Origin: Bartonella kosoyi
GTDB taxonomy: Bacteria; Pseudomonadota; Alphaproteobacteria; Rhizobiales; Rhizobiaceae
Direction of reading: 5' to 3'
DNA length: 64,000 nucleotides
Assembly: GCF_003606325.2 (NCBI RefSeq)
Contig: NZ_CP031843.2
Coordinates: 682,001 to 746,000, forward strand
Shown here: one piece after another, positions 1 through 64,000 of the stretch
Layout of the letters: the number at the start of each line of letters is the position of its first letter
Position numbering within the stretch: the first letter of the stretch is position 1
The notes under the pieces: model-generated
Seen by the model: the letters and a program-made list of their open reading frames with translations, nothing else
Told to the model about the DNA's origin: nothing
The model's database searches: none
Position numbers and translations under genes: made by a program

Positions 1-777
1 ATTGCATTAAAAACATACCTTCATGAAGGGTTTGAAATAAACTGTTACATAAATTTTTTTTATAAATAAAATATATTTACATGAAAACATAATGGATATT
101 TTATTTTTCTCTTATAGCCTGTTTCCAACTGAAACAGTATATCAGAGGAGCGTATTTAATCTGTCGATCAATGATATTTAATAATTTTTAAAAGAATATT
201 GTACTGTAAGAAACTTGAGCGGCAGCTTGGTTATGTTTTTTATTCATATGAATAACGCTTTCTTTTCTTCATATGAAGCGTTTTGGCAATGGCATTATCT
301 TGTCTAGTGTTTATTGGCTACGTTTCCAGTAGCATCTTAAATACATCAGTTCAGCTTGTGAAATCTTTTGAGGGGTAATAACACAAGGGATATAAAAGAT
401 TTTGATAAAAGCTGCTTGAAGTTAGGAAGGGAAATTTCTCTTTTCAGAATCTTCACCCATTTATGGAGTATAAAATGAGATGCTTTGTGATAATGGTGGT
501 AGATATGTTTCTTCCATGAATGTGCACCGCTTTTTAGTGTATCCACAACAATGATTCATACTTGGAGGCTTCAAAGCGCTACTTCTAGAGTCATATAAGT
601 GAGATAGAGTCATGAAATGGAGAAAAAAGAGATGCTATCTTTTACTCAAAAAATACGGAGAAAATAACAATAAACTAAGTAATTATATAAGTCACAAGAG
701 GTAGACTAAAAGGTGATCTAAAAATAGAAAATAAAGAAAAAATCTATATATTTAAACATTCTAAACACACAAATCGG
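1..777. other. Intergenic region, no gene recognised
   Basis: No coding region here looks real to me. The DNA is AT-rich. A hairpin with arms AACGCTT and AAGCGTT lies near 253-282 and may be an old terminator. Around 700-715 there is an aggtagactaaaaggtga motif. It resembles the sequence just upstream of the intact integrase (8593-8620) and one near 63105-63130, so it may be a remnant of an earlier integration next to the tRNA. Confidence 0.5.
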
Positions 778-850
778 TGCCGCATGCCGGATTCGAACCA
801 GCGACCCCATCATTACGAATGATGTGCTCTACCAACTGAGCTAATGCGGC
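778..850 (-). tRNA. tRNA-Thr (anticodon CGT)
   Basis: Read on the minus strand, the 73 nt fold into a full cloverleaf. The acceptor arms are GCCGCAT and ATGCGGC. The D arm is GCTC...GAGC, the anticodon stem is CATCA/TGATG with loop TTCGTAA, and the T arm is GCTGG-TTCGAAT-CCGGC. The anticodon CGT reads the threonine codon ACG. CCA is not encoded. Integrase debris lies on its 3' side and further along, as expected for a tRNA used as an integration site. Confidence 0.96.
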
Positions 851-1309
851 ATAGGTTTGTAAGTCAATGAAACAAAACTAATTTGAGGGTAATAGCTAAA
901 AGTATGTATAAAAGCAAGTATGCATTTTTTTCAATAATTTATAAGATGTGATAATAATTGAAGGAGAAAACTGCACAAGAGTCATGGAGGCAGTATTCTT
1001 GTGATTGTAATGCTATAAAATGCTTACCGGTTTATGATAGTGTTCAAATTAAGAAGCTGGAAGCCTCTCTCTTTAGGATAGAAAATGGTGTTAAGAGATC
1101 TTAGCAAAGATAAAAATATTTTCTGATTCTAAGACATGGAAGAAATTTGTTGAATAAGTGCTCAGAAAATTAAAATTTATCATAAATCTTATATAATTTG
1201 AAAATGAGGCGAGTAAAATTAGTTGAAGTTTCTTTTCAACTTTATAAGAAGAAAAAGAGGACGGGTTATTAAACTTAATCACGGTTTTTACTTAAGAGGA
1301 AGTCGGATC
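851..1309. other. Intergenic region, no gene recognised
   Basis: AT-rich DNA between tRNA-Thr and the slyX remnant. The only open frame of note, on the minus strand at 1091-1282, has no recognisable motif or start signal, and I do not consider it a gene. Confidence 0.5.
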
Positions 1310-1511
1310 ATGTCGGAGAAAATCGGCTGGTAGAACTAGAAACGAAGCTCGCTTACCAAGAAAAATTCATTGAGGAGCTTTCTCGTGTGGTCACTGATCA
1401 ATGGAAAAGTTTGGAGAAGATATCTGAAAAGTTGATGTTTTAGCGAGATGCTTGGCAGATTCAGGAGAGAACAGCCTTAATGAAGCTGTTATTTTGCCAT
1501 TTTCTCAATAA
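1310..1511 (+). pseudogene. slyX: slyX pseudogene with two frameshifts
   Basis: The translation from 1321 reads NRLVELETKLAYQEKFIEEL followed by SRVVTDQW, which is the conserved coiled-coil core of the SlyX family. The natural start ATG at 1310 (codons for M-S-E) is one frame off. Losing one A from the run at 1319-1322 would explain this. A second one-base loss near 1434-1438 creates an early TAG at 1441; the other frame continues through a plausible SlyX tail to TAA at 1509-1511. SlyX is a small protein of poorly known function, usually about 70 aa. The gene is decayed and probably inactive. I call it from the family pattern alone. Confidence 0.7.
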
Positions 1512-2534
1512 AGCAACAGGCTGATCTATAATATTTATCATTATTCAACTTGAATTAAAATCTTTCATACCGCAAGATTCTCTCATTTCAAATCTCTCTC
1601 ATGTTTAATTAAGTAAAAACCATGTCTTTTGCACGCTACAAGCGGAAGGAGCCCGTGTGGATAAAAACTATTAAGAAAGGGCTAAAAATACTTCTTATGA
1701 ATCATCTCAAGTACCAAGGGCTGTTGCAACATTTTAGGGCTGGTTGGCAAAGTATGTGATGGTGTTTGCTTGTTCCTTTACAAGCATAAAGATGGAGGTG
1801 CTGAATGGATTGAACATTATATCATTCATGGTTGACGTCGCGAATTGAGCTTGGGCATATTGAGAGATATTTTTTTAAACAAGCGCATAAATGTGCAACC
1901 CAATGGCATTCTATTTTACGAGAGGGGCGTGAACCTGTGAAGATATTTTTTCAACAATTAATAATAGCCTCTTGATTTTTTTAGAGGTGATAGGGTGAAT
2001 ATTTCAATAGGAAGAAACTGTGAAAAGTTCTTTATCACGATTTTACGTTATTTACAGACTAGTTTTTATTGAATGTATTTTTTAGCATGTAAAACAGTTT
2101 TTATAAATTTTTGAAAACGTCTCTTATTAATTTCAAGAAGTTTCAATCTTATAAGGAATACTGATATTGGAAGACAATTTTTATATATGATTTTTAGTAC
2201 TAAAATTAAGAAAGGTTTTTGTAGAGTATAAAAAAGCTGCCACAAAAAAAATCGAGAGACTTCAATGTATTTCAATTTTTCGGTACAGAGTTTTCTTATA
2301 GGCAGCAGGGATTAAATTTATTCGCTAATTTCTTTAAATTGATGCAAATGAAATGATGTTATCGTTTAAAAATCATCATTGAATATATATTTATTATAAT
2401 AAAGCGTTTTAATCCGTTTTTGTGATCAAATGATTTTTAGTTGTGTTGATAGGGTGAGGAAACTTTAGGCTGCATCGGTTGTGTATAGTACAGTGAGTTT
2501 TATAAATCTTTTTCAGGTTTAAATGTTTTTTCCA
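1512..2534. other. Intergenic region with integrase debris
   Basis: Apart from the integrase fragment at about 1750-1965, I see no supported gene. The open frame at 2066-2275 on the minus strand is lysine- and phenylalanine-rich AT noise without a ribosome binding site. Confidence 0.5.
1750..1965 (+). pseudogene. P4-type integrase fragment (N-terminal arm-binding part)
   Basis: The translation from 1758 reads DGVCLFLYKHKDGGAEWIEH, an in-frame stop, then RRELSLG. A shifted frame continues with KQAHKCATQWHSILREGREP. This aligns with residues 22-81 of the intact integrase at 8642 (DGAGLWLNV... REMGLG... KEARELAKHYSAILREGNDP). It has both a nonsense codon and a frameshift, so it is a dead fragment of a separate integrase, in the same orientation as the intact copy. 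Confidence 0.75.
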
Positions 2535-2858
2535 TTATATGTATATGATATTTTTTTGAAAAGGCCTTTGTTTTTCGTAAGTTAAGATACAAAATATGAT
2601 TGCTAAAGCAGCAAAGATAATCCATGCTGGTAGATAAGTGAAAGTAATGCAAATGAAGGATAAAAAATCAGGCATTATCTTGCATAAAGATTGATTAAGA
2701 TTATAGATATCTGTTTGCAGAAGATTTACGAGAATTCTATTAAGGGGGGTTATTGTCCAATGTGATGTGATGACGGAGTGTGCATTATCAATAACCAACG
2801 CTATAATTGTTAGTGTAACAAAAATGAAAGCCATTAATTTGAATAAAAAGCGAAGCAT
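2535..2858 (-). CDS. Small two-TM membrane protein
   Basis: This encodes 107 aa from the ATG at 2858, which has an AGGAAGAA ribosome site 5' of it. An upstream in-frame start at 2909 exists but lacks a good site. There are two hydrophobic segments, at about residues 5-25 and 75-100. The connecting loop contains TPLNRILVNLL and the tail is basic. The pattern resembles the short two-TM proteins common in Rhizobiales that automated annotation sometimes names PetM-like, but I cannot assign a function. It is divergent from the permease gene. Confidence 0.65.
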   Translation of the reverse strand: MLRFLFKLMAFIFVTLTIIALVIDNAHSVITSHWTITPLNRILVNLLQTDIYNLNQSLCKIMPDFLSFICITFTYLPAWIIFAALAIIFCILTYEKQRPFQKNIIYI

Positions 2859-3036
2859 ATTTCTTCCTGTATTTTCAATGGAACATTCGCATAATGCACA
2901 GAAAGACAAGGAGTTGCATTATGACAAAAAAATAGATTTATGTTCTCTTTTATAATTTCTGTTAAAAAAATATGTCGAAGATATCATCAACCCTTCGTGT
3001 AAAAATTACAATCAATATTAAGGGGAGTGAAGAGTA

Positions 3037-4464
3037 ATGCTTAAGAATGCGGATAATGGATTGAAGCGTAATCTTCAAAATCGCCACATTCAAATGATTG
3101 CTTTGGGTGGCGTTATAGGGACGGGGCTTTTTTATGGATCGACAGAGGCAATTCAATTGGCTGGTCCTTCGGCTATTCTAGCTTATCTTTTCGGGGGACT
3201 TATTATTTATTTCATTATGCGAATGCTTGGTGAAATGTCTGTAGAAGAACCAACATCGGGTGCTTTTAGTTTTTTTGCTTATAAATATTGGGGGAGTTTA
3301 GCAGGTTTCATAACAGGTTGGAATTATTGGTTTCTTTATATCCTCGTCAGTATGACTGAACTTACAGTGATTGGATTTTATCTAGATCATTGGATTTTGA
3401 TTGATCATTGGAAGTCATCCTTTATTGTACTTTTGTTTGTCACACTCGTTAATTTATCGAATGTTCGTTTTTATGGAGAATTTGAATTTGGTTGTGCTTT
3501 AATCAAAGTTACTGCTGTTATTGGTATGATTATTTTTGGGATTTTTCTCATTGTTTCTGGAATAGGAGAAAATCAAGCGAGTATCCATTATCTTTGGGAT
3601 CACGGCGGTTTTTTTCCTTATGGAATTATAGGGGTTATTTTGGCAACTTCTGTCGTCATGTTTTCTTTTGGAGGAACCGAGCTTATTGGTGTTGCTGCTG
3701 GAGAGGCATCTAATCCACAAAAGACAATTCCGGCGGCTATTCGTCAAGTTATGTGGAGAATTATAATTTTTTATATTGGTTCTATCAGCGTTATTATGAT
3801 AATAAGCCCATGGGATATGAGTGGGAAAAATGGTAGTCCTTTTGTGACAATTTTTGAAACTGTAGGAATTCCCGCTGCGGGTCATATTTTGAATTTTGTG
3901 GTTATTATGGCGGCTATTTCTGTTTACAATAGTGGCATTTATTCGAATGGTCGTATGCTTTATAGTTTAGCAATACAAAAAAATGCACCACATATTTTCA
4001 GTAAACTGAATGCTGCTCGTGTTCCTTATGTTGCTATCCTTTTTTCATCGTTATGTACGGCAATAATCGTTGTTATTAATGCTCTCGTTCCTGATAATAG
4101 TTTTATGCGAATTATGGCTCTCGCAACTGCTGCGGCGCTTATTACGTGGGCTATTATTGTTATTGTTCATTTAAAATTTCGAAAGGCGCATAAGAACAGA
4201 AAAGGAAACTTTATTTATGCGTTTGGTTTATATCCTTACGCGAACTATCTTTGCTTATGCTTTCTTGTTTTATTATTTTGTATAATGCTTATAAGTGGTT
4301 TTGGGAAAAATGGATTAATGGCTCGACTTTTGGATATGGTAGGAATAAGAATACCTTTTCTTGAAACATATATTCCTGTACAGATGCCTGATATGAGTTT
4401 GGCAGTTATTATTATTCCTCTATGGTGCTTATTTTTACTTTTAGGCTATAAGCTTAAGCGATAA
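3037..4464 (+). CDS. Amino-acid permease, APC superfamily (AroP/CycA-like)
   Basis: A 475-aa inner-membrane transporter with about 12 hydrophobic segments. The N-terminus (KRNLQNRHIQMIALGGVIGT followed by GLF) is the TM1 signature of the amino-acid transporter (AAT) family. GEMSVEEPTSGAFSFFA is a second family motif, and FGGTELIGVAAGEASNP lies in the middle. These proteins import amino acids by proton symport; aromatic amino acids, GABA, D-serine/D-alanine/glycine and proline are all family substrates, and I cannot choose among them. The length is normal for the family (450-480 aa). The start ATG follows AAGGGGAGTGAAGAGTA. It appears to be transcribed alone, 41 bp before bioM. Confidence 0.9.
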   Translation: MLKNADNGLKRNLQNRHIQMIALGGVIGTGLFYGSTEAIQLAGPSAILAYLFGGLIIYFIMRMLGEMSVEEPTSGAFSFFAYKYWGSLAGFITGWNYWFLYILVSMTELTVIGFYLDHWILIDHWKSSFIVLLFVTLVNLSNVRFYGEFEFGCALIKVTAVIGMIIFGIFLIVSGIGENQASIHYLWDHGGFFPYGIIGVILATSVVMFSFGGTELIGVAAGEASNPQKTIPAAIRQVMWRIIIFYIGSISVIMIISPWDMSGKNGSPFVTIFETVGIPAAGHILNFVVIMAAISVYNSGIYSNGRMLYSLAIQKNAPHIFSKLNAARVPYVAILFSSLCTAIIVVINALVPDNSFMRIMALATAAALITWAIIVIVHLKFRKAHKNRKGNFIYAFGLYPYANYLCLCFLVLLFCIMLISGFGKNGLMARLLDMVGIRIPFLETYIPVQMPDMSLAVIIIPLWCLFLLLGYKLKR

Positions 4465-4505
4465 CAATAGAAGGGGTAATATAAAGGGTTTGATTGGAAT
4501 AAACC

Positions 4506-5186
4506 TTGGGAATTATAAAATTTGATAAGGTGACACAAGTCTTTGGTGAGTTGTGTGTTTTAAGGAATATTACTGTACAACTTACCGAAAGACGCATCGC
4601 CGTTATTGGGGCGAATGGTTCTGGAAAAAGTACATTTGTGCGTCTTATTAATGGGCTTCAATTACCATCTCATGGTTTTGTAAGTGTTGATGGCCTTGAT
4701 ACAAAGCGTGATGCAAAGGCGGTAAAGCGTAAAGTAGGATTTGTTTTTCAAAATCCTGACAACCAAATTGTTTTACCCTTAGTGGAAGAAGATTTATCCT
4801 TTGGTCTTAAAAATTTGAAGCTGAGTAAGGACGAAATTAAGAAGCGTGTAGATGAAATTTTACAGCGCTATGAGCTTCAAGATTTCAGAAATCACGCTGT
4901 TCATTTATTAAGTGGTGGGCAAAAACAACTCGTTGCTATTTCCAGTGTCATTGCAATGAAACCAGATTACATTATTTTTGATGAGCCAACAACATTACTT
5001 GATTTGCGAAATAAGCATCGTGTTACGCAAGTGATAGAAGAATTACCACAAACGGCAATAGTTGTATCGCATGATTTGGAGTTTTTGAAAAAGTTTGATA
5101 GAGTACTGGTTTTTGATAAGGGGGAAATAGCAATTGATGATGTACCTTTTGTTGCTGTTAAGGAATATATAAGAAGAATGTCATGA
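4506..5186 (+). CDS. bioM: Biotin ECF transporter ATPase BioM
   Basis: A 226-aa ABC ATPase of the CbiO/EcfA type. Walker A is GANGSGKST (residues 35-43), the Q-loop is FQNPDNQ (Q82), the signature is LSGGQ (135-139), Walker B is YIIFDEP, and the switch histidine is H189. It powers biotin uptake together with BioN and BioY. The start appears to be TTG at 4506, because no ATG or GTG fits the N-terminus. Its 3' end overlaps bioN by 4 nt (ATGA), which indicates translational coupling. Other ECF ATPases look similar; the bioN and bioY neighbours settle the substrate. Confidence 0.93.
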
Positions 5187-5806
5187 TCGGTTTATATATT
5201 CCAAGGGATACATTTATTCATAGGTTAAGTCCTGGAGTTAAGTTATTATTTCTTACGGTATGTGGAACTTTTATAATAATGGTTTCATCTATACCACTTC
5301 TTGGACTCTTTTTATTATTTGTTGCCTTATTCTATAGAGCTGCCAAGGTTCCTTTTAGCACTGTGATAAAGCAGTTTAAATCGATGGGATTGCTTTTAGT
5401 TCTTCTCTTTGTATTTCAAACTATTTGTAGTGGTTGGCTTACGGGAGTTGAGGTCATATTACGTCTTGTTATTCTCTTTTCTTTATCATCCCTTGTTTCA
5501 TTCACAACAAAAGTTTCAGATATGGTGGATGGAATTAAAGCAGGGCTTCAGCCCTTTCGTTGTTTGGGTATAAATCCGTCAAAAGTGAGTATGGTCATCT
5601 CTATGGCGGTCAGGTTTATTCCTCTTTTGAGTGAAAAGTTTAATGAAGTCTATGAAGCACAGCAAGCACGGGGAATGAATACGAACATCGTTGCTCTTGC
5701 AATACCTTTAATTATACGAACTATAAGAATGGCTTCAGAAGTAGCTGAAGCATTGGAAGCACGTTCTTATGATGCTGATAATATTGATACAGTATCGCAT
5801 CAATAA
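5183..5806 (+). CDS. bioN: Biotin ECF transporter transmembrane subunit BioN
   Basis: A 207-aa member of the CbiQ/EcfT family with four or five membrane segments. The coupling-helix motif EAQQARG lies near residue 155, and a related EALEARS near residue 195. These are the Ala-Arg-Gly style motifs that contact the ATPase. Together with BioM it forms the energising module for the BioY substrate protein. It overlaps bioM by 4 nt and ends 31 nt before bioY, so the three form one operon. Confidence 0.92.
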
Positions 5807-5837
5807 TGCAAGTTTTTGATAGAGAAAGAAGAATCAA

Positions 5838-6392
5838 ATGAATACAAAAGATTTAGTCTATATTGCTTTATTCGCAGCTATTTATGCTGTTTTAAGCCTC
5901 TTCCCTCCTGTTTATCTTCCTTTTCTTCTAGGAGTGCCTATTACAGCTCAGTCGATGGGACCAATGTTAGCAGGATCTATACTTGGGTCCAAGAGGGGAG
6001 CTCTCGCATCACTTCTTTTTCTTACTCTTGTTGCGATTGGATTGCCTCTATTGCCTGGTGGTCGTGGTGGAATGAGTGTTTTTTCAGGAGTTACGAGTGG
6101 TTATCTCATTAGTTTCCCTTTTGCAGCATTTTTTATTGGCTTACTGGTTGAGTTATTTTGGAAGCACTTAAATTTTATACTCATATTTTTGATCAATACT
6201 GTGGGTGGTATAGGTGTTGTCTATGCTTTTGGTATTCCATGGACAGCCTATATGACACAAGTGCCTTTGCTGACAGTTTTAATAAGTTCATTAGGTTTTT
6301 TAATTGGTGGTTTTTTGAAAGTGCTCATTGCATCCTTTGTTGCGCTTACCATAAAAAAAACCGTCCCTCTCATTCATCCCAAGAAAGGATAG
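5838..6392 (+). CDS. bioY: Biotin-binding S component BioY
   Basis: A 184-aa, six-TM BioY family protein. It has the typical N-terminus (DLVYIALFAAIYAVLSLFPP), the motif GVPITAQSMGPMLAGSILG and, in the middle, LLPGGRGGMSVFSGVTSGYL, which is the BioY signature region. It binds biotin in the inner membrane and hands it on through BioMN. The ATG at 5838 has an AGAAAGAAGAAT purine stretch in front of it. Biotin import fits a host-restricted bacterium. No BirA-type operator was recognised upstream. Confidence 0.94.
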   Translation: MNTKDLVYIALFAAIYAVLSLFPPVYLPFLLGVPITAQSMGPMLAGSILGSKRGALASLLFLTLVAIGLPLLPGGRGGMSVFSGVTSGYLISFPFAAFFIGLLVELFWKHLNFILIFLINTVGGIGVVYAFGIPWTAYMTQVPLLTVLISSLGFLIGGFLKVLIASFVALTIKKTVPLIHPKKG

Positions 6393-6576
6393 TTCTGATT
6401 CTTAGAATGGGGTCATGCCCCTGATGTAAAACAGAATGCCATTGCATTGCCAATTCATGAGCTTGTTTTAAAGAAACATCTCTCAAGATACTTAAGCCCA
6501 TTTCGCAACGACACCCGTAAAGGGTATAAAGATTAATCCATTGAGCACCACCTTCTTTACGCTTTTGAAGAAGCAA
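6385..6576 (-). pseudogene. P4-type integrase fragment overlapping the bioY end
   Basis: On the minus strand the translation includes CEMGLSILRDVSLKQAHELA followed by MQWHSVLHQGHDPI. This matches residues 49-82 of the intact integrase (REMGLGPVAQLSLKEARELAKHYSAILREGNDPI). The catalytic domain is missing. The open frame runs a few bases into the bioY 3' end, so the deletion junction lies right behind bioY. Confidence 0.75.
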
Positions 6577-7215
6577 TTCGGATAGGCACTATCGTTATAT
6601 TTGTCAGCCCTAAAATATTACAACAATCCTTAGCACTTGAGACTCTTCATAAGAGACATTTTAGTTCTTTCTTGTATAGTTTTTATCCTCATATCCATCC
6701 CGCTTATGGTGTGCAAGCAAATGATTTTGATTGATTCAACATAAAAGAGATTGGAAGTAAGAGAAAATCTTACGATATTTGGGGGAGCTGATTCAAGTTA
6801 AGTGATGCTAAATTATCATTAAAAGTCAATGTATTAACTTAGTAAGCTGTTGTATTGTATGGCATAAAAAGCTTGAATACAAATAGTAATAAGACAAAGT
6901 ATTTTTTATCTTAATTTTGTATTTTAATAAAAAAGAATATTTAGAAAAGAGAATTTTATTATATTTTTATTATAAATTTAAATTTGTTTTATAAAATATA
7001 TCTTAGAAATAATTTATAAATAATATAATCAAAAATATTATTAAAAAAATAATACAACTTATTTTTAATAAGTGATATAAATATAATGAATTATAAATTA
7101 ATTTTAAAAAAAATTTCAGATAAAAAATAATATTTTTTCATGTTTTAATTTTTATATTAAATATAATATAGACAAAAAAATATAATTATGTTAATTTCAT
7201 TATGAATATTTATTA
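6577..7215. other. Very AT-rich intergenic region
   Basis: No gene recognised. From about 6880 to 7215 the sequence is almost only A and T, with many short runs of both. It looks like foreign or decaying DNA and could hold promoters for the small ORF at 7234, but no single promoter stands out from this background. Confidence 0.5.
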
Positions 7216-7233
7216 ATGGAGTTAAATGACAAA

Positions 7234-7542
7234 ATGACTATAAAATATTTCTTTTTGATATGTGCTATATTATTAATTTTTTTATCTGTTATAAAAGCAT
7301 CTGAATATAAAGATTTTCAATTAGATACATCTTTTAATACTTCTTATACTTTTTCTGAATCAAATTTATTTTTTAGTAAGCAGAGCGATAATTTATTAAA
7401 TAAAGTTATTTTACCATCTCATCCTGGTAATCATAATGTATTTTGGGAAAATATGATATTTCTTTTTCAAATAGTAAAACGCGTATATACTAATTTAGGA
7501 ATGTATTTATATTCTTCAATATTTTCCATATTTAATTGGTAG
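7234..7542 (+). CDS. Possible small secreted protein
   Basis: About 102 aa from the ATG at 7234 (another ATG lies at 7216; a GGAG at 7218-7221 favours the later start, with long spacing). Residues 1-23 form a good signal peptide (basic MTIKY, hydrophobic FFLICAILLIFLSVI, then KASEY with cleavage likely after KAS). The mature part is rich in Ser, Phe and Asn. I recognise no family. Codons are extremely AT-rich, like the DNA around it. It could be a lineage-specific secreted protein or a chance ORF. Confidence 0.4.
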   Translation: MTIKYFFLICAILLIFLSVIKASEYKDFQLDTSFNTSYTFSESNLFFSKQSDNLLNKVILPSHPGNHNVFWENMIFLFQIVKRVYTNLGMYLYSSIFSIFNW

Positions 7543-7805
7543 ATTATTTAATTTTTTAATAATAAAACAATTTTATTATCAATATAATAAAGTAAAATAT
7601 CTATAAATAATAAAAAATTATGTATATGATATTTAAATAATTTATGTATTGTAGCAATGTTACAGTATATAATTGTTCAAGACCAAATTAATAAATTTTA
7701 TAATCGGCTTTAAAAAATACTAATATTTTTGAAAGAAGATTTATAAGTCTTTTAATTTTTAAAAGATGGATGAATAGCAATTTCATAAAGTTTTTAAAGA
7801 AAATG

Positions 7806-7975
7806 TGTGTGGTAGGTGCAAAGCGATCAATCGCTTGATCATCTCCTTTTAATTTGGCTTTCCGACTTTCAAAAGCACCGACATCAATATTTTTTTAATA
7901 ATGGAAATTACGCATTGCTTTATGCTTTTATGTTTCACGTTCTTTAATAGAGTGATGTCCCTCACTCAAAAAGAG
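7806..7975 (-). pseudogene. P4-type integrase fragment (core-binding part)
   Basis: The minus strand encodes AFESRKAKLKGDDQAIDRFA, aligning with AFESKKAELKNEGKNGRWFS at residues 104-123 of the intact integrase. An upstream stretch with KERET and a stop also fits the arm/core linker. The order relative to the fragment at 6385-6576 is wrong for one gene, so the two come from different dead integrases or a rearranged one. Confidence 0.65.
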
Positions 7976-8450
7976 AACAGCTCAAACGCGAATAGCTATT
8001 GTTGTTAATTTACGAGTTTGTTTTCAACAGGGCATTTTTAAGGCACGTCATACCTATGTCGTGACGATACTTGTGAATGGTATAAAGCCTCCACGAATAA
8101 TATATGAGGATACCTGCTGTTTTACAGTTATGAAGGAGCAAGTCGATACCATTATAAATTTTTGCCAGTTCCAAGATTGCCATAGCTCTTGGTTCTGACA
8201 ATATGGCGCATATCATCAAAAATTTTTAGGTCCCAATTAACGTTGCATTATAATAATTGTAATGAAATTCGAGAGATTCTTTAAAGATTTATCTTATTAA
8301 AAACGAAAGTATTTTAAGTGCTGAAATTAACGGATATATTTCAAGAAGAAGTATTGACTCACAATAATTAAGAGACATGTTGTAAAATTCTATTCTCTCA
8401 CTTAAAAAACATTCGTAAAAATAGTAAATTATTAGCAATAAAAAAGAGAG

Positions 8451-8470
8451 TGGTGCCCGGAAGAGGCGAA
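8451..8470 (-). other. tRNA 3'-end fragment, possible att remnant
   Basis: Read on the minus strand it ends in CCTCTTCCGGGCACCA, which looks like the T-arm/acceptor end plus CCA of a tRNA, most like a leucine tRNA. The rest of a tRNA is missing. It lies 170 bp upstream of the integrase start, where an attL core would sit. It does not match the 3' end of tRNA-Leu at 63182 beyond TGGTGC, so it would derive from another tRNA. Confidence 0.4.
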
Positions 8471-8641
8471 TCAGTATTTATTAGCAAGATTCAAATTATG
8501 TAAATATGTGCAAGAGCTATTGATGTCTATAATTTTTTTATGTTCCAATAAAAAATTAAGAATTAAAGAAAAAATCTCAAATCAAAAAATTAAGGTGGTC
8601 TAAAAGGTGGACCCAAAAAGGTGGACGAGAAGGGAAATTAA

Positions 8642-9799
8642 GTGAGGGGGATTCATCGATTATCAGCAGCGTTCGTAAAGACATCTCCTCAAGGTAAATA
8701 TTGTGACGGGGCAGGGTTGTGGCTGAATGTTCGAAAAGACAATACACGTTCTTGGTTCTTTCGTTATACATACCATAACAAACGCCGTGAAATGGGGCTT
8801 GGTCCAGTTGCACAACTTTCTCTAAAAGAAGCGCGCGAACTTGCCAAGCATTATAGTGCTATTCTCAGAGAAGGCAATGACCCTATTGTCTTTCGAGAAC
8901 AAACCGTCTTAAAACAGCAAAGCAACATATTCAGTGAGATTGCAACAGCGGCTTTTGAAAGTAAAAAAGCAGAGTTAAAAAATGAAGGCAAAAATGGGCG
9001 CTGGTTTTCTCCGCTGGAATTGCATGTTATTCCACACATAGGCGGCCTCTCTATAGAAAAATTAACGGCTAATATCATTCGCAATGTTCTTGCTCCTCTT
9101 TGGCATGAAAAAGCAGACACAGCACGAAAAGCACTTAATCGTATTAACATTTGTTTGAAATATGCTGCGGCTCTTGGTTTGGACGTTGATCTACAAGCTT
9201 GTATGAAAGCACGCGCCCTTTTAGGAAAACCCCGTGCAACATCAACAAATATCCCTGCTATGCCATGGCAAGAAGTTCCGGCATTTTATCAAAGCTTGGA
9301 TGATAAGATTCTTTCAAATTTAGCACTGAAGTTGCTTATTTTGACTGGAGTACGGTCGTATCCATTACGCTATTTGCGTCTTGAACAAATTGATAAAGAT
9401 ATATGGACGATACCCAAAGAAAATATGAAGGGTATTGTGGGAAAGGTTTCAGACTTTCGCGTGCCATTGAGTGATGAAGCTTTAAAAGTGATTGAAAAAT
9501 CTCTCCCTTTTGAGAAAAAAGGTTTTTTATTTGCTGGGAGTTCTGGAAAGCCTATATCTGATGTAACACTTTCTAAATTCATGAAAGACAAAGGTTTTGA
9601 TTATAGACCCCATGGTTTCAGATCTAGTCTTCGTGATTGGATAGCAGAGACAACGTCAACACCCTTTGAGATCGCAGAAACTGTTCTTGCGCATTCAGTT
9701 GGGAGTTCAGTGACAAAAGCTTATATGCGAACCGATTTTTTGAAACAACGCCATGCTCTCTTGGAACAGTGGGCTGCATTTATAATAGGAGAAACTTGA
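8642..9799 (+). CDS. int: Prophage integrase, P4-type tyrosine recombinase
   Basis: A 385-aa site-specific recombinase. The N-terminal DUF4102-like arm-binding domain (about residues 1-85) contains DGAGLWLNV and REMGLG. The core-binding domain follows, then the catalytic domain with R238 (TGVRS), H324-x-x-R327 (HGFRS), H351 (LAHS) and the nucleophile Y361 (KAYMR). All catalytic residues are present, so it should be active. It starts at GTG 8642, with a stop codon directly upstream and GAAGGGAAA as ribosome site. Its stop TGA at 9797-9799 lies inside the TTGACA -35 box of the leader RNA promoter that follows. Confidence 0.95.
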   Translation: MRGIHRLSAAFVKTSPQGKYCDGAGLWLNVRKDNTRSWFFRYTYHNKRREMGLGPVAQLSLKEARELAKHYSAILREGNDPIVFREQTVLKQQSNIFSEIATAAFESKKAELKNEGKNGRWFSPLELHVIPHIGGLSIEKLTANIIRNVLAPLWHEKADTARKALNRINICLKYAAALGLDVDLQACMKARALLGKPRATSTNIPAMPWQEVPAFYQSLDDKILSNLALKLLILTGVRSYPLRYLRLEQIDKDIWTIPKENMKGIVGKVSDFRVPLSDEALKVIEKSLPFEKKGFLFAGSSGKPISDVTLSKFMKDKGFDYRPHGFRSSLRDWIAETTSTPFEIAETVLAHSVGSSVTKAYMRTDFLKQRHALLEQWAAFIIGET

Positions 9800-10071
9800 C
9801 AGGCTTATAACAATGTGTCTATTGTCAAATCAGGTGCCTAGAAAACACCTTAGACACATAGCGGATAGATTGCCGATACAATCTTTTCTCCGCATATTAA
9901 AGCCTTTGACTCATTGTACGTTACACACATATAATGATTTTGTCGGGTGTGGTTATGCTATACAATACCCTTTTGGGGAAGGCATAACGACGGGCTATGT
10001 GCCGTGTTTTCTAGCACCCGGCGCTCTTCTAGAGTGTCAATAGAAGACATTTAAACACATAGGAGTTCGTT
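9796..10071 (+). ncRNA. Leader RNA, copy A (barcode CACATAG)
   Basis: Promoter P1 is TTGACA (9796-9801), 18 nt, TATTGT (9820-9825). Internal promoter P2 is TTGACT (9906-9911), 18 nt, TATAAT (9930-9935). X1 is CTAGAAAACAC (9838-9848) plus CACATAG (9855-9861). X2 is CTATGTG (9995-10001) plus GTGTTTTCTAG (10004-10014). X3 is TAGAAGACA (10041-10049) plus CACATAG (10056-10062), the last running into the AGGAG of the antA ribosome site (10061-10065). X2 can pair with X1 or with X3. Other helices are GCGGA/TCCGC (9861-9865, 9889-9893), CGGGTG/CACCCG and the hairpin at 10020-10038. Seen in six copies with covariation. Confidence 0.8.
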
Positions 10072-10602
10072 ATGAACACACTTATAGAAATTAAAGAACA
10101 AATCATTGATCAGGAAACTGTTCAGACAGTAAACGCACGCGAATTGCATACGTTTTTGGCAATAGGAAAACGTTTTGCTACTTGGATTACGAACCGCATT
10201 AATCAGTATGCATTTGAAGAGGGAAAGGACTATATTTTAACGCTTCCCAAAATTGGGAAACGTAAAAATGTTATCAGCAAAGAATATCACCTTACTCTAG
10301 ACATGGCCAAAGAACTCTCAATGGTTGAACGCAATGAGAAAGGTAGGCAGGCTCGTCGTTACTTTATTGAGTGTGAGAAAAAGTTAAAAAGCCAATCTAT
10401 TGATTATGATAATGATACACGCTTTGACTTGCCAAGCTATTGAGAGGGTATGAGTGCTGGTGAAAAAGCTTTGTATCTTTTAGGTCCAATCCATATGCGT
10501 CTTATTGATGCTTTCAGAGTAGATGAAGAGAATAGAAAATATAAAGCCCTCATTAAAGAAGCTAAGCGGGTTTTAGCAAGATCTGTTACGAAAGCTGCTT
10601 AA
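10072..10602 (+). pseudogene. AntA/AntB antirepressor, interrupted by a stop (cassette A)
   Basis: The first 123 codons give an AntA/AntB-type domain (QTVNARELHTFLAIGKRFAT, then KEYHLTLDMAKELSMVERN and RRYFIECEKKL). A TGA at 10441-10443 replaces the TGG codon that is intact in the otherwise very similar gene at 62402, where the protein is 176 aa. The frame then stays open to TAA at 10600-10602. Antirepressors of this class inactivate phage repressors, usually by direct binding. The truncated product keeps the whole N-terminal domain and might still act. The leader sits directly upstream. Confidence 0.85.
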
Positions 10603-10620
10603 GTTTAAAAGCATGGCCAT

Positions 10621-10643
10621 CTCCCCGTTTTAAAAGCGGGGAG
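10621..10643. terminator. GC-rich hairpin ending cassette A
   Basis: Perfect arms CTCCCCG (10621-10627) and CGGGGAG (10637-10643) with a TTTT/AAAA extension in the loop. No long U tract follows. Closely related hairpins follow all six antirepressor cassettes, so it is a conserved part of the cassette and probably a terminator. Confidence 0.55.
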
Positions 10644-10663
10644 GGGATTATTGGATAAATCTC

Positions 10664-10699
10664 TTGACATGAGTCTTAAATGTAGTACACTGTAATACA
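10664..10699 (+). promoter_or_regulatory. relBE promoter with two operator sites
   Basis: The promoter is TTGACA (10664-10669), 16 nt, TACACT (10686-10691). Two palindromes overlap the -10 region: TGTAGTACA (10681-10689) and TGTAATACA (10691-10699). A TGTATTACA site lies in the same place before the second relBE at 44868, which supports autoregulation by the RelB-type antitoxin. Confidence 0.65.
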
Positions 10700-10721
10700 A
10701 ATAAATAGGAGATTGAGGCAA

Positions 10722-10997
10722 ATGGGTAAAATTCAAGCACGCATCCCTGATGAAGTTCAGGAAGTTGCAAGCGCAGTTATTAAATCCGCGGGCTTAACTG
10801 TATCAGATGCGGTCCGTATGTTTATGACCCGTATTGCTAGAGATAGAGCATTGCCACTTGATCTATTTCAACCTAATCCGGAAACATTGCAGGCTATTGA
10901 GGATGCTGAAATGGGACGTGTTGAACGTACGTCATTGGATGGTTTGCGCGCCATGATTCGTGATGATAAAGCCGAAGTATGTAAGTCTGAAAAGTGA
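10722..10997 (+). CDS. relB: RelB/DinJ-family antitoxin
   Basis: A 91-aa antitoxin. The N-terminal ribbon-helix-helix DNA-binding part contains QARIPDEVQEVASAVIKSAG, then LTVSDAVRMFMTRIARDRAL, the typical RelB/DinJ signature. The acidic, flexible C-terminus would wrap the toxin. The ATG at 10722 is preferred over the in-frame TTG at 10713 because AGGAG (10708-10712) is well spaced for it. The toxin gene follows after 12 nt. It is about half identical to the RelB at 44913. Confidence 0.9.
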   Translation: MGKIQARIPDEVQEVASAVIKSAGLTVSDAVRMFMTRIARDRALPLDLFQPNPETLQAIEDAEMGRVERTSLDGLRAMIRDDKAEVCKSEK

Positions 10998-11009
10998 CTT
11001 TGGCTAGCG

Positions 11010-11291
11010 ATGCCGGAAATTATTTATACTAAATCTTTTCGGCGTGATCTGAAACGTGAAAGTAAAGGGCGATATGCTGATACATTAGAGACAGATTTGC
11101 TGGTTGTGATCAAAGCATTAGCGGAAAACGAACCCTTAAAAATGCAGTGGAGAGATCACGCACTAACAGGGCAATGGCGAAACTGTCGTGATTGCCATAT
11201 TAAACCAGATCTCGTTTTGATCTATCGAAAGCCTGATGATGAAACTTTAGAACTTTTACGGCTTGGTTCACATTCTGAACTGCGTTTATGA
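11010..11291 (+). CDS. relE: YafQ/RelE-family mRNA interferase toxin
   Basis: A 93-aa toxin of the YafQ branch. The core is KSFRRDLKRESKGRY, then DHALTGQWRNCRDCHIKPDL and VLIYR, ending LLRLGSHSEL. The conserved catalytic histidines (DHALTG, DCHI, GSHS) are all present, so it should cleave mRNA on the ribosome. It is neutralised by the antitoxin encoded 12 nt upstream. It is the last gene of the plus-strand block and meets the minus-strand ATPase/nuclease gene head-on. Confidence 0.9.
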   Translation: MPEIIYTKSFRRDLKRESKGRYADTLETDLLVVIKALAENEPLKMQWRDHALTGQWRNCRDCHIKPDLVLIYRKPDDETLELLRLGSHSELRL

Positions 11292-11321
11292 TAATTTTTC
11301 AAGTTTTTGAAAACTATTGTT

Positions 11322-13364
11322 TTAAATCTTTAATGTAGAAATAAATGCTTCATTCCTTAATTTTGCATCCGCCACTAAATCACTCCACTCTATTATTTCA
11401 ACGGATCCTCGAAAATCACCTTGTAGAGGATTAGTTCTCCCTCGCCCATTAGCTGTTTTCTGCCATGTTGACGTTTGCGTTTTAAGTTCACCTTCTATAT
11501 CAGCAATAATATAACAATAAAAAACACACTGCTCTGAAATATTTATTTTTTTATTATCCAATGTCTTTATACTTTTTCCTTTAAGTTCATTGAGGTATTT
11601 GTTTATTTGATTCATGGGGGAGTAACCCGCTTTATATTTTTTCTGACCTGGTCTTTTAAACTCCACCAACATTAACTTATCCAGATCTGCATCAAGACGA
11701 CCTTCAAGTCCTAAAGCATATAATTGATCATAACATAATAAATCAGGACGACCTTTTTCTGTACTATTCTTTGCGATTTTTTTGATAGGCATATCCGAAG
11801 CGAAGTATCTTGTAAATGTTAATCGCTCATCAATAATCCATAAATCATGCGTTAAATTTTCTTGAGATTTAGGATCATCCCCCCTAACACGCATTGGACA
11901 AATAAGTTCATGCAACGTTTTCTCTAAATGCGGTACGTCTTGACCGTTAACATTTTTCTTAACCTCTATTACTAATTCTCCTAAAATATCAAGTATAACT
12001 TTACGACGGATAACATACTCTGCTAATTGTCTTGTTTCTTCATCTTTAACTTCTTTTGCAAGTTCAGAAACTTTCTCGGAAAAGCTATATGTATTGGTAT
12101 TCCCTTCAGTAATTTCACGGTATATTTTTTCAATTCTCAAATTTTGCTTTTTTTCTCTCCTAAGCTTATGAATAGCCAGTGTCTTAACAAAGTCTTCTGT
12201 ATCCTTTGCAGATTTGGGAAGTTTTTCTAATAATTTTTCATAACTATCAAAACAATACGAAGGGTGTGTTCTACAAAATTCTTTTAATTTATTTAAACGT
12301 TTTTCTTCGTAGTCTTTATTTTCTGGAGCAAGAACGCTATTTACAATATTATTAGCAACGGAACGTAAAATATCTTTCAATATTTTATCCTTAAAGGAAA
12401 AATGCGTTCTTTCTTGATTAACTCTATCATCTAAATACTGACCACTTATACAACCATGATACACCAACCCCTGATCTCCAAATTTTCCGAAACCAATAAG
12501 GTTATCTATACTTTCAGTAGTAACAGTACGGTCATGTGCGAAAAGATGCAGATAGTGGTTCTTCCCTTTAAAGTTACGGTTAGCATCTGCCATGCAAATA
12601 AAATTACGAATTTTTAATAAACCAAAATCTGCGGTTTCAAGTGTAGTATCTCCTCTATTTTCTACTAAATATTTTTTAACTTTCTGTGCTAAATCAACAG
12701 ACATCTGATCATCACAAAAAGTTATTTTAGGAAGTTGTTCTAAAATTAAATCTGAAAAAAAATGTGCCCCAATATGATCGATAATTGCTTCAGTTTCACG
12801 TGGAAAGTGTTTTTGATACGCAGAATCTCTTAAACCAGTAAAAATAATTTCTGTTCCCGTTATCTCTTGATTAATAAGAGGTATTTTTGAATGATCAATA
12901 ATTTGGTTTTCTTCATCTAAACAAAACTTAAAGCTTCTTTGGTAAAGCTGATCTTTTTCGAAGAATACACTGTTAACCCGTATTTCATGAAAGGCATCCA
13001 ACCATAGCAGCCGTCCAACCCCTTTTCCTCCTTTTTTAAATTTAAAATTAGTATCCACAGTACGAAAAGCTTGAAAGTGCTCATCATCCAACCCTATACC
13101 ATTGTCTTTAATTATAATTTCAAGTGATTCATTATCCTCTATATCGTTGATTTTTATATCTATATTACCTGCGCTTCTGTAATCCTCTTGCTTAGAATCT
13201 TCAAGCGCATGAATAGCGTTGCTTACCGCTTCAAAAACAGGCTGCAAAGCTTCCATTTCAGTGGATGGTTTAGGAAAACGACAAACCCTTCCAGCAAGAT
13301 TTTCTTTCATAGAAAACTTTTCAGTTTTATTTTTTTCTTGTTTTTGAACTGAAACACTTCTCAT
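11322..13364 (-). CDS. GHKL ATPase fused to a PD-(D/E)XK nuclease-like domain
   Basis: About 680 aa. Counted from the GTG at 13376, the N-terminal part has the Bergerat fold motifs: N-box VFEAVSNAIHAL (E49, N53), G1 DNGIGL (91-96) and G2 GGKGVG (116-121), as in Hsp90/MutL/histidine-kinase ATPases. The C-terminal part has GRPDLL (D545) and LVEFKRP (E572, K574), a PD-(D/E)XK nuclease pattern. A charged helical region links them. I prefer the ATG at 13364 because GTGGAAA gives it a ribosome site. It sits alone between a TA module and the lysis genes, a usual place for accessory genes. A defence role against other phages is an inference; the domains are seen in the sequence. Confidence 0.75.
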   Translation of the reverse strand: MRSVSVQKQEKNKTEKFSMKENLAGRVCRFPKPSTEMEALQPVFEAVSNAIHALEDSKQEDYRSAGNIDIKINDIEDNESLEIIIKDNGIGLDDEHFQAFRTVDTNFKFKKGGKGVGRLLWLDAFHEIRVNSVFFEKDQLYQRSFKFCLDEENQIIDHSKIPLINQEITGTEIIFTGLRDSAYQKHFPRETEAIIDHIGAHFFSDLILEQLPKITFCDDQMSVDLAQKVKKYLVENRGDTTLETADFGLLKIRNFICMADANRNFKGKNHYLHLFAHDRTVTTESIDNLIGFGKFGDQGLVYHGCISGQYLDDRVNQERTHFSFKDKILKDILRSVANNIVNSVLAPENKDYEEKRLNKLKEFCRTHPSYCFDSYEKLLEKLPKSAKDTEDFVKTLAIHKLRREKKQNLRIEKIYREITEGNTNTYSFSEKVSELAKEVKDEETRQLAEYVIRRKVILDILGELVIEVKKNVNGQDVPHLEKTLHELICPMRVRGDDPKSQENLTHDLWIIDERLTFTRYFASDMPIKKIAKNSTEKGRPDLLCYDQLYALGLEGRLDADLDKLMLVEFKRPGQKKYKAGYSPMNQINKYLNELKGKSIKTLDNKKINISEQCVFYCYIIADIEGELKTQTSTWQKTANGRGRTNPLQGDFRGSVEIIEWSDLVADAKLRNEAFISTLKI

Positions 13365-13567
13365 AATTATTTCCACTTTTTTAGCTAATAATACTAAGAA
13401 ATATGCCTATTAAACGCACCTAAATTAATAATTTGTTATTATAGAGCAAATTGTTAATTTTTTGAAAACCACTGTTTGAGATGTGCAAAGATATTGTCTA
13501 TGGATCCATTAGACGCGCGAAATTGATAATTCATTTGCTAAACAGTTTTGCACATTTCAGAGTGTAT

Positions 13568-13780
13568 TTAGAGTCGGATATTTGGTTTTTGTGTAAAAAT
13601 ATTTTCTACAGCATCTATAAGACGTGAAAAATCAAGTGCTAATAAGAGTATAATGAGTACAATCCATTTCGTATAACGTGACATCACTTTTATACTTTTG
13701 TAGGTCATGATGATTTCTTGAAGGATTTCTTTTTCTCCTTCTGTAAGCTCTATATCGTCTTGTGTTCTTTTCCTAGCCAT
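13568..13780 (-). CDS. Small single-TM phage protein
   Basis: 70 aa from the ATG at 13780 (ribosome site GGTGGAAA); an in-frame start at 13798 is less likely. The N-terminal half is charged (RKRTQDDIELTEGEKEILQE) and a single TM segment follows (WIVLIILLLALDF). It overlaps the end of the lipoprotein gene by 8 nt, so it belongs to the lysis operon. It could be a holin-like or accessory lysis protein; I cannot name the family. Confidence 0.55.
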   Translation of the reverse strand: MARKRTQDDIELTEGEKEILQEIIMTYKSIKVMSRYTKWIVLIILLLALDFSRLIDAVENIFTQKPNIRL

Positions 13781-13976
13781 GTTTCCACCCACATACACGT
13801 TCGCCCTGCTTGTTATGCTTTAAGATCTCTCTTGCTAAGCTCGAACTGATGACGTTGACATCTTTTCTCTCTAAATAAATTGGTAACCAACCAACACAAG
13901 AGACATACTTATTTGTTACGCAACCAGCGAGAGAGAGCAGCACGCACATCAGCATCACTTTTCTGATTAACTTCAT
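13773..13976 (-). CDS. Rz1-like outer-membrane spanin lipoprotein
   Basis: 67 aa with a lipoprotein signal: basic start MKLIRK, hydrophobic VMLMCVLLSL, lipobox LAGC with Cys19. The start lies 68 nt inside the upstream spanin-like gene in another frame, the usual nested Rz/Rz1 arrangement. The mature part is short but lacks the proline richness of lambda Rz1, so the spanin call rests mostly on lipobox, size and position. Confidence 0.6.
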   Translation of the reverse strand: MKLIRKVMLMCVLLSLAGCVTNKYVSCVGWLPIYLERKDVNVISSSLAREILKHNKQGERVCGWKHG

Positions 13977-14136
13977 TTTCCACCTCCAGCCGTGTTGTTG
14001 CTGCCTTTAAGGTTTTTTCTGTTTGCTTTTGCTGTTCTGCCTTTTTCCCAAGGGTGAAAGCTTTGGCTAAAGCTATAAAAAAAGCGGCTAGAGCCGCGCC
14101 TGTTAATAGCAGATTTCTTTTCATCCATAAGATCAT
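13909..14136 (-). CDS. Rz-like inner-membrane spanin
   Basis: 75 aa: an N-terminal TM segment (NLLLTGAALAAFFIALAKAF), then a charged helical, coiled-coil-like domain (KKAEQQKQTEKTLKAATTRL). This is the layout of i-spanins, which together with the lipoprotein would disrupt the outer membrane at lysis. Its ATG overlaps the endolysin stop (ATGA), so it is translationally coupled. It is shorter than lambda Rz (153 aa). Confidence 0.6.
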   Translation of the reverse strand: MILWMKRNLLLTGAALAAFFIALAKAFTLGKKAEQQKQTEKTLKAATTRLEVENEVNQKSDADVRAALSRWLRNK

Positions 14137-14795
14137 AGGCGGTGTTCCTGAAAACGTTTAGCAACAAAGAAAAGACCAACACCTGCAGCTAAAACCATGA
14201 TAGTGGCGAGCGCCCATTGCACTGGACCATTGCCTGCTAATAAGCCTCCAAGCCCAGAAAAAGAACCAATGACTGGAGCAAGGGCTTCGGCTTTGAAAAT
14301 CCCGGTTTGCGCTTGCGTTTCTACGGTTTGGTAATTCGAGGAAACATAAGCACCTTTCGCCCATAATCCTGCTTCTGCTGCACGTCGGTGTACAAGACCT
14401 TGCAAACGTTTACCACCCGCTTTGGTCCATTTCTGTAATTCGGTTGGAATTGCTTCATATTCACCGTTATTGAGTTTTTTTAATAGGGTCGAATTGCAAA
14501 ACGCTGTTGTTCCTACATTATAGCAAAACGACACTAACGCCGCGAATTGTTCATCTGTTAATGAAACCGTAACAGCGCGTTCAACAGCATTCTCAAATTG
14601 TCTTAAGTCTTGGCAAAGAAGTTCTTCTGCTTGCTTTTCAGTGATTGTCATGCCTTCGTAAATAAAAGGCTTTCCAGCACTGTTTGTATGTCCATAACCG
14701 ATTGTCCACACCCCAATGGCGTCTTTATAGGCATTGAGACGCAAACCTTCCCATTGTTTAATCAGTGCTAGTCCTTCTGATGATATTTTTCGCAT
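14133..14795 (-). CDS. Endolysin, T4-type lysozyme (GH24) with C-terminal TM
   Basis: 220 aa. The N-terminal domain carries the GH24 triad with the T4 spacing: E16 (KQWEG), D25 (AYKD) and T31 (WTIGYGHT). It cleaves peptidoglycan at host lysis. A hydrophobic stretch near the C-terminus (WALATIMVLAAGVGLFFVA) is unusual for a soluble lysozyme and could anchor it in the membrane or give pinholin-like behaviour. I chose the ATG at 14795 because GGAGAAG lies just before it, inside a longer open frame from 14807. First gene of the lysis cluster. Confidence 0.9.
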   Translation of the reverse strand: MRKISSEGLALIKQWEGLRLNAYKDAIGVWTIGYGHTNSAGKPFIYEGMTITEKQAEELLCQDLRQFENAVERAVTVSLTDEQFAALVSFCYNVGTTAFCNSTLLKKLNNGEYEAIPTELQKWTKAGGKRLQGLVHRRAAEAGLWAKGAYVSSNYQTVETQAQTGIFKAEALAPVIGSFSGLGGLLAGNGPVQWALATIMVLAAGVGLFFVAKRFQEHRL

Positions 14796-14919
14796 ATGCT
14801 TCTCCATAAAAAAAGCTCCGCAAAAAGCAGAGCTGGATTAAAAAATTGATATTTTTCCCATTTGAAAGGATGGCTTGTTAAAACCTATGTAGCTTGTTCA
14901 TTGGAACAAAAGAATGTAT

Positions 14920-14953
14920 TTGACATTATCTATTATGTAGCATATAAACTACA
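14920..14953 (+). promoter_or_regulatory. Promoter and operator of the TA module in cassette D
   Basis: TTGACA (14920-14925), 17 nt, TATAAA (14943-14948). An inverted repeat TGTAG (14936-14940) and CTACA (14949-14953) brackets the -10 box, as expected for an autoregulated toxin-antitoxin operon. Confidence 0.7.
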
Positions 14954-14954
14954 A

Positions 14955-15257
14955 ATGTTTATTGTTAAAAAAACACACTATTTTACAGAGTGGTTAGACT
15001 CGTTAAAAGACAAACAAGTGCAAAAGAAAATTGCTGCACGTATTTTCCGCCTTGAATATGGGCTTCTAGGAGACGTGAAATATTTCCGTGGCATTGGTGA
15101 ACTAAAAATAAATTATGGACCAGGCTATAGGATTTATTTTGTAAAACAAGGGAAACAAATCATTTTGTTATTAAATGCTGGTGATAAATCCACACAACAA
15201 AAAGATATCGAAAAAGCCCTTCAATTAGTAAAGGAAATGAAACATGGAAATTACTAA
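14955..15257 (+). CDS. RelE/HigB-like addiction toxin (COG3657 type)
   Basis: 100 aa from the ATG at 14955; the open frame extends further upstream, but the promoter at 14920-14948 rules that out. Typical motifs of the phage Gp49-like/COG3657 toxins: EWLDSLKDKQVQKKIAARIF, then LGDVKYFRGIGELKINYGPG and YRIYF, and LLNAGDKSTQQKDIEKA. The toxin gene comes first and overlaps the antitoxin gene by 14 nt, as in higBA-like modules. Its targets are likely translated mRNAs. Confidence 0.88.
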   Translation: MFIVKKTHYFTEWLDSLKDKQVQKKIAARIFRLEYGLLGDVKYFRGIGELKINYGPGYRIYFVKQGKQIILLLNAGDKSTQQKDIEKALQLVKEMKHGNY

Positions 15258-15564
15258 ATTTGATGTAAGTGAATATTTTAATACACCTGAAGACTTTAAG
15301 ATCTTATTAGATGATGCTTTAGAAACCAAAAATAGTGGCTATATTGCACATGTATTAGGTATTATTGCGCGTAAACAAGGAATGACAACTGTTTCTCAAG
15401 AGACAGGACTAAATCGCGAGTCTCTTTATCGTTCTTTAAGCGATAAAGGTGATCCACGCCTTTCTACTTTTCTTAGTGTGTTAAGTGCATTAGATTTACA
15501 AATGAGTTTAACGCCTATCCAAAAGAATAGTAAAGAGCAAACAGCTTTAGAAGAAGCCTCTTAA
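15244..15564 (+). CDS. HTH antitoxin partner (COG3636 type)
   Basis: 106 aa with a Cro/CI helix-turn-helix (about residues 42-75: ARKQGMTTVSQETGLNRESL). COG3636 'probable addiction module antidote' proteins have the same N-terminus (FDVSEYFNTPEDFKILLDDA). It should neutralise the upstream toxin and repress the shared promoter. It converges on the antirepressor cassette D, with a hairpin in between. Confidence 0.88.
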   Translation: MEITKFDVSEYFNTPEDFKILLDDALETKNSGYIAHVLGIIARKQGMTTVSQETGLNRESLYRSLSDKGDPRLSTFLSVLSALDLQMSLTPIQKNSKEQTALEEAS

Positions 15565-15566
15565 TC

Positions 15567-15594
15567 CCCTCCCCATTTTTGAGAACGAGGAGGG
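15567..15594. terminator. Hairpin between TA module and antirepressor cassette D
   Basis: CCCTCC (15567-15572) pairs with GGAGGG (15589-15594). It lies between two convergent operons, so it could end both. It is one of the six related hairpins; the copy at 45458 is nearly the same sequence. Confidence 0.55.
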
Positions 15595-15607
15595 AGTATA
15601 TATTTAC

Positions 15608-15886
15608 TTAAGCAACCTTTTTAATGGGGTTATCTAAATCTGGATTATAAGTGCGCAATAAAGAATCCATGCTATGCGGTAACTCTGAAGCTCCAAAATC
15701 TGTAAGAATTGCTAAAATCTTTGTAATATTGGGTAGTTCATTTTGAAGTTTTAAAACTAAAACTTTTTCTATCAATTCCATAACTTCAACTATGGCATTA
15801 CAATTTTCATCTCCAATGCCTCGATGATTGGAAAATTTAAACAGTGCCAACCACAAATCGCACAAGAAGTTGGTATCTATCTTCAT
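15608..15886 (-). CDS. 92-aa partner protein of the antirepressor (cassette D)
   Basis: Starts MKIDTNFLCDLWLALFKF and ends LDNPIKKVA. The ATG overlaps the stop of the antirepressor gene by 4 nt (ATGA), so the two are translated together. Near copies are at 24228, 35390 and 45500; this one is the most divergent (SNHRGIGDENCNAIVEVMEL in the middle). It is mostly helical, with no membrane segment or known motif. No function is known to me; the strict pairing suggests it modifies or stabilises the antirepressor. Confidence 0.75.
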   Translation of the reverse strand: MKIDTNFLCDLWLALFKFSNHRGIGDENCNAIVEVMELIEKVLVLKLQNELPNITKILAILTDFGASELPHSMDSLLRTYNPDLDNPIKKVA

Positions 15887-16620
15887 TGTACACCTCCATG
15901 GATTTGTTCTCTCAAACATGCCAATCCTCTGGATGTGATTTTCGTTGAAGGGAGTACCTTTTCTGTACCATCCGGTCTTTGAATGGTGATAGCAGGACAA
16001 TCCATGAATCCTTTCTTGATTTTATCCTGATAAGGTAATAGAGGCGCCCCTGGAGCCCGTCGATAGACCCAATCATTTTTACGCAAGTAATCTGTTAAAT
16101 CCTTTGGTCGCACCTCTAACATTTTTGCTGCTTCGATTAAACCAAACAAACCATCAGAACGTTTTAAACCTTCTAAAGCTTCTGCTTTTGGAGTTAGTTC
16201 TGCAATAACATGGTCTTTTTGCTCGATTTGGCTTTGTAAGTGATTCAAGACACCCAGTAAGGCTTGGGGAGTTGAGTAATCGATTTGTGGTGTTGCTACT
16301 TTTTTCAAAAGCTGTTCACATTTGATAAAGTATTGACGTGCTTCATGTCCTTTATCATTACGCTCGATCATCGAAAGGTGTTTAGCCATGTCTAAGGTTA
16401 AGTAATATTCTTTACTGATAATATTTTTACGTTTCTCATTTTTGAGAAGGGTAAAAATGAAGTCACGATTTTCTCGAAAATTACATTCTTTAATACGACG
16501 AATAATCCAATCTGCAAATTTAGAATTAATCTCTAAAAATGCATGCAAATCACGTGCGTTAACAGTTTGAACAGTTTCTTGATCAATAACTTGTTCTTTA
16601 ATTTCTATAAGAGTGTTCAT
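15883..16620 (-). CDS. AntA/AntB + KilAC antirepressor (cassette D)
   Basis: 245 aa. Residues 1-110 are an AntA/AntB-type domain (QTVNARDLHAFLEINSKFAD, KEYYLTLDMAKHLSMIERND). A coiled linker (HLQSQIEQKDHVIAEL) leads to a KilAC/ANT C-terminal DNA-binding domain ([40 protein letters not shown]). It would interfere with a phage repressor. The C-terminal half is nearly the same in cassettes B, E and F, while the N-terminal half varies. The start ATG follows AGGAG of the leader. Confidence 0.9.
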   Translation of the reverse strand: MNTLIEIKEQVIDQETVQTVNARDLHAFLEINSKFADWIIRRIKECNFRENRDFIFTLLKNEKRKNIISKEYYLTLDMAKHLSMIERNDKGHEARQYFIKCEQLLKKVATPQIDYSTPQALLGVLNHLQSQIEQKDHVIAELTPKAEALEGLKRSDGLFGLIEAAKMLEVRPKDLTDYLRKNDWVYRRAPGAPLLPYQDKIKKGFMDCPAITIQRPDGTEKVLPSTKITSRGLACLREQIHGGVQ

Positions 16621-16893
16621 GTGAACTCCTATGCAGTTAGACGTTTCTTAATGACACTCAAAAAGAGTGCCGGGTGCTAAGAAACACGGTGCATAGTCCG
16701 TCGTCACGCTTTTCCCAAAAGGGTATTTTATGGCACAGCCACACCCGACAAAACCATTATATGCGTGTAACATATAACGAGTCAAAGTTTTTAATCGGCG
16801 GAGAAAAGATTGTATCGGCAATCTATCCGCTGTGTATTTAAAGTGTTTCTTAGGCACCTGATTCGATTATTCATATTTTCGCCATATTGTCAA
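16621..16893 (-). ncRNA. Leader RNA, copy D (barcode TGCATAG)
   Basis: Plus-strand positions: P1 -35 at 16888-16893, -10 (TAATCG) at 16864-16869, spacing 18. P2 -35 (TTGACT) at 16780-16785, -10 (TATAAT) at 16756-16761, spacing 18. X1 barcode at 16830-16836 reads TACACAG, X2 at 16690-16696 reads CTATGCA, X3 at 16629-16635 reads TGCATAG. X2 and X3 pair fully, but X1 has two mismatches to X2, the only copy where this is so. The 11-nt arms CTAAGAAACAC and GTGTTTCTTAG still match. Confidence 0.8.
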
Positions 16894-16931
16894 GCGGCTT
16901 TCGAGATTTTTTACATTTTTGCTAATTTGGC

Positions 16932-18239
16932 TTATCTATCTTCCTCGTCCATATGGATAACGCCTTCGCCTTCATCACATGCGTTAGGTGGGGCGTTTGG
17001 ATCAAGGGTATCATCTTTATCTGGTGTGGTATTGGCTACGTTTTTTGCAGCGTCTTCTTGGGTTTCATCAAAAAGTTCACAATCTATTTTTGTGGTGTAA
17101 CCACCTGTTTTATCAAGCTTGTGTTTGACGCTTTTGATGCGCCATTCTGCTGGAATATAGGGGCGGAAAGGGGGCTCATGAACAAGCTTTGCTTCTGCTT
17201 GCACAAAGGGATCACCACCAATATCACATGAGAAAGAAGATTTCCCACGTGATGATTTGTTGCGATAAGCAGCAATAGCCGCAACAGCTTCTGATTGATT
17301 GTGGTAGGTGTATTTGAGTTCATGAAACGGTGCTTGACCAACCTTGACTTCCTTTTTTTCACCAGTGCGGATATCATGATAGGTGGCAAGTACACCGCCC
17401 TTTTTCTCTTCTTCTTGCTCTTGATTTTCAGGTGTTTTGGCTTCCGTCTCTGCTTTAGGCAAATTGGGGGCGTCACTTTTATCCATATGGATCACATCTT
17501 CGCTGTCATCAACTTCTTCTGGTTCTCGTGCATCAGCGGCGGCTTTTTGGTCATCTCCTGCATCTGTTGCTAAGCCATTGGCGGCACCTGCTTCATCGCG
17601 TGCACTGTATTTAAAATCCCAAGAGGTACATTGTTTTTCATGGATGACAACGACGGGCAGTGTTTCACCAGTGATGGCTTTGCCTTCACCCCGTTTAGCC
17701 AAAACAAGCTTGCCATCAACGGGTTTTGCTACCGCATCATAGTCTTCTGCAAGGCGTGTGGCAAAAGCCATATCGCTCTCAGAAGTTTGATCAATGTGAC
17801 GCACAACAATTTTTGCAAGAGCAGGATCAACTTTGGGGGTATAGCCATTGCGCTGTGCTATCTCTTGAATGATATTGCCAAGGGTTTGCTGGTGATAGGA
17901 TTGGCTTTTGGGTGTTCTATAAGACGTGTTCATGGAGGCGGCGCGTCCTGTCACGCTTAAGCTTTGTGGGGGGCTGCTTACAGAGATTTCATCAATCAGA
18001 TAGGCTCCCATATCCCGATTTTTACCGCCTTCATAGCCAAGTGTGACAGAAATGATTGTTCCGATGAGAGGAATATCAAGAAAGCCATTGTCGCTCTCAC
18101 GCGCGCGGTCATCAAGTTCTATGGTGATGCGGTCGCTTTTATCTTCTGCTTCATCCGTAATTTCAATCGACAAAACATAGTCCATAAGTATGCGTGTAAT
18201 ATCTTCTCCATTTGCCATTACTGTGCAAAAAGGTTTCAT
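16932..18239 (-). CDS. D: P2 gpD-like tail protein (late control D family)
   Basis: 435 aa from the ATG at 18239, which overlaps the gpX stop (ATGA). Homologues form the baseplate hub next to the tail tube in P2-like and Mu-like phages (Mu gp44/T4 gp27 fold). Motifs: ITIELDDRARESDNGFLDIP, SVTLGYEGG, SSPPQSLSVTGRAASM and a long ESDMAFATRLAEDYDAVAKP. Between the two conserved halves lies an acidic insert with VIHMDKSD. The same peptide returns as VIHMDEEDR at the very C-terminus, so a tail duplication is likely. Last gene of the tail block; longer than P2 D (387 aa). Confidence 0.9.
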   Translation of the reverse strand: MKPFCTVMANGEDITRILMDYVLSIEITDEAEDKSDRITIELDDRARESDNGFLDIPLIGTIISVTLGYEGGKNRDMGAYLIDEISVSSPPQSLSVTGRAASMNTSYRTPKSQSYHQQTLGNIIQEIAQRNGYTPKVDPALAKIVVRHIDQTSESDMAFATRLAEDYDAVAKPVDGKLVLAKRGEGKAITGETLPVVVIHEKQCTSWDFKYSARDEAGAANGLATDAGDDQKAAADAREPEEVDDSEDVIHMDKSDAPNLPKAETEAKTPENQEQEEEKKGGVLATYHDIRTGEKKEVKVGQAPFHELKYTYHNQSEAVAAIAAYRNKSSRGKSSFSCDIGGDPFVQAEAKLVHEPPFRPYIPAEWRIKSVKHKLDKTGGYTTKIDCELFDETQEDAAKNVANTTPDKDDTLDPNAPPNACDEGEGVIHMDEEDR

Positions 18240-18460
18240 GATTGGCTGCCCCAAATTCTAATCACCGGTGTGGCTTTGGGATAGGGGAGGATTGGCAAAA
18301 CGATTGTGATGCCTGCTTTTAAAATCGGTCCATAGTCTGCAAGACCAAAATTTGCTGCATAAACGTGTTCAACAGCAAGAGCTTGTTGACCCTTGGCATA
18401 ATATCTCCAGCAAATGGCATCAACCATATCGCCTTCTTTTGTCACGTAAAGATCACTCAT
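18236..18460 (-). CDS. X: P2 gpX-like tail protein
   Basis: 74 aa, matching the gpX family in length and pattern: YVTKEGDMVDAICWRYYAKG, then a LysM-like module and a short hydrophobic end (AGITIVLPILPY). In P2, gpX is a small tail protein needed for tail assembly and acting near gpD. It overlaps the U stop and the D start by 4 nt each. Confidence 0.9.
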   Translation of the reverse strand: MSDLYVTKEGDMVDAICWRYYAKGQQALAVEHVYAANFGLADYGPILKAGITIVLPILPYPKATPVIRIWGSQS

Positions 18461-18837
18461 AGCTCTTCACCATATTCTCTCAATTTTATTGTAAATTCTT
18501 GTTTTTTTGGGGTCCCATTTTGGTGAAAAATGCTTTGCTTTTCTTCTACAGAAAGAATGACAAACTTTCCTAAAATTTTTCCCTGACCCGTCACAAGAAT
18601 ATGAGGACCATTATGTGCCATTTGTCGCAAATATTCCAGTTGTCTATAACCGCCTTTAAAATCTGGATAGATCACACCGGTTAAAGAAAATTCCGCATTT
18701 GCAACGGCAGGCAATTGAAGTGCTGCTTTGCGCCCCAAACGCCCTTGCTCGACCCATGGAACACCATAAGACATGTCAAGGGTTTGATAAGCGGCCGTTT
18801 CAATGGAAAAGATAAAACTACCCAAAGCTAACATCAT
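18457..18837 (-). CDS. U: P2 gpU-like tail protein
   Basis: 126 aa of the phage gpU family: MLALGSFIFSIETAAYQTLD, then RWG-like region WVEQGRLGRKAALQLPA and the GKFVILSVEEKQS motif near the end. gpU is a structural tail protein made after the tape measure gene. It follows T after 5 nt and overlaps X by 4 nt. Confidence 0.9.
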   Translation of the reverse strand: MMLALGSFIFSIETAAYQTLDMSYGVPWVEQGRLGRKAALQLPAVANAEFSLTGVIYPDFKGGYRQLEYLRQMAHNGPHILVTGQGKILGKFVILSVEEKQSIFHQNGTPKKQEFTIKLREYGEEL

Positions 18838-18842
18838 GATGT

Positions 18843-20978
18843 TTAATCCGAAAGGCTAGAGGCTATAGCCAAGCGTTGCTGTTTGGCATAGCGTTCAAGG
18901 GCTTGGTTAACGGCGGCGCGGATTTCATCTTTAAGACCATTGGGGACGGAAATATTTAAATTTGAAATCATCACGCGGGCATCGATTTCTATCGGCTTAT
19001 GAACGGTAATGGGCTTGGGAGCTTTGAGGGAACCCACTTTTGCATTTGGAGCTTCCATATGCCTTGTTTCAACGCCCCCTGTATTAAAACCACTCTTGCG
19101 TTTTTCAGGGGGGGTATTTGTAACCACGGCTGTATCAAGCATTCTTTTGACAGGGGCTTTGGTTTGATTGGTAAAGGTTTTAATGGTCTTCGTTGAAGTT
19201 TTGTCGATTGTAGCCTTAAATTCTGATTTTTTTCCTCCAAAGCCAGGTATCCAACTGGTTAATTTTTGGGTCTGGTTGCTAAACCAGTCAGACAGAGCAT
19301 TCCATTTGCTTTTTATGCCATCCCATAATCCCCCAATCAGATTGGAGCCTGCTTCCATTAAATCGACACCGAACAGCCATTCAATGAGTTCATTGATTTT
19401 TTTCGAAATCCAAGAGAGTGGTGAAAAGTTTTTAAAGAGCGCCAAGAGGTTATTAAAAACATTACTACATAAGCTCGCAAAAGAATCCCATAACTTGCTT
19501 ATAAAGCTTATGACTGTGTCCCAATTTTTATAAAGCAGATATCCAATTCCAATAAGGGCTGCAATGCCAGCCATTATCCAGCCAATAGGTGTGGTCATGA
19601 TAGCAACACCAAGCGATATAAAAGCAGAACCAACGGCGGTTATTGCTGGAATAAGTGAAGTTACAAGAGATACCGCAAGACCCGCAACTGCGGAAGCAGC
19701 CGGGACCATTGCTGCAATGAATGATCCGATAAGAATTGTTCCAACTACAGCTAAAGATGCTGCTATCCAGCCATTGAGTTTATCCCAATATTTATAGAGT
19801 ACAGCAAGTGTTGCAATACCGCCAATGAGCCAACCGATAGGGGTGGTCATCATAGCATAGCCAAGGCTAACAAATGCGGCTCCCACGGCTGCTAATGCGG
19901 TAATGAGTGGACCAAAAATGAAGGAACCAAGAGCGACAAGTCCCACCTTGAAAAGAGTTATTTCACCAATCAGAGGTTCTAGCCATTGGAACCAGCCTTT
20001 AATCCTCTCTGTAAGATCACTGATGCCCTTTCTTAAATCTGAGGTAGGATTAAGCAAATCTTGGAAGACTTTTCTTAAGGTTTTAGCCCAGCTCGCAACG
20101 GTTGTTTGAATGAGGTCACGGTTTTCATCAATCAACTTTGAAAAACCGTCAACCATATCATTGATCACGGGCATAAAGCGTGCGCCAATAAAGCTCGCGA
20201 TACCACCTATTTTTTTCTTAAAGGCACCAAGCTTATCACTTAAATCTGCGGCATAGCGTGCAACATCGGCACCTATCAGCCATTTTCCTTTTCTCGCCTT
20301 TGCAAACAGCTCTTTAATGGGTGCCATGCCTTGTGAGAGCATGGATGCCATCTCTTTACCATCTCCACCAAACAGTAAGGCAGCAATGTGCTGTCTTTGT
20401 GCTTGATTTTTCATCTTACTCATCTTGTCGGTAATTTCTTCTAGTAAGAGAGAATTTGATTTGAGTTTGCCAGAAGCATTTTTGACAGAAATACCAAGCG
20501 CTTCAAAGCCCATCATGCCTCTTTTTTGTCCGGCATATGCTTGTGCCGAACGCCTATTTAAAACCGCTAAGGATTGTTGAAAAAGCTCGGCAGAAGTGCC
20601 TGAATTATCGGCTGCATCCCCCCATAATTGAAGTGATGCAACACTCATACCTAAATGGTGTGAGGCATGGTAAAGACTATCCCCCAGATGCATGGTTTTC
20701 ATGGTGAGGGCGGTTACACTTGCCACAAGCCCCCCACCAGCAAGCCCTAAGACACCGGTAAAGACCGAAGCACGGCTTGCCGCTGTACCAAGAGCACTTT
20801 GAACACCATGAAGACTTTTTGTCATGTTTTTTACAGCAGCAGAAAAGCGCGGAATACCCAAACTATGGGATAATTTTTTTGACAACGTATCGAATTGCTT
20901 TTGTACACGTTTAAGAGGCGCGGTGAGTTCGTCTTCAAGAGACAATCTCACCTTTGCGTCGGCAACTTTTTCACTCAT
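18843..20978 (-). CDS. T: Tail tape measure protein (P2 gpT-like)
   Basis: 711 aa. The N-terminal half is helical (VRLSLEDELTAPLKRVQKQF...), with the conserved ASHHLGMSVASLQLWGDAAD and VLNRRSAQAYAGQKRGMMGF. The middle has several hydrophobic Gly/Ala-rich segments with a repeated motif (MMTTPIGWLIGGIA and IMTTPIGWIMAGIA), typical of tape measures. It sets tail length and helps DNA pass the host membrane. Its ATG overlaps the E' stop (ATGA). Confidence 0.93.
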   Translation of the reverse strand: MSEKVADAKVRLSLEDELTAPLKRVQKQFDTLSKKLSHSLGIPRFSAAVKNMTKSLHGVQSALGTAASRASVFTGVLGLAGGGLVASVTALTMKTMHLGDSLYHASHHLGMSVASLQLWGDAADNSGTSAELFQQSLAVLNRRSAQAYAGQKRGMMGFEALGISVKNASGKLKSNSLLLEEITDKMSKMKNQAQRQHIAALLFGGDGKEMASMLSQGMAPIKELFAKARKGKWLIGADVARYAADLSDKLGAFKKKIGGIASFIGARFMPVINDMVDGFSKLIDENRDLIQTTVASWAKTLRKVFQDLLNPTSDLRKGISDLTERIKGWFQWLEPLIGEITLFKVGLVALGSFIFGPLITALAAVGAAFVSLGYAMMTTPIGWLIGGIATLAVLYKYWDKLNGWIAASLAVVGTILIGSFIAAMVPAASAVAGLAVSLVTSLIPAITAVGSAFISLGVAIMTTPIGWIMAGIAALIGIGYLLYKNWDTVISFISKLWDSFASLCSNVFNNLLALFKNFSPLSWISKKINELIEWLFGVDLMEAGSNLIGGLWDGIKSKWNALSDWFSNQTQKLTSWIPGFGGKKSEFKATIDKTSTKTIKTFTNQTKAPVKRMLDTAVVTNTPPEKRKSGFNTGGVETRHMEAPNAKVGSLKAPKPITVHKPIEIDARVMISNLNISVPNGLKDEIRAAVNQALERYAKQQRLAIASSLSD

Positions 20979-21136
20979 TTTGTCTTATACCTTTCTGCTG
21001 CTTGTTTTCGCCAGAATATGAGTTCTTGTGGTTCCATTTCCATCATCTCTGAAAGGGACCAATGGAACACAATGGCGATATCGGCTATGAGTTTTGCGGC
21101 GGTTTCCCAGTCAAGGTATCCCGCCGTTTGATAAAA
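20975..21136 (-). CDS. Tail assembly chaperone extension E' (-1 frame)
   Basis: In the -1 frame relative to gene E this region encodes AGYLDWETAAKLIADIAIVF followed by HWSLSEMMEMEPQELIFWRK, the GpE' pattern. No good start of its own is visible. P2-like phages make E+E' by a -1 ribosomal frameshift, and that is likely here. A possible slip site TCTTTTA lies at 21132-21138 (minus strand). The frame ends in TGA at 20975-20977, overlapping the T start. Confidence 0.7.
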   Translation of the reverse strand, partial: FYQTAGYLDWETAAKLIADIAIVFHWSLSEMMEMEPQELIFWRKQAAERYKTK

Positions 21137-21372
21137 GACTCCAAGATCTCTCCAATGCTTGACAAATCATTGATATCAAGTTCACTGATAGCTTCATGCG
21201 GCCATCCAGAAAGGCGTGCGATCATAGCGATTGTTTGCTCTACACCTTCTTTTTTATCAATGGCTTGCAAATCTTTTGTTTTGGGGCGCTGTAAGGTAAT
21301 TGTGGTGTGCTCTTTTCCTTCAAAGGTAATAGGGATAAGCAATTGATGGGTAACACTTTGTTGTATAGTCAT
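21085..21372 (-). CDS. E: Tail assembly chaperone E (P2 gpE-like)
   Basis: 95 aa: KEHTTITLQRPKTKDLQAID, IARLSGWPHEAISELDINDL and FIKRR match the P2 gpE/'phage tail assembly chaperone' family. It sits between the tube FII and tape measure T genes, as in P2. A fraction of ribosomes probably shifts to the -1 frame near the end to make the longer E+E' form that chaperones the tape measure. Confidence 0.88.
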   Translation of the reverse strand: MTIQQSVTHQLLIPITFEGKEHTTITLQRPKTKDLQAIDKKEGVEQTIAMIARLSGWPHEAISELDINDLSSIGEILESFIKRRDTLTGKPPQNS

Positions 21373-21373
21373 T

Positions 21374-21880
21374 TTATAATCCTATGTTTTCTCTGTGGCC
21401 TGCGAGTTGATTGACGCCATTGAATTTTCTGATGAGGTTGAGAACGTCTATCTCAACGATTTCAACGTCTTTCTGGACATATTTGAAATATTGCAATGTG
21501 AATGTTGCTGTAGAAGTTGCTTTGCCTCCCGGTTGCCATTCTGCCATTTCAAAGCCTTTGCAAAGTCCTCTCATGGTCATGACAACACCTTCTGCGGGTG
21601 TGCCTTGTGCTTGCATTGAACTGCGCAATGAGATGTCGACATCTGTGCGTCCCAACAGTGCCATTAATTCTGGAGAGCAATCAGAAATGGTCATGCTAAG
21701 CGTGAGGGTTTCAAGACCAAGATCAACCTCAATGGAGCTATCCATGCCACCGCCGCGATAACTCTCAACGACCAAACTCAAATTCGGTAGGGTGACACTT
21801 TCACATTTTGCTTGATAGGGAATGCCGTCGACAAAAATGTTAAAATATTTCAAAACTCTTGGTAATACGGGGACTGTCAT
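21374..21880 (-). CDS. FII: Major tail tube protein (P2 FII-like)
   Basis: 168 aa, close to P2 FII (172). Typical start PRVLKYFNIFVDGIPYQAKC, EVDLGLETLTLSMTISDCSP in the middle, and FKYVQKDVEIVEIDVLNLIR near the end. It polymerises into the inner tail tube inside the sheath. Overlaps the sheath stop by 1 nt. Confidence 0.95.
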   Translation of the reverse strand: MTVPVLPRVLKYFNIFVDGIPYQAKCESVTLPNLSLVVESYRGGGMDSSIEVDLGLETLTLSMTISDCSPELMALLGRTDVDISLRSSMQAQGTPAEGVVMTMRGLCKGFEMAEWQPGGKATSTATFTLQYFKYVQKDVEIVEIDVLNLIRKFNGVNQLAGHRENIGL

Positions 21881-23091
21881 TAAAAGATCTCCTCTAGGTA
21901 ATCATTGATGATTTGTGAACGGAACGTGATGTGTTCTGCGGGTGTTGTCGGGGTAAATTCCACATTGAAATAGACTCTGCCGCTTTCAATGGCGCTTGCT
22001 GTATTAAGCTCTAGATCAGGCGTACAGCGCCCACCAAGAATAGCGCCTTGTGCTTTCAAATCACGCAAATAAGCATTGACGCTTTCACTCACATCATGCA
22101 TGTACGTTTTTTTGATATTGCGGTCGACAGCCCATAGGTGTCCGCGCAAAATAGCATCATTGATCATATCTGCGGTGCGCACCACGGATAAAAAAGCAAA
22201 TTTTGTATCGCTTGAGAGTGTGCGATTGCCCCAGAGACGATAGCCATTTTCGCGAATAATGGTTGTGATGTTTTGTTCATTGAGAAGGTTGGCACGGCTT
22301 GATCTGTCACCAATGGAAAAATCAATGGGGCGCGCAGTTCCCACAATTCCATTGATCACTTTATTAGAAGGGGAATGCCAAAAGCCATGAGTAAAATCAT
22401 TTTTGGCAATGACACCAGCAACCACTGCACTCGCGGGCTGTTCTATGATTTTGCCATCACGATTTATCTTTACAAACGGGTCAATGAGAATAGCGCGTTT
22501 TGAATCAAAATCCTTTGCTGTGCTAAGGGCTGCTTCATCTGTTGTGTTTGGAGCATCAAGCACCACAATAGCGCGCAAACGCTCTGCAATGCCAATCAGT
22601 TCTGCTGCGACGGGGTTGGCAGTCGCATCAGTTTCATCATTTTCAGTATTCACACTGGAAGGGCGTTGATGTGTAAAGCCTGGAGCAATCAGAATACGTG
22701 GTGTTTGTCCTACAATGGATTGTGCTCCAATGAAAGCATGAACGCCTTCATAAGCACCATTTGCGTTTACACCACCTAGAATATTGGTGAGTGTTGCATT
22801 TTCGTTGTCACCTTCTTGCACACGGATGACAACGACAATTGCTCCTACTTGTTTAAAAATGAGATCAAGGGCATTGGGTAATGTACCTTGACGCTTACCC
22901 GTTTTATCGAGTTTTGCGGCTTGTGAAAGAGAGCCTGCGACCAAAACCGGTGTGTTGAGGGGGAATGCTTGTTCATCAGCATCGGGTGCTGTGCCAACAA
23001 TTCCGATAACGGCAGACTGAACCGCACGAAGGGGGCGGGTGCCGTCGTCAACCTCAACGACTTCAACACCGTGTAAAAAACCTGTTGCCAT
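21880..23091 (-). CDS. FI: Contractile tail sheath protein (P2 FI-like)
   Basis: 403 aa (P2 FI 396). GFLHGVEVVEVDDGTRPLRA and PTTPAEHITFRSQIINDYLE are conserved at the two ends. DRSSRANLLNEQNITTIIRE followed by NGYRLWGNRTL is the sheath core motif. This gene makes the phage a myovirus. It is the first gene of its block, and cassette B is inserted just upstream in the opposite direction. Confidence 0.95.
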   Translation of the reverse strand: MATGFLHGVEVVEVDDGTRPLRAVQSAVIGIVGTAPDADEQAFPLNTPVLVAGSLSQAAKLDKTGKRQGTLPNALDLIFKQVGAIVVVIRVQEGDNENATLTNILGGVNANGAYEGVHAFIGAQSIVGQTPRILIAPGFTHQRPSSVNTENDETDATANPVAAELIGIAERLRAIVVLDAPNTTDEAALSTAKDFDSKRAILIDPFVKINRDGKIIEQPASAVVAGVIAKNDFTHGFWHSPSNKVINGIVGTARPIDFSIGDRSSRANLLNEQNITTIIRENGYRLWGNRTLSSDTKFAFLSVVRTADMINDAILRGHLWAVDRNIKKTYMHDVSESVNAYLRDLKAQGAILGGRCTPDLELNTASAIESGRVYFNVEFTPTTPAEHITFRSQIINDYLEEIF

Positions 23092-23197
23092 TTTATACTC
23101 CTTTAAAATATTGGTTAATGAAATGAATGGAAAAACGAAGGGGATGATTGCTGTGTTTGTTAAACTGGCATTACGATAAAAAATTATCGAAAATATC

Positions 23198-23472
23198 TTG
23201 ACATTATTTCTGCAATGTGTATTTTCAAATCAGGTGCCTGAAAAACGCCTTAAATACACAGCGGACAAACTACCGACATAGTTTATTTTCCGCACATTAA
23301 AGACTTTGACTCATTATATGCTACATGCGTATAATAGATTTGTCGGGTGTAGTTGCGCTATACAATACCCTTATGGGGAAAGCATAACGACGGACTGTGT
23401 ACCGTGTTTTTCAGCACCCGGCACTCTTCTGGAGTGTCAATGAAAAACGTTTAATTACACAGGAGCCAAATC
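23198..23472 (+). ncRNA. Leader RNA, copy B (barcode TACACAG)
   Basis: P1: TTGACA (23198-23203), about 16 nt, TATTTT (23220-23225). P2: TTGACT (23306-23311), 18 nt, TATAAT (23330-23335). X1: CTGAAAAACGC (23238-23248) plus TACACAG (23255-23261). X2: CTGTGTA (23395-23401) plus GTGTTTTTCAG (23404-23414). X3: TGAAAAACG (23441-23449) plus TACACAG (23456-23462), joining AGGAG. The inner hairpin uses AAACTA/TAGTTT where copy A uses GATTG/CAATC, a compensatory change. Confidence 0.8.
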
Positions 23473-24231
23473 ATGGCGCAATATTTAATCGACATACACA
23501 AAGCTACGATTGATGGTGATATCGTTCAGACCGTTAATGCACGTGAATTACATACATTTTTGGAAGTAGGTAAAAAGTTTGCGGATTGGATTACTGAACG
23601 TATCAACAAATATAATTTAGTAGAAAATCAAGACTTTGTTTGCTTCCCTATTTTGGGAAGCAAAGGCAGGGGTGGTCACAATCGTAAAGACTATCACCTT
23701 ACCTTAAGCGTAGCTAAAGAGCTTTCTATGCTTGAAAATAATAAGAAAGGTAGAGAAGCTCGTTTATACTTTATCGAATGTGAAAGACGGTTAAAACAAG
23801 TAGCAACACCACAGATAGTCGCTCCACAAGTTGATTACTCCAAACCCGAAGCATTACTTGGTGTCTTAAATCATCTACAAAGACAAATCGAGAAGAAGGA
23901 TAACACCATTGCTGAATTGACTCCAAAAGCAGAGGCTTTAGAAGGCTTAAAACGTTCTGATGGTTTGTTTGGTCTTATCGAAGCAGCGAAGATGTTGGAG
24001 GTGCGACCAAAGGACTTAACCGATTACTTGCGTAAACATGATTGGGTCTATCGTCGTGCTCCAGGGGCGCCTTTGTTACCTTATCAGGATAAAATCAAAA
24101 AAGGCTTCATGGATTGCCCTGCTATCACCATTCAAAGACCGGATGGTACAGAAAAGGTACTCCCTTCAACGAAAATCACATCCAGAGGATTGGCATGTTT
24201 GAGAGAGCAAATCCATGGAGGTGTACAATGA
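23473..24231 (+). CDS. AntA/AntB + KilAC antirepressor (cassette B)
   Basis: 252 aa. The N-terminus is a different AntA/AntB variant (MAQYLIDIHKATIDGDIVQT, then a GRGGHNRKDYHLTLSVAKEL stretch). The C-terminal KilAC half, from YSKPEALLGVLNHLQ on, is almost the same as in cassettes D, E and F. Ribosome site AGGAG lies at 23461-23465, overlapped by the X3 segment of the leader. The stop overlaps the following 92-aa gene (ATGA). Confidence 0.9.
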   Translation: MAQYLIDIHKATIDGDIVQTVNARELHTFLEVGKKFADWITERINKYNLVENQDFVCFPILGSKGRGGHNRKDYHLTLSVAKELSMLENNKKGREARLYFIECERRLKQVATPQIVAPQVDYSKPEALLGVLNHLQRQIEKKDNTIAELTPKAEALEGLKRSDGLFGLIEAAKMLEVRPKDLTDYLRKHDWVYRRAPGAPLLPYQDKIKKGFMDCPAITIQRPDGTEKVLPSTKITSRGLACLREQIHGGVQ

Positions 24232-24506
24232 AGATAGATACCAACTTCTTGTGCGATTTATGGATGGCATTATCTCAATTTTCTAGACATGGAAATATGA
24301 ATGATAAAGATTGTACAGCTCTGGTTGATACTATGAGTGTCATAGAAAAAGCTTTGATTTTAAAACTACAAGATGAGATGCCAAGTATGCTTAAAATCTT
24401 AACAGTTCTAACAGATTTCGGAGATTCAGAATTACCGCATAGCATGGATTCTTTATTGCGCGCTTACGAACCAAATTTCGAGAGCCCCATTAAAAAAGTT
24501 GCTTAA
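24228..24506 (+). CDS. 92-aa partner protein of the antirepressor (cassette B)
   Basis: MKIDTNFLCDLWMALSQFSR at the start, DFGDSELPHSMDSLLRAYEP and SPIKKVA at the end. It is nearly the same as the genes at 35390 and 45500. It is translationally coupled to the antirepressor by a 4-nt overlap with GGAGGTG as ribosome site. No family recognised; a soluble helical protein is likely. Confidence 0.78.
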   Translation: MKIDTNFLCDLWMALSQFSRHGNMNDKDCTALVDTMSVIEKALILKLQDEMPSMLKILTVLTDFGDSELPHSMDSLLRAYEPNFESPIKKVA

Positions 24507-24524
24507 GTAAAAAACATGACTCAT

Positions 24525-24547
24525 CTCCCCGTCTTTAGGGCGGGGAG
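24525..24547. terminator. Hairpin between cassette B and higBA
   Basis: Perfect arms CTCCCCG (24525-24531) and CGGGGAG (24541-24547). The two flanking operons converge on it, so it may stop both. Confidence 0.6.
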
Positions 24548-24551
24548 AAGG

Positions 24552-24893
24552 TTACGAATGGCTATGTTCCATTTGCGCATTCATTTCTCTAGCTGTTAGT
24601 GTTGGAACTTTGCTAACATCTGTTTCCCGTTCTGCATGCCAAGCATCATAATTGGCTTGCATACGTAACCATATGGCAGCTCCATCACCAAACATTTTTC
24701 CAAGGCAAGCAGAAATAGCAGGAGAAACAGGCTTTTTTGCCTTCAGGATATCATAAAGATGTTGGCGTGATATACCGAGCATCTGTGCAATTTCTAATTT
24801 TGTTTTGCCTGTCTCAGGAATAATATCTGCTAAAACTTTTCCTGGATGAGTAGGGCAGCGGTTTTTATCTCTTTGTGCAGGAATGTCATTCAT
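24552..24893 (-). CDS. higA: HigA-family antitoxin
   Basis: 113 aa from the ATG at 24893; the open frame upstream runs into the toxin gene and is not needed. CPTHPGKVLADIIPETGKTK, LEIAQMLGISRQHLYDILKA and KMFGDGAAIWLRMQANYDAW are the VapI/HigA signature, with an XRE helix-turn-helix in the middle. It binds HigB and represses the operon. Confidence 0.92.
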   Translation of the reverse strand: MNDIPAQRDKNRCPTHPGKVLADIIPETGKTKLEIAQMLGISRQHLYDILKAKKPVSPAISACLGKMFGDGAAIWLRMQANYDAWHAERETDVSKVPTLTAREMNAQMEHSHS

Positions 24894-24903
24894 AACTGTA
24901 TCC

Positions 24904-25182
24904 TTAGTGATATTGTTCAAGATCAACACGGTAAGCATTACATGAGTCAAATTCAAAAGTAATACACCATGGTCCGTTAACGTGGACAGTGTAACGAGTG
25001 GGTGAATATCCAATCAAAGAATGAAAGTTAAATCCTGGAAGATTCATATCTTCTGGTTTTTCAGAAAAATCTAAACGATCAAGGCGAACCATGATACGTT
25101 TTACAAGTCTCTTATCAATCTTGGATGAATTTCCCGTTTTGAATAATTCTGCCAATGTTTTGCTTTTAAACGTTTTAATCAT
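24904..25182 (-). CDS. higB: HigB-family toxin
   Basis: 92 aa of the RelE superfamily, HigB branch. Motifs: KRLVKRIMVRLDRLDFSEKP, LPGFNFHSLIGYSPTRYTVH and VNGPWCITFEF, ending in VDLEQYH. The toxin gene lies upstream of the antitoxin gene, as in all HigBA modules. It should be a ribosome-dependent mRNA endonuclease. Confidence 0.92.
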   Translation of the reverse strand: MIKTFKSKTLAELFKTGNSSKIDKRLVKRIMVRLDRLDFSEKPEDMNLPGFNFHSLIGYSPTRYTVHVNGPWCITFEFDSCNAYRVDLEQYH

Positions 25183-25187
25183 TCCTT

Positions 25188-25216
25188 TATATAGCGTGAA
25201 AGACTATAAATGTCAA
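25188..25216 (-). promoter_or_regulatory. higBA promoter and operator
   Basis: On the minus strand: TTGACA (25211-25216), 17 nt, TATATA (25188-25193). An inverted repeat TATAG and CTATA lies between the boxes. AAGGA just downstream is the ribosome site for higB. Confidence 0.7.
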
Positions 25217-25376
25217 CAAATAGCTTACATTGCATGTGCTAAAAAAGCCCTATCTCTTAAGTTTTTTTATTTAAGGTGGGGGGAGAAGATCAAATTTTGA
25301 TACTAGATTTTCAGAAATTCGCTTAAGGGTCTTCAAAGGTCATTTAAAGACCCTTTAATATATATTATTTTTCGTT

Positions 25377-26201
25377 TTAGAACTCACAATTGGTGATGAT
25401 AAGCTCTTTAGCGGGAATTGCATTATTTGAGGCGTTACACGAATAAAACGTGTTTATTTTTTTTAAGGTAAATTGACTGAAGGTTTTTCGAACTTCTGGC
25501 ACATCATTGAGAGACAAAAGAAACTTCCCTTTTAATTGTGCGAGCAGTATAGCCATCCTCTGATAATCCTCCCGCTTAAACAAATCTTTTCCGTAATAAT
25601 CCTCAACACCCCAATAAGGCGGGTCGAGGTAAAACAAGGTGTTTGGACGATCATAACGCACAATAAAATCAGTCCAGTCTAAATGTTCAATGGTAACACC
25701 CGCTAAACGGCGATAAATAAGCTTTAATAAGTCCTCAAGTTTCAAAGCATTAAACCGGGCACCACGGTCTGTTTCAACTCCAAACGTACGATTGGCGACC
25801 TGACCACTAAAGCTTAACCGCTGTAAATATAAAAACCTTGAAGCCCGTTCTAAATCCGTAAGCGTTTCTGGATTTTGTGACCGTAATCGTTGAAATTCCT
25901 CACGGCTGCTTATTTGAAACTCCAAAAACTCTATAAACGGGTGATAATGGCGTTGTAACACCCGAAAAAAATTCACCACATCTCCTAAACGGTCATTAAT
26001 AATTTCAGTAGGGGGTATCAATTTTCTCCTAAAGAATATTCCACCCATTCCAACGAAAGGTTCGGCATAAATGCTATGAGGGATGTCTTCGATAATTTTG
26101 ATAATGGTTTTGGCTAATCTTCTTTTGCCTCCAATATAAGCAGCAGCTGGTGAGATAGGATCAACAGATTTTAATTTTTCTTTACAAAGTGTATCCATCA
26201 T
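25377..26201 (-). CDS. D12-class DNA adenine N6-methyltransferase
   Basis: 274 aa. The SAM-binding motif I is AEPFVGMGGIFFRR, the catalytic motif IV is DPPYWG, and the N-terminal AAYIGGKRRLAKTIIKIIED is the motif X region. Enzymes of this class methylate adenine, often GATC, and protect phage DNA or control expression. The gene lies between tail fibre and tail sheath genes and may be a protective accessory gene. A second D12 enzyme is at 50537, with little similarity outside the motifs. Confidence 0.9.
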   Translation of the reverse strand: MMDTLCKEKLKSVDPISPAAAYIGGKRRLAKTIIKIIEDIPHSIYAEPFVGMGGIFFRRKLIPPTEIINDRLGDVVNFFRVLQRHYHPFIEFLEFQISSREEFQRLRSQNPETLTDLERASRFLYLQRLSFSGQVANRTFGVETDRGARFNALKLEDLLKLIYRRLAGVTIEHLDWTDFIVRYDRPNTLFYLDPPYWGVEDYYGKDLFKREDYQRMAILLAQLKGKFLLSLNDVPEVRKTFSQFTLKKINTFYSCNASNNAIPAKELIITNCEF

Positions 26202-26691
26202 TTTTTAACACTCTTCCATCTATATTAGCCATCTTCTCACTGTTTCCAAGTGAGAAGAAGTGGCTGCGATGTTAAGTTGTGTTACATCGAACGGGTTTGT
26301 CGCTAAACTTCTCCCGTTGGCTGGACAACCAGCCCAGCCTCTATTTTTTGTTCCGTTCTCCTTGTTTTTGAGTTTTTAGGATAATTTCTGTGGTGTCCCC
26401 GCTATGTTTTCTCATAGCGATAGGTTATTAGAGCGGCTTGCCAAGAGCCGTTAATCTCTTTACAAAACTTTTGGAATAGAAGAGGTGGCACGCCGTGATT
26501 TCGGGGTTTCTTCTAAAAATAAAGAATGATTTTGCTATAGCGCGGATAGACTATTTACTTTTGTTACCATTTTGCTCTCCAAATCAATGGAGAGACCATA
26601 ACAACAAGAGCTCCCTTTCATAAGTCTGACACTGTCAGTCAAAAAAAACCTTTAAAAGGGCTTTGAAAGATCAATAAAAAGCTTTAAAAAC
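26202..26691. other. Hairpin-rich intergenic region, possible structured RNA
   Basis: 490 bp without a gene but with at least seven hairpins: CTTCTCACT/AGTGAGAAG (26233-26257), AACGGG/CCCGTT (26290-26318), GGCTGG/CCAGCC (26319-26334), CGCTATG/CATAGCG (26400-26419), CGGCT/AGCCG (26434-26450), TCTCCA/TGGAGA (26576-26593) and CTGAC/GTCAG (26626-26638). Most have no U tract. The region lies between the fibre gene and the methylase gene, both on the minus strand. It could be a processed or regulatory RNA; function unknown. Confidence 0.4.
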
Positions 26692-28017
26692 TTATACAAA
26701 AACCTTTAATTTAACTGCACCATCTCCACCCCGTCCAGCACCACTTGCTGTTCCATCCTCGCCATCTCGATACCCGCCGCCACCGCCACCGCCTTTGCCT
26801 AATTCAGCGCCGTTTCCTCCATTGCCACCATACTGGCTTTTTCCACCATTCCCTCCATTATTAGGTACACGACCATCACCTCCACTACCACCTCCACCTG
26901 CACCACCATAGCTACTATCCCCCCCATTGCCACCACGACCATTATTGGTACCACCGCCACCGCCTCCTCCTCCATGCCATGCATGGCTTTTTCCTGAAAA
27001 ACCACTCTCGTTGTTGGACATAGAGCCACTACCACCTGAAACACCACCGCCACTATTCCCACCAATATAACCGTTATTTCCCTTGCCCCCGCGAGCTGTA
27101 AGAACAGACCCCACTAATGTATTGCCACCATTAGCACCATCTCCATATCCGCCTTTTCCTATCGTTATCACGTCATTATTCTGCAATTGGCGTTTTTGAA
27201 TTTTTAGAGTAACACATTCACCGCCACCACCACCTCCACGTTGACCACCGCTACCGCCAGCTCCCCAAGCCGTAATTTCAATTTCCGTATCATCTGAGAC
27301 ACCGTCAGGCCAGGGAATATTGCCACTCTGCAGCATGGTAATTTCAACGTATTCTTCTTTACGTTTTTTGATTAAAGAATCTAATAAAGCATCTACTTGC
27401 GCTTTCGTATAAACAAGATCACCATCGACCCTCAAAGGTCCTTTTAATGTGCTTCCATTTGTGCTTAAACTTGTCACCGTTTCACCATTATGAATAAGGC
27501 TAAACGGCGAATTACCCAAAAGTTCTAAGCCACCACTCATTGTGACTTTGCTGGTAAATTTATTATAACTTTGCCATTCATTGGGGCTTGTAAGGCGACC
27601 GTAGCTTGTGAGATCTTGATTGATCTTGGCTCTAAAATCATCAAGCCCCACGATATCTTCGGTTTTATGTTGGTGCGCACCTAACAGTGAGACAGCACTG
27701 CCAAAAGTAAAATTATTGTTACTTGATTTGTAGAGCACATAATTGTTGGCGGCATCTTTGGCGCCCTCGATATCGCTTAAATCGGCAAAAGTGAAGGTTT
27801 TATCCGCTGCCATCTTGCCATTGAGGACACTTTCTAGATCTGTGATTTCACTTATGGTATGCGTGTGGTGCAAAGGCGCTTTTTCGTCTACCTTTTCCTC
27901 AACAACCACAAGCGCTTGATCAAGTTTATTGAGGTTTTCGCGCAAGATTGGGAATTCAGAACTGATAAAACGCCCTTCTTGTGGCAATTCCATGTCGAGT
28001 TTTTTGGTTTTAGTCAT
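26692..28017 (-). CDS. Tail fibre / adhesin with glycine-rich tip domain
   Basis: 441 aa. The N-terminal part is a fibre shaft (FISSEFPILRENLNKLDQAL, HHTHTISEITDLESVLNGKM, then RVDGDLVYTKAQVDALL). After about residue 245 the chain is dominated by glycine runs with Asn, Ser and Asp (GGGGGGECVTLKIQ, SGGGVSGGSGS, WHGGGGGGGGTNNGRGG). This resembles the polyglycine sandwich of phage adhesin tips such as S16 gp38. It probably binds the bacterial surface. The glycine codons are GGT/GGA/GGC/GGG mixed, so the run is selected at protein level. Confidence 0.8.
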   Translation of the reverse strand: MTKTKKLDMELPQEGRFISSEFPILRENLNKLDQALVVVEEKVDEKAPLHHTHTISEITDLESVLNGKMAADKTFTFADLSDIEGAKDAANNYVLYKSSNNNFTFGSAVSLLGAHQHKTEDIVGLDDFRAKINQDLTSYGRLTSPNEWQSYNKFTSKVTMSGGLELLGNSPFSLIHNGETVTSLSTNGSTLKGPLRVDGDLVYTKAQVDALLDSLIKKRKEEYVEITMLQSGNIPWPDGVSDDTEIEITAWGAGGSGGQRGGGGGGECVTLKIQKRQLQNNDVITIGKGGYGDGANGGNTLVGSVLTARGGKGNNGYIGGNSGGGVSGGSGSMSNNESGFSGKSHAWHGGGGGGGGTNNGRGGNGGDSSYGGAGGGGSGGDGRVPNNGGNGGKSQYGGNGGNGAELGKGGGGGGGYRDGEDGTASGAGRGGDGAVKLKVFV

Positions 28018-28031
28018 CTCTTATTCTCCCC

Positions 28032-31000
28032 TCATAATATACCGGCGCCAAAATCACACACCATGGAACGCGCCGCAGGCCCACCGGTAAGCGTGATTTT
28101 AAGGCGTGCTTGTCGTGCTGTTTTGTCACCACTGATAAATTTGCGCTCTGTCCAGAGAGGCTCCGATAACTGTTCTGTTTCATCGAGTTTCAAAGGGACA
28201 AACGCCCCATCATCCAGTTGCATCTCGAGGGTGAAAGAGGAACCGCCCGGCAAGAAGGTTTTGATATAGCTGGTCAACCTTGCCTTTTCCCCAAAGGAAA
28301 AAGCCCGTGTGATATAAGTTGCTGTTTTATGAATCTTTCCTGCAATCAACTGAACCGGGGCAAATAACACCGGAGAAAGCTTCTCTGTGCCTTTAAGAAT
28401 GGCGCGAAGCTTGACCTTTTCACTGATATATTCGCTAAGGCTTAGCAATTGAAAGGGTAGCAGTTGGTAAACCGTGCCGTTGTTGCGTTCAATTTCAAAG
28501 ATGACAGAGCAATCGCTTGAAGGCAATTCGACAGCTGCACGCACTTGCAAATCAGAACAATCCACAAGATCAAAGGTGCCTAAATCAACCCTCTTTTCTG
28601 TTTGCCTGTAGCGTGCAGCCAACACCCGAAAGGCTAATGCTTCATCTTGATGGGCGCTCCAGCTTTGTGCATTGACAGAAGAAAAGCGCGGCCCCGTCAC
28701 ATAGGGGTGGCTTGAGACATATCTTTGGCTGTCTTTATCAAAATCCCCAAGTTTAGCCAGTGATACGGAATGATCCGCATCATCTGTTTTAATGACAAAG
28801 GCGGTGAGACGGTCATCAGGAACGGTTAAGGGTACATCATAGCGTGCGCCAGCCCAGCCGGTTTTGGCGCCCTTCATGGAATAGGAGGTTTGGGCTTGAA
28901 TATCGGCGGTAGGATAACCGTTTTCGGTAGTGACCAAATCAATCACCAGATCATGGGCTTGATTGCCAATTTTACAAAGATGGAAATCAATGCCAGTGAT
29001 TTGCCGTGTTTCATCGGGGGTAAAGACTTGGGCTTGCGGGTCGACTTGTGTCCAGATTTTCACCGTTGTGGTGCGCCGCATCACCTTTACATCAATCACC
29101 CCTTGACCGGTAAAAAGCCCTGTTGCAACGGTGCCCCCTCTGCCTCGTGCAATCACATTCTTTGTACCAGCCGTAATATTCGCAGGAATGCTAAAGATGC
29201 CTTCAAGGGTGCCTTTGCTATCGGCAACAAGGCGGCTGTGTGGTAAGACATCCACACCATCAAAGGTAAGACTGTCCAAGATTTCTCCACTGCCAAAGCC
29301 TTCAATCTTAAAATTCAGCTTAATTTGTCTTAAAAAGTCGATTTGCTCCCTTGTTGTATTCACCAAATCATCACGGATTTCTGTCTTAACGATGCTTCTT
29401 CCACGGTTCTGCCCCATATTGAGTTGATTGGTCACACCAGAGAGCCAATCAGTGCGCTCAACATGCCAAAAGTCTGTCGCGGGGGTAAGGGTGACTGTAC
29501 CAGGGAGAGGCGCAAAATTTTGATAAGGATTGATCTTTTCACAAGCGGTTGTCAATTCTTGCGCAATGATCACTTCATTGGTCCAGTCAAGCGTGACAGG
29601 GGCATTTAGGGGGGCGGTGTAAAAAGTTGGATCAATAGCAAGCTGTAAAATACCGTTGCCGACAGCACCCGTTTGTTCAAAACCTTCATCGCGATAAGAG
29701 TCATCGAGAAAAGGGTCGGCAAACATGCCTTTTTTGGCAACAGGCTCTTTAGAGTCAACATTACTTTTAATACGCTCTAATTGCATCAGGCGGTCAAGGG
29801 AGAGCACCCGTTGAAAATAGCGCCACATCTCATCATAAGGCGCAACACGTGTGCCATCATTTTTCACATGCGGTATATCAAGCCAGTTATTGGTAATGGT
29901 GGCAAGAGAGAGCACATCATCCGGGACACTGGGAGCCATGGGTTGGTCTGCCGAGACGCCTTTGATATAGACGACATTGCCTCCTGTGTTGAGACCAATA
30001 CGGTCAATGCGGGGGAGTTTATAAGTGTAGCTTACAATGATATCACCTCCCTCAGCCCCTCCTGAGACGGTGATTTCCTGCGCTGTTACTTTATCGGCTT
30101 TTATGCTCGCGCGATATCGATAGGTTACTTTATAACTACTGCCAGGGAGTGGTTCATCGCCCATGGGCGCCCAATCAATGGTGTCTCCGGTTTTTTTAAA
30201 GTCCTTGCCCTCTTTAAATTCTTTGTTCCCTTGCACAATTTTAAGAAAAGCGGTGATGCTTTTGTCCGCCACCCCATCACGCCCGGAGGCAACTGCACCG
30301 CGGGTGATTGTCACGGTTTTTTCTTTCGTCAACAAAAGGGAATGAACAGCAGCAATGGGAGCGTAATAGGTTTTAAAGGTAAAGCTTGTTTTGCCCTTTG
30401 GAGGTGCAAAAATATGAGTTTCACTAGGAACGGCACTTGTCGAAAAGTCCTCGAGTTCTTCATAGCGCAAAGCGGCCAAGCGCTTGCGTTTGAAACCATT
30501 GATATTGGCTTCTCCCTCTTGAATACTGAACACTTGCTTTTGTCCCTCTTGCCCCAAAGCTGTGACACGGCATCCCCCCACGATATAGTGTCCATGGGCG
30601 CGATCATACGTCGCAATGGCTTGCATAGCGGGTTCAAGCAGTGAGGGGGATTTTTGATCAATCAAAACGCCATCTTGCAAAATGTAAACGGGGAAAAACG
30701 TGCCTTGCTGGTCATCATCTTTGAGAGCCCAGACAAGTTTTGCGACCTCGCGTGCCGCACCTCCTTCTCCTTCTGCCAAGGAGCCTGGAACTTGTCCTAA
30801 GAGTTCTGGATCATCCTCATAGGTCACCCATTTCTTTTGCAACTTTACACCGATTTCCACGCGCCCCATCATGGAAATATTCGTGAGAACAGCATTTGAG
30901 ACGGGAAAGATATCGCCTGCGATATAAATCTTGCCCTCTGTTAAGGTAACGGTTTTTGTGTCTTTATTGACAAAGGCATCTGCTCGTTCAACGCGGTCTC

Positions 31001-31175
31001 CTTCTTGTGCCACAAGGCGCCCCAAACGGTCATGGCGCCCCCTTATGATGGTTTGAACTTCATTGAGTTCACCCGCTTGAAGAAAAGGGCGCTGTCCATA
31101 AAACACAACGCTTTGTTGTTCATCTTTGCCGCGAGAGCGATCAATTGCAAAGGGTAGTCCGCTTTCATGTTTCAT
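28032..31175 (-). CDS. Large baseplate/fibre protein (DUF4815 family)
   Basis: 1047 aa. The N-terminus (KHESGLPFAIDRSRGKDEQQ, YGQRPFLQAGELNEVQTIIR) fits the DUF4815 phage proteins found next to tail protein I and fibre genes. The rest is rich in beta-strand, with no TM. It lies 1 nt after gpI and 14 nt before the fibre gene, so it probably connects baseplate and fibre. Much longer than P2 H (669 aa), and no similarity to H was seen. Confidence 0.75.
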   Translation of the reverse strand: MKHESGLPFAIDRSRGKDEQQSVVFYGQRPFLQAGELNEVQTIIRGRHDRLGRLVAQEGDRVERADAFVNKDTKTVTLTEGKIYIAGDIFPVSNAVLTNISMMGRVEIGVKLQKKWVTYEDDPELLGQVPGSLAEGEGGAAREVAKLVWALKDDDQQGTFFPVYILQDGVLIDQKSPSLLEPAMQAIATYDRAHGHYIVGGCRVTALGQEGQKQVFSIQEGEANINGFKRKRLAALRYEELEDFSTSAVPSETHIFAPPKGKTSFTFKTYYAPIAAVHSLLLTKEKTVTITRGAVASGRDGVADKSITAFLKIVQGNKEFKEGKDFKKTGDTIDWAPMGDEPLPGSSYKVTYRYRASIKADKVTAQEITVSGGAEGGDIIVSYTYKLPRIDRIGLNTGGNVVYIKGVSADQPMAPSVPDDVLSLATITNNWLDIPHVKNDGTRVAPYDEMWRYFQRVLSLDRLMQLERIKSNVDSKEPVAKKGMFADPFLDDSYRDEGFEQTGAVGNGILQLAIDPTFYTAPLNAPVTLDWTNEVIIAQELTTACEKINPYQNFAPLPGTVTLTPATDFWHVERTDWLSGVTNQLNMGQNRGRSIVKTEIRDDLVNTTREQIDFLRQIKLNFKIEGFGSGEILDSLTFDGVDVLPHSRLVADSKGTLEGIFSIPANITAGTKNVIARGRGGTVATGLFTGQGVIDVKVMRRTTTVKIWTQVDPQAQVFTPDETRQITGIDFHLCKIGNQAHDLVIDLVTTENGYPTADIQAQTSYSMKGAKTGWAGARYDVPLTVPDDRLTAFVIKTDDADHSVSLAKLGDFDKDSQRYVSSHPYVTGPRFSSVNAQSWSAHQDEALAFRVLAARYRQTEKRVDLGTFDLVDCSDLQVRAAVELPSSDCSVIFEIERNNGTVYQLLPFQLLSLSEYISEKVKLRAILKGTEKLSPVLFAPVQLIAGKIHKTATYITRAFSFGEKARLTSYIKTFLPGGSSFTLEMQLDDGAFVPLKLDETEQLSEPLWTERKFISGDKTARQARLKITLTGGPAARSMVCDFGAGIL

Positions 31176-31176
31176 G

Positions 31177-32289
31177 TTAAAACCTCAATAAAATCTTGAA
31201 TTGTTCGCGAACATCAGCACGCAAAGGAATGTTGATAGGTGTTTTAAGGATCTCCATTCCACCACGCAGTTCATCAGCCCCTAACCAAAGTTTACCAGGA
31301 GGTGTTTGTTCTACGAGAGAGCCATGAACGAGGAGGGAAACAGAGGCAGCTTGTTTGTTCTCAACATCCTCAAAATCTGTGCGGGCTGCAAGAAACAGCA
31401 TGGTGCCAGTTGGGGAAGGATTAAATCTGTTGCCACAATGGCTGTAAACACCCTCGACCGCTTGTTCGACAGGCTGTACAGCATAGCATCTGCGATAGCC
31501 AATCAGAGTGTTATCGAGATCTCTTAAAGCCAAATAAAGGGGACGGTTTTGGAACCACTTTGCCATGAGTATATCGCGTTCGTGTTTTTTGACCGAACAC
31601 CAGGGGAAATTTGCCAACTCCCAAGGGTAATCGATTTGGTTCCAGCTTAACTCCTCATCCACATCATCAATCCAGTTGCCAATGCGTTTGCCTTCTTCTT
31701 TTGTGAGTGTGAGTGTGTGTTTGATTTGTGTTGTGCGTCCAAAGGAAAACAGAGTGTCACGAGCTGTTAAGCGCACGCCACTTTCAAAATCCAGCATGCT
31801 GTCATCAAGGTGTGACATATCGCCTTCTGTGGCTTCCACATCATAACCATAGGTGCTACGGCGAAAATCAGAGCGCAAACTTTTGGAAAGGTCGACAATG
31901 GCTTCAATGGCTTCAAGGCTGCTTTGTTCAGGCAATTGATCAAAATCAAGTTGAAAGGAATTCCACCATGCACGCCCTGACCATGCGGGTGTAAAGCGTG
32001 CAGAAAGCTCTAACCATTTAAGTCCCAATTCAATGGCTGCAACAGAGCCACGCAAGCGCTGCCATGCAAGCCCTTGGTCAATCAAATCATAGAGGTTTGG
32101 AACATAAGGTGTGAGTTCACCAAGTCCATATTCTTCAATCAACCATGGCAAAAAGCGGGGAGGGCGTGTGATCAGTTTTGCACGTGAAATCCCTAAAACA
32201 GCTCCATCAACATCTTGATGAAAGTCGCAAGCATCGGCAAGGCGTTTCTCAAATTCTGTTGCATGTGAGGGGAGAAGCGAGCCAACCAT
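31177..32289 (-). CDS. I: Tail protein I (P2 gpI-like, extended)
   Basis: 370 aa. The first half follows the gpI pattern (LLPSHATEFEKRLADACDF, RFLPWLIEEYGL, GLAWQRLRGSVAAIELGLKW). gpI in P2 is 176 aa, so this form carries a long C-terminal extension with WCSVKKHERDILMAKWFQNR and PLYLALRD. It is part of the baseplate wedge where fibres attach. It overlaps J by 1 nt. Confidence 0.85.
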   Translation of the reverse strand: MVGSLLPSHATEFEKRLADACDFHQDVDGAVLGISRAKLITRPPRFLPWLIEEYGLGELTPYVPNLYDLIDQGLAWQRLRGSVAAIELGLKWLELSARFTPAWSGRAWWNSFQLDFDQLPEQSSLEAIEAIVDLSKSLRSDFRRSTYGYDVEATEGDMSHLDDSMLDFESGVRLTARDTLFSFGRTTQIKHTLTLTKEEGKRIGNWIDDVDEELSWNQIDYPWELANFPWCSVKKHERDILMAKWFQNRPLYLALRDLDNTLIGYRRCYAVQPVEQAVEGVYSHCGNRFNPSPTGTMLFLAARTDFEDVENKQAASVSLLVHGSLVEQTPPGKLWLGADELRGGMEILKTPINIPLRADVREQFKILLRF

Positions 32290-33116
32290 TAGCGCGTCCG
32301 TCCTTTAAAGTTTAAGGTGATTTTGCCAATCGATAAGATTTCTTCATCACAAACCACACTGTCCTTTGTTGGTGTCATGGCAATCACTTTCTGGACACCA
32401 GGAATCATTAGTTTTGAAACCCACCACGAGAGGCTTAATTCGCGACCAATGGCTTGTTCTTGTTTCCAAGCCGTGCGTAAATTTGCCTCCATTGTCGTGA
32501 GAATTTTCAAAGATGCTTCTGGAAGCAGCCAAACATCGGCTTCTAAGTCCAGCACTTTTTTGACAGCAGCATGCACAATGATGGTATCATTGGTCATGAT
32601 GATATTTTTTCTGTGAAGAGCTTGTGAAACTGTTTGTAAGAGATCTTCAGAGGCTGTTCCTTCTTCATTGTTGCCAAAAATAGCAACATAGATGGTTGGA
32701 TCTTTGCCTTTGCGGTAAATAATGGCATCTTTCACACGACTATCGGCTGTTAAGGCGATAAGCTTGTAATAGGGTTCTGTTCCACTTCCATTTCCCCCAC
32801 GGGCATGAAGCTGTATGCGTTCACGATACCTCTCATCACTCTCACCCTCTAAGCGGGCAATACCATGCCAGTTTCCCAAAGCATCAAGGGATTCACCGGT
32901 GGCAAAATCAAGAATATTATTGCGTGCCGCCTCATTGATACGCTGTCTTAAAAGCAGTTCTCGATAGCTAAAAGCCTCTATGACTTTTACAGCTGGATCA
33001 CTTTCCAAAAATGTATATTCGGGTAAAAGCTCTTTTAAATGGGTAAGAACAGCAGCGCGGATTTCCTCAAAAGAAAGTTCTGTAATAATTTCCGGTTTTG
33101 CAAGCGCTCTACTCAT
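32289..33116 (-). CDS. J: Baseplate wedge protein J (P2 gpJ-like)
   Basis: 275 aa of the baseplate J/gp47 family: LKELLPEYTFLESDPAVKVI, EAFSYRELLLRQRINEAAR and NILDFATGESLDALGNWHGI are the family hallmark, followed by RLEGESDERYRERI. It forms the wedge of the contractile baseplate. It overlaps W (upstream) by 4 nt and I by 1 nt. Confidence 0.94.
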   Translation of the reverse strand: MSRALAKPEIITELSFEEIRAAVLTHLKELLPEYTFLESDPAVKVIEAFSYRELLLRQRINEAARNNILDFATGESLDALGNWHGIARLEGESDERYRERIQLHARGGNGSGTEPYYKLIALTADSRVKDAIIYRKGKDPTIYVAIFGNNEEGTASEDLLQTVSQALHRKNIIMTNDTIIVHAAVKKVLDLEADVWLLPEASLKILTTMEANLRTAWKQEQAIGRELSLSWWVSKLMIPGVQKVIAMTPTKDSVVCDEEILSIGKITLNFKGRTR

Positions 33117-33454
33117 TGTATCAATAATCCTTCCATGGTAATGGGCTTTCCTGATGGCAAATACATGCCCTCAAAGGACAGAGAAACTTGTCCGGTTCCA
33201 AGCATTTTAAAATCAATCTTTTGGAGCTTAAAACGTGGTTTCCATTTGTCTAAAGCCTCAGCAATGGCGGCATAAAGAGCAACGGAAAAGCTGCTGTTAA
33301 CCGGTGCATCAATGAGTTCTGCAATACGTGAACCATAATCACGTCGCATCACACGCGTGCCAATGCGTGTTGACAAGATATCAATAATCGACTGCCGCAA
33401 ATGTTCTATGCCAACCAATGGCTTTCCTGTTGTACGGTCCATTCCACTGTTCAA
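33113..33454 (-). CDS. W: Baseplate protein W (GPW/gp25 family)
   Basis: 113 aa; P2 W has 115. HLRQSIIDILSTRIGTRVMR followed by RDYGSRIAELIDAP is the gp25-like lysozyme-fold signature. It joins sheath and baseplate wedge. It overlaps both V and J by 4 nt. Confidence 0.94.
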   Translation of the reverse strand: MNSGMDRTTGKPLVGIEHLRQSIIDILSTRIGTRVMRRDYGSRIAELIDAPVNSSFSVALYAAIAEALDKWKPRFKLQKIDFKMLGTGQVSLSFEGMYLPSGKPITMEGLLIQ

Positions 33455-34140
33455 TTCGGACCTCCTGTCATGGAACCACCAGGGAAAACACCTCCATGAA
33501 CATGGGTTGCTCCGACATTGGTGCTGTTATGCTTTAATTCCCTTGAATTGATGGAAACCTCATTGTCTGAATGAAGAGAAACTCCATTTTGTGAATGGAG
33601 TGAAATGTTCCCCTCTGCTTTTACAGAAATGTTGCCCTTTGCTTTTAAACTCAGATCACTTTCTGAAGTGATTTTGATGCCTTCTGGTGCACTAAGCTCT
33701 AGCTTACCAGCTTCTCCTTTGAGTGATACGCCATCAGAGATGGTTAGGATAAACTTTCCTCCCGATTTTATATTAAGGGCATAGGTGTTTTGTTCATCAT
33801 CATATTCAAGGCTGGTGCCATCAGGATAAAGTGTTTTATGAATATTACCTTTATCGGCTACTTGGTTCACATCGGTATGAATAGAGCCTACAATGACCCC
33901 TTGTGATAAATCGCCTGATGATGAAACAACAATGACTTGTTCTCCAACATCGCGCCCTTCATAAGAGCGTGTTTTACCGGCGCGGGCTTGGGTATCTGGA
34001 ATCCAATCACTGATAAGATTTCCACTTTTTACTCGATAGCGTGCGTTTTTATGGTCAACATGGCTAATTTTCCCTACCACAACCATATTGGCTACGCGTC
34101 TTTTTAAATCGGTGATCTCTTTATCGCGTCGCTCTAACAT
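33451..34140 (-). CDS. V: Baseplate spike protein V (P2 gpV-like)
   Basis: 229 aa from the ATG at 34140, which has AAAGGTGACC before it; the open frame continues upstream to 34218, but this overlaps the previous gene more. The N-terminal OB-fold part includes GKISHVDHKNARYRVKSGNL. The C-terminal half is a repetitive beta-helix (ISVKAEGNISLHSQNGVSLH) ending in THVHGGVFPGG, the metal-binding HxH tip of the spike. It pierces the outer membrane on contraction. Confidence 0.92.
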   Translation of the reverse strand: MLERRDKEITDLKRRVANMVVVGKISHVDHKNARYRVKSGNLISDWIPDTQARAGKTRSYEGRDVGEQVIVVSSSGDLSQGVIVGSIHTDVNQVADKGNIHKTLYPDGTSLEYDDEQNTYALNIKSGGKFILTISDGVSLKGEAGKLELSAPEGIKITSESDLSLKAKGNISVKAEGNISLHSQNGVSLHSDNEVSINSRELKHNSTNVGATHVHGGVFPGGSMTGGPN

Positions 34141-34678
34141 GGTCACCTTTAATTTTATGGTATTTGTCTTTGTTTCCCATACCTGTTTCGGGTTTAAAAC
34201 CGACAAGGGGTTCAACAACTCCTACGGTTGCATTTCCTTCATCAGGGTAGGGGATATTGGTTACGTAAGTCACGTCAAAGGTTAAAATTGCACCGTGGAG
34301 CGCTAGGGCACCATTATCACCAAAGGCAAAAGCAATATTTTGCAGGCGGCATGTCTCAACAGTGTTGTTAAGATTGGGATTGGCATAGAAAATTTCTTCA
34401 ACTTCCCATGCTAATTGGTCAACAAAGCGTGCGCCATCTTCACATGTTGCATAGCATTCAACATCCACCGTTAAAACACGCCGCCTTAAGCCAAAATCAT
34501 GTCCATCTTCAATGGTTTCACTTTGCGTTGAGATATTAATAGCTGGCATTGTCTCAATAAATAAGTTGAAGTCACGCATATTGAAAACATTGTCACCAGC
34601 CACTGTTTTTGCTGCCTTTATCAATGCAACAAATGTTTCTCTTATCGTCTCACGGGGATGCATAAATGTTTCTGTCAT
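34121..34678 (-). CDS. Phage tail/neck protein, family uncertain
   Basis: 185 aa, soluble: ETIRETFVALIKAAKTVAGD near the N-terminus, DVECYATCEDGARFVDQLAW in the middle, GDNGALALHGAILTFDVTYV near the end. The arrangement recalls tail terminator proteins (lambda gpU, P2-like tail completion genes), which form a ring of similar size, and the position before V fits a neck or tail completion role. It overlaps V by 20 nt. It is first in the tail operon behind cassette E. The function is inferred from fold impression and position only. Confidence 0.6.
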   Translation of the reverse strand: MTETFMHPRETIRETFVALIKAAKTVAGDNVFNMRDFNLFIETMPAINISTQSETIEDGHDFGLRRRVLTVDVECYATCEDGARFVDQLAWEVEEIFYANPNLNNTVETCRLQNIAFAFGDNGALALHGAILTFDVTYVTNIPYPDEGNATVGVVEPLVGFKPETGMGNKDKYHKIKGDHVRATR

Positions 34679-34705
34679 TCAATATTTATCCTTTTCTTTA
34701 AACTA

Positions 34706-34722
34706 GTATCATGTTACGATAC
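34706..34722 (+). promoter_or_regulatory. Operator-like inverted repeat before higBA
   Basis: GTATC (34706-34710) and GATAC (34718-34722) separated by 7 nt, 27 bp upstream of the toxin start. Its place and symmetry fit an autoregulatory site of the HigA antitoxin. The promoter boxes around it are not clear. Confidence 0.5.
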
Positions 34723-34748
34723 ATAAAAGAACGAATAGAGGTGATTTG

Positions 34749-35030
34749 GTGATTGAATCTTTTGTGGATAAGCGGTGTAAAGATCTTTTAGAAGGCAAGA
34801 CGCCCAAAGGTTTTCCTGCAACATTGGTACGCATAGCACAAAGAAAATTGTTTATGCTCGATAAAGCAGTTGATCTTAAAGATTTGCGCAGTCCTCCAGG
34901 AAATCATTTAGAAGCATTGAAAGGAGAGCGTAAAGGTCAATATTCTATTCGTATTAATAACCAGTTTCGTCTTTGTTTTGAATGGCGTACTAATGGTGCC
35001 TATGAAGTTGAAATTGTAGATTATCATTGA
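34749..35030 (+). CDS. higB: HigB-family toxin
   Basis: 93 aa, RelE superfamily, HigB branch (IESFVDKRCKDLLEGKTPKG; DLRSPPGNHLEALKGERKGQ; YSIRINNQFRLCFEW; EIVDYH at the end). This is the classic HigB layout. GTG at 34749 is taken as the start because AGAGGTG lies 6 nt before it; a TTG at 34746 is adjacent. The antitoxin gene follows after 16 nt. Confidence 0.93.
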   Translation: MIESFVDKRCKDLLEGKTPKGFPATLVRIAQRKLFMLDKAVDLKDLRSPPGNHLEALKGERKGQYSIRINNQFRLCFEWRTNGAYEVEIVDYH

Positions 35031-35046
35031 TCTATAGGAGGTCGAG

Positions 35047-35343
35047 ATGAAAAATTATATTGCAATACATCCTGGAGAAATTTTACGGGAGGAATATTTA
35101 AAAGAATATGCTCTTTCTGCTTATGCCCTTGCAAAAGCATTGAATGTTCCACGCACGAGGATAGAACGTATTGTTGCGGAAAATAGTCCAATAACTCCTG
35201 ATACGGCTCTCAGACTGGCTTCTTTTTTTGATACGACAGCTGAATTTTGGCTTAATATGCAAGCTGCTTATGATGTTCATATTTTACAAGCCGAAAAAGC
35301 AGATGAATTTGCCAAAATTAATAAATTTGAATGTACAATTTAA
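35047..35343 (+). CDS. higA: HigA-family antitoxin
   Basis: 98 aa: YIAIHPGEILREEYLKEYAL, then the helix-turn-helix AYALAKALNVPRTRIERIVA and FFDTTAEFWLNMQAAYDVHI. This is the HigA/VapI signature, and AGGAGG is a strong ribosome site. It represses the operon and blocks HigB. Confidence 0.94.
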   Translation: MKNYIAIHPGEILREEYLKEYALSAYALAKALNVPRTRIERIVAENSPITPDTALRLASFFDTTAEFWLNMQAAYDVHILQAEKADEFAKINKFECTI

Positions 35344-35347
35344 CCAC

Positions 35348-35371
35348 CTCCCCACCTTTGAAGTGGGGGAG
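35348..35371. terminator. Hairpin between higBA and cassette E
   Basis: CTCCCCAC (35348-35355) pairs with GTGGGGGAG (35363-35371), one bulged G. It lies between two convergent operons. On the plus strand a TTTTTT run follows about 12 nt later. Confidence 0.6.
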
Positions 35372-35389
35372 ATGAGTCATGTTTTTTAA

Positions 35390-35668
35390 TTAAGCAACCT
35401 TTTTAATGGGGCTATCGAGATTTGGTTCATAAGCGCACAATAAAGAATCCATGCTATGCGGTAATTCTGAATCGCCAAAATCTGTGAGAACTGTTAAGAT
35501 TTTAAGTATACTTGGCATCTCATCTTGGAGTTTTGAAATTAAAGCTTTTTCTATGACACTCATAGTATCAACCAGAGCTGTACAATCTTTATCATTCATA
35601 TTTCCATGTCTAGAAAATTGAGATAATGCCATCCATAAATCGCACAAGAAGTTGGTATCTATCTTCAT
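35390..35668 (-). CDS. 92-aa partner protein of the antirepressor (cassette E)
   Basis: Almost the same protein as at 24228 and 45500, with small changes (SLLCAYEPNLDSPIKKVA at the end). It overlaps the antirepressor stop by 4 nt. That it stays the same although the antirepressor N-terminus is a different domain here suggests it works with the shared KilAC half. Confidence 0.78.
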   Translation of the reverse strand: MKIDTNFLCDLWMALSQFSRHGNMNDKDCTALVDTMSVIEKALISKLQDEMPSILKILTVLTDFGDSELPHSMDSLLCAYEPNLDSPIKKVA

Positions 35669-36405
35669 TGTACACCTCCATGGATTTGCTCTCTCAAACA
35701 TGCCAATCCTCTGGATGTGATTTTCGTTGAAGGGAGTACCTTTTCTGTACCATCCGGTCTTTGAATGGTGATAGCAGGACAGTCCATAAAGCCTTTCTTG
35801 ATCTTGTCCTGATAAGGCAACAAAGGCGCCCCTGGAGCCCGTCGATAGACCCAATCATGTTTACGCAAGTAATCCGTTAAATCCTTTGGTCGCACCTCTA
35901 ACATCTTCGCAGCTTCGATAAGACCAAACAAACCATCAGAACGTTTTAAACCTTCCAAAGCCTCTGCTTTTGGAGCCAATTCGGCAATGGTGTTATCCTT
36001 CTGCTCGATTTGATTTTGTAAGTGATTTAAAACACCAAGTAATGCTTCGGGTTTGGAATAATCAACTTGTGGTGTTGCTACTTGCTTTTCCAATTCTTGC
36101 CAACGGTCAATAATCTTTGCTCGTAAAGTAGTGTTATAACCAGAAACAAGAATTAGACATTCACGCTTTGGAAGGTTGTAACAAGGAAGTGTACGCCCTG
36201 TTGAGTCTTTGTATAATCCTGAAAAATCACTCACCCCAAATTTGGGGGCAGTACTTTCAGAGTTTAATTCTCCTAACATTTGTTTAATGTCACGCATGAC
36301 ATGGTCATGTCTTTTACCGCACAACTCAGCAATTTCGCGACTAGACATAGTCTGAGTGGTAGCACTATTAGCAGTGCTTTCTTTAATTTCTATAAGTGTG
36401 TTCAT
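35665..36405 (-). CDS. Rha + KilAC antirepressor (cassette E)
   Basis: 246 aa. Unlike its relatives, the N-terminal domain is of the Rha type: [50 protein letters not shown] and [10 protein letters not shown]. The C-terminal half from YSKPEALLGVLNHLQ is the common KilAC domain. Rha proteins are phage regulatory proteins that interfere with growth when IHF is absent. The gene is a product of domain swapping. The leader is directly upstream. Confidence 0.9.
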   Translation of the reverse strand: MNTLIEIKESTANSATTQTMSSREIAELCGKRHDHVMRDIKQMLGELNSESTAPKFGVSDFSGLYKDSTGRTLPCYNLPKRECLILVSGYNTTLRAKIIDRWQELEKQVATPQVDYSKPEALLGVLNHLQNQIEQKDNTIAELAPKAEALEGLKRSDGLFGLIEAAKMLEVRPKDLTDYLRKHDWVYRRAPGAPLLPYQDKIKKGFMDCPAITIQRPDGTEKVLPSTKITSRGLACLREQIHGGVQ

Positions 36406-36678
36406 AATGAACTCCTTGGTAATAGACGTTTTTGATTGACACTCTAAAAGAGTGCCGGGTGCTCAAAAACACGGTACCAAGTCCGTCGTTATGCTTTCCC
36501 TGCGAAGGTATTTTATAGCACAACCACACCCGACAAGATCTTTATATGCTACCACATATAATGAGTCAAAATCTTTAATGTTCAGAAGATTGATTATTTC
36601 GGCAATCAATCCGCTTGGTATTTTAAGGTGTTTTTGAGGCACCTGATTCGATTATTCATATTGTCGCCACATTGTCAA
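36406..36678 (-). ncRNA. Leader RNA, copy E (barcode TACCAAG)
   Basis: Plus-strand positions: P1 -35 (TTGACA) 36673-36678, -10 (TAATCG) 36649-36654, spacing 18. P2 -35 (TTGACT) 36564-36569, -10 (TATAAA) 36541-36546, spacing 17. X1 barcode 36614-36620 and X3 barcode 36415-36421 both read TACCAAG; X2 at 36475-36481 reads CTTGGTA. The 11-nt arm is CTCAAAAACAC with GTGTTTTTGAG. Here the outer GCGGA stem is poorly matched, but the inner stem is longer (GATTGATT/AATCAATC). Confidence 0.8.
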
Positions 36679-36735
36679 GTGGGAACGTAATATTTTTATA
36701 ACAATAATCAAAACAGCTTGCTAGACAAAGGTGCC

Positions 36736-37092
36736 TTATTGTTTCTGTTCTCGTAAGATAAGCTTGTACATGCCGGATTCAGAGGCTTGGACATCTGTGA
36801 CCACGAAGTGCTCTTGAGAAGAGGGGGATTTATTGTTTTCAGGTGAGATGATCACAATACTATCTTGAGGTTTTGGTGGTATTCCCCCGATATCATTGAT
36901 ACAAAGGTCAAGTTCCTTTTTTGCGATTGTGGTGGGGATTCTGCCACCAGCCTCCGATTCCGAATGTTTAATGGTGTAAATCGCTGTAATTTGAAACGAT
37001 TGTTGATTATCCTTTCGCGTGTAGATGACGGGTTGCCCAAAGGTGTTGCGCACATCTTGAATCATTTTATGAAGCAACCCGTGCCATCGCAT
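36736..37092 (-). CDS. Head-tail joining protein (lambda FII-like position)
   Basis: 118 aa from the ATG at 37092 (GGAGG ribosome site); a GTG at 37107 is in frame but less likely. RWHGLLHKMIQDVRNTFGQP, VIYTRK and ELDLCINDIGGIPPKPQDSI resemble phage head-tail attachment proteins that directly follow the major capsid gene. It overlaps nothing and ends the head operon. Family assignment is mostly positional. Confidence 0.6.
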   Translation of the reverse strand: MRWHGLLHKMIQDVRNTFGQPVIYTRKDNQQSFQITAIYTIKHSESEAGGRIPTTIAKKELDLCINDIGGIPPKPQDSIVIISPENNKSPSSQEHFVVTDVQASESGMYKLILREQKQ

Positions 37093-37093
37093 G

Positions 37094-38170
37094 TTATTTT
37101 CCTCCACTAACCGCTTTAAAGAGCATTTCAGGGCGTGTGCAGATGTAAAGCGGATAGCTATAGACCTCTGGTTTTACCCATGCATTACGGTCGTGATCAA
37201 CGATCAGCATGGTGTAGAGAGGTTTTCCAACCGTGTTGGCAAAATCCAAACTTTCTCCTGGTGCAAAGGTTTTTTGAAACACTCCCGGCGCATTGGCAGG
37301 CAAGAATTGACATTCATCAGGCTTAATGCCTATGGCGCGCTTTGTCCCAGCCTTCGCACTCACATTATAGTTGTGAATACTCCGGTAATTAATGAAAGTA
37401 ACGCCCGCAAAGTCAAAACTGCCAAAGCTCCCAGAGCCAATCGAACTTGGTGTTGCAACACCTCCAGCACTATTTAAAGTTTGTGCAAGAGCTGTGTTGA
37501 GATAGGTTTCACGAATTGTTTTATGGTTTTTCAATTTGGAGAAAAATTCATTTCCACAAAGCCCAATAATGCGTGAACGATCAGAAAACGCTCCCTTTGA
37601 AGCTTCAATCATTTTCATAATGACTTGATCAACATGGTCCGCAACATTGGTTGTCTCAACATTGAGTTTAAAATCAATTGGCTTTGGTGGTGCGATTTCC
37701 CATTCCTTGTACCAATCGACAATGACAGAGCCATCGGCATCAAGAACCACCCCTTGAACAGCGCCAAGTTGCATGTTTTCCCATGTCAATTCGATTTCAG
37801 AAATCAGTTTCTTTTGTTTTCTGGCAATATATTTCATTGCTGTCTCGAGTTGATCTTCTGTCCCAAATTCACGTCGGTTTTGGATTTCCTCTGATTTCAC
37901 CGTGTCACTTTTGGCAATCCGTGTTGTTTTGAAAAACCGAAGATTACGTCCATCTCTATCACCTTCTGCCAAGGGGGCGCCACGTTCACTGGTTTGAATC
38001 AAGGACAATGTATTGTCACGTCTTTCAATACCAACCACTGTGGTGCTTGTTTCCACTTCCTCAAAAAGATTAAGAGAACTAATAAGCCCCGGTTGAAACT
38101 CATAGTTTTCAATCGCTTTCATCATGGTGGTGGCTGAGAAAGCATCATGTTTAAAAAAATTCATATCCAT
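37094..38170 (-). CDS. Major capsid protein (lambda gpE family)
   Basis: 358 aa, compared with 341 for lambda E. Family signs: FSATTMMKAIENYEFQPGLI, TIVVGIERR-like ETSTTVVGIERRDNTLSLIQ, SERGAPLAEGDRDGRNLRFF and VKPEVYSYPLYICTRPEMLF at the end. It forms the HK97-fold shell. It follows the broken decoration gene D. Confidence 0.92.
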   Translation of the reverse strand: MDMNFFKHDAFSATTMMKAIENYEFQPGLISSLNLFEEVETSTTVVGIERRDNTLSLIQTSERGAPLAEGDRDGRNLRFFKTTRIAKSDTVKSEEIQNRREFGTEDQLETAMKYIARKQKKLISEIELTWENMQLGAVQGVVLDADGSVIVDWYKEWEIAPPKPIDFKLNVETTNVADHVDQVIMKMIEASKGAFSDRSRIIGLCGNEFFSKLKNHKTIRETYLNTALAQTLNSAGGVATPSSIGSGSFGSFDFAGVTFINYRSIHNYNVSAKAGTKRAIGIKPDECQFLPANAPGVFQKTFAPGESLDFANTVGKPLYTMLIVDHDRNAWVKPEVYSYPLYICTRPEMLFKAVSGGK

Positions 38171-38182
38171 GTGCGCATTCTC

Positions 38183-38550
38183 CTATCGCAATAAAATATT
38201 GTTATGGTCTTCAAGAGACTGAATGGCAGCACTTTTTTGTTCATCTGTAATGGCATCTGGCCATAGTAGTTCAGAAGCCTTTACAGTGCATAAGCGTGCT
38301 GTCATCACGGCACGTTGATCTGCCTCTGTTGCATCAACAGTGGCAAAAGAAATCCCCGCAGGGATTTGACTGCCATCTGATGCTGCTGGATTAAGGGGGT
38401 ATATTTTTCTGACGCGGTAATTTTCCCCATGATAGTTCCTGCTTCAATGAATGCTCCTGATGCAAAAACCACTTCTTCGTTTGACATATCCGTATCGTAG
38501 GGTCCAAGATAAGCGCCATTGCGGATGTCTTCATAAAAAACTTGACTCAT
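38183..38550 (-). pseudogene. Head decoration protein D, frameshifted (lambda gpD-like)
   Basis: The start is ATG at 38550 (MSQVFYEDIRNGAYLGPYDT; GTIMGKITASEKYTPL). After a run of five G on the plus strand (38395-38399) the frame is lost and soon stops at 38305. Shifting by one base gives NPAASDGSQIPAGISFATVD, ATEADQRAVMTARLCTVKAS and ELLWPDAITDEQKSAAIQSL up to the TAG at 38183-38185. This is the expected gpD C-terminus. One C lost from a homopolymer explains it; a sequencing error or a slip cannot be excluded. gpD stabilises the full head in lambda. Confidence 0.85.
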
Positions 38551-38984
38551 TTTATTGCCCTCCAAGCTGTTTCCCATTTTGCATAAATTTTTTCCTTGCT
38601 CGTCCCATCCCTATGGGGAGCTGTGGTTGATAGTTTTAAAGAGGAACTTTTCGAGACAGCTGCGGTTAAAACAACATTTTTTGCTTTCTCAACACTCATG
38701 CCGCTTTTAATGGCTTTTGCTGCATCAAAAGAAACGCCTAAGCGCTTTGCTTGCCTTTCAAGGTTTGTTAGTGCCTCGCCACGTTTTCTTTCCTTTTCAA
38801 GAGCAGCTTTTACGCTTTCTTGCTTATCTTCGTCCTCATCTTCGTCTTCGTTTTCCTCTTCGTCGTCGAAGTCTTGAGTGTCTTCGTCAATGTCGCTCTC
38901 GTTTTCGTCCTCTTCGTCCTCATTAATGACGTCGATAATTTTTTCATCATCATCTTCTTCGGCGCGGTATAGGGTGCGTGCCAT
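38547..38984 (-). CDS. Capsid scaffold-like protein (Nu3 position)
   Basis: 145 aa. The N-terminal third is strongly acidic (DEEDENESDIDEDTQDFDDE), then comes a helical charged part (VKAALEKERKRGEALTNLER) and a C-terminal KIYAKWETAWRAIK. It follows the head protease and overlaps its 3' end by 175 nt in the -1 frame. In lambda the scaffold Nu3 is the in-frame C-terminal part of C. Here it seems to be a separate frame, or is reached by a frameshift at A6 (38939-38944 on the minus strand). It overlaps the D start by 4 nt. Confidence 0.65.
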   Translation of the reverse strand: MARTLYRAEEDDDEKIIDVINEDEEDENESDIDEDTQDFDDEEENEDEDEDEDKQESVKAALEKERKRGEALTNLERQAKRLGVSFDAAKAIKSGMSVEKAKNVVLTAAVSKSSSLKLSTTAPHRDGTSKEKIYAKWETAWRAIK

Positions 38985-39877
38985 GTGTTTTGTCCTTTTT
39001 TTGTTGCTGTTGGGGGTTGTGATATGGAATCCGTTAAGGCTTCCAAAGCTTGCGCAAGAGTGCCCTGCGCATCTGCTAATCCAAGCTCTAAAGCTTGGGT
39101 GCCTATAAAAGTTTCTGCTTTTGTGTCACGAATTGCGTCTGCACTCAGAGGTCTGTTTTTTGCAACCAAATCGACAAACATTTCGTAGAGCAGGGCGCAA
39201 TCGGCTTGCATTTTTATCTGTGCTGTATCGGCGAGTGGTTCGTGAGAATTGCCATGCGTTTTGTGATCACCTTCAAAAACAAAGGTCCATTTAAGTCCCT
39301 GTTTCTCATCTGCACGGGATTGGTCAAGATGGGCGCAAACAACTCCAATGGAGCCAACAACACCCGTGCGTGCAATCCATATTTGAGAAGCCGCACAAGC
39401 AATGGCATAAGCCGCCGAGCAAGCAAATTCATTGGCATGCGCCCAAATGGGCTTGGCATATTGTTTTGAAAGGGTTTGAAACTCTTCAACCAAATCAAAG
39501 ATGCCACCGGCTTCTCCACCACCACTGTCAATATCAAGTAAGACAGCCTTCACATCAGGCTGTGCAATGGCTTCACGAAAAGAAGCTCTTAAACCTTCAT
39601 AAGAAGTCAAGCCCGATAAAGCTCCAAGCCATGCGCCACGGCGTACAAGTGTGCCATGAACCGGTATGATGGCAATATTGTTTTGTACTACATAGGTTTC
39701 TGGTGGTCTTAAAGCTTTTGTATTCCCTTGCGAATAAGCTTCAATGGGAAACTTTTCACCTGCAAAAAGCCGTGGAGCAAGAGCATTAAGGATAATGTCA
39801 AGCTTTGTGGAGGCAAGCATGTGTGGAACCCCAAAAAGCCGTGATGCCAAAAACGGCATGTCAATATTACTCACCAT
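38810..39877 (-). CDS. Head maturation protease, S49 family (lambda gpC-like)
   Basis: From the ATG at 39877, 355 aa; a much longer open frame upstream overlaps the portal gene and is not credible. IPVHGTLVRRGAWLGALSGL, LDIDSGGGEAGGIFDLVEEF and NEFACSAAYAIACAASQIWI (nucleophile Ser in FACSAAY) are S49/SppA-type motifs. GVVGSIGVVCAHLDQS follows. It processes capsid proteins during head assembly. The last 60 residues are an unusual Lys/Thr/Met-rich stretch read from the DNA that encodes the acidic scaffold in another frame. Confidence 0.87.
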   Translation of the reverse strand: MVSNIDMPFLASRLFGVPHMLASTKLDIILNALAPRLFAGEKFPIEAYSQGNTKALRPPETYVVQNNIAIIPVHGTLVRRGAWLGALSGLTSYEGLRASFREAIAQPDVKAVLLDIDSGGGEAGGIFDLVEEFQTLSKQYAKPIWAHANEFACSAAYAIACAASQIWIARTGVVGSIGVVCAHLDQSRADEKQGLKWTFVFEGDHKTHGNSHEPLADTAQIKMQADCALLYEMFVDLVAKNRPLSADAIRDTKAETFIGTQALELGLADAQGTLAQALEALTDSISQPPTATKKGQNTWHAPYTAPKKMMMKKLSTSLMRTKRTKTRATLTKTLKTSTTKRKTKTKMRTKISKKA

Positions 39878-41411
39878 TTTTGTGTGCCTCGCTGCCTTGG
39901 TTGCTTTCATAAGTCTCAGAAGTCTCTGAATCTTCATCACCAATCGCTTGATTTTCACTAGAAGGTGCTGCCATATCCGTGTCAAAAGATAAGCCGCGTG
40001 CACGAGCATCTGTGTGTTCTTCCTCAAGTTCGGCATGAATGCTGTCGATATCAAAGCCGCGTTCGGCTAGTGCCATGCGTCGTGTTTTCAAGCCAGCACG
40101 AATTTCTTCTTTTTCTGCCGAAATATCCTTGTTTGGATCAATCATTTCAAGCGGGGGTGCAAAGCTTTCACATTGAAGCCATGGCAAGGGATTTTCTTCC
40201 CATCCGGGTAAGTGAATGCGTCCAGAAAGTACGGCCATTTCAACAAAACGTTCCCAAATAATGCGGTTAAACTGAAAGGCAATGATATGTTCACGCCATT
40301 GTTTGACATGCCGTCTAAACTGAATGATAGAAGTTCGCACATTGGAAAAATTACCGCGCGTAACGTCTCCTGTCACAACGGCATAAGGCATATTGAGAGC
40401 CGAGCAAATTTTTAAAATATTACGATACTGAAAAGCCTCATAAGAACCTCCAACCTCAACAGGATTAGAGAATGTAACATCTTTATTCTCTCCTAAATAA
40501 AGAGATGCACCGGGTGCAATGGCAGGTGCTTCGTATTCTTCTTCAACGTCGTTTTTATCACGATTATCGGATAATTTTGCGACGTTTGGGGAATTGTCCT
40601 TGACAAACGCTGCGAAAAGAGCCGCCGTCCTTTTTCGATCAAGTTCTGCATCATCATAGGATTCGAGTTGAAAGATTTTTGTCATAGAGCGCGTTATTTT
40701 GGGAGAACCGCGCAATTGTCCGGCAATCCGGCGTTCTTTGATATGAAGGACCATTTCAGCAGGCACACGTATGCGCTCTTGGCTCTTAAAAGCTCTGTTT
40801 GCAGGGCAATCATCATAGGGATGATGTTCCCAGAAATGATAAGCAACGCGCTTACCACTTGCATTAAACTCAATTCCCATACGAATGTAATTGCCTTCAA
40901 TCTCAGCAGGTCCATTGTAAGTAAGGTCCAGCATTTCAGTGGGATAAACTTGCAACTGAAGAGGCACACCAGAGCGCCCATAAAGGTCAACATAATGCAA
41001 TCTTACAAAGCATTCTCCGGTTAAAAAGACCTCTCGGGCAATGGTTGCTTGCAGCCCATAAAAGCTGGCATCTTCATCATAATCGGCTTCATCAACCCAT
41101 TGCCACCATAAGTCTAAAAGCTTTTTCTTCTCTTCTTGAAAACCTTCAATGCGAGGATAAGGCTTAATCCCATCACTAACAGCCGCAGAGACCCATTCTT
41201 CCGTTGCAGAACCGTAAAGAGCTTCATTGTCATAAAGCCATCTTGAACGGGCAACAATAGTATCACCGCATTCTTCAATGGCTTTATTGATATGTTTTTT
41301 TGCGGGATCAAAACCACCCATGCGACGGCTTTTGCTTGCAGCTTCAAAATGGGGATTGTGTTGACGAGAAATTGTAAAAAAGCCCGTGAGTTTATTGAGA
41401 AAGCCAGCCAT
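39867..41411 (-). CDS. Portal protein (lambda gpB family)
   Basis: 514 aa (lambda B 533). SRWLYDNEALYGSATEEWVS, EVFLTGECFVRLHYVDLYGR and LKICSALNMPYAVVTGDVTR followed by GNFSNVRTSIIQFRR are the lambda portal motifs. It forms the dodecameric DNA gate. It overlaps the gpW gene by 1 nt and the protease by 11 nt. Confidence 0.94.
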   Translation of the reverse strand: MAGFLNKLTGFFTISRQHNPHFEAASKSRRMGGFDPAKKHINKAIEECGDTIVARSRWLYDNEALYGSATEEWVSAAVSDGIKPYPRIEGFQEEKKKLLDLWWQWVDEADYDEDASFYGLQATIAREVFLTGECFVRLHYVDLYGRSGVPLQLQVYPTEMLDLTYNGPAEIEGNYIRMGIEFNASGKRVAYHFWEHHPYDDCPANRAFKSQERIRVPAEMVLHIKERRIAGQLRGSPKITRSMTKIFQLESYDDAELDRKRTAALFAAFVKDNSPNVAKLSDNRDKNDVEEEYEAPAIAPGASLYLGENKDVTFSNPVEVGGSYEAFQYRNILKICSALNMPYAVVTGDVTRGNFSNVRTSIIQFRRHVKQWREHIIAFQFNRIIWERFVEMAVLSGRIHLPGWEENPLPWLQCESFAPPLEMIDPNKDISAEKEEIRAGLKTRRMALAERGFDIDSIHAELEEEHTDARARGLSFDTDMAAPSSENQAIGDEDSETSETYESNQGSEAHKNGE

Positions 41412-41659
41412 TAATAGCCTCGTGATATGTTAAAATAGAACACGCGTGAACCTTTACGCCCTTCAAGGTCCGCTATTTGCGTATTGATCATTTCAAGAGC
41501 TCTGCGCAATTCCTCAACAGAGCGGTTGCTTACTTGCTTATCGCCATGGCGTACCGATTGCGCACCCGAATAAAGAGCCTCTTCAATTTGCTCTCGCCGC
41601 CTTTTTAAACTTTCCAGTCTCGAAAATTTGCTGTTCATTGGTTCTAAAGTTTCATCCAC
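41411..41659 (-). CDS. Head-tail connector gpW-like (lambda W)
   Basis: 82 aa; lambda W has 68. SRLESLKRRREQIEEALYSG, AQSVRHGDKQVSNRSVEELR and RALEMINTQIADLEGRKGSR show the two helices and the hairpin of gpW. It plugs below the portal before tail joining. It lies 3 nt after the large terminase. Confidence 0.88.
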   Translation of the reverse strand: MDETLEPMNSKFSRLESLKRRREQIEEALYSGAQSVRHGDKQVSNRSVEELRRALEMINTQIADLEGRKGSRVFYFNISRGY

Positions 41660-41662
41660 AAA

Positions 41663-43594
41663 TTACCTCCAATCCCCTTGCATATAAGGATTCATCACCG
41701 TTCTGGATTGTTTCCTTTGAGGTTGTGCTATCTGAGATCTTCTTGGAGAAGTGAATGAAGAAATCCTAGATGTTTTTTCTTCCAAAGAGCTTTCAGCAAT
41801 TTTAAGTTTTTCCAAACGCTCTTCTAAGATATCGACTTCTCGATTAAGGTTTATTCCTGCCGAAATCAGCCCTTGCAAAGCCGCATAAGCATAGACTCTA
41901 CAATCCAAGGCTTCGTTTCTTGCCTTTTCACTTTTTTGCCATTCAATACGCTTGAAGCCTTTAAAATATTTGATGACTTTTCTTTCAGCGGTTAGCTGGG
42001 CAAAATATTCCTGGTCAAGGCTTTTGTGAAAGTGTGTTGCGCCAGCCCCCGTTGCTTCGGGACCCGATTTTTTAAACCGTGCTGTAATGATATCTTTCGC
42101 GGCGTCAACCCCAACAATATAAAGATTAATCTGCCCTTTATTGTTTTTGCTTGGTCGGCGTGGCCATACCGCACGCCAGCCAGCTTGTCCCTTAATGCCC
42201 CAGATGCGCCGCCCCTCACGCGGACGCACATAGTTATAAACTGCCTGTGTGTGTCCACCACCGGTATCAATGCAAGCCGCTGTTATCCTAATACCGTCTT
42301 TATAGCCTGGATGCGGCCAGCGCTTTGCAAGATATTCATCCAATTGGTCCCACACTTCAAAAGAAGAGGGGTCACCAAGGATAACTTGGTAATCAATATG
42401 CCAACTTTCTTCACTACGCCCCCATCCCACCACTTCAAGCTCTAAACGGTCATTTTGCACATCAATGCCTGCTGTCAACACGACGGCTTGTTCTGGTGCA
42501 AGGGGATAATCTTCGCGTTTTGCATAGAGGCTGTCTGGATCAACAACTTCGCCTGTTCTGTCCTCCCATGGCTCTCCAAGAACTGTATTGACAAAAGGCT
42601 GTAGAAGAGCTGGATCATCTTTGGCATTTAAAAACTCTCTTGCACATTCCCCCCATGTAAGCCAAGGTGAATAGAGTGCTGAAATATGATAAGAACGCAA
42701 ATTCAGTCTGCTTGACTCACTGGTTGGGACCCAGCATGCACCTCTTTCTTCACACATGAGATCTGTTTTTCGGTGTTCGGCATGTTCATGACCACAATGC
42801 GCACAAACAAAAACAGCTTTTTCGGGAGCCCCTTTTGGCCATTTGATTTGTGACCAAACAATCGGCTGGAGTGTACCACATTCATCACAAGGCACGTTAT
42901 AATATCGCTGGTCTCCTAGCACAAAATCCTTGGCAATACGGCTTGTGTCACGATGGGTGGGAGTGGACAATTTAAAGATCTTTCGTTGTACAAAGGTTGA
43001 TGTGCGCTTTTCCGCAATCATCACTGGATCACCTTCGTTATCGACACTGAGAGGATAACCATCAACCTCATCCAAAATCAGATAACGAATAGGCATAGAA
43101 CGCAGACCAGCTGCACTGTTTGCTCCTGTAAGCATCAGTGCTCCACCATCAAACTCTTTCGAAAACATGGTATTCCCGCTGTCACGTGCTCGCGCTGGGG
43201 CTATGCGTTCACTTAAAACTGGACTTGCCATAATCATGGGATCAAGACGCGTCTTTGAAAGCTTTTTGGCTGTCTCAACGGTCGGCATGACATAAAGGGC
43301 AGGTCCTGGACTATAATGAATAGCATAACCGCAGAAATTCAATCCTGCCTCTGACATGCCAACCTGCGCTCCTTTCATGACAATGGTTGTTTCAATCGGC
43401 ACGTAAGAGGAAAGATTATCCATGATTTCGCGCAAATAGGGGGTGCGTTTTGTTCTCCACAATCCAGGTTCAGCACTGGCTACCGTGCTAAGGTATCTAT
43501 TCTTGTCTGCCCATTGGGAAACCGTATATGGTGGGTCCGGTTGTCTTGCATCATTGGCATGGGCGAAAAATTCTGTAACAGCATTCTCATCCAT
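41663..43594 (-). CDS. Terminase large subunit (lambda gpA family)
   Basis: 643 aa (lambda A 641). TTIVMKGAQVGMSEAGLNFC is the ATP-binding region, LILDEVDGYP is Walker B, and TAGIDVQNDRLELEVVGWGR leads into the nuclease domain. A zinc-finger-like CDECGTLQPIVW...CAHCGHEH lies in the middle. It cuts concatemeric DNA, probably at cos sites, and packages it. Confidence 0.95.
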   Translation of the reverse strand: MDENAVTEFFAHANDARQPDPPYTVSQWADKNRYLSTVASAEPGLWRTKRTPYLREIMDNLSSYVPIETTIVMKGAQVGMSEAGLNFCGYAIHYSPGPALYVMPTVETAKKLSKTRLDPMIMASPVLSERIAPARARDSGNTMFSKEFDGGALMLTGANSAAGLRSMPIRYLILDEVDGYPLSVDNEGDPVMIAEKRTSTFVQRKIFKLSTPTHRDTSRIAKDFVLGDQRYYNVPCDECGTLQPIVWSQIKWPKGAPEKAVFVCAHCGHEHAEHRKTDLMCEERGACWVPTSESSRLNLRSYHISALYSPWLTWGECAREFLNAKDDPALLQPFVNTVLGEPWEDRTGEVVDPDSLYAKREDYPLAPEQAVVLTAGIDVQNDRLELEVVGWGRSEESWHIDYQVILGDPSSFEVWDQLDEYLAKRWPHPGYKDGIRITAACIDTGGGHTQAVYNYVRPREGRRIWGIKGQAGWRAVWPRRPSKNNKGQINLYIVGVDAAKDIITARFKKSGPEATGAGATHFHKSLDQEYFAQLTAERKVIKYFKGFKRIEWQKSEKARNEALDCRVYAYAALQGLISAGINLNREVDILEERLEKLKIAESSLEEKTSRISSFTSPRRSQIAQPQRKQSRTVMNPYMQGDWR

Positions 43595-43624
43595 TATTCA
43601 TTCTTTGCTCGCCCCAAAACGCTC

Positions 43625-44176
43625 TCATTCTGGAGGTTGAGGATCATGATAAGGAACTGGAATATGAACAGCTTCAAGCAAAGCCTTTCGTATGTAATAA
43701 TCAATGGCACCGATTAGGCTTGCAGCATCACATCCAACTTGTGCGGCAATGCTTGCACCAAATCGATGAGGAAAATTCAACATGGCGTCACGGTGTGCTC
43801 TTCCAAACTCACGGGCAGCTCTCTTGACTTCTTCACGATCAACAGTTGTTTCGCGTAAGCGTTCAAGGGCAATCTTTTCGCTTTCAAGAGCAACTTGCAT
43901 TCGCTCCAGTTTAATCTTGTATTCATTGGCCGCCTCTGTAGAGGTTTGTTTGATCTTTGTCCGCGGTTGACCATCCGGTGCTAAAAATGGAGCAGGGCGT
44001 TTTGTTGGATTCTCATTCCAGATAGCTGTTGCAAGCGCTTCATTGACGGAACCATCTTCAAAAAGAGCCTTATCAAATTTACCTGTCTTAAATCGAGAAA
44101 CCACCGCATTAGGAGAAACACGCATCTTTTTGGCAAATGCACGGAGCGATAAACCCTTACGCGTTTTCTTATTCAT
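43625..44176 (-). CDS. Terminase small subunit (Nu1-like)
   Basis: 183 aa. The N-terminal winged-helix (KGLSLRAFAKKMRVSPNAVV, SRFKTGKFDKAL) is followed by a coiled, charged part (EYKIKLERMQVALESEKIAL, ERLRETTVDREEVKR), as in Nu1. It recognises the packaging site and leads the terminase. First gene of the head operon. Confidence 0.88.
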   Translation of the reverse strand: MNKKTRKGLSLRAFAKKMRVSPNAVVSRFKTGKFDKALFEDGSVNEALATAIWNENPTKRPAPFLAPDGQPRTKIKQTSTEAANEYKIKLERMQVALESEKIALERLRETTVDREEVKRAAREFGRAHRDAMLNFPHRFGASIAAQVGCDAASLIGAIDYYIRKALLEAVHIPVPYHDPQPPE

Positions 44177-44225
44177 AGTGGCTCCATTTTGAATGGTTTA
44201 TACGAATTATTGTACACTTTAATTA

Positions 44226-44254
44226 TTGACAAGGTTTTATTTTTCGTGTACATA
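44226..44254 (+). promoter_or_regulatory. brnTA promoter
   Basis: TTGACA (44226-44231), 17 nt, TACATA (44249-44254). The segments TGTACAC and GTGTACA form an inverted repeat about 40 bp apart around the promoter (near 44211 and 44247), a possible BrnA operator. Confidence 0.6.
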
Positions 44255-44260
44255 AAATAT

Positions 44261-44527
44261 ATGAAGATAGTGTGGGATGAACCAAAAAGAGCTTTGAACA
44301 TTATTAAACATAAGCTTGATTTTGCTGATGTTATTTACTTTGATTGGGAGCATGCCCTTATTGATGCGACCCATTCAAACCGCATGAAGGCTATTGGACA
44401 TTTTGCGGATGGCACAACAGTTATTGTTTTTGCAAAGCTTGGCAATGAAGCGATATCCATTATCAGTTTTCGTCGAGCTAATAAAAAAGAAAGAGAGATT
44501 TTCAATGACTATCAAAAAAAACTTTGA
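44261..44527 (+). CDS. brnT: BrnT toxin
   Basis: 88 aa from the ATG at 44261; the upstream part of the open frame includes the promoter. KIVWDEPKRALNIIKHKLDF, ADVIYFDWEHALI and RMKAIGHFADGTTVIVFAKL, then ISFRRANKKEREIF, are the BrnT signature. A RelE-like ribonuclease blocked by BrnA. It overlaps brnA by 23 nt. Confidence 0.95.
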   Translation: MKIVWDEPKRALNIIKHKLDFADVIYFDWEHALIDATHSNRMKAIGHFADGTTVIVFAKLGNEAISIISFRRANKKEREIFNDYQKKL

Positions 44528-44810
44528 AGCAGGATGTGATTACGCAAAAGAAGATTGGGATGCTGTGGATTCTCCACCATTGACAGATGAAGAACTTGCA
44601 CGCTTAAAGCCAGCTAAAGACGTTTTACCAGCCTCCTTTTTTAAGTATGTAACAGAAGAGCGCCGTAAACGTGGGCGTCCCCCCGTTGAATCTCCTAAAC
44701 AAGCGGTTACTCTCCGCCTCGACCCAAACGTTATTGCCTCTTTTAAAAAACAAGGAAAAGATTGGCGCACACGTATGGGTGAAGTCTTAAAAAAAGCAAG
44801 CGGTTGTTAA
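44505..44810 (+). CDS. brnA: BrnA antitoxin
   Basis: 101 aa from the ATG at 44505. LTDEELARLKPAKDVLPASF comes first, then an RHH DNA-binding C-terminal half (RRKRGRPPVESPKQAVTLRL, DPNVIASFKKQGKDWRTRMG). BrnA binds BrnT and represses the operon. The AGAGAGATTTTCA before the start is a usable ribosome site. Confidence 0.94.
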   Translation: MTIKKNFEAGCDYAKEDWDAVDSPPLTDEELARLKPAKDVLPASFFKYVTEERRKRGRPPVESPKQAVTLRLDPNVIASFKKQGKDWRTRMGEVLKKASGC

Positions 44811-44867
44811 GTCAAACGATCTCTCCACTTTAAAAATAATGCTTTACAGTTGAAATTAAACTCCAAT

Positions 44868-44886
44868 TGTATTACATTGAAATACA
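44868..44886 (+). promoter_or_regulatory. Operator-like sites before relBE (cassette F)
   Basis: TGTATTACA (44868-44876) followed by a second half AATACA at 44881-44886. The spacing and sequence match the pair of sites before the first relBE (10681-10699), so both modules may share an operator type. Confidence 0.55.
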
Positions 44887-44912
44887 GTTGAGTTGAGAGA
44901 GGAGAAATCATT

Positions 44913-45176
44913 ATGGCTACCAGTCGCATGGTTCAAGCACGTGTACCGGAAGAAATTCAAAATGTTGCTAATCAAGTTATTCAAGCCTCTGGTTTGTCAG
45001 TAAGTGATGTCGTGAGAGTGTTGATGACACGTATTGCGCAAGATAAAGCTATTCCTTCTTTTTTGTTTCAACCCAATGCAGAAACCATAGCGGCTTTTGC
45101 TGAACTTGATGAAGGCAACTTAAAAAAGTTTCATTCCGTAGACGAATTATTTGATGATCTCTATGCGGACGATTGA
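44913..45176 (+). CDS. relB: RelB/DinJ-family antitoxin
   Basis: 87 aa: VQARVPEEIQNVANQVIQAS, GLSVSDVVRVLMTRIAQDKA, then FLFQPNAETIAAF and an acidic end. It is a clear paralogue of the antitoxin at 10722. Ribosome site GAGAGGAG. The toxin gene overlaps by 14 nt. Confidence 0.93.
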   Translation: MATSRMVQARVPEEIQNVANQVIQASGLSVSDVVRVLMTRIAQDKAIPSFLFQPNAETIAAFAELDEGNLKKFHSVDELFDDLYADD

Positions 45177-45444
45177 ACGTACGACTATCTTCAAACGTGA
45201 TTTCAAGCGTGAGATGAAAGGACGATATCGGCATCTTTTAGATACTGATTTACGCAAAGTCATCGCAGCATTAGCAAATGATCAACCTTTAGAGCTTCGA
45301 TATCATGACCATGCTTTAACTGGAAATTGGAAAGATTATCGGGATTGTCATATTCGACCTGATTTGGTTTTGATCTATCGCTTGATTGGTCAAGAGAGGC
45401 TCGTTTTAGTGCGTCTTGGTTCTCATTCACAGCTTAATCTGTAA
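45163..45444 (+). CDS. relE: YafQ/RelE-family toxin
   Basis: 93 aa from the ATG at 45163. TTIFKRDFKREMKGRYRHLL, DHALTGNWKDYRDCHIRPDL and VLVRLGSHSQLNL carry the family histidines and mark it as a paralogue of the toxin at 11010. It converges on antirepressor cassette F. Confidence 0.93.
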   Translation: MRTIERTTIFKRDFKREMKGRYRHLLDTDLRKVIAALANDQPLELRYHDHALTGNWKDYRDCHIRPDLVLIYRLIGQERLVLVRLGSHSQLNL

Positions 45445-45457
45445 TGTCAATTAACAA

Positions 45458-45485
45458 CCCTCCCCATTTTTGAGAACGAGGAGGA
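45458..45485. terminator. Hairpin between relBE and cassette F
   Basis: CCTCC (45459-45463) with GGAGG (45480-45484), inside a sequence almost the same as the hairpin at 15567-15594 (both have CCCCATTTTTGAGAACGAGG). Convergent operons on both sides. Confidence 0.55.
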
Positions 45486-45499
45486 GGTATATATTTTAC

Positions 45500-45778
45500 T
45501 TAAGCAACCTTTTTAATGGGGCTCTCGAAATTTGGTTCATAAGCGCGCAACAAAGAATCCATGCTATGTGGTAATTCTGAATCGCCAAAATCTGTGAGAA
45601 CTGTTAAGATTTTGAGTATACTTGGCATCTCATCTTGAAGTTTTGAAATTAAAGCTTTTTCTATGACACTCATAGTATCAACCAGAGCAGTACAATCTTT
45701 GTCATTCATATTCTCATGTCTAGAAAATTGAGATAATGCCATCCATAAATCACATAAGAAGTTGGTATCTATCTTCAT
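45500..45778 (-). CDS. 92-aa partner protein of the antirepressor (cassette F)
   Basis: Near-copy of the genes at 24228 and 35390 (MKIDTNFLCDLWMALSQFSR; AYEPNFESPIKKVA at the end). 4-nt overlap with the antirepressor. Function unknown. Confidence 0.78.
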   Translation of the reverse strand: MKIDTNFLCDLWMALSQFSRHENMNDKDCTALVDTMSVIEKALISKLQDEMPSILKILTVLTDFGDSELPHSMDSLLRAYEPNFESPIKKVA

Positions 45779-46518
45779 TGCACACCTCCATGGATTTGCT
45801 CTCTCAAACATGCCAAACCTCTGGATGTGATTTTTGTCGAAGGGAGTACCTTTTCTGTACCATCTGGTCTTTGGATAGTGATAGCAGGACAATCCATGAA
45901 TCCTTTCTTGATTTTATCTTGGTAAGGTAACAAAGGTGCTCCTGGAGCTCGTCGATAGATCCAGTCATGTTTGCGCAAGTAATCGTTTAAATCCTTTGGT
46001 CGCACCTCTAACATCTTCGCTGCTTCGATTAAACCAAACAAACCATCAGAACGTTTTAAGCCTTCCAAAGCTTCTGCTTTTGGCTTGAGTGTACTCACCT
46101 CATTTCTTAAGTCTTCTAATTGATTGATACTCTCTAAAAGGAGCTGTTTAATCGTAAGAGGATTTTCCAATGCATTGGCAAGATCTACTTGTGGTGTTGC
46201 TACTTGTTTCAAAAGCCGTTCACATTTGATAAAGTATTGACGTGCTTCATGCCCTTTATCATTACGTTCGATCATGGAAAGATGTTTAGCCATGTCTAAG
46301 GTAATGTGGTATTCTTTAGAAGGACGCCCACCTGAACTTTCGCTCAAAAAAGAGCAAAAGTCATATCCTTCTTTAAATTTACAGTCTTGAATACGTCTGA
46401 TAATCCAGTCTTTAAAGCTGGTTTTTACTTCTAAAAACGCATGCAAATCACGAGCATTAACGGTTTGGACAGTTTCCTGATCAATAGTTTGTTCCGATAT
46501 CGGAATAAGAGTGTTCAT
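45775..46518 (-). CDS. AntA/AntB + KilAC antirepressor (cassette F)
   Basis: 247 aa from the ATG at 46518; the open frame extends upstream into the leader, but AGGAG at 46524-46528 and comparison with the other copies fix the start. AntA/AntB part: QTVNARDLHAFLEVKTSFKD, SSGGRPSKEYHITLDMAKHL. The linker differs from B and E (ENPLTIKQLLLESINQLEDL). The KilAC part is the shared one, with small changes (DLNDYLRKHDWIYRRAPGAP). Confidence 0.9.
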   Translation of the reverse strand: MNTLIPISEQTIDQETVQTVNARDLHAFLEVKTSFKDWIIRRIQDCKFKEGYDFCSFLSESSGGRPSKEYHITLDMAKHLSMIERNDKGHEARQYFIKCERLLKQVATPQVDLANALENPLTIKQLLLESINQLEDLRNEVSTLKPKAEALEGLKRSDGLFGLIEAAKMLEVRPKDLNDYLRKHDWIYRRAPGAPLLPYQDKIKKGFMDCPAITIQRPDGTEKVLPSTKITSRGLACLREQIHGGVQ

Positions 46519-46797
46519 GTGAACTCCTTGTTGATAGATGTTTCTTAATGACACTCCAAAAGAGCGCCGGGTGCTAAGAAACACGGCAACAAGCCCGTCG
46601 TTATGCTTTTCCCCCGAAAGGGTATTTTATGGCATAACCACACCCGACAAGACCAGTATACGCTATACGCGCATAATGAGTCAAAGCCTTTACAATGTGC
46701 GGAAGACTGATTATTTCGGCAACCAATCCGCTTGTTGTTTTGAGGTGTTTCTTAGGCACCTGATTCGGCAATAGACATAACATCACTGCCTTGTCAA
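46519..46797 (-). ncRNA. Leader RNA, copy F (barcode CAACAAG)
   Basis: Plus-strand positions: P1 -35 (TTGACA) 46792-46797, -10 (TATTGC) 46768-46773, spacing 18. P2 -35 (TTGACT) 46679-46684, -10 (TATACT) 46655-46660, spacing 18. X1 barcode 46731-46737 and X3 barcode 46527-46533 read CAACAAG; X2 at 46587-46593 reads CTTGTTG. The inner stem is GATTGGTT/AATCAGTC with G-T pairs, and the outer GCGGA/TCCGC stem is kept. Confidence 0.8.
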
Positions 46798-47115
46798 GTG
46801 ATAAAAACTTTTTTCTAAAAATAATACGCTATTGTACAGTGTGTATATAAATACACATTAAATTCGTTATTTATCAATGTGTTGTGTGTACAATGTACAG
46901 TTGATTTGAAAATTCTGTCGCTAGCGATAGTTCGCGCTAGCCTGCCCCGCAACGAAGCCAACCCGCTGGGAAGTACCTTTTACATTGATTTTATTTACTT
47001 TTTTATGGAAAAAACAAAGCATAAATGATGATCTTTTTTTAAAATTGCAATAAGAATAGGGAATGCTTAAACGCATAAAGATATGGAATATAGAGATAAA
47101 GCTTGAGAACATGAT
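46798..47115. other. Intergenic region with palindromes
   Basis: No gene supported. TGTGTAT (46840-46846) and ATACACA (46851-46857) form a perfect hairpin or operator. ATTGTACA (46831-46838) recurs inverted as TGTACAAT (about 46887). GCTAGCG/CGCTAGC near 46920-46942 is another hairpin. The sites lie upstream of leader F promoter P1 and downstream of the minor tail gene, and may be control sites for P1. Confidence 0.5.
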
Positions 47116-47694
47116 CTAGCCTTTTTTATTAGCAGCGTATTCTTGACGAGCAAGTTGTCTCTGTATATTTTTGGTTAATCTTTCATTGGCATATTGTGCA
47201 ATAGCACTTGCAATCTCTGGCTTGGACATCACTTTAGCAATTGATGGTCCTTCCTGTTTTGCAATAGGGAATTGGTCTCCATCATCTCTTTGAAACACAT
47301 TCCCTCCCATTTTTAATTCAACACGTTTTGGAAAACTGCCTCCCATGATAAAACCATGGGGCAAGATTTCTTTCTTTTTAAACAGTGTGTAAGTTACGCC
47401 GCGTTTTGTTTCTTTTGCCTTAAAAAATTTAAGAGGTATCGGTGTTCCAGAACCAATGATATCTGTCTCAAGAAATCTTGCTGTCGCCTTTTCTTTAATA
47501 TAAACACCTCTTCTTATACGCTTTATTTGGGCTGATGAGATGTCGGTAACTTGCTTTTCAGTAAAGCGTTCAACTTGTTTTGCTGCAGTGTTTAGAGCAT
47601 TACGCAGAGCCCAATTAAGGCGAGGGGCTTGAAGGCTTGTGAAGGTATCCTTCACCTGTTGAAGATACCATTTTTGGTGGATAATTAATTTCAA
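47116..47694 (-). CDS. Minor tail protein Z-like (lambda gpZ family)
   Basis: 192 aa, same length as lambda Z. Helical N-terminus (RLNWALRNALNTAAKQVERF), then SSAQIKRIRRGVYIKEKATA and FIMGGSFPKRVELKMGGNVF QRDDGDQFP, the family motif near the end. It acts in tail completion or joining. It is separated from the other head genes by cassette F and brnTA, so insertions have split the late operon. Confidence 0.82.
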   Translation of the reverse strand: MKLIIHQKWYLQQVKDTFTSLQAPRLNWALRNALNTAAKQVERFTEKQVTDISSAQIKRIRRGVYIKEKATARFLETDIIGSGTPIPLKFFKAKETKRGVTYTLFKKKEILPHGFIMGGSFPKRVELKMGGNVFQRDDGDQFPIAKQEGPSIAKVMSKPEIASAIAQYANERLTKNIQRQLARQEYAANKKG

Positions 47695-47697
47695 CTT

Positions 47698-48018
47698 TTA
47701 AGCCTTTTGGGGGGTAGATGTTGATGGCTTGGAAGCTTTAGGTGCTTTTGGTTTTTCGAATGAGGGTTCCTCTGTTACTGTTTCAGATGATGTTTGGTTG
47801 GGTTCTTTTTCTACCTGCTTAATCTGTTCAATTGTCTTGTTGGGTTTTATTTTTGTTTTGACATCAACAAAGGGTTTAGCAGCATTTGCACGCTTGAGAC
47901 GTGCGTAGACTTGATTAGAAATCTCAACAAATGGATTATTGGGAGTTGAAGTTTCAAAACGAACAGTGCTTTTATTATCGCCAACAACACACATTGGCTT
48001 GGTGATGATTGCTTTCAT
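47698..48018 (-). CDS. Hypothetical phage protein with Pro/Lys/Thr-rich tail
   Basis: 106 aa. The N-terminal half (PMCVVGDNKSTVRFETSTPN, NPFVEISNQVYARLKRANAA) looks folded. The C-terminal half is rich in Lys, Pro, Ser, Thr and Glu and probably disordered. It lies 3 nt before the gpZ-like gene and is transcribed with it. A head-tail adaptor would fit the position; unproven. Confidence 0.6.
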   Translation of the reverse strand: MKAIITKPMCVVGDNKSTVRFETSTPNNPFVEISNQVYARLKRANAAKPFVDVKTKIKPNKTIEQIKQVEKEPNQTSSETVTEEPSFEKPKAPKASKPSTSTPQKA

Positions 48019-48369
48019 CTTCGCTCCTTTTGAGGCAATGAATTAATGACATCATTGGTTACTGAATGGCGTTTGATATGTGCAAAATAGATTAGTCTGT
48101 TTTATCAATAAAAACAGTACTTTAAGCCCTCTTGAAAGCTTAATATTTTATCAAATTTTAGGGGATATTTTTGAACTTTAGATACAATACGACTAGTGCC
48201 GTACTGCCACTAAATACGATTTTTCACGTATTGTCAATAGAAAAATCACGATATTATATATTTTTAATTTTTTTGATCAAAACTTAGTATTTTAAAAGCC
48301 AATCTTTAATTTTATACAAATAACAACATTTATGTTGTATTTAAACATTTTAGATGTTATATTATATTT
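48019..48369. other. Regulatory region between tail genes and hicAB
   Basis: Divergent promoters for the minus-strand tail genes and plus-strand hicAB must lie here. Two palindromes precede hicA: ACAACAT/ATGTTGT (48323-48338) and AACAT/ATGTT (48344-48358). Further left are ATACGA-type repeats (near 48187-48230). No coding region seen. Confidence 0.5.
48323..48358 (+). promoter_or_regulatory. hicAB operator palindromes
   Basis: ACAACAT-TT-ATGTTGT is a perfect inverted repeat, and a shorter AACAT-N5-ATGTT follows, 11 bp before the hicA ATG. Such sites are bound by HicB-type antitoxins. Confidence 0.55.
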
Positions 48370-48552
48370 ATGAACAGTCAAGAATTAAAAAGATATCTTA
48401 CGAAACATGGTTGCAGTTTTACCTCAGGGAAAGGTGGCCATTTGCTTGTAAAACGTGGTTCTAAAAAATCCGTTTTACCTATGCATGGTACGCGGAAAGA
48501 ATTAGGAACGGGATTAGTTCAAAAGATTCTTAAAGATCTTGACCTAAGGTAA
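48370..48552 (+). CDS. hicA: HicA toxin
   Basis: 60 aa: NSQELKRYLTKHGCSFTSGK, GGHLLVKRGSKKSVLPMHGT and a GLVQKILKDLDL end. This is the HicA double-stranded-RNA-binding-like fold with its catalytic histidine in GGHLL. It cleaves mRNA. Confidence 0.94.
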   Translation: MNSQELKRYLTKHGCSFTSGKGGHLLVKRGSKKSVLPMHGTRKELGTGLVQKILKDLDLR

Positions 48553-48572
48553 GTCTGAATATGGAGATGTAA

Positions 48573-48995
48573 ATGAAATATGCACTTAAATTTATCAAAG
48601 ATGACAATGATACTCTTCTTGTCGTTTCCAAAGACTTTCAAGAATTTATTACCTATGGTAACGACGAAAAAGAGGCTTTGGAACACGCTAAAAATGCCCT
48701 TTTAACAGTTATTATGGGGCGTTTCCAAGATCGAGAAGTTGTCCCTTTTGGAGCTCGTGATGCTGCCTATCCTTTTGTTGAAGTATCTTCATTAGTTATT
48801 TTAAAAATTGCAATACACAACGCTATGGTTGAAAAGAATTTACGCAAAGCTGATCTTACGCGTCTTTTAAAACTCAATCCAATACAAATTGACCGATTAT
48901 TGGATTTAAACCACGCAACAAAATTAGACTCTTTAGAATCCACTCTTATTACTCTTGGCAAAGAAGTTACCATTAGTATCCAAGATGCCGCTTGA
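48573..48995 (+). CDS. hicB: HicB antitoxin
   Basis: 140 aa. The partial RNase-H-like N-terminus binds HicA (EFITYGNDEKEALEHAKNAL). The C-terminal half is a helix-turn-helix (KADLTRLLKLNPIQIDRLLD). It lies 20 nt after hicA. Confidence 0.93.
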   Translation: MKYALKFIKDDNDTLLVVSKDFQEFITYGNDEKEALEHAKNALLTVIMGRFQDREVVPFGARDAAYPFVEVSSLVILKIAIHNAMVEKNLRKADLTRLLKLNPIQIDRLLDLNHATKLDSLESTLITLGKEVTISIQDAA

Positions 48996-48998
48996 AAC

Positions 48999-49541
48999 TT
49001 ATTGGTTTTGCGTAAAATGTTTATGGAGCGCATTAAGAGCAACATACAGCGAACCTACAAGATGAGATAGTGATTGATCTTCACTAACAAGATATTGTAA
49101 TGCGGCATGAAGATTATATTGATGGTAAAAACATTGTGCTTCTTTGATAACCCCTTTCATTTCTTCATAACAATGAGTTGCTCTTTCAATCCATCGTTGT
49201 TGTGCCTCTTCATTTGATGAAGGAGTAAAATCATCATAAATTGCATTTGGTAAGGCTTTTGCACAGAGGTAATTATTTCTCACTTCAAGGTATTTTTGTG
49301 CTGCATCATACTGATCTTGGTTAATCACACCTTGCAGATAAAGCCGTCCGATATAGGTAGCGGAAAGCGGATTTTTTGCTTCTTCTATGGTTAAACAGAA
49401 GCGTTTGGCACGCATTTCTATTGCTAATTTATCAATGGGGTCATGAGGCATTTTTGTCCGTGAGATACGACCGTTGGGTTCTCTGATACATCCCTTAATC
49501 CGTGGACGCCCACGTTTTGCATGTTTTTTTCTTTTTGTCAT
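48999..49541 (-). CDS. Hypothetical phage protein with AT-hook-like start
   Basis: 180 aa. The basic N-terminus KRKKHAKRGRPRIKG holds an RGRP AT-hook core, so minor-groove DNA binding is possible. The rest is helical (EEAQQRWIERATHCYEEMKG), with no family known to me. It overlaps nothing, follows ssb after 10 nt on the minus strand and may be a DNA-metabolism or late control protein. Confidence 0.65.
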   Translation of the reverse strand: MTKRKKHAKRGRPRIKGCIREPNGRISRTKMPHDPIDKLAIEMRAKRFCLTIEEAKNPLSATYIGRLYLQGVINQDQYDAAQKYLEVRNNYLCAKALPNAIYDDFTPSSNEEAQQRWIERATHCYEEMKGVIKEAQCFYHQYNLHAALQYLVSEDQSLSHLVGSLYVALNALHKHFTQNQ

Positions 49542-49551
49542 ATTTTTTCAA

Positions 49552-49995
49552 TCAGAATGGGACGCTATCATTAAGAGATGCGCTATAATCTTGAGTACCA
49601 GAGGCGATAGCATAATTTTGAGAAGTAATGGGTGAGGGGGTAGATTGCTCTTTCTTTGCATCAAGCAAATACAACTCGCCTTTATATTGAGGCAAAATAA
49701 TTTCTGTTGTGTAACGGTCATGACCATTTTTATCTTGCCATTTACGGGTTTGTAATTTGCCTTCTACATAAACCTTTGAACCTTTGTTTAGATATTGAAG
49801 TGCTATTTTTGCCAAATGCGGATTAAAAACCACTACGGAGTGCCATTCAGTTTTCTCTACTTTTTGGTGCGTGTTTTTATCCGTATAGCTTTCAGAAGTA
49901 GCCAACCTAAAATTGACTATTTCAGCTCCAGAAGTCATCGTTTTGCTTTCGGGATCTGCCCCTAAATAGCCCATTAAGATCACTTTATTCAACAT
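49552..49995 (-). CDS. ssb: Single-stranded DNA-binding protein
   Basis: 147 aa with the OB-fold SSB pattern: [55 protein letters not shown] and [20 protein letters not shown]. The C-terminal tip is SVPF with an Asp before it, the partner-binding tail. It supports phage replication and recombination. Confidence 0.96.
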
Positions 49996-50136
49996 GTTTT
50001 TTGTTACCTTAAGTTTGTGTTTAAATATGTAAAAAAACTAGTATAATTTTATTATTTTTTCAATTATTTCAAAATGATATTATTAATTATTAACATATAA
50101 CATTATGTTTTACGGCATACCTATACGATAAGGAGA

Positions 50137-50511
50137 TCAAGGTAATTTATTTTGCTGTTTCTTTTCTATTTTCTTCATGAATTCCTTGAATTCTGTTAGA
50201 TCTTTTTGTGAAAGGCACTTAAAATTTCTAACAAACGGGTTAGGCATTTCATGGTTAAGTGGATCAGAAGAGTTTATTGTAAAATTCTTGCGATAAATAT
50301 CAGCTTCTTGTTTTAAGAGAGAAGCCATATCTTGATCTAAATCGTATAATTCTATGACCTTTTCTTCCATACCAACGGGCACAGATTTTTTGCCAATCTC
50401 GACAGAAGATAAAAACGCTACAGATATACCTAATTTCTCAGCCATATCTAATAGACGCTCTGCATGATCTATACGAATTTTACGTAAGGTTTTGCCAAAT
50501 GGTGTAAGCAT
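50137..50511 (-). CDS. XRE-family transcriptional regulator
   Basis: 124 aa from the ATG at 50511 (GGAG 10 nt before). Helix-turn-helix: FGKTLRKIRIDHAERLLDMA, EKLGISVAFLSSVEIGKKSV. The C-terminal helical part is charged. A regulator of the early left operon is likely. It is 4 nt downstream of the methylase gene. Confidence 0.82.
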   Translation of the reverse strand: MLTPFGKTLRKIRIDHAERLLDMAEKLGISVAFLSSVEIGKKSVPVGMEEKVIELYDLDQDMASLLKQEADIYRKNFTINSSDPLNHEMPNPFVRNFKCLSQKDLTEFKEFMKKIEKKQQNKLP

Positions 50512-50536
50512 TTGATTAAAGCTCCTATTCACGCAA

Positions 50537-51409
50537 TCAAGCTGCTTTGAGAAGTGATATTGTGTTCTTTTCTAAGAATTGAGGCATTTTGATTTTAGGC
50601 GAAAAAATCATCAGTTCAGTAGCTTGCCTTTTCTCCTGTAGAGAATACTGTATGTTGAATTCTACTAAGGGATATTTTCTGTACAAAGATTTAATTTCTT
50701 CTACATTATCATAGGTGATCAACCAGGGCGCATTCACATGTTGGGAAAGGGTATTTTCTAATACCTGATGATCGTTAGCTTGATAAAATGAAGCATATAA
50801 TCCTCGTCCTTTTTTAAAATAAGGAGGGTCCATATAAAAGAAAATATTTTCATCTTTATCTGTCCCATAACGTAGCAAAAACTCTCGTGCATCTAACCAT
50901 GTTAAATGTATCCTATCTTTGTGCGTACTTATGCGAAGAATGCGTTCAATGATGTTTTTTTTGTTAAATCGGCAATTTATTTTATAATTGCCATTTTGTC
51001 CTTTGCCTCCAATTGGACCAGAATTTTTAATAATTCCAGATCGATTTGTACGATTTAAAAAGAGTGCAGCAAATCCTAGGCTAAGTACATCTGCTTGTTC
51101 AGAAGAAATTTCTTTTTGTTTATACCATTCTTCTAAGCTAACGGCCGTTGTGTTAATTTTTTCTATTAATTCTTCTGTTTTGTGTAAGACACAATGCCAA
51201 AAGCTCCAAATGAATGGATCAATATCGTTAATATGAATATCTTTAACGTCATTATTCAAAAGAAGCTTGAGCGCAAGCCCACATCCACCAGCAAAAGGTT
51301 CCCTATAGGAACATCCATTTAATCCATTTTTTTCAAAAATTTCTTTGATTTTTCCATAAAGTATGGCTTTACCGCCTGGATATCTCAATGGTGAGCAGAT
51401 ATGAGTCAT
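50537..51409 (-). CDS. D12-class DNA adenine methyltransferase
   Basis: 290 aa. Motif X region PLRYPGGKAILYGKIKEIF, motif I YREPFAGGCGLALKL, motif IV FYMDPPYFKKGRGLYASFY. The RNRSGIIKNSGPIGGKGQNG loop is like that of many phage Dam proteins. It may protect against restriction. Second D12 enzyme of this prophage. Confidence 0.92.
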   Translation of the reverse strand: MTHICSPLRYPGGKAILYGKIKEIFEKNGLNGCSYREPFAGGCGLALKLLLNNDVKDIHINDIDPFIWSFWHCVLHKTEELIEKINTTAVSLEEWYKQKEISSEQADVLSLGFAALFLNRTNRSGIIKNSGPIGGKGQNGNYKINCRFNKKNIIERILRISTHKDRIHLTWLDAREFLLRYGTDKDENIFFYMDPPYFKKGRGLYASFYQANDHQVLENTLSQHVNAPWLITYDNVEEIKSLYRKYPLVEFNIQYSLQEKRQATELMIFSPKIKMPQFLEKNTISLLKAA

Positions 51410-51520
51410 TGCTACACCCCTTTCAATATGTTTGTGATTTCTTTAGTTGATTTCATTAATAGAGTGTTAAGAAGATACAGCACCGATTAACCTAAAAAGT
51501 CTTATAAATTGGAAATTTTG

Positions 51521-52036
51521 CTATGGCTTTTTAGTACAAGACTGTAGTATGTAGATGGATATATTTATTAAACTGCGTGTACGAAACATAAGAAACAATA
51601 CACAGCATAAAAAGTAGTACCAAAGCACAATGTCTAAATACCCAAATACGGTATCCAATGAAAAAGAAAACTGGTGTTCCACGTGCTTAGAAGTGACAGG
51701 CAAAGAAACAGCCTCTTCATAACTATTTGGAAAAATTAAAACGACAAGTGCTAAAATTATTAGATTTAAAATTCGGTGCATATATTGTTGTAAATCACGT
51801 GTTAGGATCACCCAACCCGTTGTATCATCATGTTTATATTTTGGATTATTTTGCAATTCAAAAGGAATATGAGAATTGCATAAAATTACAAAAATATTTG
51901 TTATTATTATCAAACCAAAAGAGGCAAATATCAAAATACTTTGAATAAAATAGGGATTTTTTTTGATATCTAAAAAGCATAAAAATATAAAAACTATAAT
52001 GCCAAACAAGGCTCTTAGTTGCTTATCTGTAAACAT
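51521..52036 (-). CDS. Membrane protein of unknown function
   Basis: About 171 aa from the ATG at 52036 (GCAGGAA with 7-nt spacing; ATG 52042 is also possible). Four hydrophobic segments: LFGIIVFIFLCFL, SILIFASFGLIIITNIFVIL, ILNLIILALVVLIF and VLWYYFLCCVLFLMF. No family recognised. An accessory membrane protein in the early left region; superinfection exclusion is one possibility, without direct support. Confidence 0.6.
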   Translation of the reverse strand: MFTDKQLRALFGIIVFIFLCFLDIKKNPYFIQSILIFASFGLIIITNIFVILCNSHIPFELQNNPKYKHDDTTGWVILTRDLQQYMHRILNLIILALVVLIFPNSYEEAVSLPVTSKHVEHQFSFSLDTVFGYLDIVLWYYFLCCVLFLMFRTRSLINISIYILQSCTKKP

Positions 52037-52325
52037 TTTCATTTCCTGCGGTTTTCGATAGTTTTTTAATCTCTCTGTTGATGTCATCTATGAGAGGTTC
52101 GTAATTAAGAACGCTTTTTGGCAAATTGCCACCATAAACCCATGCTTTTACTTGCGCTTTGGTGCTAAAATCTGCCTTTTCTGGTATGGTGTAATACTGA
52201 CCACCGTCAAACTTTTCACACTCTCTTATGCCGTCTTCATATTCGTAGAGGTTGTAAAAATACTCTGCTGCTCCGTCTCCCCAAGGAACATACCCAACAG
52301 CCGTTGCGATAAACTTTTTTTGCAT
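52023..52325 (-). CDS. Hypothetical phage protein
   Basis: 100 aa from the ATG at 52325 (MQKKFIATAVGYVPWGDGAA); an upstream in-frame ATG at 52370 is less likely. Tyr- and Trp-rich, soluble: NLYEYEDGIRECEKFDGGQY, AQVKAWVYGGNLP. No known family. It overlaps the membrane gene by 14 nt. Confidence 0.6.
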   Translation of the reverse strand: MQKKFIATAVGYVPWGDGAAEYFYNLYEYEDGIRECEKFDGGQYYTIPEKADFSTKAQVKAWVYGGNLPKSVLNYEPLIDDINREIKKLSKTAGNENVYR

Positions 52326-52539
52326 GGGCTTTTTACGGTTTATTAAGGATAAATGTTTTAAAATGGGCATGTTTTAATCCTAACTTTACCTATGGGTTTA
52401 TTTATCTCAAACTTGACCGTACAAGGCGTTTTGTATTGCGGATGTGGTTTTCATCATAAAATCTTTAAATCGCTTTGTACGGTACTTTTTTAGCTGTTTA
52501 AACCCATATATCTAATCTCAAAACCATCAGCACTTTTCA

Positions 52540-53115
52540 CTATTTTGCTGTTCTATTAGGTGACGTTAAATACAATTTTACAACTGATGCTTCTGACAAA
52601 AGATCTGCTTTCAAATTTCTGCAATAATCTGCAAGCTCTGCCCCTGTTGGCATAAAGGTTTTTGATAACCCCTTTGCTTCTCCACGTATAACGTCCTTAA
52701 CAGCTCGTTTAAGAGCGTGCTCTGAAGCGTCTGCTAACGCTATGCTATAGTTCAAAGCGATAACATCAGAGTCTGTATTTGCCGGTATTTTGAGACCAGA
52801 AAGCAAATAAGCTGCCGCCCCGATATGTTCAACTGTAACTTGCCGTGAAAGCAGTGTTTGTAAGCGGTTACAATCTTGCAAAGTTTGCACTTCTTCCTCC
52901 TGCGTCAACGGCTTTCCTCTCATAGAGATCCGAGGATACCAACTCCGGTCCACCCTCTTTGCAAGTTCTTTCAAATGAACTGATAGTCTCTGTATTTCTG
53001 CTGCATTCTGATCCGTAAGTATCGCCAGCATAGATTGCTGCTTTGAGGTCACTGAAGCTTTCTGCGAGGTTGCTGGAGAAGTTGTTTGCTGGTTGCTTAT
53101 AGCGTTCATTCGCAT
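52540..53115 (-). CDS. Hypothetical phage protein, replication region
   Basis: 191 aa. Low-complexity start (ISNQQTTSPATSQKASVTSK), then a helical part with VDRSWYPRISMRGKPLTQEE, TVEHIGAAAYLLSGLKIPAN and GLSKTFMPTGAELADYCRNL. The last region resembles phage replication accessory proteins. It overlaps the previous gene's 3' end by 248 nt in another frame, which is long; the true start may be the ATG at 53028. Confidence 0.6.
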   Translation of the reverse strand: MRMNAISNQQTTSPATSQKASVTSKQQSMLAILTDQNAAEIQRLSVHLKELAKRVDRSWYPRISMRGKPLTQEEEVQTLQDCNRLQTLLSRQVTVEHIGAAAYLLSGLKIPANTDSDVIALNYSIALADASEHALKRAVKDVIRGEAKGLSKTFMPTGAELADYCRNLKADLLSEASVVKLYLTSPNRTAK

Positions 53116-54049
53116 AGCGTTTTTCCCTTTCTAATTTTTCTCGTTTCTTGGCTAGCAATCCATATTCTTGGTGTGTAATCCACTTGTACCATGCCTTTTG
53201 CCAATCACTTTTTTTAGCATTTCGATTTGGATTATTTTGCCAATGAAGTTTAAATCTTTCGAATTCTAATAACGCCTCATCATGCGTTAATCCTTTGTCG
53301 ATTGCGTATTGCAAATTAGGTTCGAAATCATCAGGCAAAAAACACTCTCGATTAGCTTTTGACCGCTTGGCTTTTTTGGGAACGCTTGTCTGCTCGTGAA
53401 TGGGTGGTTGGTTTTCTGATGATGTTTCGATTTGTTCTGATTGGCTTTCAACAGCATCAACCTCGATTGGTTCGTGAACCAAATCAGTTGTTTCTAAATT
53501 TTCAGAACCAATTTCTTTTTTTGCTAATACGATAGTATTAGTTTTTTTATTATATATGTTATTGTTATTGTTAATGGCATCATTAAGCATTGCTTGTGCA
53601 TTGCTAAAATCCCCACAAGCATCATGCTTAGCATCCTTAAGCATACCGTTAGCATCATGCTTAGCATTTTTAGCATCACTCATTGTTTTTGCTTTATGAT
53701 GTTTTTCCCATTTTGCCTGTGCTGCCTTCTTTGCTCTCTCTGAAAATTTATTTATATTTTCATTTGAGTTATTGAGTTCTTCCTCAACATCTGAACTCCA
53801 CAAACGACCATCTTCTAAAGAAATGATGTGCCCAGATCTAAATAAGTAATTTAACGCCTTTTCAAATCTTTTTACTGAACAACAAGTAAAATGAGATAAT
53901 ATTCCTGCATCATTCAAAAGAGGCTCACGCGTGTGTAACATTCTTATCCGTAACTTCACATAAACATTGACTTCCATAGGTGGTAAATCAGAGAGTTTAA
54001 ATAGCCACTGGTCTGTATTAAGTCTCGTCCAAGCCAATTTAGTTGACAT
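52868..54049 (-). CDS. DUF1376/YdaU-like replication protein (long form)
   Basis: 393 aa. N-terminal WH domain of the DUF1376 type (NTDQWLFKLSDLPPMEVNVY; LLNDAGILSHFTCCSVKRFE; LFRSGHIISLEDGRLWSSDV), then a long charged linker. A C-terminal DnaT/DUF-like domain follows (FLPDDFEPNLQYAIDKGLTH, RFKLHWQNNPNRNAKKSDWQ followed by KAWYKWI), typical of phage replication initiators. It should help load the replication machinery. Its last 80 codons overlap the next gene. Confidence 0.8.
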   Translation of the reverse strand: MSTKLAWTRLNTDQWLFKLSDLPPMEVNVYVKLRIRMLHTREPLLNDAGILSHFTCCSVKRFEKALNYLFRSGHIISLEDGRLWSSDVEEELNNSNENINKFSERAKKAAQAKWEKHHKAKTMSDAKNAKHDANGMLKDAKHDACGDFSNAQAMLNDAINNNNNIYNKKTNTIVLAKKEIGSENLETTDLVHEPIEVDAVESQSEQIETSSENQPPIHEQTSVPKKAKRSKANRECFLPDDFEPNLQYAIDKGLTHDEALLEFERFKLHWQNNPNRNAKKSDWQKAWYKWITHQEYGLLAKKREKLEREKRYANERYKQPANNFSSNLAESFSDLKAAIYAGDTYGSECSRNTETISSFERTCKEGGPELVSSDLYERKAVDAGGRSANFARL

Positions 54050-54386
54050 ATTTTACCTCCTTTTCTTCATTATTATTAGAGGTAAAATTATCTAGCTCTT
54101 CACTGAAGTTATTAAGCTCTTCTTCAACACGCGTATTCCACAATCCGCCATCTATCTCAATAAGTTTATCATTTCTCATGAGATATTCGACAATCGTTGC
54201 AAATTTTTTCTGCGAACAATTGCAAGCGCGTGCAAGCGTTTGAAAGTCTGTTTTAATTGGTGCTTTTTTATCATACATGCGAACGAGAAGCGTCATATAA
54301 GCCCCCCTTTGCTCCAATGTCATTCCATCTGTACCACTTATCCAGTCATACAAATGGAATCTTATCCATGGCATACCATTAGACAT
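54039..54386 (-). CDS. DUF1376 protein (short form)
   Basis: 115 aa: PWIRFHLYDWISGTDGMTLE, QRGAYMTLLVRMYDKKAPIK and RNDKLIEIDGGLWNTRVEEE. Paralogue of the N-terminal domain of the gene that follows, so it arose by tandem duplication. It overlaps that gene by 11 nt and the resolvase gene by 8 nt. Confidence 0.8.
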   Translation of the reverse strand: MSNGMPWIRFHLYDWISGTDGMTLEQRGAYMTLLVRMYDKKAPIKTDFQTLARACNCSQKKFATIVEYLMRNDKLIEIDGGLWNTRVEEELNNFSEELDNFTSNNNEEKEVKYVN

Positions 54387-54855
54387 GTGTGCCCCCTTCT
54401 TTCTTTAAATATAAAATTGCTAAAGCATCTGCTTCATTATCATCTTCAGGCGCGTGCCCTTTTGCATACATCGCCTTAATCATTTCTACTTTTGAGGCGT
54501 TTCCTTTTCCTGTCGTTGCTTTCTTAATTGTGCTAACAGGAATGCCTTCATACGGTATCTGATGATGTTCACACCACGCCGTTAAGGTTGCTAACAAACC
54601 GCCATACACATGGGCTGCATCAGTACCGATATGCCGGCGTACTTCTTCAAAATACACGGCATCAATGCCGCCTACTGCCTGCTTTATTTCTGATAGACAT
54701 CTCTTAAAGCGTAAGTAACGCATACCACCGCCTTCAAAACGACGTGGCTGGAAATTCATGACACCACTGACGATGTGACCATCAGCACCACAAATAGCCC
54801 AGCCAGTCTTGATACCTAGATCAAGACAGAGAATGGTTCGCGTGTTATTGATCAT
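54379..54855 (-). CDS. RuvC-like nuclease (Holliday junction resolvase fold)
   Basis: 158 aa. ILCLDLGIKTGWAICG holds the first acidic residue, VYFEEVRRHIGTDAAHVYGG the second, and APEDDNEADALAILYL the last acidic pair. This is the RNase-H-like RuvC pattern common in phages of alphaproteobacteria. It may resolve branched DNA before packaging. Confidence 0.85.
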   Translation of the reverse strand: MINNTRTILCLDLGIKTGWAICGADGHIVSGVMNFQPRRFEGGGMRYLRFKRCLSEIKQAVGGIDAVYFEEVRRHIGTDAAHVYGGLLATLTAWCEHHQIPYEGIPVSTIKKATTGKGNASKVEMIKAMYAKGHAPEDDNEADALAILYLKKEGGTHV

Positions 54856-54935
54856 AATCCCCCCCTTAGGCTCTACGTATTTATATGCGTGCTGTGACAG
54901 AGCGCGTAATCATAAGTTTAAAAAAGTGGATTAAC

Positions 54936-55370
54936 TCAATTCAGACGCACACTACACGCATCATTTATTAATTTGATTTCTTCTTCTCTTTTTTTGATGA
55001 GGTCATCCCTTAAGAAGCCAAGATTACTTTCGACTAAAGCTGTAAACAAAAGTAGCTCATTTAGGCGATGAAAAGATGACAAATCTTGAGAAAAATAATT
55101 ATCAAACCAAGTTGTAAAAGCTTGCGTAAAGGCAGATGAAAACCATTGATTAAAATCATCGTATGGCAATAACGGAAAATAATTTCTATCATCACGCGCA
55201 AAAATATTTTGCAGTATATAGACAAGATAACCTGTTGATGAGGGATCTATGCAACTTTCACATGTCTGATTAGGCGAGCGAACACCATAATATATGTCTT
55301 CACGTCCAATCTTATTAACAAGATTAATCAACTTGACTTTACTTATAGTGATATGCGGGACATCTATCAT
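54936..55370 (-). CDS. Hypothetical phage protein
   Basis: 144 aa from the ATG at 55370; earlier in-frame start at 55436 overlaps the cro-like gene. IDVPHITISKVKLINLVNKI, SPNQTCESCIDPSSTGYLVY and FTQAFTTWFDNYFSQDLSSF. It has one Cys pair, no TM and no family recognised. It is second in the operon driven leftward from the lysogeny switch. Confidence 0.6.
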   Translation of the reverse strand: MIDVPHITISKVKLINLVNKIGREDIYYGVRSPNQTCESCIDPSSTGYLVYILQNIFARDDRNYFPLLPYDDFNQWFSSAFTQAFTTWFDNYFSQDLSSFHRLNELLLFTALVESNLGFLRDDLIKKREEEIKLINDACSVRLN

Positions 55371-55386
55371 CTCTGATCTTTCTTCT

Positions 55387-55641
55387 TTAAGCCTGTGAAT
55401 TATGCTGTGGGTGTTTGTTGTTGTCTGTAGAAGCAATAGTAAAAGCAGGCATAGAACTGTTCTTTAATTGTTGTAGTTTCAGATAACTTTTTAATGATAA
55501 TCCTTTGCCTTGTTCCCAACGACAAACAGAAGCTTGCTTAACGCCTAAAAGGTCTGCTAATTCCTTTTGTGTTAGAGATAAACACTTTCGGATAGATTTA
55601 ATCTTTAATTTTTCCTCTGTGCCCATTTGAATTGAATCCAT
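55387..55641 (-). CDS. Cro-like XRE repressor
   Basis: 84 aa from the ATG at 55641. Helix-turn-helix: KIKSIRKCLSLTQKELADLL, GVKQASVCRWEQGKG. It is divergent from the S24 repressor with an operator between them, so it probably plays the Cro role. Short polar C-terminus. Confidence 0.82.
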   Translation of the reverse strand: MDSIQMGTEEKLKIKSIRKCLSLTQKELADLLGVKQASVCRWEQGKGLSLKSYLKLQQLKNSSMPAFTIASTDNNKHPQHNSQA

Positions 55642-55653
55642 TATTTTTAACCA

Positions 55654-55673
55654 TATACGCAATTGTATACAAT
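55654..55673. promoter_or_regulatory. Operator of the lysogeny switch
   Basis: TATAC (55654-55658) and GTATA (55665-55669) form an inverted repeat, overlapping the perfect palindrome ATTGTATACAAT (55662-55673). A related site TTATACG/CGTATAA lies at 56426-56443 beyond the repressor gene. Both flank the CI-like gene, as expected for its binding sites. Confidence 0.65.
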
Positions 55674-55727
55674 TTATTTAAAAAAACAATAGATTTTTTT
55701 AAATTTAAAAATCATAAGTGATTAATT

Positions 55728-56330
55728 ATGACAAAAAACATCATTGCTACATTGCAAGTATTGCAATCTGAATTTGGTCTCAGCCAACAAGATCTTGCAG
55801 AGAGATTAAATGTAACCCAAGCAACCATATCAAGATGGTTGGGGAGCGAGTCAGATCCTAGAGGTTCACATAGAGATGCAATTCTAGAACTATATAAAAG
55901 CTTAAAGGGCTATAACCAAATTACTACACTCGTTCCTATTATGGGGTATGTAGGAGCAGGACTAGAGATTGATACAGATGTTGAACAAATTCCAGAAGAT
56001 GGGCTTGAGACAGTTGAAATACCATTTGATTTACCTTTTGAAGCATTAGGTTTCATGGTTCGTGGAGATTCCATGTATCCTGTGTATAAAGATGGTGATT
56101 TAATTGTAGTTAAACATCTGCAAACAAAGCCAGTAAGCGATTATTATGGTGATGAAGTTGTTGTTCTAACAGAAGATAATAGGCGATTCATCAAACAAAT
56201 TACTCGTTCTCTAGAGGGCATTGTACTTAAATCATGGAATGCAGACCCTATTAAAAATGCTAAGATAAAATGGGTTGGAGAAATAGTTGCAATACTACCA
56301 CGTAAATCTTATCGTCCACTTATGAAATAA
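55728..56330 (+). CDS. CI-like repressor with S24 (LexA) peptidase domain
   Basis: 200 aa. Helix-turn-helix at residues 15-45 (GLSQQDLAERLNVTQATISR). Self-cleavage site A77-G78 in YVGAG, nucleophile S115 in RGDSMYP, and general base K156 in RRFIKQI. It would keep the lysogenic state and be inactivated by RecA-linked cleavage. The antirepressors in the cassettes are its likely targets, or those of similar repressors. Confidence 0.94.
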   Translation: MTKNIIATLQVLQSEFGLSQQDLAERLNVTQATISRWLGSESDPRGSHRDAILELYKSLKGYNQITTLVPIMGYVGAGLEIDTDVEQIPEDGLETVEIPFDLPFEALGFMVRGDSMYPVYKDGDLIVVKHLQTKPVSDYYGDEVVVLTEDNRRFIKQITRSLEGIVLKSWNADPIKNAKIKWVGEIVAILPRKSYRPLMK

Positions 56331-56415
56331 TCCCTATAAAGCTTTTGATTCTATCATTCTAAAGACGATATTTATACAGAAATGCAAAAAAAGTGAAATA
56401 TTTGTAATTTTTTTC

Positions 56416-56444
56416 TTGATTTAATTTATACGTTTGCGTATAAG
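56416..56444 (+). promoter_or_regulatory. Early rightward promoter with operator
   Basis: TTGATT (56416-56421), 17 nt, TATAAG (56439-56444). The inverted repeat TTATACG/CGTATAA (56426-56443) fills the spacer and the -10 box, so a repressor bound there would block it. It would drive the genes from 56498 onward. Confidence 0.65.
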
Positions 56445-56497
56445 TATTATATAAATTAACACAAGCAATTGCCAAGGGGCGTTAGGGAGGAGAAATT

Positions 56498-56878
56498 ATG
56501 GAAAAGCCAATTCTTATAAATTCTAATGAAATTCTCTTAGTCATCTGCGAAGATGAAGATCAAAATCTCGCTAAATATGGACCTTTTTTCGAAGAAAAGG
56601 AAGTGATCAAATTTATCGACCACGTCGATAATGCGGTGGAAATTTTCCGTATCGAACCAACAAATAACCGGTGCGAAGATATCTCTGAAGATGCTGCTGA
56701 ATTATACCTTAAAAAGTATGAAGAAGAGTGTTTTGAAGGAGGTATCACCCATGATTTTGTTCTACATAGTTCTGCATACGGTGTTTTTTTAGATGATATC
56801 AAACGGTGTGAATATGAAGATGAAATGTACGGTACTTACGAACAACAGCACCGTTTGCGTCCTTGTGATGTGCTTTAA
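56498..56878 (+). CDS. Acidic early protein of unknown function
   Basis: 126 aa, with far more Asp and Glu than Lys and Arg (ICEDEDQNLAKYGPFFEEKE; NRCEDISEDAAELYLKKYEE; RCEYEDEMYGTYEQQ). First gene behind the early promoter. No family recognised. Small acidic early phage proteins are often DNA mimics that block host restriction or defence; here that is only a guess from composition and position. GGGAGGAG is a strong ribosome site. Confidence 0.7.
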   Translation: MEKPILINSNEILLVICEDEDQNLAKYGPFFEEKEVIKFIDHVDNAVEIFRIEPTNNRCEDISEDAAELYLKKYEEECFEGGITHDFVLHSSAYGVFLDDIKRCEYEDEMYGTYEQQHRLRPCDVL

Positions 56879-56942
56879 AAACTCTTAAGGGCGTTTGAAA
56901 AAGCGCCCCCTTTTCCCATCAATAATTGATTAGAGTAAACTT

Positions 56943-57299
56943 ATGAACACACATGATAATGATAGTGAAGGATATCTCATACCTGAAAACGAGGCAGACA
57001 ATAGTATTGGTTATGTCCAAATGGTCAATGCCCATGTCATGCATAGGTACTTAAATTTAAAACAAGATTTTAATACTTGGTTTAATGATTGTGTTGAAAA
57101 GCTTGATCTAAAAGAAGGTGTGGATTTTGTTTTTACAAAACAAGAATGGAACAAAAAAAAGATTTGTCCAAAATCTGAAATAGAAACAGATAAAACTGAT
57201 AATCATCACTTCAAAATTCACGCAGCAAAGAAAATCGCTCAAGCAGAGCGCCATAGAAACTATGGCAGAATATTATACCAAGACTTGTGTTTTTATTAA
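56943..57299 (+). CDS. AntA/AntB-like antirepressor domain protein
   Basis: 118 aa. VQMVNAHVMHRYLNLKQDFN, TWFNDCVEKLDLKEGVDFVF and a weak HFKIHAAKKIAQAERHRNYG correspond to the AntA/AntB domain, with no KilAC part. It has no leader of the six-copy type in front. It is divergent from the other antirepressors and may be a degenerate early copy. Confidence 0.7.
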   Translation: MNTHDNDSEGYLIPENEADNSIGYVQMVNAHVMHRYLNLKQDFNTWFNDCVEKLDLKEGVDFVFTKQEWNKKKICPKSEIETDKTDNHHFKIHAAKKIAQAERHRNYGRILYQDLCFY

Positions 57300-57371
57300 T
57301 TTAGGAAGTGATGATGCAGAATTTTATTAGAACATATGAAAAAAAATACAAGCTTCTTAAAGGAGTCCATT

Positions 57372-58100
57372 ATGCATAATTTTGTCACAACGGCCAAAAG
57401 CAATTTTAATAACAAAACTGTTCAAACTATGTCCAGTCGTGAAATTGCTGAACTATGTGGTAAGCAACATGCACACATTATGCGTGATATTAGGCAAATG
57501 TTAGGGGAATTATACCCTGAAGAGGGTCAATCCAAATTTGGATCCACCTATTTAGACAAACAAGGCAAGCCCCAAAACTGCTACCATCTCCCCAAACGTG
57601 AATGCCTCATCTTAGTTTCGGGTTACAACATGGCATTACGTGCTAGGATTATAGACCGTTGGCAAGAATTGGAAAAGCAAGCAGTAACACCACAAATCGA
57701 CTATTCAAGTCCAAAAGCTATGATTGGCTTTTTGAATTACCTCCAAGGGCAAATAGATCAAAAAGACAGCATTATTGAAGATTTAACACCAAAAGCCATG
57801 GCACTTGAAAGTTTACAGCGCCATGATGGGCTCTTTGGTCTTACTGAAGCCGCGAAAATACTCGAGATGCAACCAAAACAATTCATTCAATTTTTACAGC
57901 AAAAAGGTTGGATTTACAGACGTGCAGCAGGGGGAAATTTACTCCCTTATCAAGACAAAATCCAAAAGCAACTGATGGATTGTCCAACCATCACACTTCA
58001 AACCGCCAGTGGAATAGAAAAAGTCATTCCTTGCGCAAAAATCACAGCAAAAGGCATGGGGCTGTTGTCTCAAGAGCTTAAAAGACAAAGCATGCATTAA
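57372..58100 (+). CDS. Rha + KilAC phage regulatory protein (early region)
   Basis: 242 aa from the ATG at 57372 (AGGAG in front). Rha part: [60 protein letters not shown]. KilAC part: [40 protein letters not shown]. Similar to cassette E, but its C-terminus is clearly more diverged from the B/D/E/F group. It lacks the leader RNA and the 92-aa partner. Confidence 0.88.
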
Positions 58101-58112
58101 GAGGAGGGCATT

Positions 58113-58430
58113 ATGATAAAAAAGAAATATAAACTCACTGATGAAACAATCAAAGTTGATGGAACAACGCTTTATCGCATACGCGCCTTAAAAGATTTTG
58201 ATGATGTCAAAGAAGGCGACCTTGGAGGCTTTGTCGAGAGTGAATGGAATCTTAGCCATGATGATAATTGCTGGGTTGGAGGCAATGCTTGTGTTTATCA
58301 AAATGCATATATCTCTGAAAATGCCAAGGTTTATGATGATGCCGAAGTTTATAATAACGCAAAAGTTCGTGGTAATGCCATAGTAGCCGGAGATACAGCA
58401 TTTTATGGAAGTGACGCTATTTTAAGGTAG
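58113..58430 (+). CDS. Repeat protein 1 of 3 (N-A/G-x-V-Y hexapeptide-like)
   Basis: 105 aa. The shared N-terminal module is KYKLTDETIKVDGTTLYRIR, ALKDFDDVKEGDLGGFVESE and LSHDDNCWVGGNA. Six-residue repeats of the form N-A-x-V-Y-x follow (SENAKVYDDAEVYNNAKVRG), likely a short left-handed parallel beta-helix. It is the shortest of three tandem paralogues. Function unknown. Confidence 0.8.
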   Translation: MIKKKYKLTDETIKVDGTTLYRIRALKDFDDVKEGDLGGFVESEWNLSHDDNCWVGGNACVYQNAYISENAKVYDDAEVYNNAKVRGNAIVAGDTAFYGSDAILR

Positions 58431-58441
58431 GGGGATAAATC

Positions 58442-58843
58442 ATGGAAAAGAAATACGAACTTACTGATGAGAAAGCTGAGTTTAAAGGGGTAACTCTTCA
58501 CCGTATCCGCGCTTTAAGAGACTTTGGAGTTATTAAAAAAGGTAATTTAGGCGGCTTTATAGAAAATGAAAACAACCTATCGCATCATGGTAATTGCTGG
58601 GTAGGTGGTAATGCATTCGTCTTATCTTGTGCTTGCGTTTACGATAATGCTCAAGTTTATGATGATGCTGAAGTTTATGGTAGTGCACGAATTAAACATA
58701 ATGCACATGTTTACGGTTTTGCCGAAGTTTATGGAATGGCAACGGTTTCCGGTAATGCACGTATTTATGGTAACGCAAAAATTTATCGTGATGCGGATAT
58801 TGATGGCGATAATATCATGTCCACTGGAGAAAAAGCATGGTGA
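58442..58843 (+). CDS. Repeat protein 2 of 3 (hexapeptide-like)
   Basis: 133 aa with the same N-terminal module (KYELTDEKAEFKGVTLHRIR, ALRDFGVIKKGNLGGFIENE) and about ten repeats (YDNAQVYDDAEVYGSARIKH; YGFAEVYGMATVSGNARIYG). 11 nt after repeat protein 1; overlaps repeat protein 3 by 7 nt. No catalytic pattern of acyltransferases was seen. Confidence 0.82.
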   Translation: MEKKYELTDEKAEFKGVTLHRIRALRDFGVIKKGNLGGFIENENNLSHHGNCWVGGNAFVLSCACVYDNAQVYDDAEVYGSARIKHNAHVYGFAEVYGMATVSGNARIYGNAKIYRDADIDGDNIMSTGEKAW

Positions 58844-59337
58844 AAAAATACGAACTGACTGATGAGACAATCGAAGTTGATGGAAAAACTCTTCACCGAA
58901 TTAGAGCATTGAGAGACTTTGGAGATGTTAAAAAAGGAGATCTAGGTGGTTTTATTGAAAATGAAGGAAATCTTAGCCATGAGGGCAATTGTTGGGTAGG
59001 TGGTTCATATATACCCTGTGCAACTGGATATGTTTACGGCAATGCCAAGATTTATGAGAATGCTAAGGTTTATGGCAATGCACGTGTTTATGACAATGTA
59101 GAGGTTTTTGGAAATACCTATATTATGGGTCCTGCTCGCATTTATAACAATGTAAAAATTTATGATAATGCTATTATATCGGGCTGTTTCGTGGGAAATG
59201 TTGAGATTTTTGGAGATGCAAAAGTTTATGAGAATGCTCGTATTTATGACGAAGTTAAGATTTCTCAAAATGCCGAGGTTTGTGGATTAGCTAATATTAA
59301 CGGAAACACGAGAATTCCTCAAGATATAAAAATCTAA
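58837..59337 (+). CDS. Repeat protein 3 of 3 (hexapeptide-like)
   Basis: 166 aa, the longest copy. Module KYELTDETIEVDGKTLHRIR, then ALRDFGDVKKGDLGGFIENE, then about fifteen repeats (YGNAKIYENAKVYGNARVYD; ARIYNNVKIYDNAIISG). The number of repeats rises along the three genes, as expected for repeat expansion after duplication. Confidence 0.83.
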   Translation: MVKKYELTDETIEVDGKTLHRIRALRDFGDVKKGDLGGFIENEGNLSHEGNCWVGGSYIPCATGYVYGNAKIYENAKVYGNARVYDNVEVFGNTYIMGPARIYNNVKIYDNAIISGCFVGNVEIFGDAKVYENARIYDEVKISQNAEVCGLANINGNTRIPQDIKI

Positions 59338-59412
59338 CAACCAAACCAAACAACTTTTAACACAAGCGTGATTCACGCCACGGGGGAATTGCGCGCAATG
59401 GAGGAAAGCAAA

Positions 59413-60234
59413 ATGAATGAACAAAACACGAACTTAACAGAAGTAAACAAAACAAACAATTGTGAAGTCAAATCTACAGCTATGGAACTTATTTTAGAAA
59501 GAGCTTTAGAAAATGATGTCGATCTGGACCGTCTCAAGAGCCTTCTCGAGTTACGAGAAAAGGAGATAGAACGACAAGAGCGCAAGAATTTTGTCCGTGA
59601 TCTTTCTATTATGCAAATGGAATATCAAAAAATACATAAAAATGCTACAAACACCCATACAAATAGCCAATATGCTACGCTTGATAAATATCTTGATGCC
59701 ATAAAGGATAGTCTTTCAAAATATCGCTTTTCCTTGTTTTCTCGTATCAAAGAGCAGAATTCAAATGGCATAACTGTAGAAATGACTTTAAAGCATATAT
59801 CAGGCAATGAAATATCAACACAAGGAACATTTCCTTTTGACACTACAGGGAGTAAAAATAACATACAAGCAGTTGGTTCTACAATCACTTACGCACGTAG
59901 ATATCTCTTAGGTATGCTTCTTAATATTGTGAGTGAAGATGATGATACAGATGGAAACGCTCCTATCAAAAAGGCATTTCCGCAGCAAATCAATGAAATC
60001 AGAAGACTCATAGTGCAAACCCAATCAGAAGAAGCAAAGGTACTTGATTATGTTAAAGTCAAAAATCTTACGGATATGTCTGAGGGACAAGCCCAAATCG
60101 TTTTGCATCTTTTGAAAGATAAACAAAACAAGCAAAAGGCTCCAAAAGAACAATCTCTTCCACAACAAAAGAAGATAGACGCACCTATACAAGATATTGA
60201 ATATGCACCAACACAACAACAAACGGCGGTGTGA
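59413..60234 (+). CDS. ERF-family single-strand annealing protein
   Basis: 273 aa from the ATG at 59413; an earlier in-frame start at 59368 lacks a good site. The ERF core is FVRDLSIMQMEYQKIHKNAT, NTHTNSQYATLDKYLDAIKD, VEMTLKHISGNEISTQGTFP and AVGSTITYARRYLLGMLLNI followed by SEDDDTDGN. It anneals complementary strands in phage recombination, together with the exonuclease encoded next to it. Confidence 0.93.
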   Translation: MNEQNTNLTEVNKTNNCEVKSTAMELILERALENDVDLDRLKSLLELREKEIERQERKNFVRDLSIMQMEYQKIHKNATNTHTNSQYATLDKYLDAIKDSLSKYRFSLFSRIKEQNSNGITVEMTLKHISGNEISTQGTFPFDTTGSKNNIQAVGSTITYARRYLLGMLLNIVSEDDDTDGNAPIKKAFPQQINEIRRLIVQTQSEEAKVLDYVKVKNLTDMSEGQAQIVLHLLKDKQNKQKAPKEQSLPQQKKIDAPIQDIEYAPTQQQTAV

Positions 60235-60235
60235 A

Positions 60236-60859
60236 ATGAAACAAAGAACAGAAGAATGGTTTCAAGCCCGTCTAGGCAAAGTCACCGCATCAAACGTTTA
60301 TAATGTACTCAGTAAAACAGCGAGGGGAACCCCTACAAGCAAATATGAGAACTATAAAATCCAACTTATGACAGAGCGATTAGCAGAGAAAGTAAACCAG
60401 TTTTATACGACACCTGCTATGCAATGGGGCATTGAACATGAAGAAGATGCCCTAAAAGAATATGAATTCATTTATGACACGATTGTCACAAGATGCGGAT
60501 TTATCGAACATCCCACAATCAAAATGGCTGGTGCAAGCCCTGATGGTTTTATTGGTGATGACGGTTTAGTTGAAGTCAAATGCCCGCAAACAAATACTCA
60601 CCTGCGCTTTTTTATAGATGACAATATAAAGCCCGAATATAGTGCGCAAATGCAGTTCCAAATGGCTTGCACTGGACGAAAATGGTGTGATTTCATTAGC
60701 TATAATCCGCATTTTGTAGGCAAATCACTTCACTTGCGCATGAAAATCAAACGCATCTACCGTGATGAAGAACAAATTGAACAGATCAATCAAGCGGTTG
60801 AAGTCTTTTTAGAGGAAATAGAGCAAGAGATGGAAAAGATCTCGACAAAAGCTGCATGA
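60236..60859 (+). CDS. YqaJ-type recombination exonuclease
   Basis: 207 aa from the ATG at 60236. RTEEWFQARLGKVTASNVYN, MQWGIEHEEDALKEYEF, then the active site GASPDGFIGDDGLVEVKCPQ (D, E and K of PD-(D/E)XK). It resects DNA ends for the ERF protein. It starts 1 nt after the ERF stop, so the two are coupled. Confidence 0.94.
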   Translation: MKQRTEEWFQARLGKVTASNVYNVLSKTARGTPTSKYENYKIQLMTERLAEKVNQFYTTPAMQWGIEHEEDALKEYEFIYDTIVTRCGFIEHPTIKMAGASPDGFIGDDGLVEVKCPQTNTHLRFFIDDNIKPEYSAQMQFQMACTGRKWCDFISYNPHFVGKSLHLRMKIKRIYRDEEQIEQINQAVEVFLEEIEQEMEKISTKAA

Positions 60860-60941
60860 AGTTATGGGGGTGCTCTCTCCTCCCAGCACCCCCGCCTATT
60901 TATAATTATTCTCAACACTTAGATAATAAGGAAAGTTTTAA

Positions 60942-61208
60942 ATGAACGAAGAAAAATTAACTGCCTCAATAGAAAAAGTAAGCTTATTCGAACAAGCTTT
61001 ACTGTCGATGCGTTTGCAACGGCTTGTCAATATACAAGATCTCTCAATTTATCTCGGAATGTCAATGACATATATTAGAGAGCTTGTAAAAATCGGAGCT
61101 TTTCCTAAGCCTATACAAGAAGGACGATACCTAAAATGGGATCTTGTTGAAATTGATCGTTATATTGAAGCTAAAAAAACTGAAAGAGATTCTGTAGAAT
61201 TGTCTTGA
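60942..61208 (+). CDS. AlpA-like excisionase / MerR-type HTH
   Basis: 88 aa with a winged helix-turn-helix: IQDLSIYLGMSMTYIRELVK, IGAFPKPIQEGRYLKWDLVE and IDRYIEAKK. This is the AlpA/DUF helix-turn-helix_17 pattern that drives excision by P4-type integrases. Last early gene. Confidence 0.85.
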   Translation: MNEEKLTASIEKVSLFEQALLSMRLQRLVNIQDLSIYLGMSMTYIRELVKIGAFPKPIQEGRYLKWDLVEIDRYIEAKKTERDSVELS

Positions 61209-61284
61209 AGAAGTCCAAAGTAACGAACTGCTCGTAGAGACAGGTTAACAAAAATGACAGAAAATTATTGATAATAGCTTGATC

Positions 61285-61452
61285 ATGAATAATTTAGTGA
61301 CAATCGGTAATGATGGTATTGCCGTTAAGATCTCTTTAAAAATTACAGAGGGTGTGGGGAATAGCCACGCTACAGTTATAAAGCTTGTACATCAAAATAT
61401 TGAAGACTTTCAAGAATTTGGAAGGGTTGGATTTGAAATCTCACCCTTTTGA
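61285..61452 (+). pseudogene. Rha-family regulator, truncated
   Basis: 55 codons: NNLVTIGNDGIAVKISLKIT, EGVGNSHATVIKLVHQNIED, then FQEFGRVGFEI. This is the N-terminus of stand-alone Rha proteins (usual pattern VTIxN...GVGNxHxxVIxLV...LEEFG..AFE). It ends at a TGA where integrase-like sequence starts, so a deletion joined two genes. Confidence 0.65.
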
Positions 61453-61490
61453 AAAAAGGGTGTTCTATTTGCTGGAAGTTCAGTGACAAA
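61441..61490 (+). pseudogene. Integrase fragment (late catalytic part)
   Basis: CACCCTTTTGAAAAAAGG followed by GTTCTATTTGCTGGAAGTTC resembles the integrase region coding LPFEKKGFLFAGSS (residues 288-301), continuing with TCAGTGACAAA as in the SSVTKA region (355-360). An internal deletion and frameshifts make it non-functional. Confidence 0.6.
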
Positions 61491-61569
61491 TTTAAAAAAT
61501 GGAGATAAGAAACATCAACAGGCTTTAAAGCCTTCTCATAGTCAATAAATCTATTAAAAAAGGGGAAAA

Positions 61570-61989
61570 ATGAAACAAACTTTAAAATTATTAAGCTGCA
61601 TAGCTTTATTAAATATGGCTGGATGTAACTCAAAGCCTCCTTCAACATCCTTTGTTATATGGGAAAAGCCAGGTGTAAACTCTACTGAGGTAGGAAACGC
61701 ACTATTAGAGTGTGGTGCGCTATCTCCTTATAGTAGCGGTATAGACAATAGCAAATTAGGCATTCATGAATGGTCGATGATTCATGCTTGTATGATCCAA
61801 TCAGGATTTCACTATAAAATTAAAGATGGGAAATGGTGTGAAAATTGTAAAGATGATAGGATTCCGGTATATTCTCTTAATAGTTCTATCAAGACTCAAA
61901 GAAGTGTTGAGAAACGCTTAAACAGCTCGTTTTGTAAAAACGACGGTATAATAAAACTTCTCAATATCAACACTCCGTTTTGCCATTGA
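61570..61989 (+). CDS. Small prophage lipoprotein
   Basis: 139 aa. Lipoprotein signal: KQTLKLLSCIALLNMAGC with lipobox NMAGC and Cys19. The mature part has several Cys (LECGALSPYSSGI; WCENCKDD; SSFCKNDG; FCH) that could form disulfides. Good ribosome site AAAGGGGAAAA. It lies between excisionase and the right terminal repeat, a typical lysogenic-conversion position. Unknown function; an envelope-associated accessory protein is likely. Confidence 0.7.
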   Translation: MKQTLKLLSCIALLNMAGCNSKPPSTSFVIWEKPGVNSTEVGNALLECGALSPYSSGIDNSKLGIHEWSMIHACMIQSGFHYKIKDGKWCENCKDDRIPVYSLNSSIKTQRSVEKRLNSSFCKNDGIIKLLNINTPFCH

Positions 61990-62024
61990 TCATCAACAAT
62001 CAAAATACTGTATGGGATAGTAAT

Positions 62025-62127
62025 AGCTTATATGCGAACAGATTTTTGGGAACAATGACATACCCTTATGGAACAGTGGGCTGCCCCTTATGGAACAGTG
62101 GGCTGCATTTATAACAGGAGCGACTTG
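62025..62127 (+). pseudogene. Integrase 3'-end remnant with internal duplication
   Basis: AGCTTATATGCGAACAGATT corresponds to KAYMRTDF of the integrase (residues 359-366). A tandem duplication of about 24 bp repeats CTTATGGAACAGTGGGCTGC. The remnant ends at the same GACTTGACAGG stop region as the intact gene. It includes the active-site Tyr codon but is not in a usable gene. Confidence 0.8.
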
Positions 62128-62401
62128 ACAGGCTTATAACAATGTGTCTATTGTCGAATCAGGTGCCTGAAAAACACCTTGAATCGATAGCGGATAGATT
62201 GCCGAAACAATCTTTTCTCCGCACATTAAAGGCTTTGACTCATTGTATGCTACACGCATATAATGACTTTGTCGGGTGTGGTTATGCTATACAATACCTT
62301 TTATAGGGAAAGCGTGACGACGGACTATCGACCGTGTTTTTCAGCACCCGGCATCCTTTGTTGGATGTCAATGAAAAATCTCTAATCGATAGGAGTTCGT
62401 T
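62125..62401 (+). ncRNA. Leader RNA, copy C (barcode TCGATAG)
   Basis: P1: TTGACA (62125-62130), 18 nt, TATTGT (62149-62154). P2: TTGACT (62235-62240), 18 nt, TATAAT (62259-62264). X1: CTGAAAAACAC (62167-62177) plus TCGATAG (62184-62190). X2: CTATCGA (62325-62331) plus GTGTTTTTCAG (62334-62344). X3: TGAAAAAT (from 62372) plus TCGATAG (62386-62392), joining AGGAG (62391-62395). Its last hairpin is GCATCC/GGATGT, where other copies have GCACTC/GAGTGT: a compensatory double change. Confidence 0.8.
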
Positions 62402-62932
62402 ATGAACACACTTATAGAAATTAAAGAACAAATCATTGATCAGGAAACTGTTCAGACAGTAAACGCGCGCGAATTGCATACGTTTTTGGCAATAGGAAAA
62501 CGTTTTGCGACTTGGATTACGAACCGCATTAATCAGTATGCATTTGAAGAAGGAAAGGACTATATTTTAACGCTTCCCAAAATTGGGAAACGTAAAAATG
62601 TTATCAGCAAAGAATATCACCTTACCTTAGATATGGCCAAAGAGCTCTCAATGGTTGAACGCAATGAGAAAGGTAGACTGGCTCGTCGTTACTTTATTGA
62701 GTGTGAGAAAAAGTTAAAAAGCCAATCTGTTGATTATGACCATGATACGCGCTTTGATTTGCCAAGCCATTGGGAGGGTATGAGTGCTGGTGAAAAAGCT
62801 TTGTATCTTTTAGGTCCTATTCATGTTCGTCTTATTGATGCTTTTAGAGTGGATGAAGAGAACAGAAAATATAAAGCCCTCATTAAAGAAGTAAAGCAGG
62901 TTTTAGCAAGATCTGTCGTAAAAGCAGCTTAG
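62402..62932 (+). CDS. AntA/AntB antirepressor (cassette C)
   Basis: 176 aa, the intact version of the gene broken at 10072. AntA/AntB domain: QTVNARELHTFLAIGKRFAT, KEYHLTLDMAKELSMVERNE, RRYFIECEKKLKSQ. The C-terminal part WEGMSAGEKALYLLGPIHVR and LIDAFRVDEENRKYKALIKE is not KilAC and is unknown to me. It has no 92-aa partner gene and no TA module after it. Confidence 0.9.
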   Translation: MNTLIEIKEQIIDQETVQTVNARELHTFLAIGKRFATWITNRINQYAFEEGKDYILTLPKIGKRKNVISKEYHLTLDMAKELSMVERNEKGRLARRYFIECEKKLKSQSVDYDHDTRFDLPSHWEGMSAGEKALYLLGPIHVRLIDAFRVDEENRKYKALIKEVKQVLARSVVKAA

Positions 62933-62952
62933 TTTGTAGAATTGATTCTATT

Positions 62953-62974
62953 TCCTCGTCTTTTATGGCGGGGA
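62953..62974. terminator. GC-rich hairpin ending cassette C
   Basis: CCTCG (62954-62958) pairs with CGGGG (62969-62973) including one G-T pair. It corresponds to the hairpin at 10621 after cassette A, but is less perfect. Confidence 0.45.
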
Positions 62975-63181
62975 GGGGAATTGGGGAGTCGAAGCAAAAC
63001 ATGGTATGGTGATTTAGTTCCAAAATATGCTTCAAAAAAGCAGCAATGATTCGTATTTTAGTACTATCTCAATACCATCTGATAGCGTTATGATAGGGTT
63101 TTAAAAGGTGGTTTAGAAGGTGGTTTAATTTTTTCTAATTTCTAATAAATTACTGAAAAATAAGGGGAAATCCACATACCG

Positions 63182-63267
63182 TGGTGCGGACGGCGGGACT
63201 TGAACCCGCAAGGTCTTCGACCGGCAGATTTTAAGTCTGCTATGTTTACCGTTTTCATCACGTCCGC
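63182..63267 (-). tRNA. tRNA-Leu (anticodon TAA)
   Basis: On the minus strand: acceptor GCGGACG/CGTCCGC, anticodon stem with loop CTTAAAA (TAA), a long variable arm typical of leucine tRNA (CGGTCGAAGACCTTG), T arm GCGGG-TTCAAGT-CCCGC, discriminator A at 63185 and an encoded CCA (63182-63184). Its 3' end faces the prophage, and about 55-75 bp away lies the motif aaaggtggtttagaaggtgg that also stands before the integrase. Confidence 0.96.
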
Positions 63268-63428
63268 GACGAGAGTTCTCTCATAAGCTATATCTTTTAT
63301 TGAATCAAGAATTAATGACAAAAGAAAAAATTTTCACTTTTTTTTCGTGAAATTTTGACTGACAATATTTTTTTTTATCGCTAGAAGAAGCCTGTATAAT
63401 ATAAATAAAGCATGAAATGATCAGTGTT

Positions 63429-64000
63429 ATGAGTAAATTTATTCAAGATGTCACAAAAGCTATGGTGGGATTACATCACGTGTTTGCTGAAACCCCCCTT
63501 CAAAGAAATGATTTTCTAAGCCAAAAATATGATGCAGAAATTTATTTGAAGCGTGAAGATTTAACACCGGTGCGGTCTTATAAGATTCGTGGTGCTTTCA
63601 ATTTTGTTTCAGAAATGTTGAGCAGTATATCGTCAGATTCTGCATTTGTGTGTGCTTCAGCAGGGAATCACGCACAAGGGGTTTCTTTTGTTTGTCGTTA
63701 TTTTAAACGTAAAGGCGTGATTTTTATGCCTATGACAACGCCACAACAGAAAATTGAGAAGACACGTATTTTTGGTGAAGAGTTTATTGATATTCGTTTG
63801 GTTGGTGAAACATTTGATCAATGTTATGAAGCTGCGCAATCTTTTGTCGTCGAGAACGGTGGTGTGATGGCTCCTCCGTTTGATGATATTCGCATTATTA
63901 CGGGGCAAGCAACTGTGCTCTGTGAAGCTGCTTTGCAATGGAAAAAACTCAATGGAGAAAGTGAACCAGATTTAATGATTGTGCCGGTAGGGGGAGGTGG
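63429..64000 (+). CDS. ilvA: Threonine dehydratase IlvA, 5' part
   Basis: The first 190 codons are visible; the gene runs off the window. PLP-lysine motif VRSYKIRGAFNFV, substrate loop SAGNHAQGVS, and the glycine loop PVGGGG at the cut end. It converts threonine to 2-oxobutanoate for isoleucine synthesis. LQRNDFLSQKYDAEIYLKRE fits biosynthetic IlvA. Start ATG 63429; the ribosome site is weak. Confidence 0.93.
   Translation, partial: MSKFIQDVTKAMVGLHHVFAETPLQRNDFLSQKYDAEIYLKREDLTPVRSYKIRGAFNFVSEMLSSISSDSAFVCASAGNHAQGVSFVCRYFKRKGVIFMPMTTPQQKIEKTRIFGEEFIDIRLVGETFDQCYEAAQSFVVENGGVMAPPFDDIRIITGQATVLCEAALQWKKLNGESEPDLMIVPVGGG

Follow-up and report, generated by a model that had tools for sequence, protein, structure and literature searches.

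Six leaders in the window, by which we mean the whole 64,000-nucleotide stretch of Bartonella kosoyi DNA analysed here, each precede a phage-type regulator gene and repeat a short tag of their own, raising the question of what such a leader RNA acts on. The tag is private to the copy and occurs in three places, as in the C4 antisense RNA of phages P1 and P7; the shared layout suggests that every one of these RNAs silences a phage-derived gene of its own.

A copy-specific pairing code in the home genome

A sequence-only reading of the window had stated that the heptamer in segment X2 of each leader is the exact reverse complement of that in X3, and that five leaders carry the X3 heptamer in X1 as well. 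We recovered the former in 6/6 leaders, at the positions it had assigned, and the latter in 5/6, the exception being the leader at 16621 (w2), in which X1 reads TACACAG and X3 TGCATAG and X1 is mismatched to its own X2. The 11-nt arm it had described was likewise read from the sequences as matching between X1 and X2 in 6/6 leaders, with a single G-U in copy 23198, and, in addition to what that reading listed, an arm in X3 tracks X1 and X2 as well in most copies shown. An AntA or Rha gene lies directly 3' of the leader, and collinear with it, in 6/6 window copies (Table 1), and a tRNA-like closing stem is visible in the core of the leaders. A simple repeat artefact was ruled out because the matching heptamers differ from copy to copy.

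Table 1. Leaders of the window, their pairing segments and the genes below them
Feature	Position	Strand	-35	X1 heptamer	X2 loop heptamer	X3 heptamer	Remarks
Leader w1	9796..10072	+	9796-9801 (TTGACA)	9855-9861 (b1)	9995-10001 (b')	10056-10062 (b2)	core 9942-10022; X3 continues into AGGAG
Leader w2	16621..16893	-	16888-16893	16830-16836	16690-16696	16629-16635	
Leader w3	23198..23472	+		23255-23261	23395-23401	23456-23462	
Leader w4	36406..36678	-		36614-36620	36475-36481	36415-36421	
Leader w5	46519..46797	-		46731-46737	46587-46593	46527-46533	
Leader w6	62125..62401	+		62184-62190	62325-62331	62386-62392	
Gene under w1	10072..10443	+					AntA antirepressor N-terminal domain (PF08346, E=8.7e-26); gene start 10072
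Gene under w2	15883..16620	-					AntA + ANT (KilAC) antirepressor (PF08346, PF03374)
Gene under w3	23473..24231	+					AntA + ANT antirepressor (domain match)
Gene under w4	35665..36405	-					Rha (Phage_pRha) + ANT regulator (PF09669, PF03374)
Gene under w5	45775..46518	-					AntA + ANT antirepressor (domain match)
Gene under w6	62402..62932	+					AntA antirepressor (domain match)

BLAST located 16 places in the B. kosoyi genome that match the leader, the six of the window and 10 further ones. By eye in the alignment, X3 is exact in 15/15 copies that retain it and X1 in 14/16. Leader w2 is identical to another home copy (L009) from the promoter through hairpin 1 and divergent beyond, which makes it probably a chimera in which X2 and X3 moved together, judging from the alignment.

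The expectation of little cross-talk between copies was borne out only in part: the own antisense is the best binder in 13/15 targets, with a computed median duplex energy of -15.7 kcal/mol for cognate pairs vs -7.2 for others, but in one case a wrong pair lies no more than 0.1 kcal/mol from the right one. A search for selection towards distinct barcodes inside genomes found none: pairs sharing a barcode make up 19/647 within and 313/9083 between genomes, so that barcodes are not clearly more distinct inside one genome. A single genome can hold up to 46 related antisense RNAs.

The code across the genus Bartonella

Genus copies were retrieved via the core, so X1 and X3 are unselected in this set, and since a MAFFT global alignment of 186 leaders placed X3 wrongly, X3 was located alignment-free. 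Among 134 distinct copies, X3 is exact in 115 (inexact in the other 19) and X1 in 118. The heptamers of other copies were present in the X3 region in just 7/6808 tests (0.1%), which excludes chance for the X3 match, and matched X1 at 1.7%; the proposed copy-specific covariation is thus real, other copies' heptamers being rarely in place. The unbiased pair counts are those on the 134 copies and not those of alignment A1, in which 85/87 rows had been picked for matching both X1 and X3 and in which 2/5 measures (pairs changed on both sides, further pair types) were no higher than in shuffles. One genus genome (G023) holds 11 copies.

Kinship with the Brt RNAs, which the earlier reading had raised, is supported by the plasmid pBGR3 of B. 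grahamii as4aup, whose copy follows the code; for this strain one plasmid Brt was counted by Tu et al. (2016, PMC5387305). According to the available parts of that paper, Bartonella Brt RNAs are 194-203 nt long and end 10-18 nt before a regulator gene, and nine of them (Brt1-9) are published for B. henselae.

RF02221 and loci outside the genus

At Rfam gathering thresholds the window yields two tRNAs only, while at a relaxed threshold RF02221 (sRNA-Xcc1) emerges in every leader, with 50.6 bits for w1 (9941-10031), 40.4 for w2, 50.2 for w3, 48.1 for w4, 41.4 for w5 and 44.6 for w6. All 16 home copies match this model over positions 1-87 of 87, at 39.1-52.5 bits (E<=0.0012), below the gathering score of 53; a copy above that score occurs in 38/71 genus genomes, and 0/14 control genomes match. 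RF02221 extends beyond Bartonella: 58/398 Pseudomonadota genomes carry it, copies are present in Pseudomonas putida strain 31753, and the same code was found in phages and other phyla.

Outside the genus, too, the loop heptamer often comes back both upstream and at the ribosome site that follows downstream. Complements of at least 7 nt to the loop window were found downstream and upstream in 25 and 55 of 70 genome loci (controls 2.2% and 4.1%), the script search returning no such downstream match in the other 45; in 56 and 48 of 80 IMG/VR loci (controls 2.9% and 3.2%), or 37 and 34 of 59 when these were restricted to one per loop without a Bartonella-type stem; and in 46 and 48 of 68 named-genome loci (controls 2.8% and 3.6%), a set in which near-duplicates, a small number of Bartonella and part of the 70-locus genome set are included. 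At loci with a match of at least 7 nt, the distance from the X3 end to the start codon is most commonly 9 nt (27/79) and falls between 8 and 10 nt in 47/79. Among the genes found downstream are AntA, Rha, BRO-N, KilA-N, ORF6N and SymE. BLAST of one leader copy (L078) and of a Bartonella prophage leader against phages gave no matches.

A probable C4-type silencing operon

That the barcode logic was unreported, as the sequence-only reading had supposed, does not hold. P1 is annotated in the order a1/b1, C4, a2/b2, icd-ant, with a2b2 at the ribosome site of the antirepressor operon, and the C4 RNAs of P1 and P7 differ at 5/77 positions, of which b' and a' hold two each, and b1 and b2 change with b'; as the three segments diverge jointly between P1 and P7, this logic already exists there. 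The RF01695 (C4) model matched neither w1 (E<=10), nor 11 genome sources (E<=0.5), nor the window (E<=0.01), whereas P1 itself scores 68.8. Because the core fails this model even at E<=10, shared ancestry of the core and P1 C4 does not follow from the sequences.

What can be read directly from the leaders is their anatomy, an exact and covarying complementarity in two parts, and the RF02221 match, and on these grounds we hold it to be quite probable that the leaders are C4-type antisense RNAs, each silencing its own antirepressor through a two-part address, with X1 as a second target. Behind the promoter lie X1, with a1 in the loop of a small hairpin and b1 after it, and a compact core RNA closed by a tRNA-like stem, in which the loop of hairpin 2 displays the heptamer b' and a single-stranded junction the arm a'. 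The target X3 follows, where b2 comes after a2 and overlaps the Shine-Dalgarno, and the antirepressor gene stands at the end. Pairing of the core with X3, whether in cis or by a processed RNA that acts in trans, would block the antirepressor start and keep the prophage or its remnant silent. X1 would be a second site for the same RNA, a decoy or an attenuator-type target ahead of the core; the X1:X2 and X2:X3 pairings are mutually exclusive, as had been proposed, and by competing for X2 X1 could free X3. The private address (heptamer b and arm a) would for the most part keep an RNA from acting outside its own operon and confer immunity, as in P1/P7 heteroimmunity. Against this reading, when the full leader is folded alone in cis, X1:X2 is favoured (0.68-0.97 in five copies) and X2:X3 stays near 0, so that X3 repression would need processed or trans RNA, or folding kinetics. 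In its favour, a review recounts that in B. henselae trp1 goes up when brt1, or just its 3' end, is lost. Also pointing against a C4-type operon are the 19/134 genus copies with an inexact X3 and the 45/70 genome loci with no downstream match in the script search; in addition, Tu et al. report in the available text (PMC5387305) that antisense knockdown of Brt1 raised badA and that a Northern blot revealed no longer Brt transcript, from which they infer no read-through into trp1.

Competing explanations

A possible but doubtful alternative is activation as by IsrK, in which the main regulatory product is a short X1 RNA that ends at a terminator between X1 and the core and frees X3 by taking X2 or by reshaping the leader. 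A terminator-like hairpin does follow X1 in 41/44 genome loci with X1 outside the genus (mononucleotide shuffles 11%), the a1b1 region of P1 matches isrK at 35.1 bits (below the gathering score of 50), and Salmonella IsrK, by the available account (PMC4825925), acts in trans to make a read-through mRNA translatable; within the genus, however, just 47/118 have such a hairpin (shuffles 23%), and the reported Brt RNAs are not short. Such activation would in any case complement X3 repression rather than replace it.

It is improbable that the leaders are purely cis-acting riboswitches in which X2 changes partner between X1 and X3 of one molecule under the influence of a ligand, for which heme is the candidate put forward in the case of Brt1. 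Thermodynamic folding does strongly favour X1:X2 in five window copies, falling heme went with rising expression of a reporter below brt1 in the review's account, and a nearly invariant internal loop of the core could, from its sequence, bind something; yet the heme result may be indirect, the compact core is C4-like with its heptamer in a hairpin loop, and the same code recurs in phages and other phyla. Since the anatomy is accounted for by an antisense RNA of C4 type, no ligand riboswitch is needed, though a signal may still be sensed.

Least probable of all is that host mRNAs, badA for instance, are the main targets of Brt-type RNAs acting in trans and that duplication produced the self-complementarity as a by-product: such a role was proposed for Brt1 in B. 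henselae, and the badA knockdown result and the missing longer transcript agree with it, but the duplex with full-length badA mRNA predicted in the available part of that paper is weak (-1.73 kcal/mol; PMC5387305), and a change in the heptamer is matched across X1, X2 and X3, while duplication alone would not keep changing heptamers complementary.

Wider class and comparison with known systems

It is an even call whether Brt, sRNA-Xcc1, C4 and IsrK-type RNAs form one widespread class of address-coded operons, in which one private address in two parts is common to a self-silencing RNA, an upstream decoy or attenuator and a target at the ribosome site; such operons would serve phage immunity, travel on integrons and plasmids, have been recruited as SymE RNA antitoxins and, in multi-copy genomes, act as nearly orthogonal silencers. 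Set against the open-licence literature, three things appear to be new: the connection of Brt and sRNA-Xcc1 with C4, the large number of coded copies in a genome, and SymE toxin genes that come under this code. This gives two orphan RNA families, Brt and sRNA-Xcc1, a testable mechanism and offers an alternative reading of work that casts them as host-directed virulence sRNAs; it predicts that sRNA-Xcc1 is an antitoxin-like silencer of the adjacent symE, and it points to natural sets of RNAs with readable addresses for the study of RNA orthogonality and prophage immunity.

Among known systems, the Group 1 C4-like sRNAs of A. baumannii (available parts of PMC5320573) resemble the leaders in numbering 21 related sRNAs in one genome, most of them C4-folded, with a variable target loop and RNase P-like 5' ends; they differ in matching the C4 model itself and in that neighbouring genes were not named as what they target. 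IsrK of Gifsy-1 (RF01394; PMC4825925, available text) shares a short upstream RNA, a terminator, a read-through mRNA and a pairing that decides translation of an antirepressor operon, but is an activator in trans, a role that is hypothetical for the window copies. Brt1-9 share a leader of about 200 nt just 5' of a regulator gene, multiple copies, a prophage-gene region and the B. grahamii plasmid copy; in the available text of PMC5387305 they are genus-specific and described as riboswitch and trans sRNA, with neither a pairing code nor a link to C4 or sRNA-Xcc1. The window cores match the full sRNA-Xcc1 model, with the home copies under its gathering score; the available part of PMC12444791 describes sRNA-Xcc1 as under the control of virulence regulators and takes its place upstream of symE in integron cassettes to suggest a divergent regulatory mechanism, without mention of a self-target. 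Relative to C4 (RF01695, with c4-a1b1, RF03163), the window core has a different first hairpin and a shorter closing stem, no icd-type gene separates X3 from the antirepressor, and one genome holds 16 copies, 15 of them with intact X3. The leaders share with C4 the order a1b1, antisense RNA, a2b2 at the ribosome site and antirepressor operon, a terminator with a CCGATA loop that separates a1b1 from the RNA, a hairpin whose loop holds b', an a' that is single-stranded ahead of the closing strand, two short complementary blocks (a', b') whose target overlaps the ribosome site, and a second target pair (a1/b1) upstream, the X1 that is exact in most genus copies.

Leader RNAs in the window and their copies in the B. 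kosoyi genome

Each leader runs from a promoter through X1 (a1/b1), a core RNA carrying X2 (the loop heptamer b' and the arm a') and X3 (a2/b2, the ribosome site) to a regulator gene. The six leaders of the window lie where the sequence-only reading had placed them, three on the minus strand, and its pairing claims also stand: in all six, X2 and X3 carry heptamers that are exact reverse complements of each other, and X1 repeats the X3 heptamer in five, the exception being w2. This leader is identical to another home copy (L009) from the promoter through hairpin 1 and divergent beyond (read from the alignment), and because the identity stops there, it looks like a chimera whose X2 and X3 moved together. 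There are 16 leader copies in the home genome (2.28 Mb, two contigs); by eye in the alignment, X3 is kept in 15, exactly in all 15, and X1 is exact in 14. Pfam assigned AntA to the genes below five window leaders and Rha to one, with an ANT C-terminus in four of the six.

Coordinates of leaders and neighbouring or related features
Feature	Record	Position	Strand	Observation
Leader w1	window	9796	+	
Leader w2	window	16621	-	
Leader w3	window	23198	+	
Leader w4	window	36406	-	
Leader w5	window	46519	-	
Leader w6	window	62125	+	
Internal loop ATACAA..ACCC / GGGGAA	window	9941-10031		also in RF02221 cores
Phage-type integrase gene	window	8642-9799		directly 5' of w1, overlaps its -35 box
YafQ/ParE-type toxin gene	window	11010-11291		near w1
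YafQ/ParE-type toxin gene	window	45151-45444		near w5
Recurring RF02221 matches	G026:C1 (Bartonella genome)	34022-71688 and 85913-123580		constant offset of ~51.9 kb
a1b1-terminator region of phage P1	AF234172	48230-48311 (L280:2231-2312)		isrK match, 35.1 bits (gathering score 50)

The address differs between copies across the genus

Genus copies were picked by their core, with neither X1 nor X3 used for the choice, by a script whose pattern needs a 4-bp stem with an 8-nt loop; it recovered 14 of the 16 home copies. From 186 matches, one unparsed match was dropped and double matches were removed, leaving 140 copies, counted per genome, in 39 genomes (134 distinct sequences); these are part of the genus RF02221 matches listed, and all genus counts hold among those. 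X1 and X3 are both exact in 106 distinct copies, X1 alone in 12, X3 alone in 9 and neither in 7, several of the copies lacking X3 having another leader's promoter or degenerate sequence in its place. When copies were tested with the heptamers of other copies (double matches still included), 6808 trials for each region gave 7 occurrences in the X3 region and 114 in the X1 region. Heptamer positions 1-2 (CT) are constant, consistent with their pairing to the Shine-Dalgarno AG, and positions 3-7 vary, giving 32 heptamers among the 106 fully matching copies; arm a, the second block, varies in step across X1, X2 and X3 in most copies displayed. In an 87-row alignment, 95.8% of X1:X2 cells were paired versus 31.8-45.3% when slid, and 98.2% of X2:X3 cells (four alignable pairs) versus 18.3-63.2%, percentages that are inflated because 85 of the 87 rows had been selected as matching; measures counting pairs or pair types gave no excess over shuffles in this alignment.

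Leaders also occur in tandem (stretches L028, L040 and L089), the promoter of a second leader coming straight after a core, so that X3 is absent and no gene separates the two, and in the Bartonella genome G023 the spacing between leaders falls to about 570 bases.

The RNA family and its code outside Bartonella

In relaxed Rfam searches (gathering score 53), RF02221 (sRNA-Xcc1) was recovered from every window leader (six of six, 40.4-50.6 bits, E<=0.0012) and likewise from all 11 home-genome sources, ten of them further copies beyond the window. The family was found in 50 of 71 genus genomes (38 above the gathering score), in 58 of 398 Pseudomonadota genomes (39 above it; the draw includes the home genome) and in none of 14 control genomes, while a pattern scan of named genomes yielded 70 stretches, including Cupriavidus, Pseudomonas putida, Desulfovibrio and Arcanobacterium. 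Since RF02221 and pattern matches extend beyond Bartonella, Brt-type RNAs (leaders of B. henselae regulator genes) appear not to be restricted to this genus. Hairpin 2 of the RF02221 structure has the heptamer as its loop, and arm a forms the single-stranded junction. The most conserved part of the alignments seen is the internal loop of the core, which the pairing code leaves unexplained and which could be a protein or ligand site. The large genus genomes G003, G004, G014, G043-G045, G056 and G058-G063 (2.3-2.9 Mb) have zero RF02221 matches and another has 46; in G026 the matches recur in a way that resembles a duplicated prophage block.

We scored the code where 7 nt or more complementary to the loop window lay within 120 nt on the downstream side or about 200 nt on the upstream side, with mismatched loops as control. 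Among the best 70 of 102 non-own Pseudomonadota RF02221 places, it was present downstream in 25 and upstream in 55 (controls 2.2% and 4.1%). The corresponding counts were 56 and 48 for 80 distinct parsed IMG/VR loci, from 120 stretches among the matches listed (2.9% and 3.2%), and 37 and 34 of 59 once 12 with a Bartonella-type stem were removed and one row kept per loop. For the 68 parsable of the 70 named-genome stretches, a set with near-duplicates, four Bartonella records and some loci shared with the first set, they were 46 and 48 (2.8% and 3.6%). The code is plainly visible in a lambda-like phage, a Pseudomonas plasmid and a B. grahamii plasmid, and the commonest distance from the end of the X3 match to the start codon is 9 nt (27 of 79 loci with a downstream match). 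Twenty of the 79 downstream proteins, hand-picked by their first residues, were scanned against Pfam: 16 matched (AntA 1, Rha 5, two of these under the curated cut-off, KilA-N 2, BRO-N 4, ORF6N 1, SymE 3) and four had no match. One paper reads the position of sRNA-Xcc1 upstream of symE as a sign of a divergent mechanism (PMC12444791). At L049, L069 and L126 the code stands ahead of SymE genes, which would predict an antitoxin role at these loci.

Pairing, proposed silencing and cross-talk

C4, the antisense immunity RNA of phages P1 and P7, is described in excerpts of two papers as processed by RNase P and pairing with the ribosome site through b' and farther upstream through a', with P1/P7 heteroimmunity (PMC5320573, PMC12197685). 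By analogy, the window RNAs would silence the AntA and Rha genes in the same way. Computed duplex energies for 15 home copies had medians of -15.7 kcal/mol for own and -7.2 kcal/mol for other partners. The proposed scarcity of cross-talk is partly borne out: for 13 of 15 targets the own antisense was the best binder, but certain non-cognate pairs are nearly as strong (w4 RNA at the w3 target, -15.5 versus -15.6). Two pairs of home copies have a common heptamer, and their difference in arm a brings cross-binding to -10.8 to -11.8. Addresses were shared in 19 of 647 pairs within genomes versus 313 of 9083 between genomes, and because sharing is not clearly lower within, these counts lend no support to selection for private addresses. 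In predicted folding of the full leader in cis, X1:X2 folds at 0.68-0.97 in five copies and X2:X3 is not formed; X1 can thus, in this model, hold X3 open, in agreement with the two pairing states suggested for X2.

Published Brt data

In G023, which we take to be the species of the Brt work, X1 ends 207-213 nt before the start codon (11 copies), and the start predicted from the -35 box lies some 235-243 nt upstream of that codon. Brt RNAs of 194-203 nt with a 3' end 10-18 nt before trp, as given in the accessible part of Tu et al. (PMC5387305), would by calculation begin 204-221 nt upstream of the start codon, nearer to the X1 end than to the predicted start, which may be a hint, and only that, of processing at X1:X2. 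In the same text, antisense knockdown of Brt1 raised badA and a longer Brt transcript was not seen, from which its authors conclude that there is no read-through. The result favours a trans role, trp1 silencing not being the explanation unless the effect is translational. According to parts of a review (PMC8070961), trp1 rose when brt1 or its 3' end was lost, which fits a self-silencing RNA, a reading that leaves the heme response in that review unexplained.

Comparison with C4 and IsrK

No report of the barcode logic was known to the sequence-only reading; the GenBank record of phage P1 annotates putative a1 and b1 target sites, a 77-nt C4 RNA, and a2 and b2 target sites ahead of icd and ant1, the same arrangement as X1, X2 and X3. 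P1 has TTGACAG at a1/a2 and GTTAGTG at b1/b2, with the complements in C4; in P7 both b sites, b1 and b2, read GATTGTG, and the C4 RNAs of the two phages are identical except at 5 of their 77 positions, of which two lie in b' and another two in a'. The P1 terminator (loop CCGATA) sits between a1b1 and C4, and among loci with X1 and enough sequence a terminator-like hairpin stands between X1 and the core in 41 of 44 non-genus genome loci and 9 of 24 IMG/VR loci (shuffles 11% for each); it is weaker in genus copies (47 of 118, shuffles 23%), of which 74 of 118 nonetheless keep the CCG..A motif (shuffles 9%). The C4 model (RF01695) gave no match to the window core in Rfam searches, and we therefore liken the window RNA to C4 in its mode of action without calling it a C4. 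In the open-licence literature searched, as far as the text was available, C4 and sRNA-Xcc1 co-occur only as separate annotations in one paper (PMC12189769). The isrK match of the a1b1-terminator region of P1 suggests that IsrK, the Gifsy-1 RNA of Salmonella, may be what a C4-type operon yields when transcription terminates after X1. IsrK also agrees with the X1-open state, as this short upstream RNA is described, in an excerpt, as making the read-through mRNA translatable (PMC4825925).
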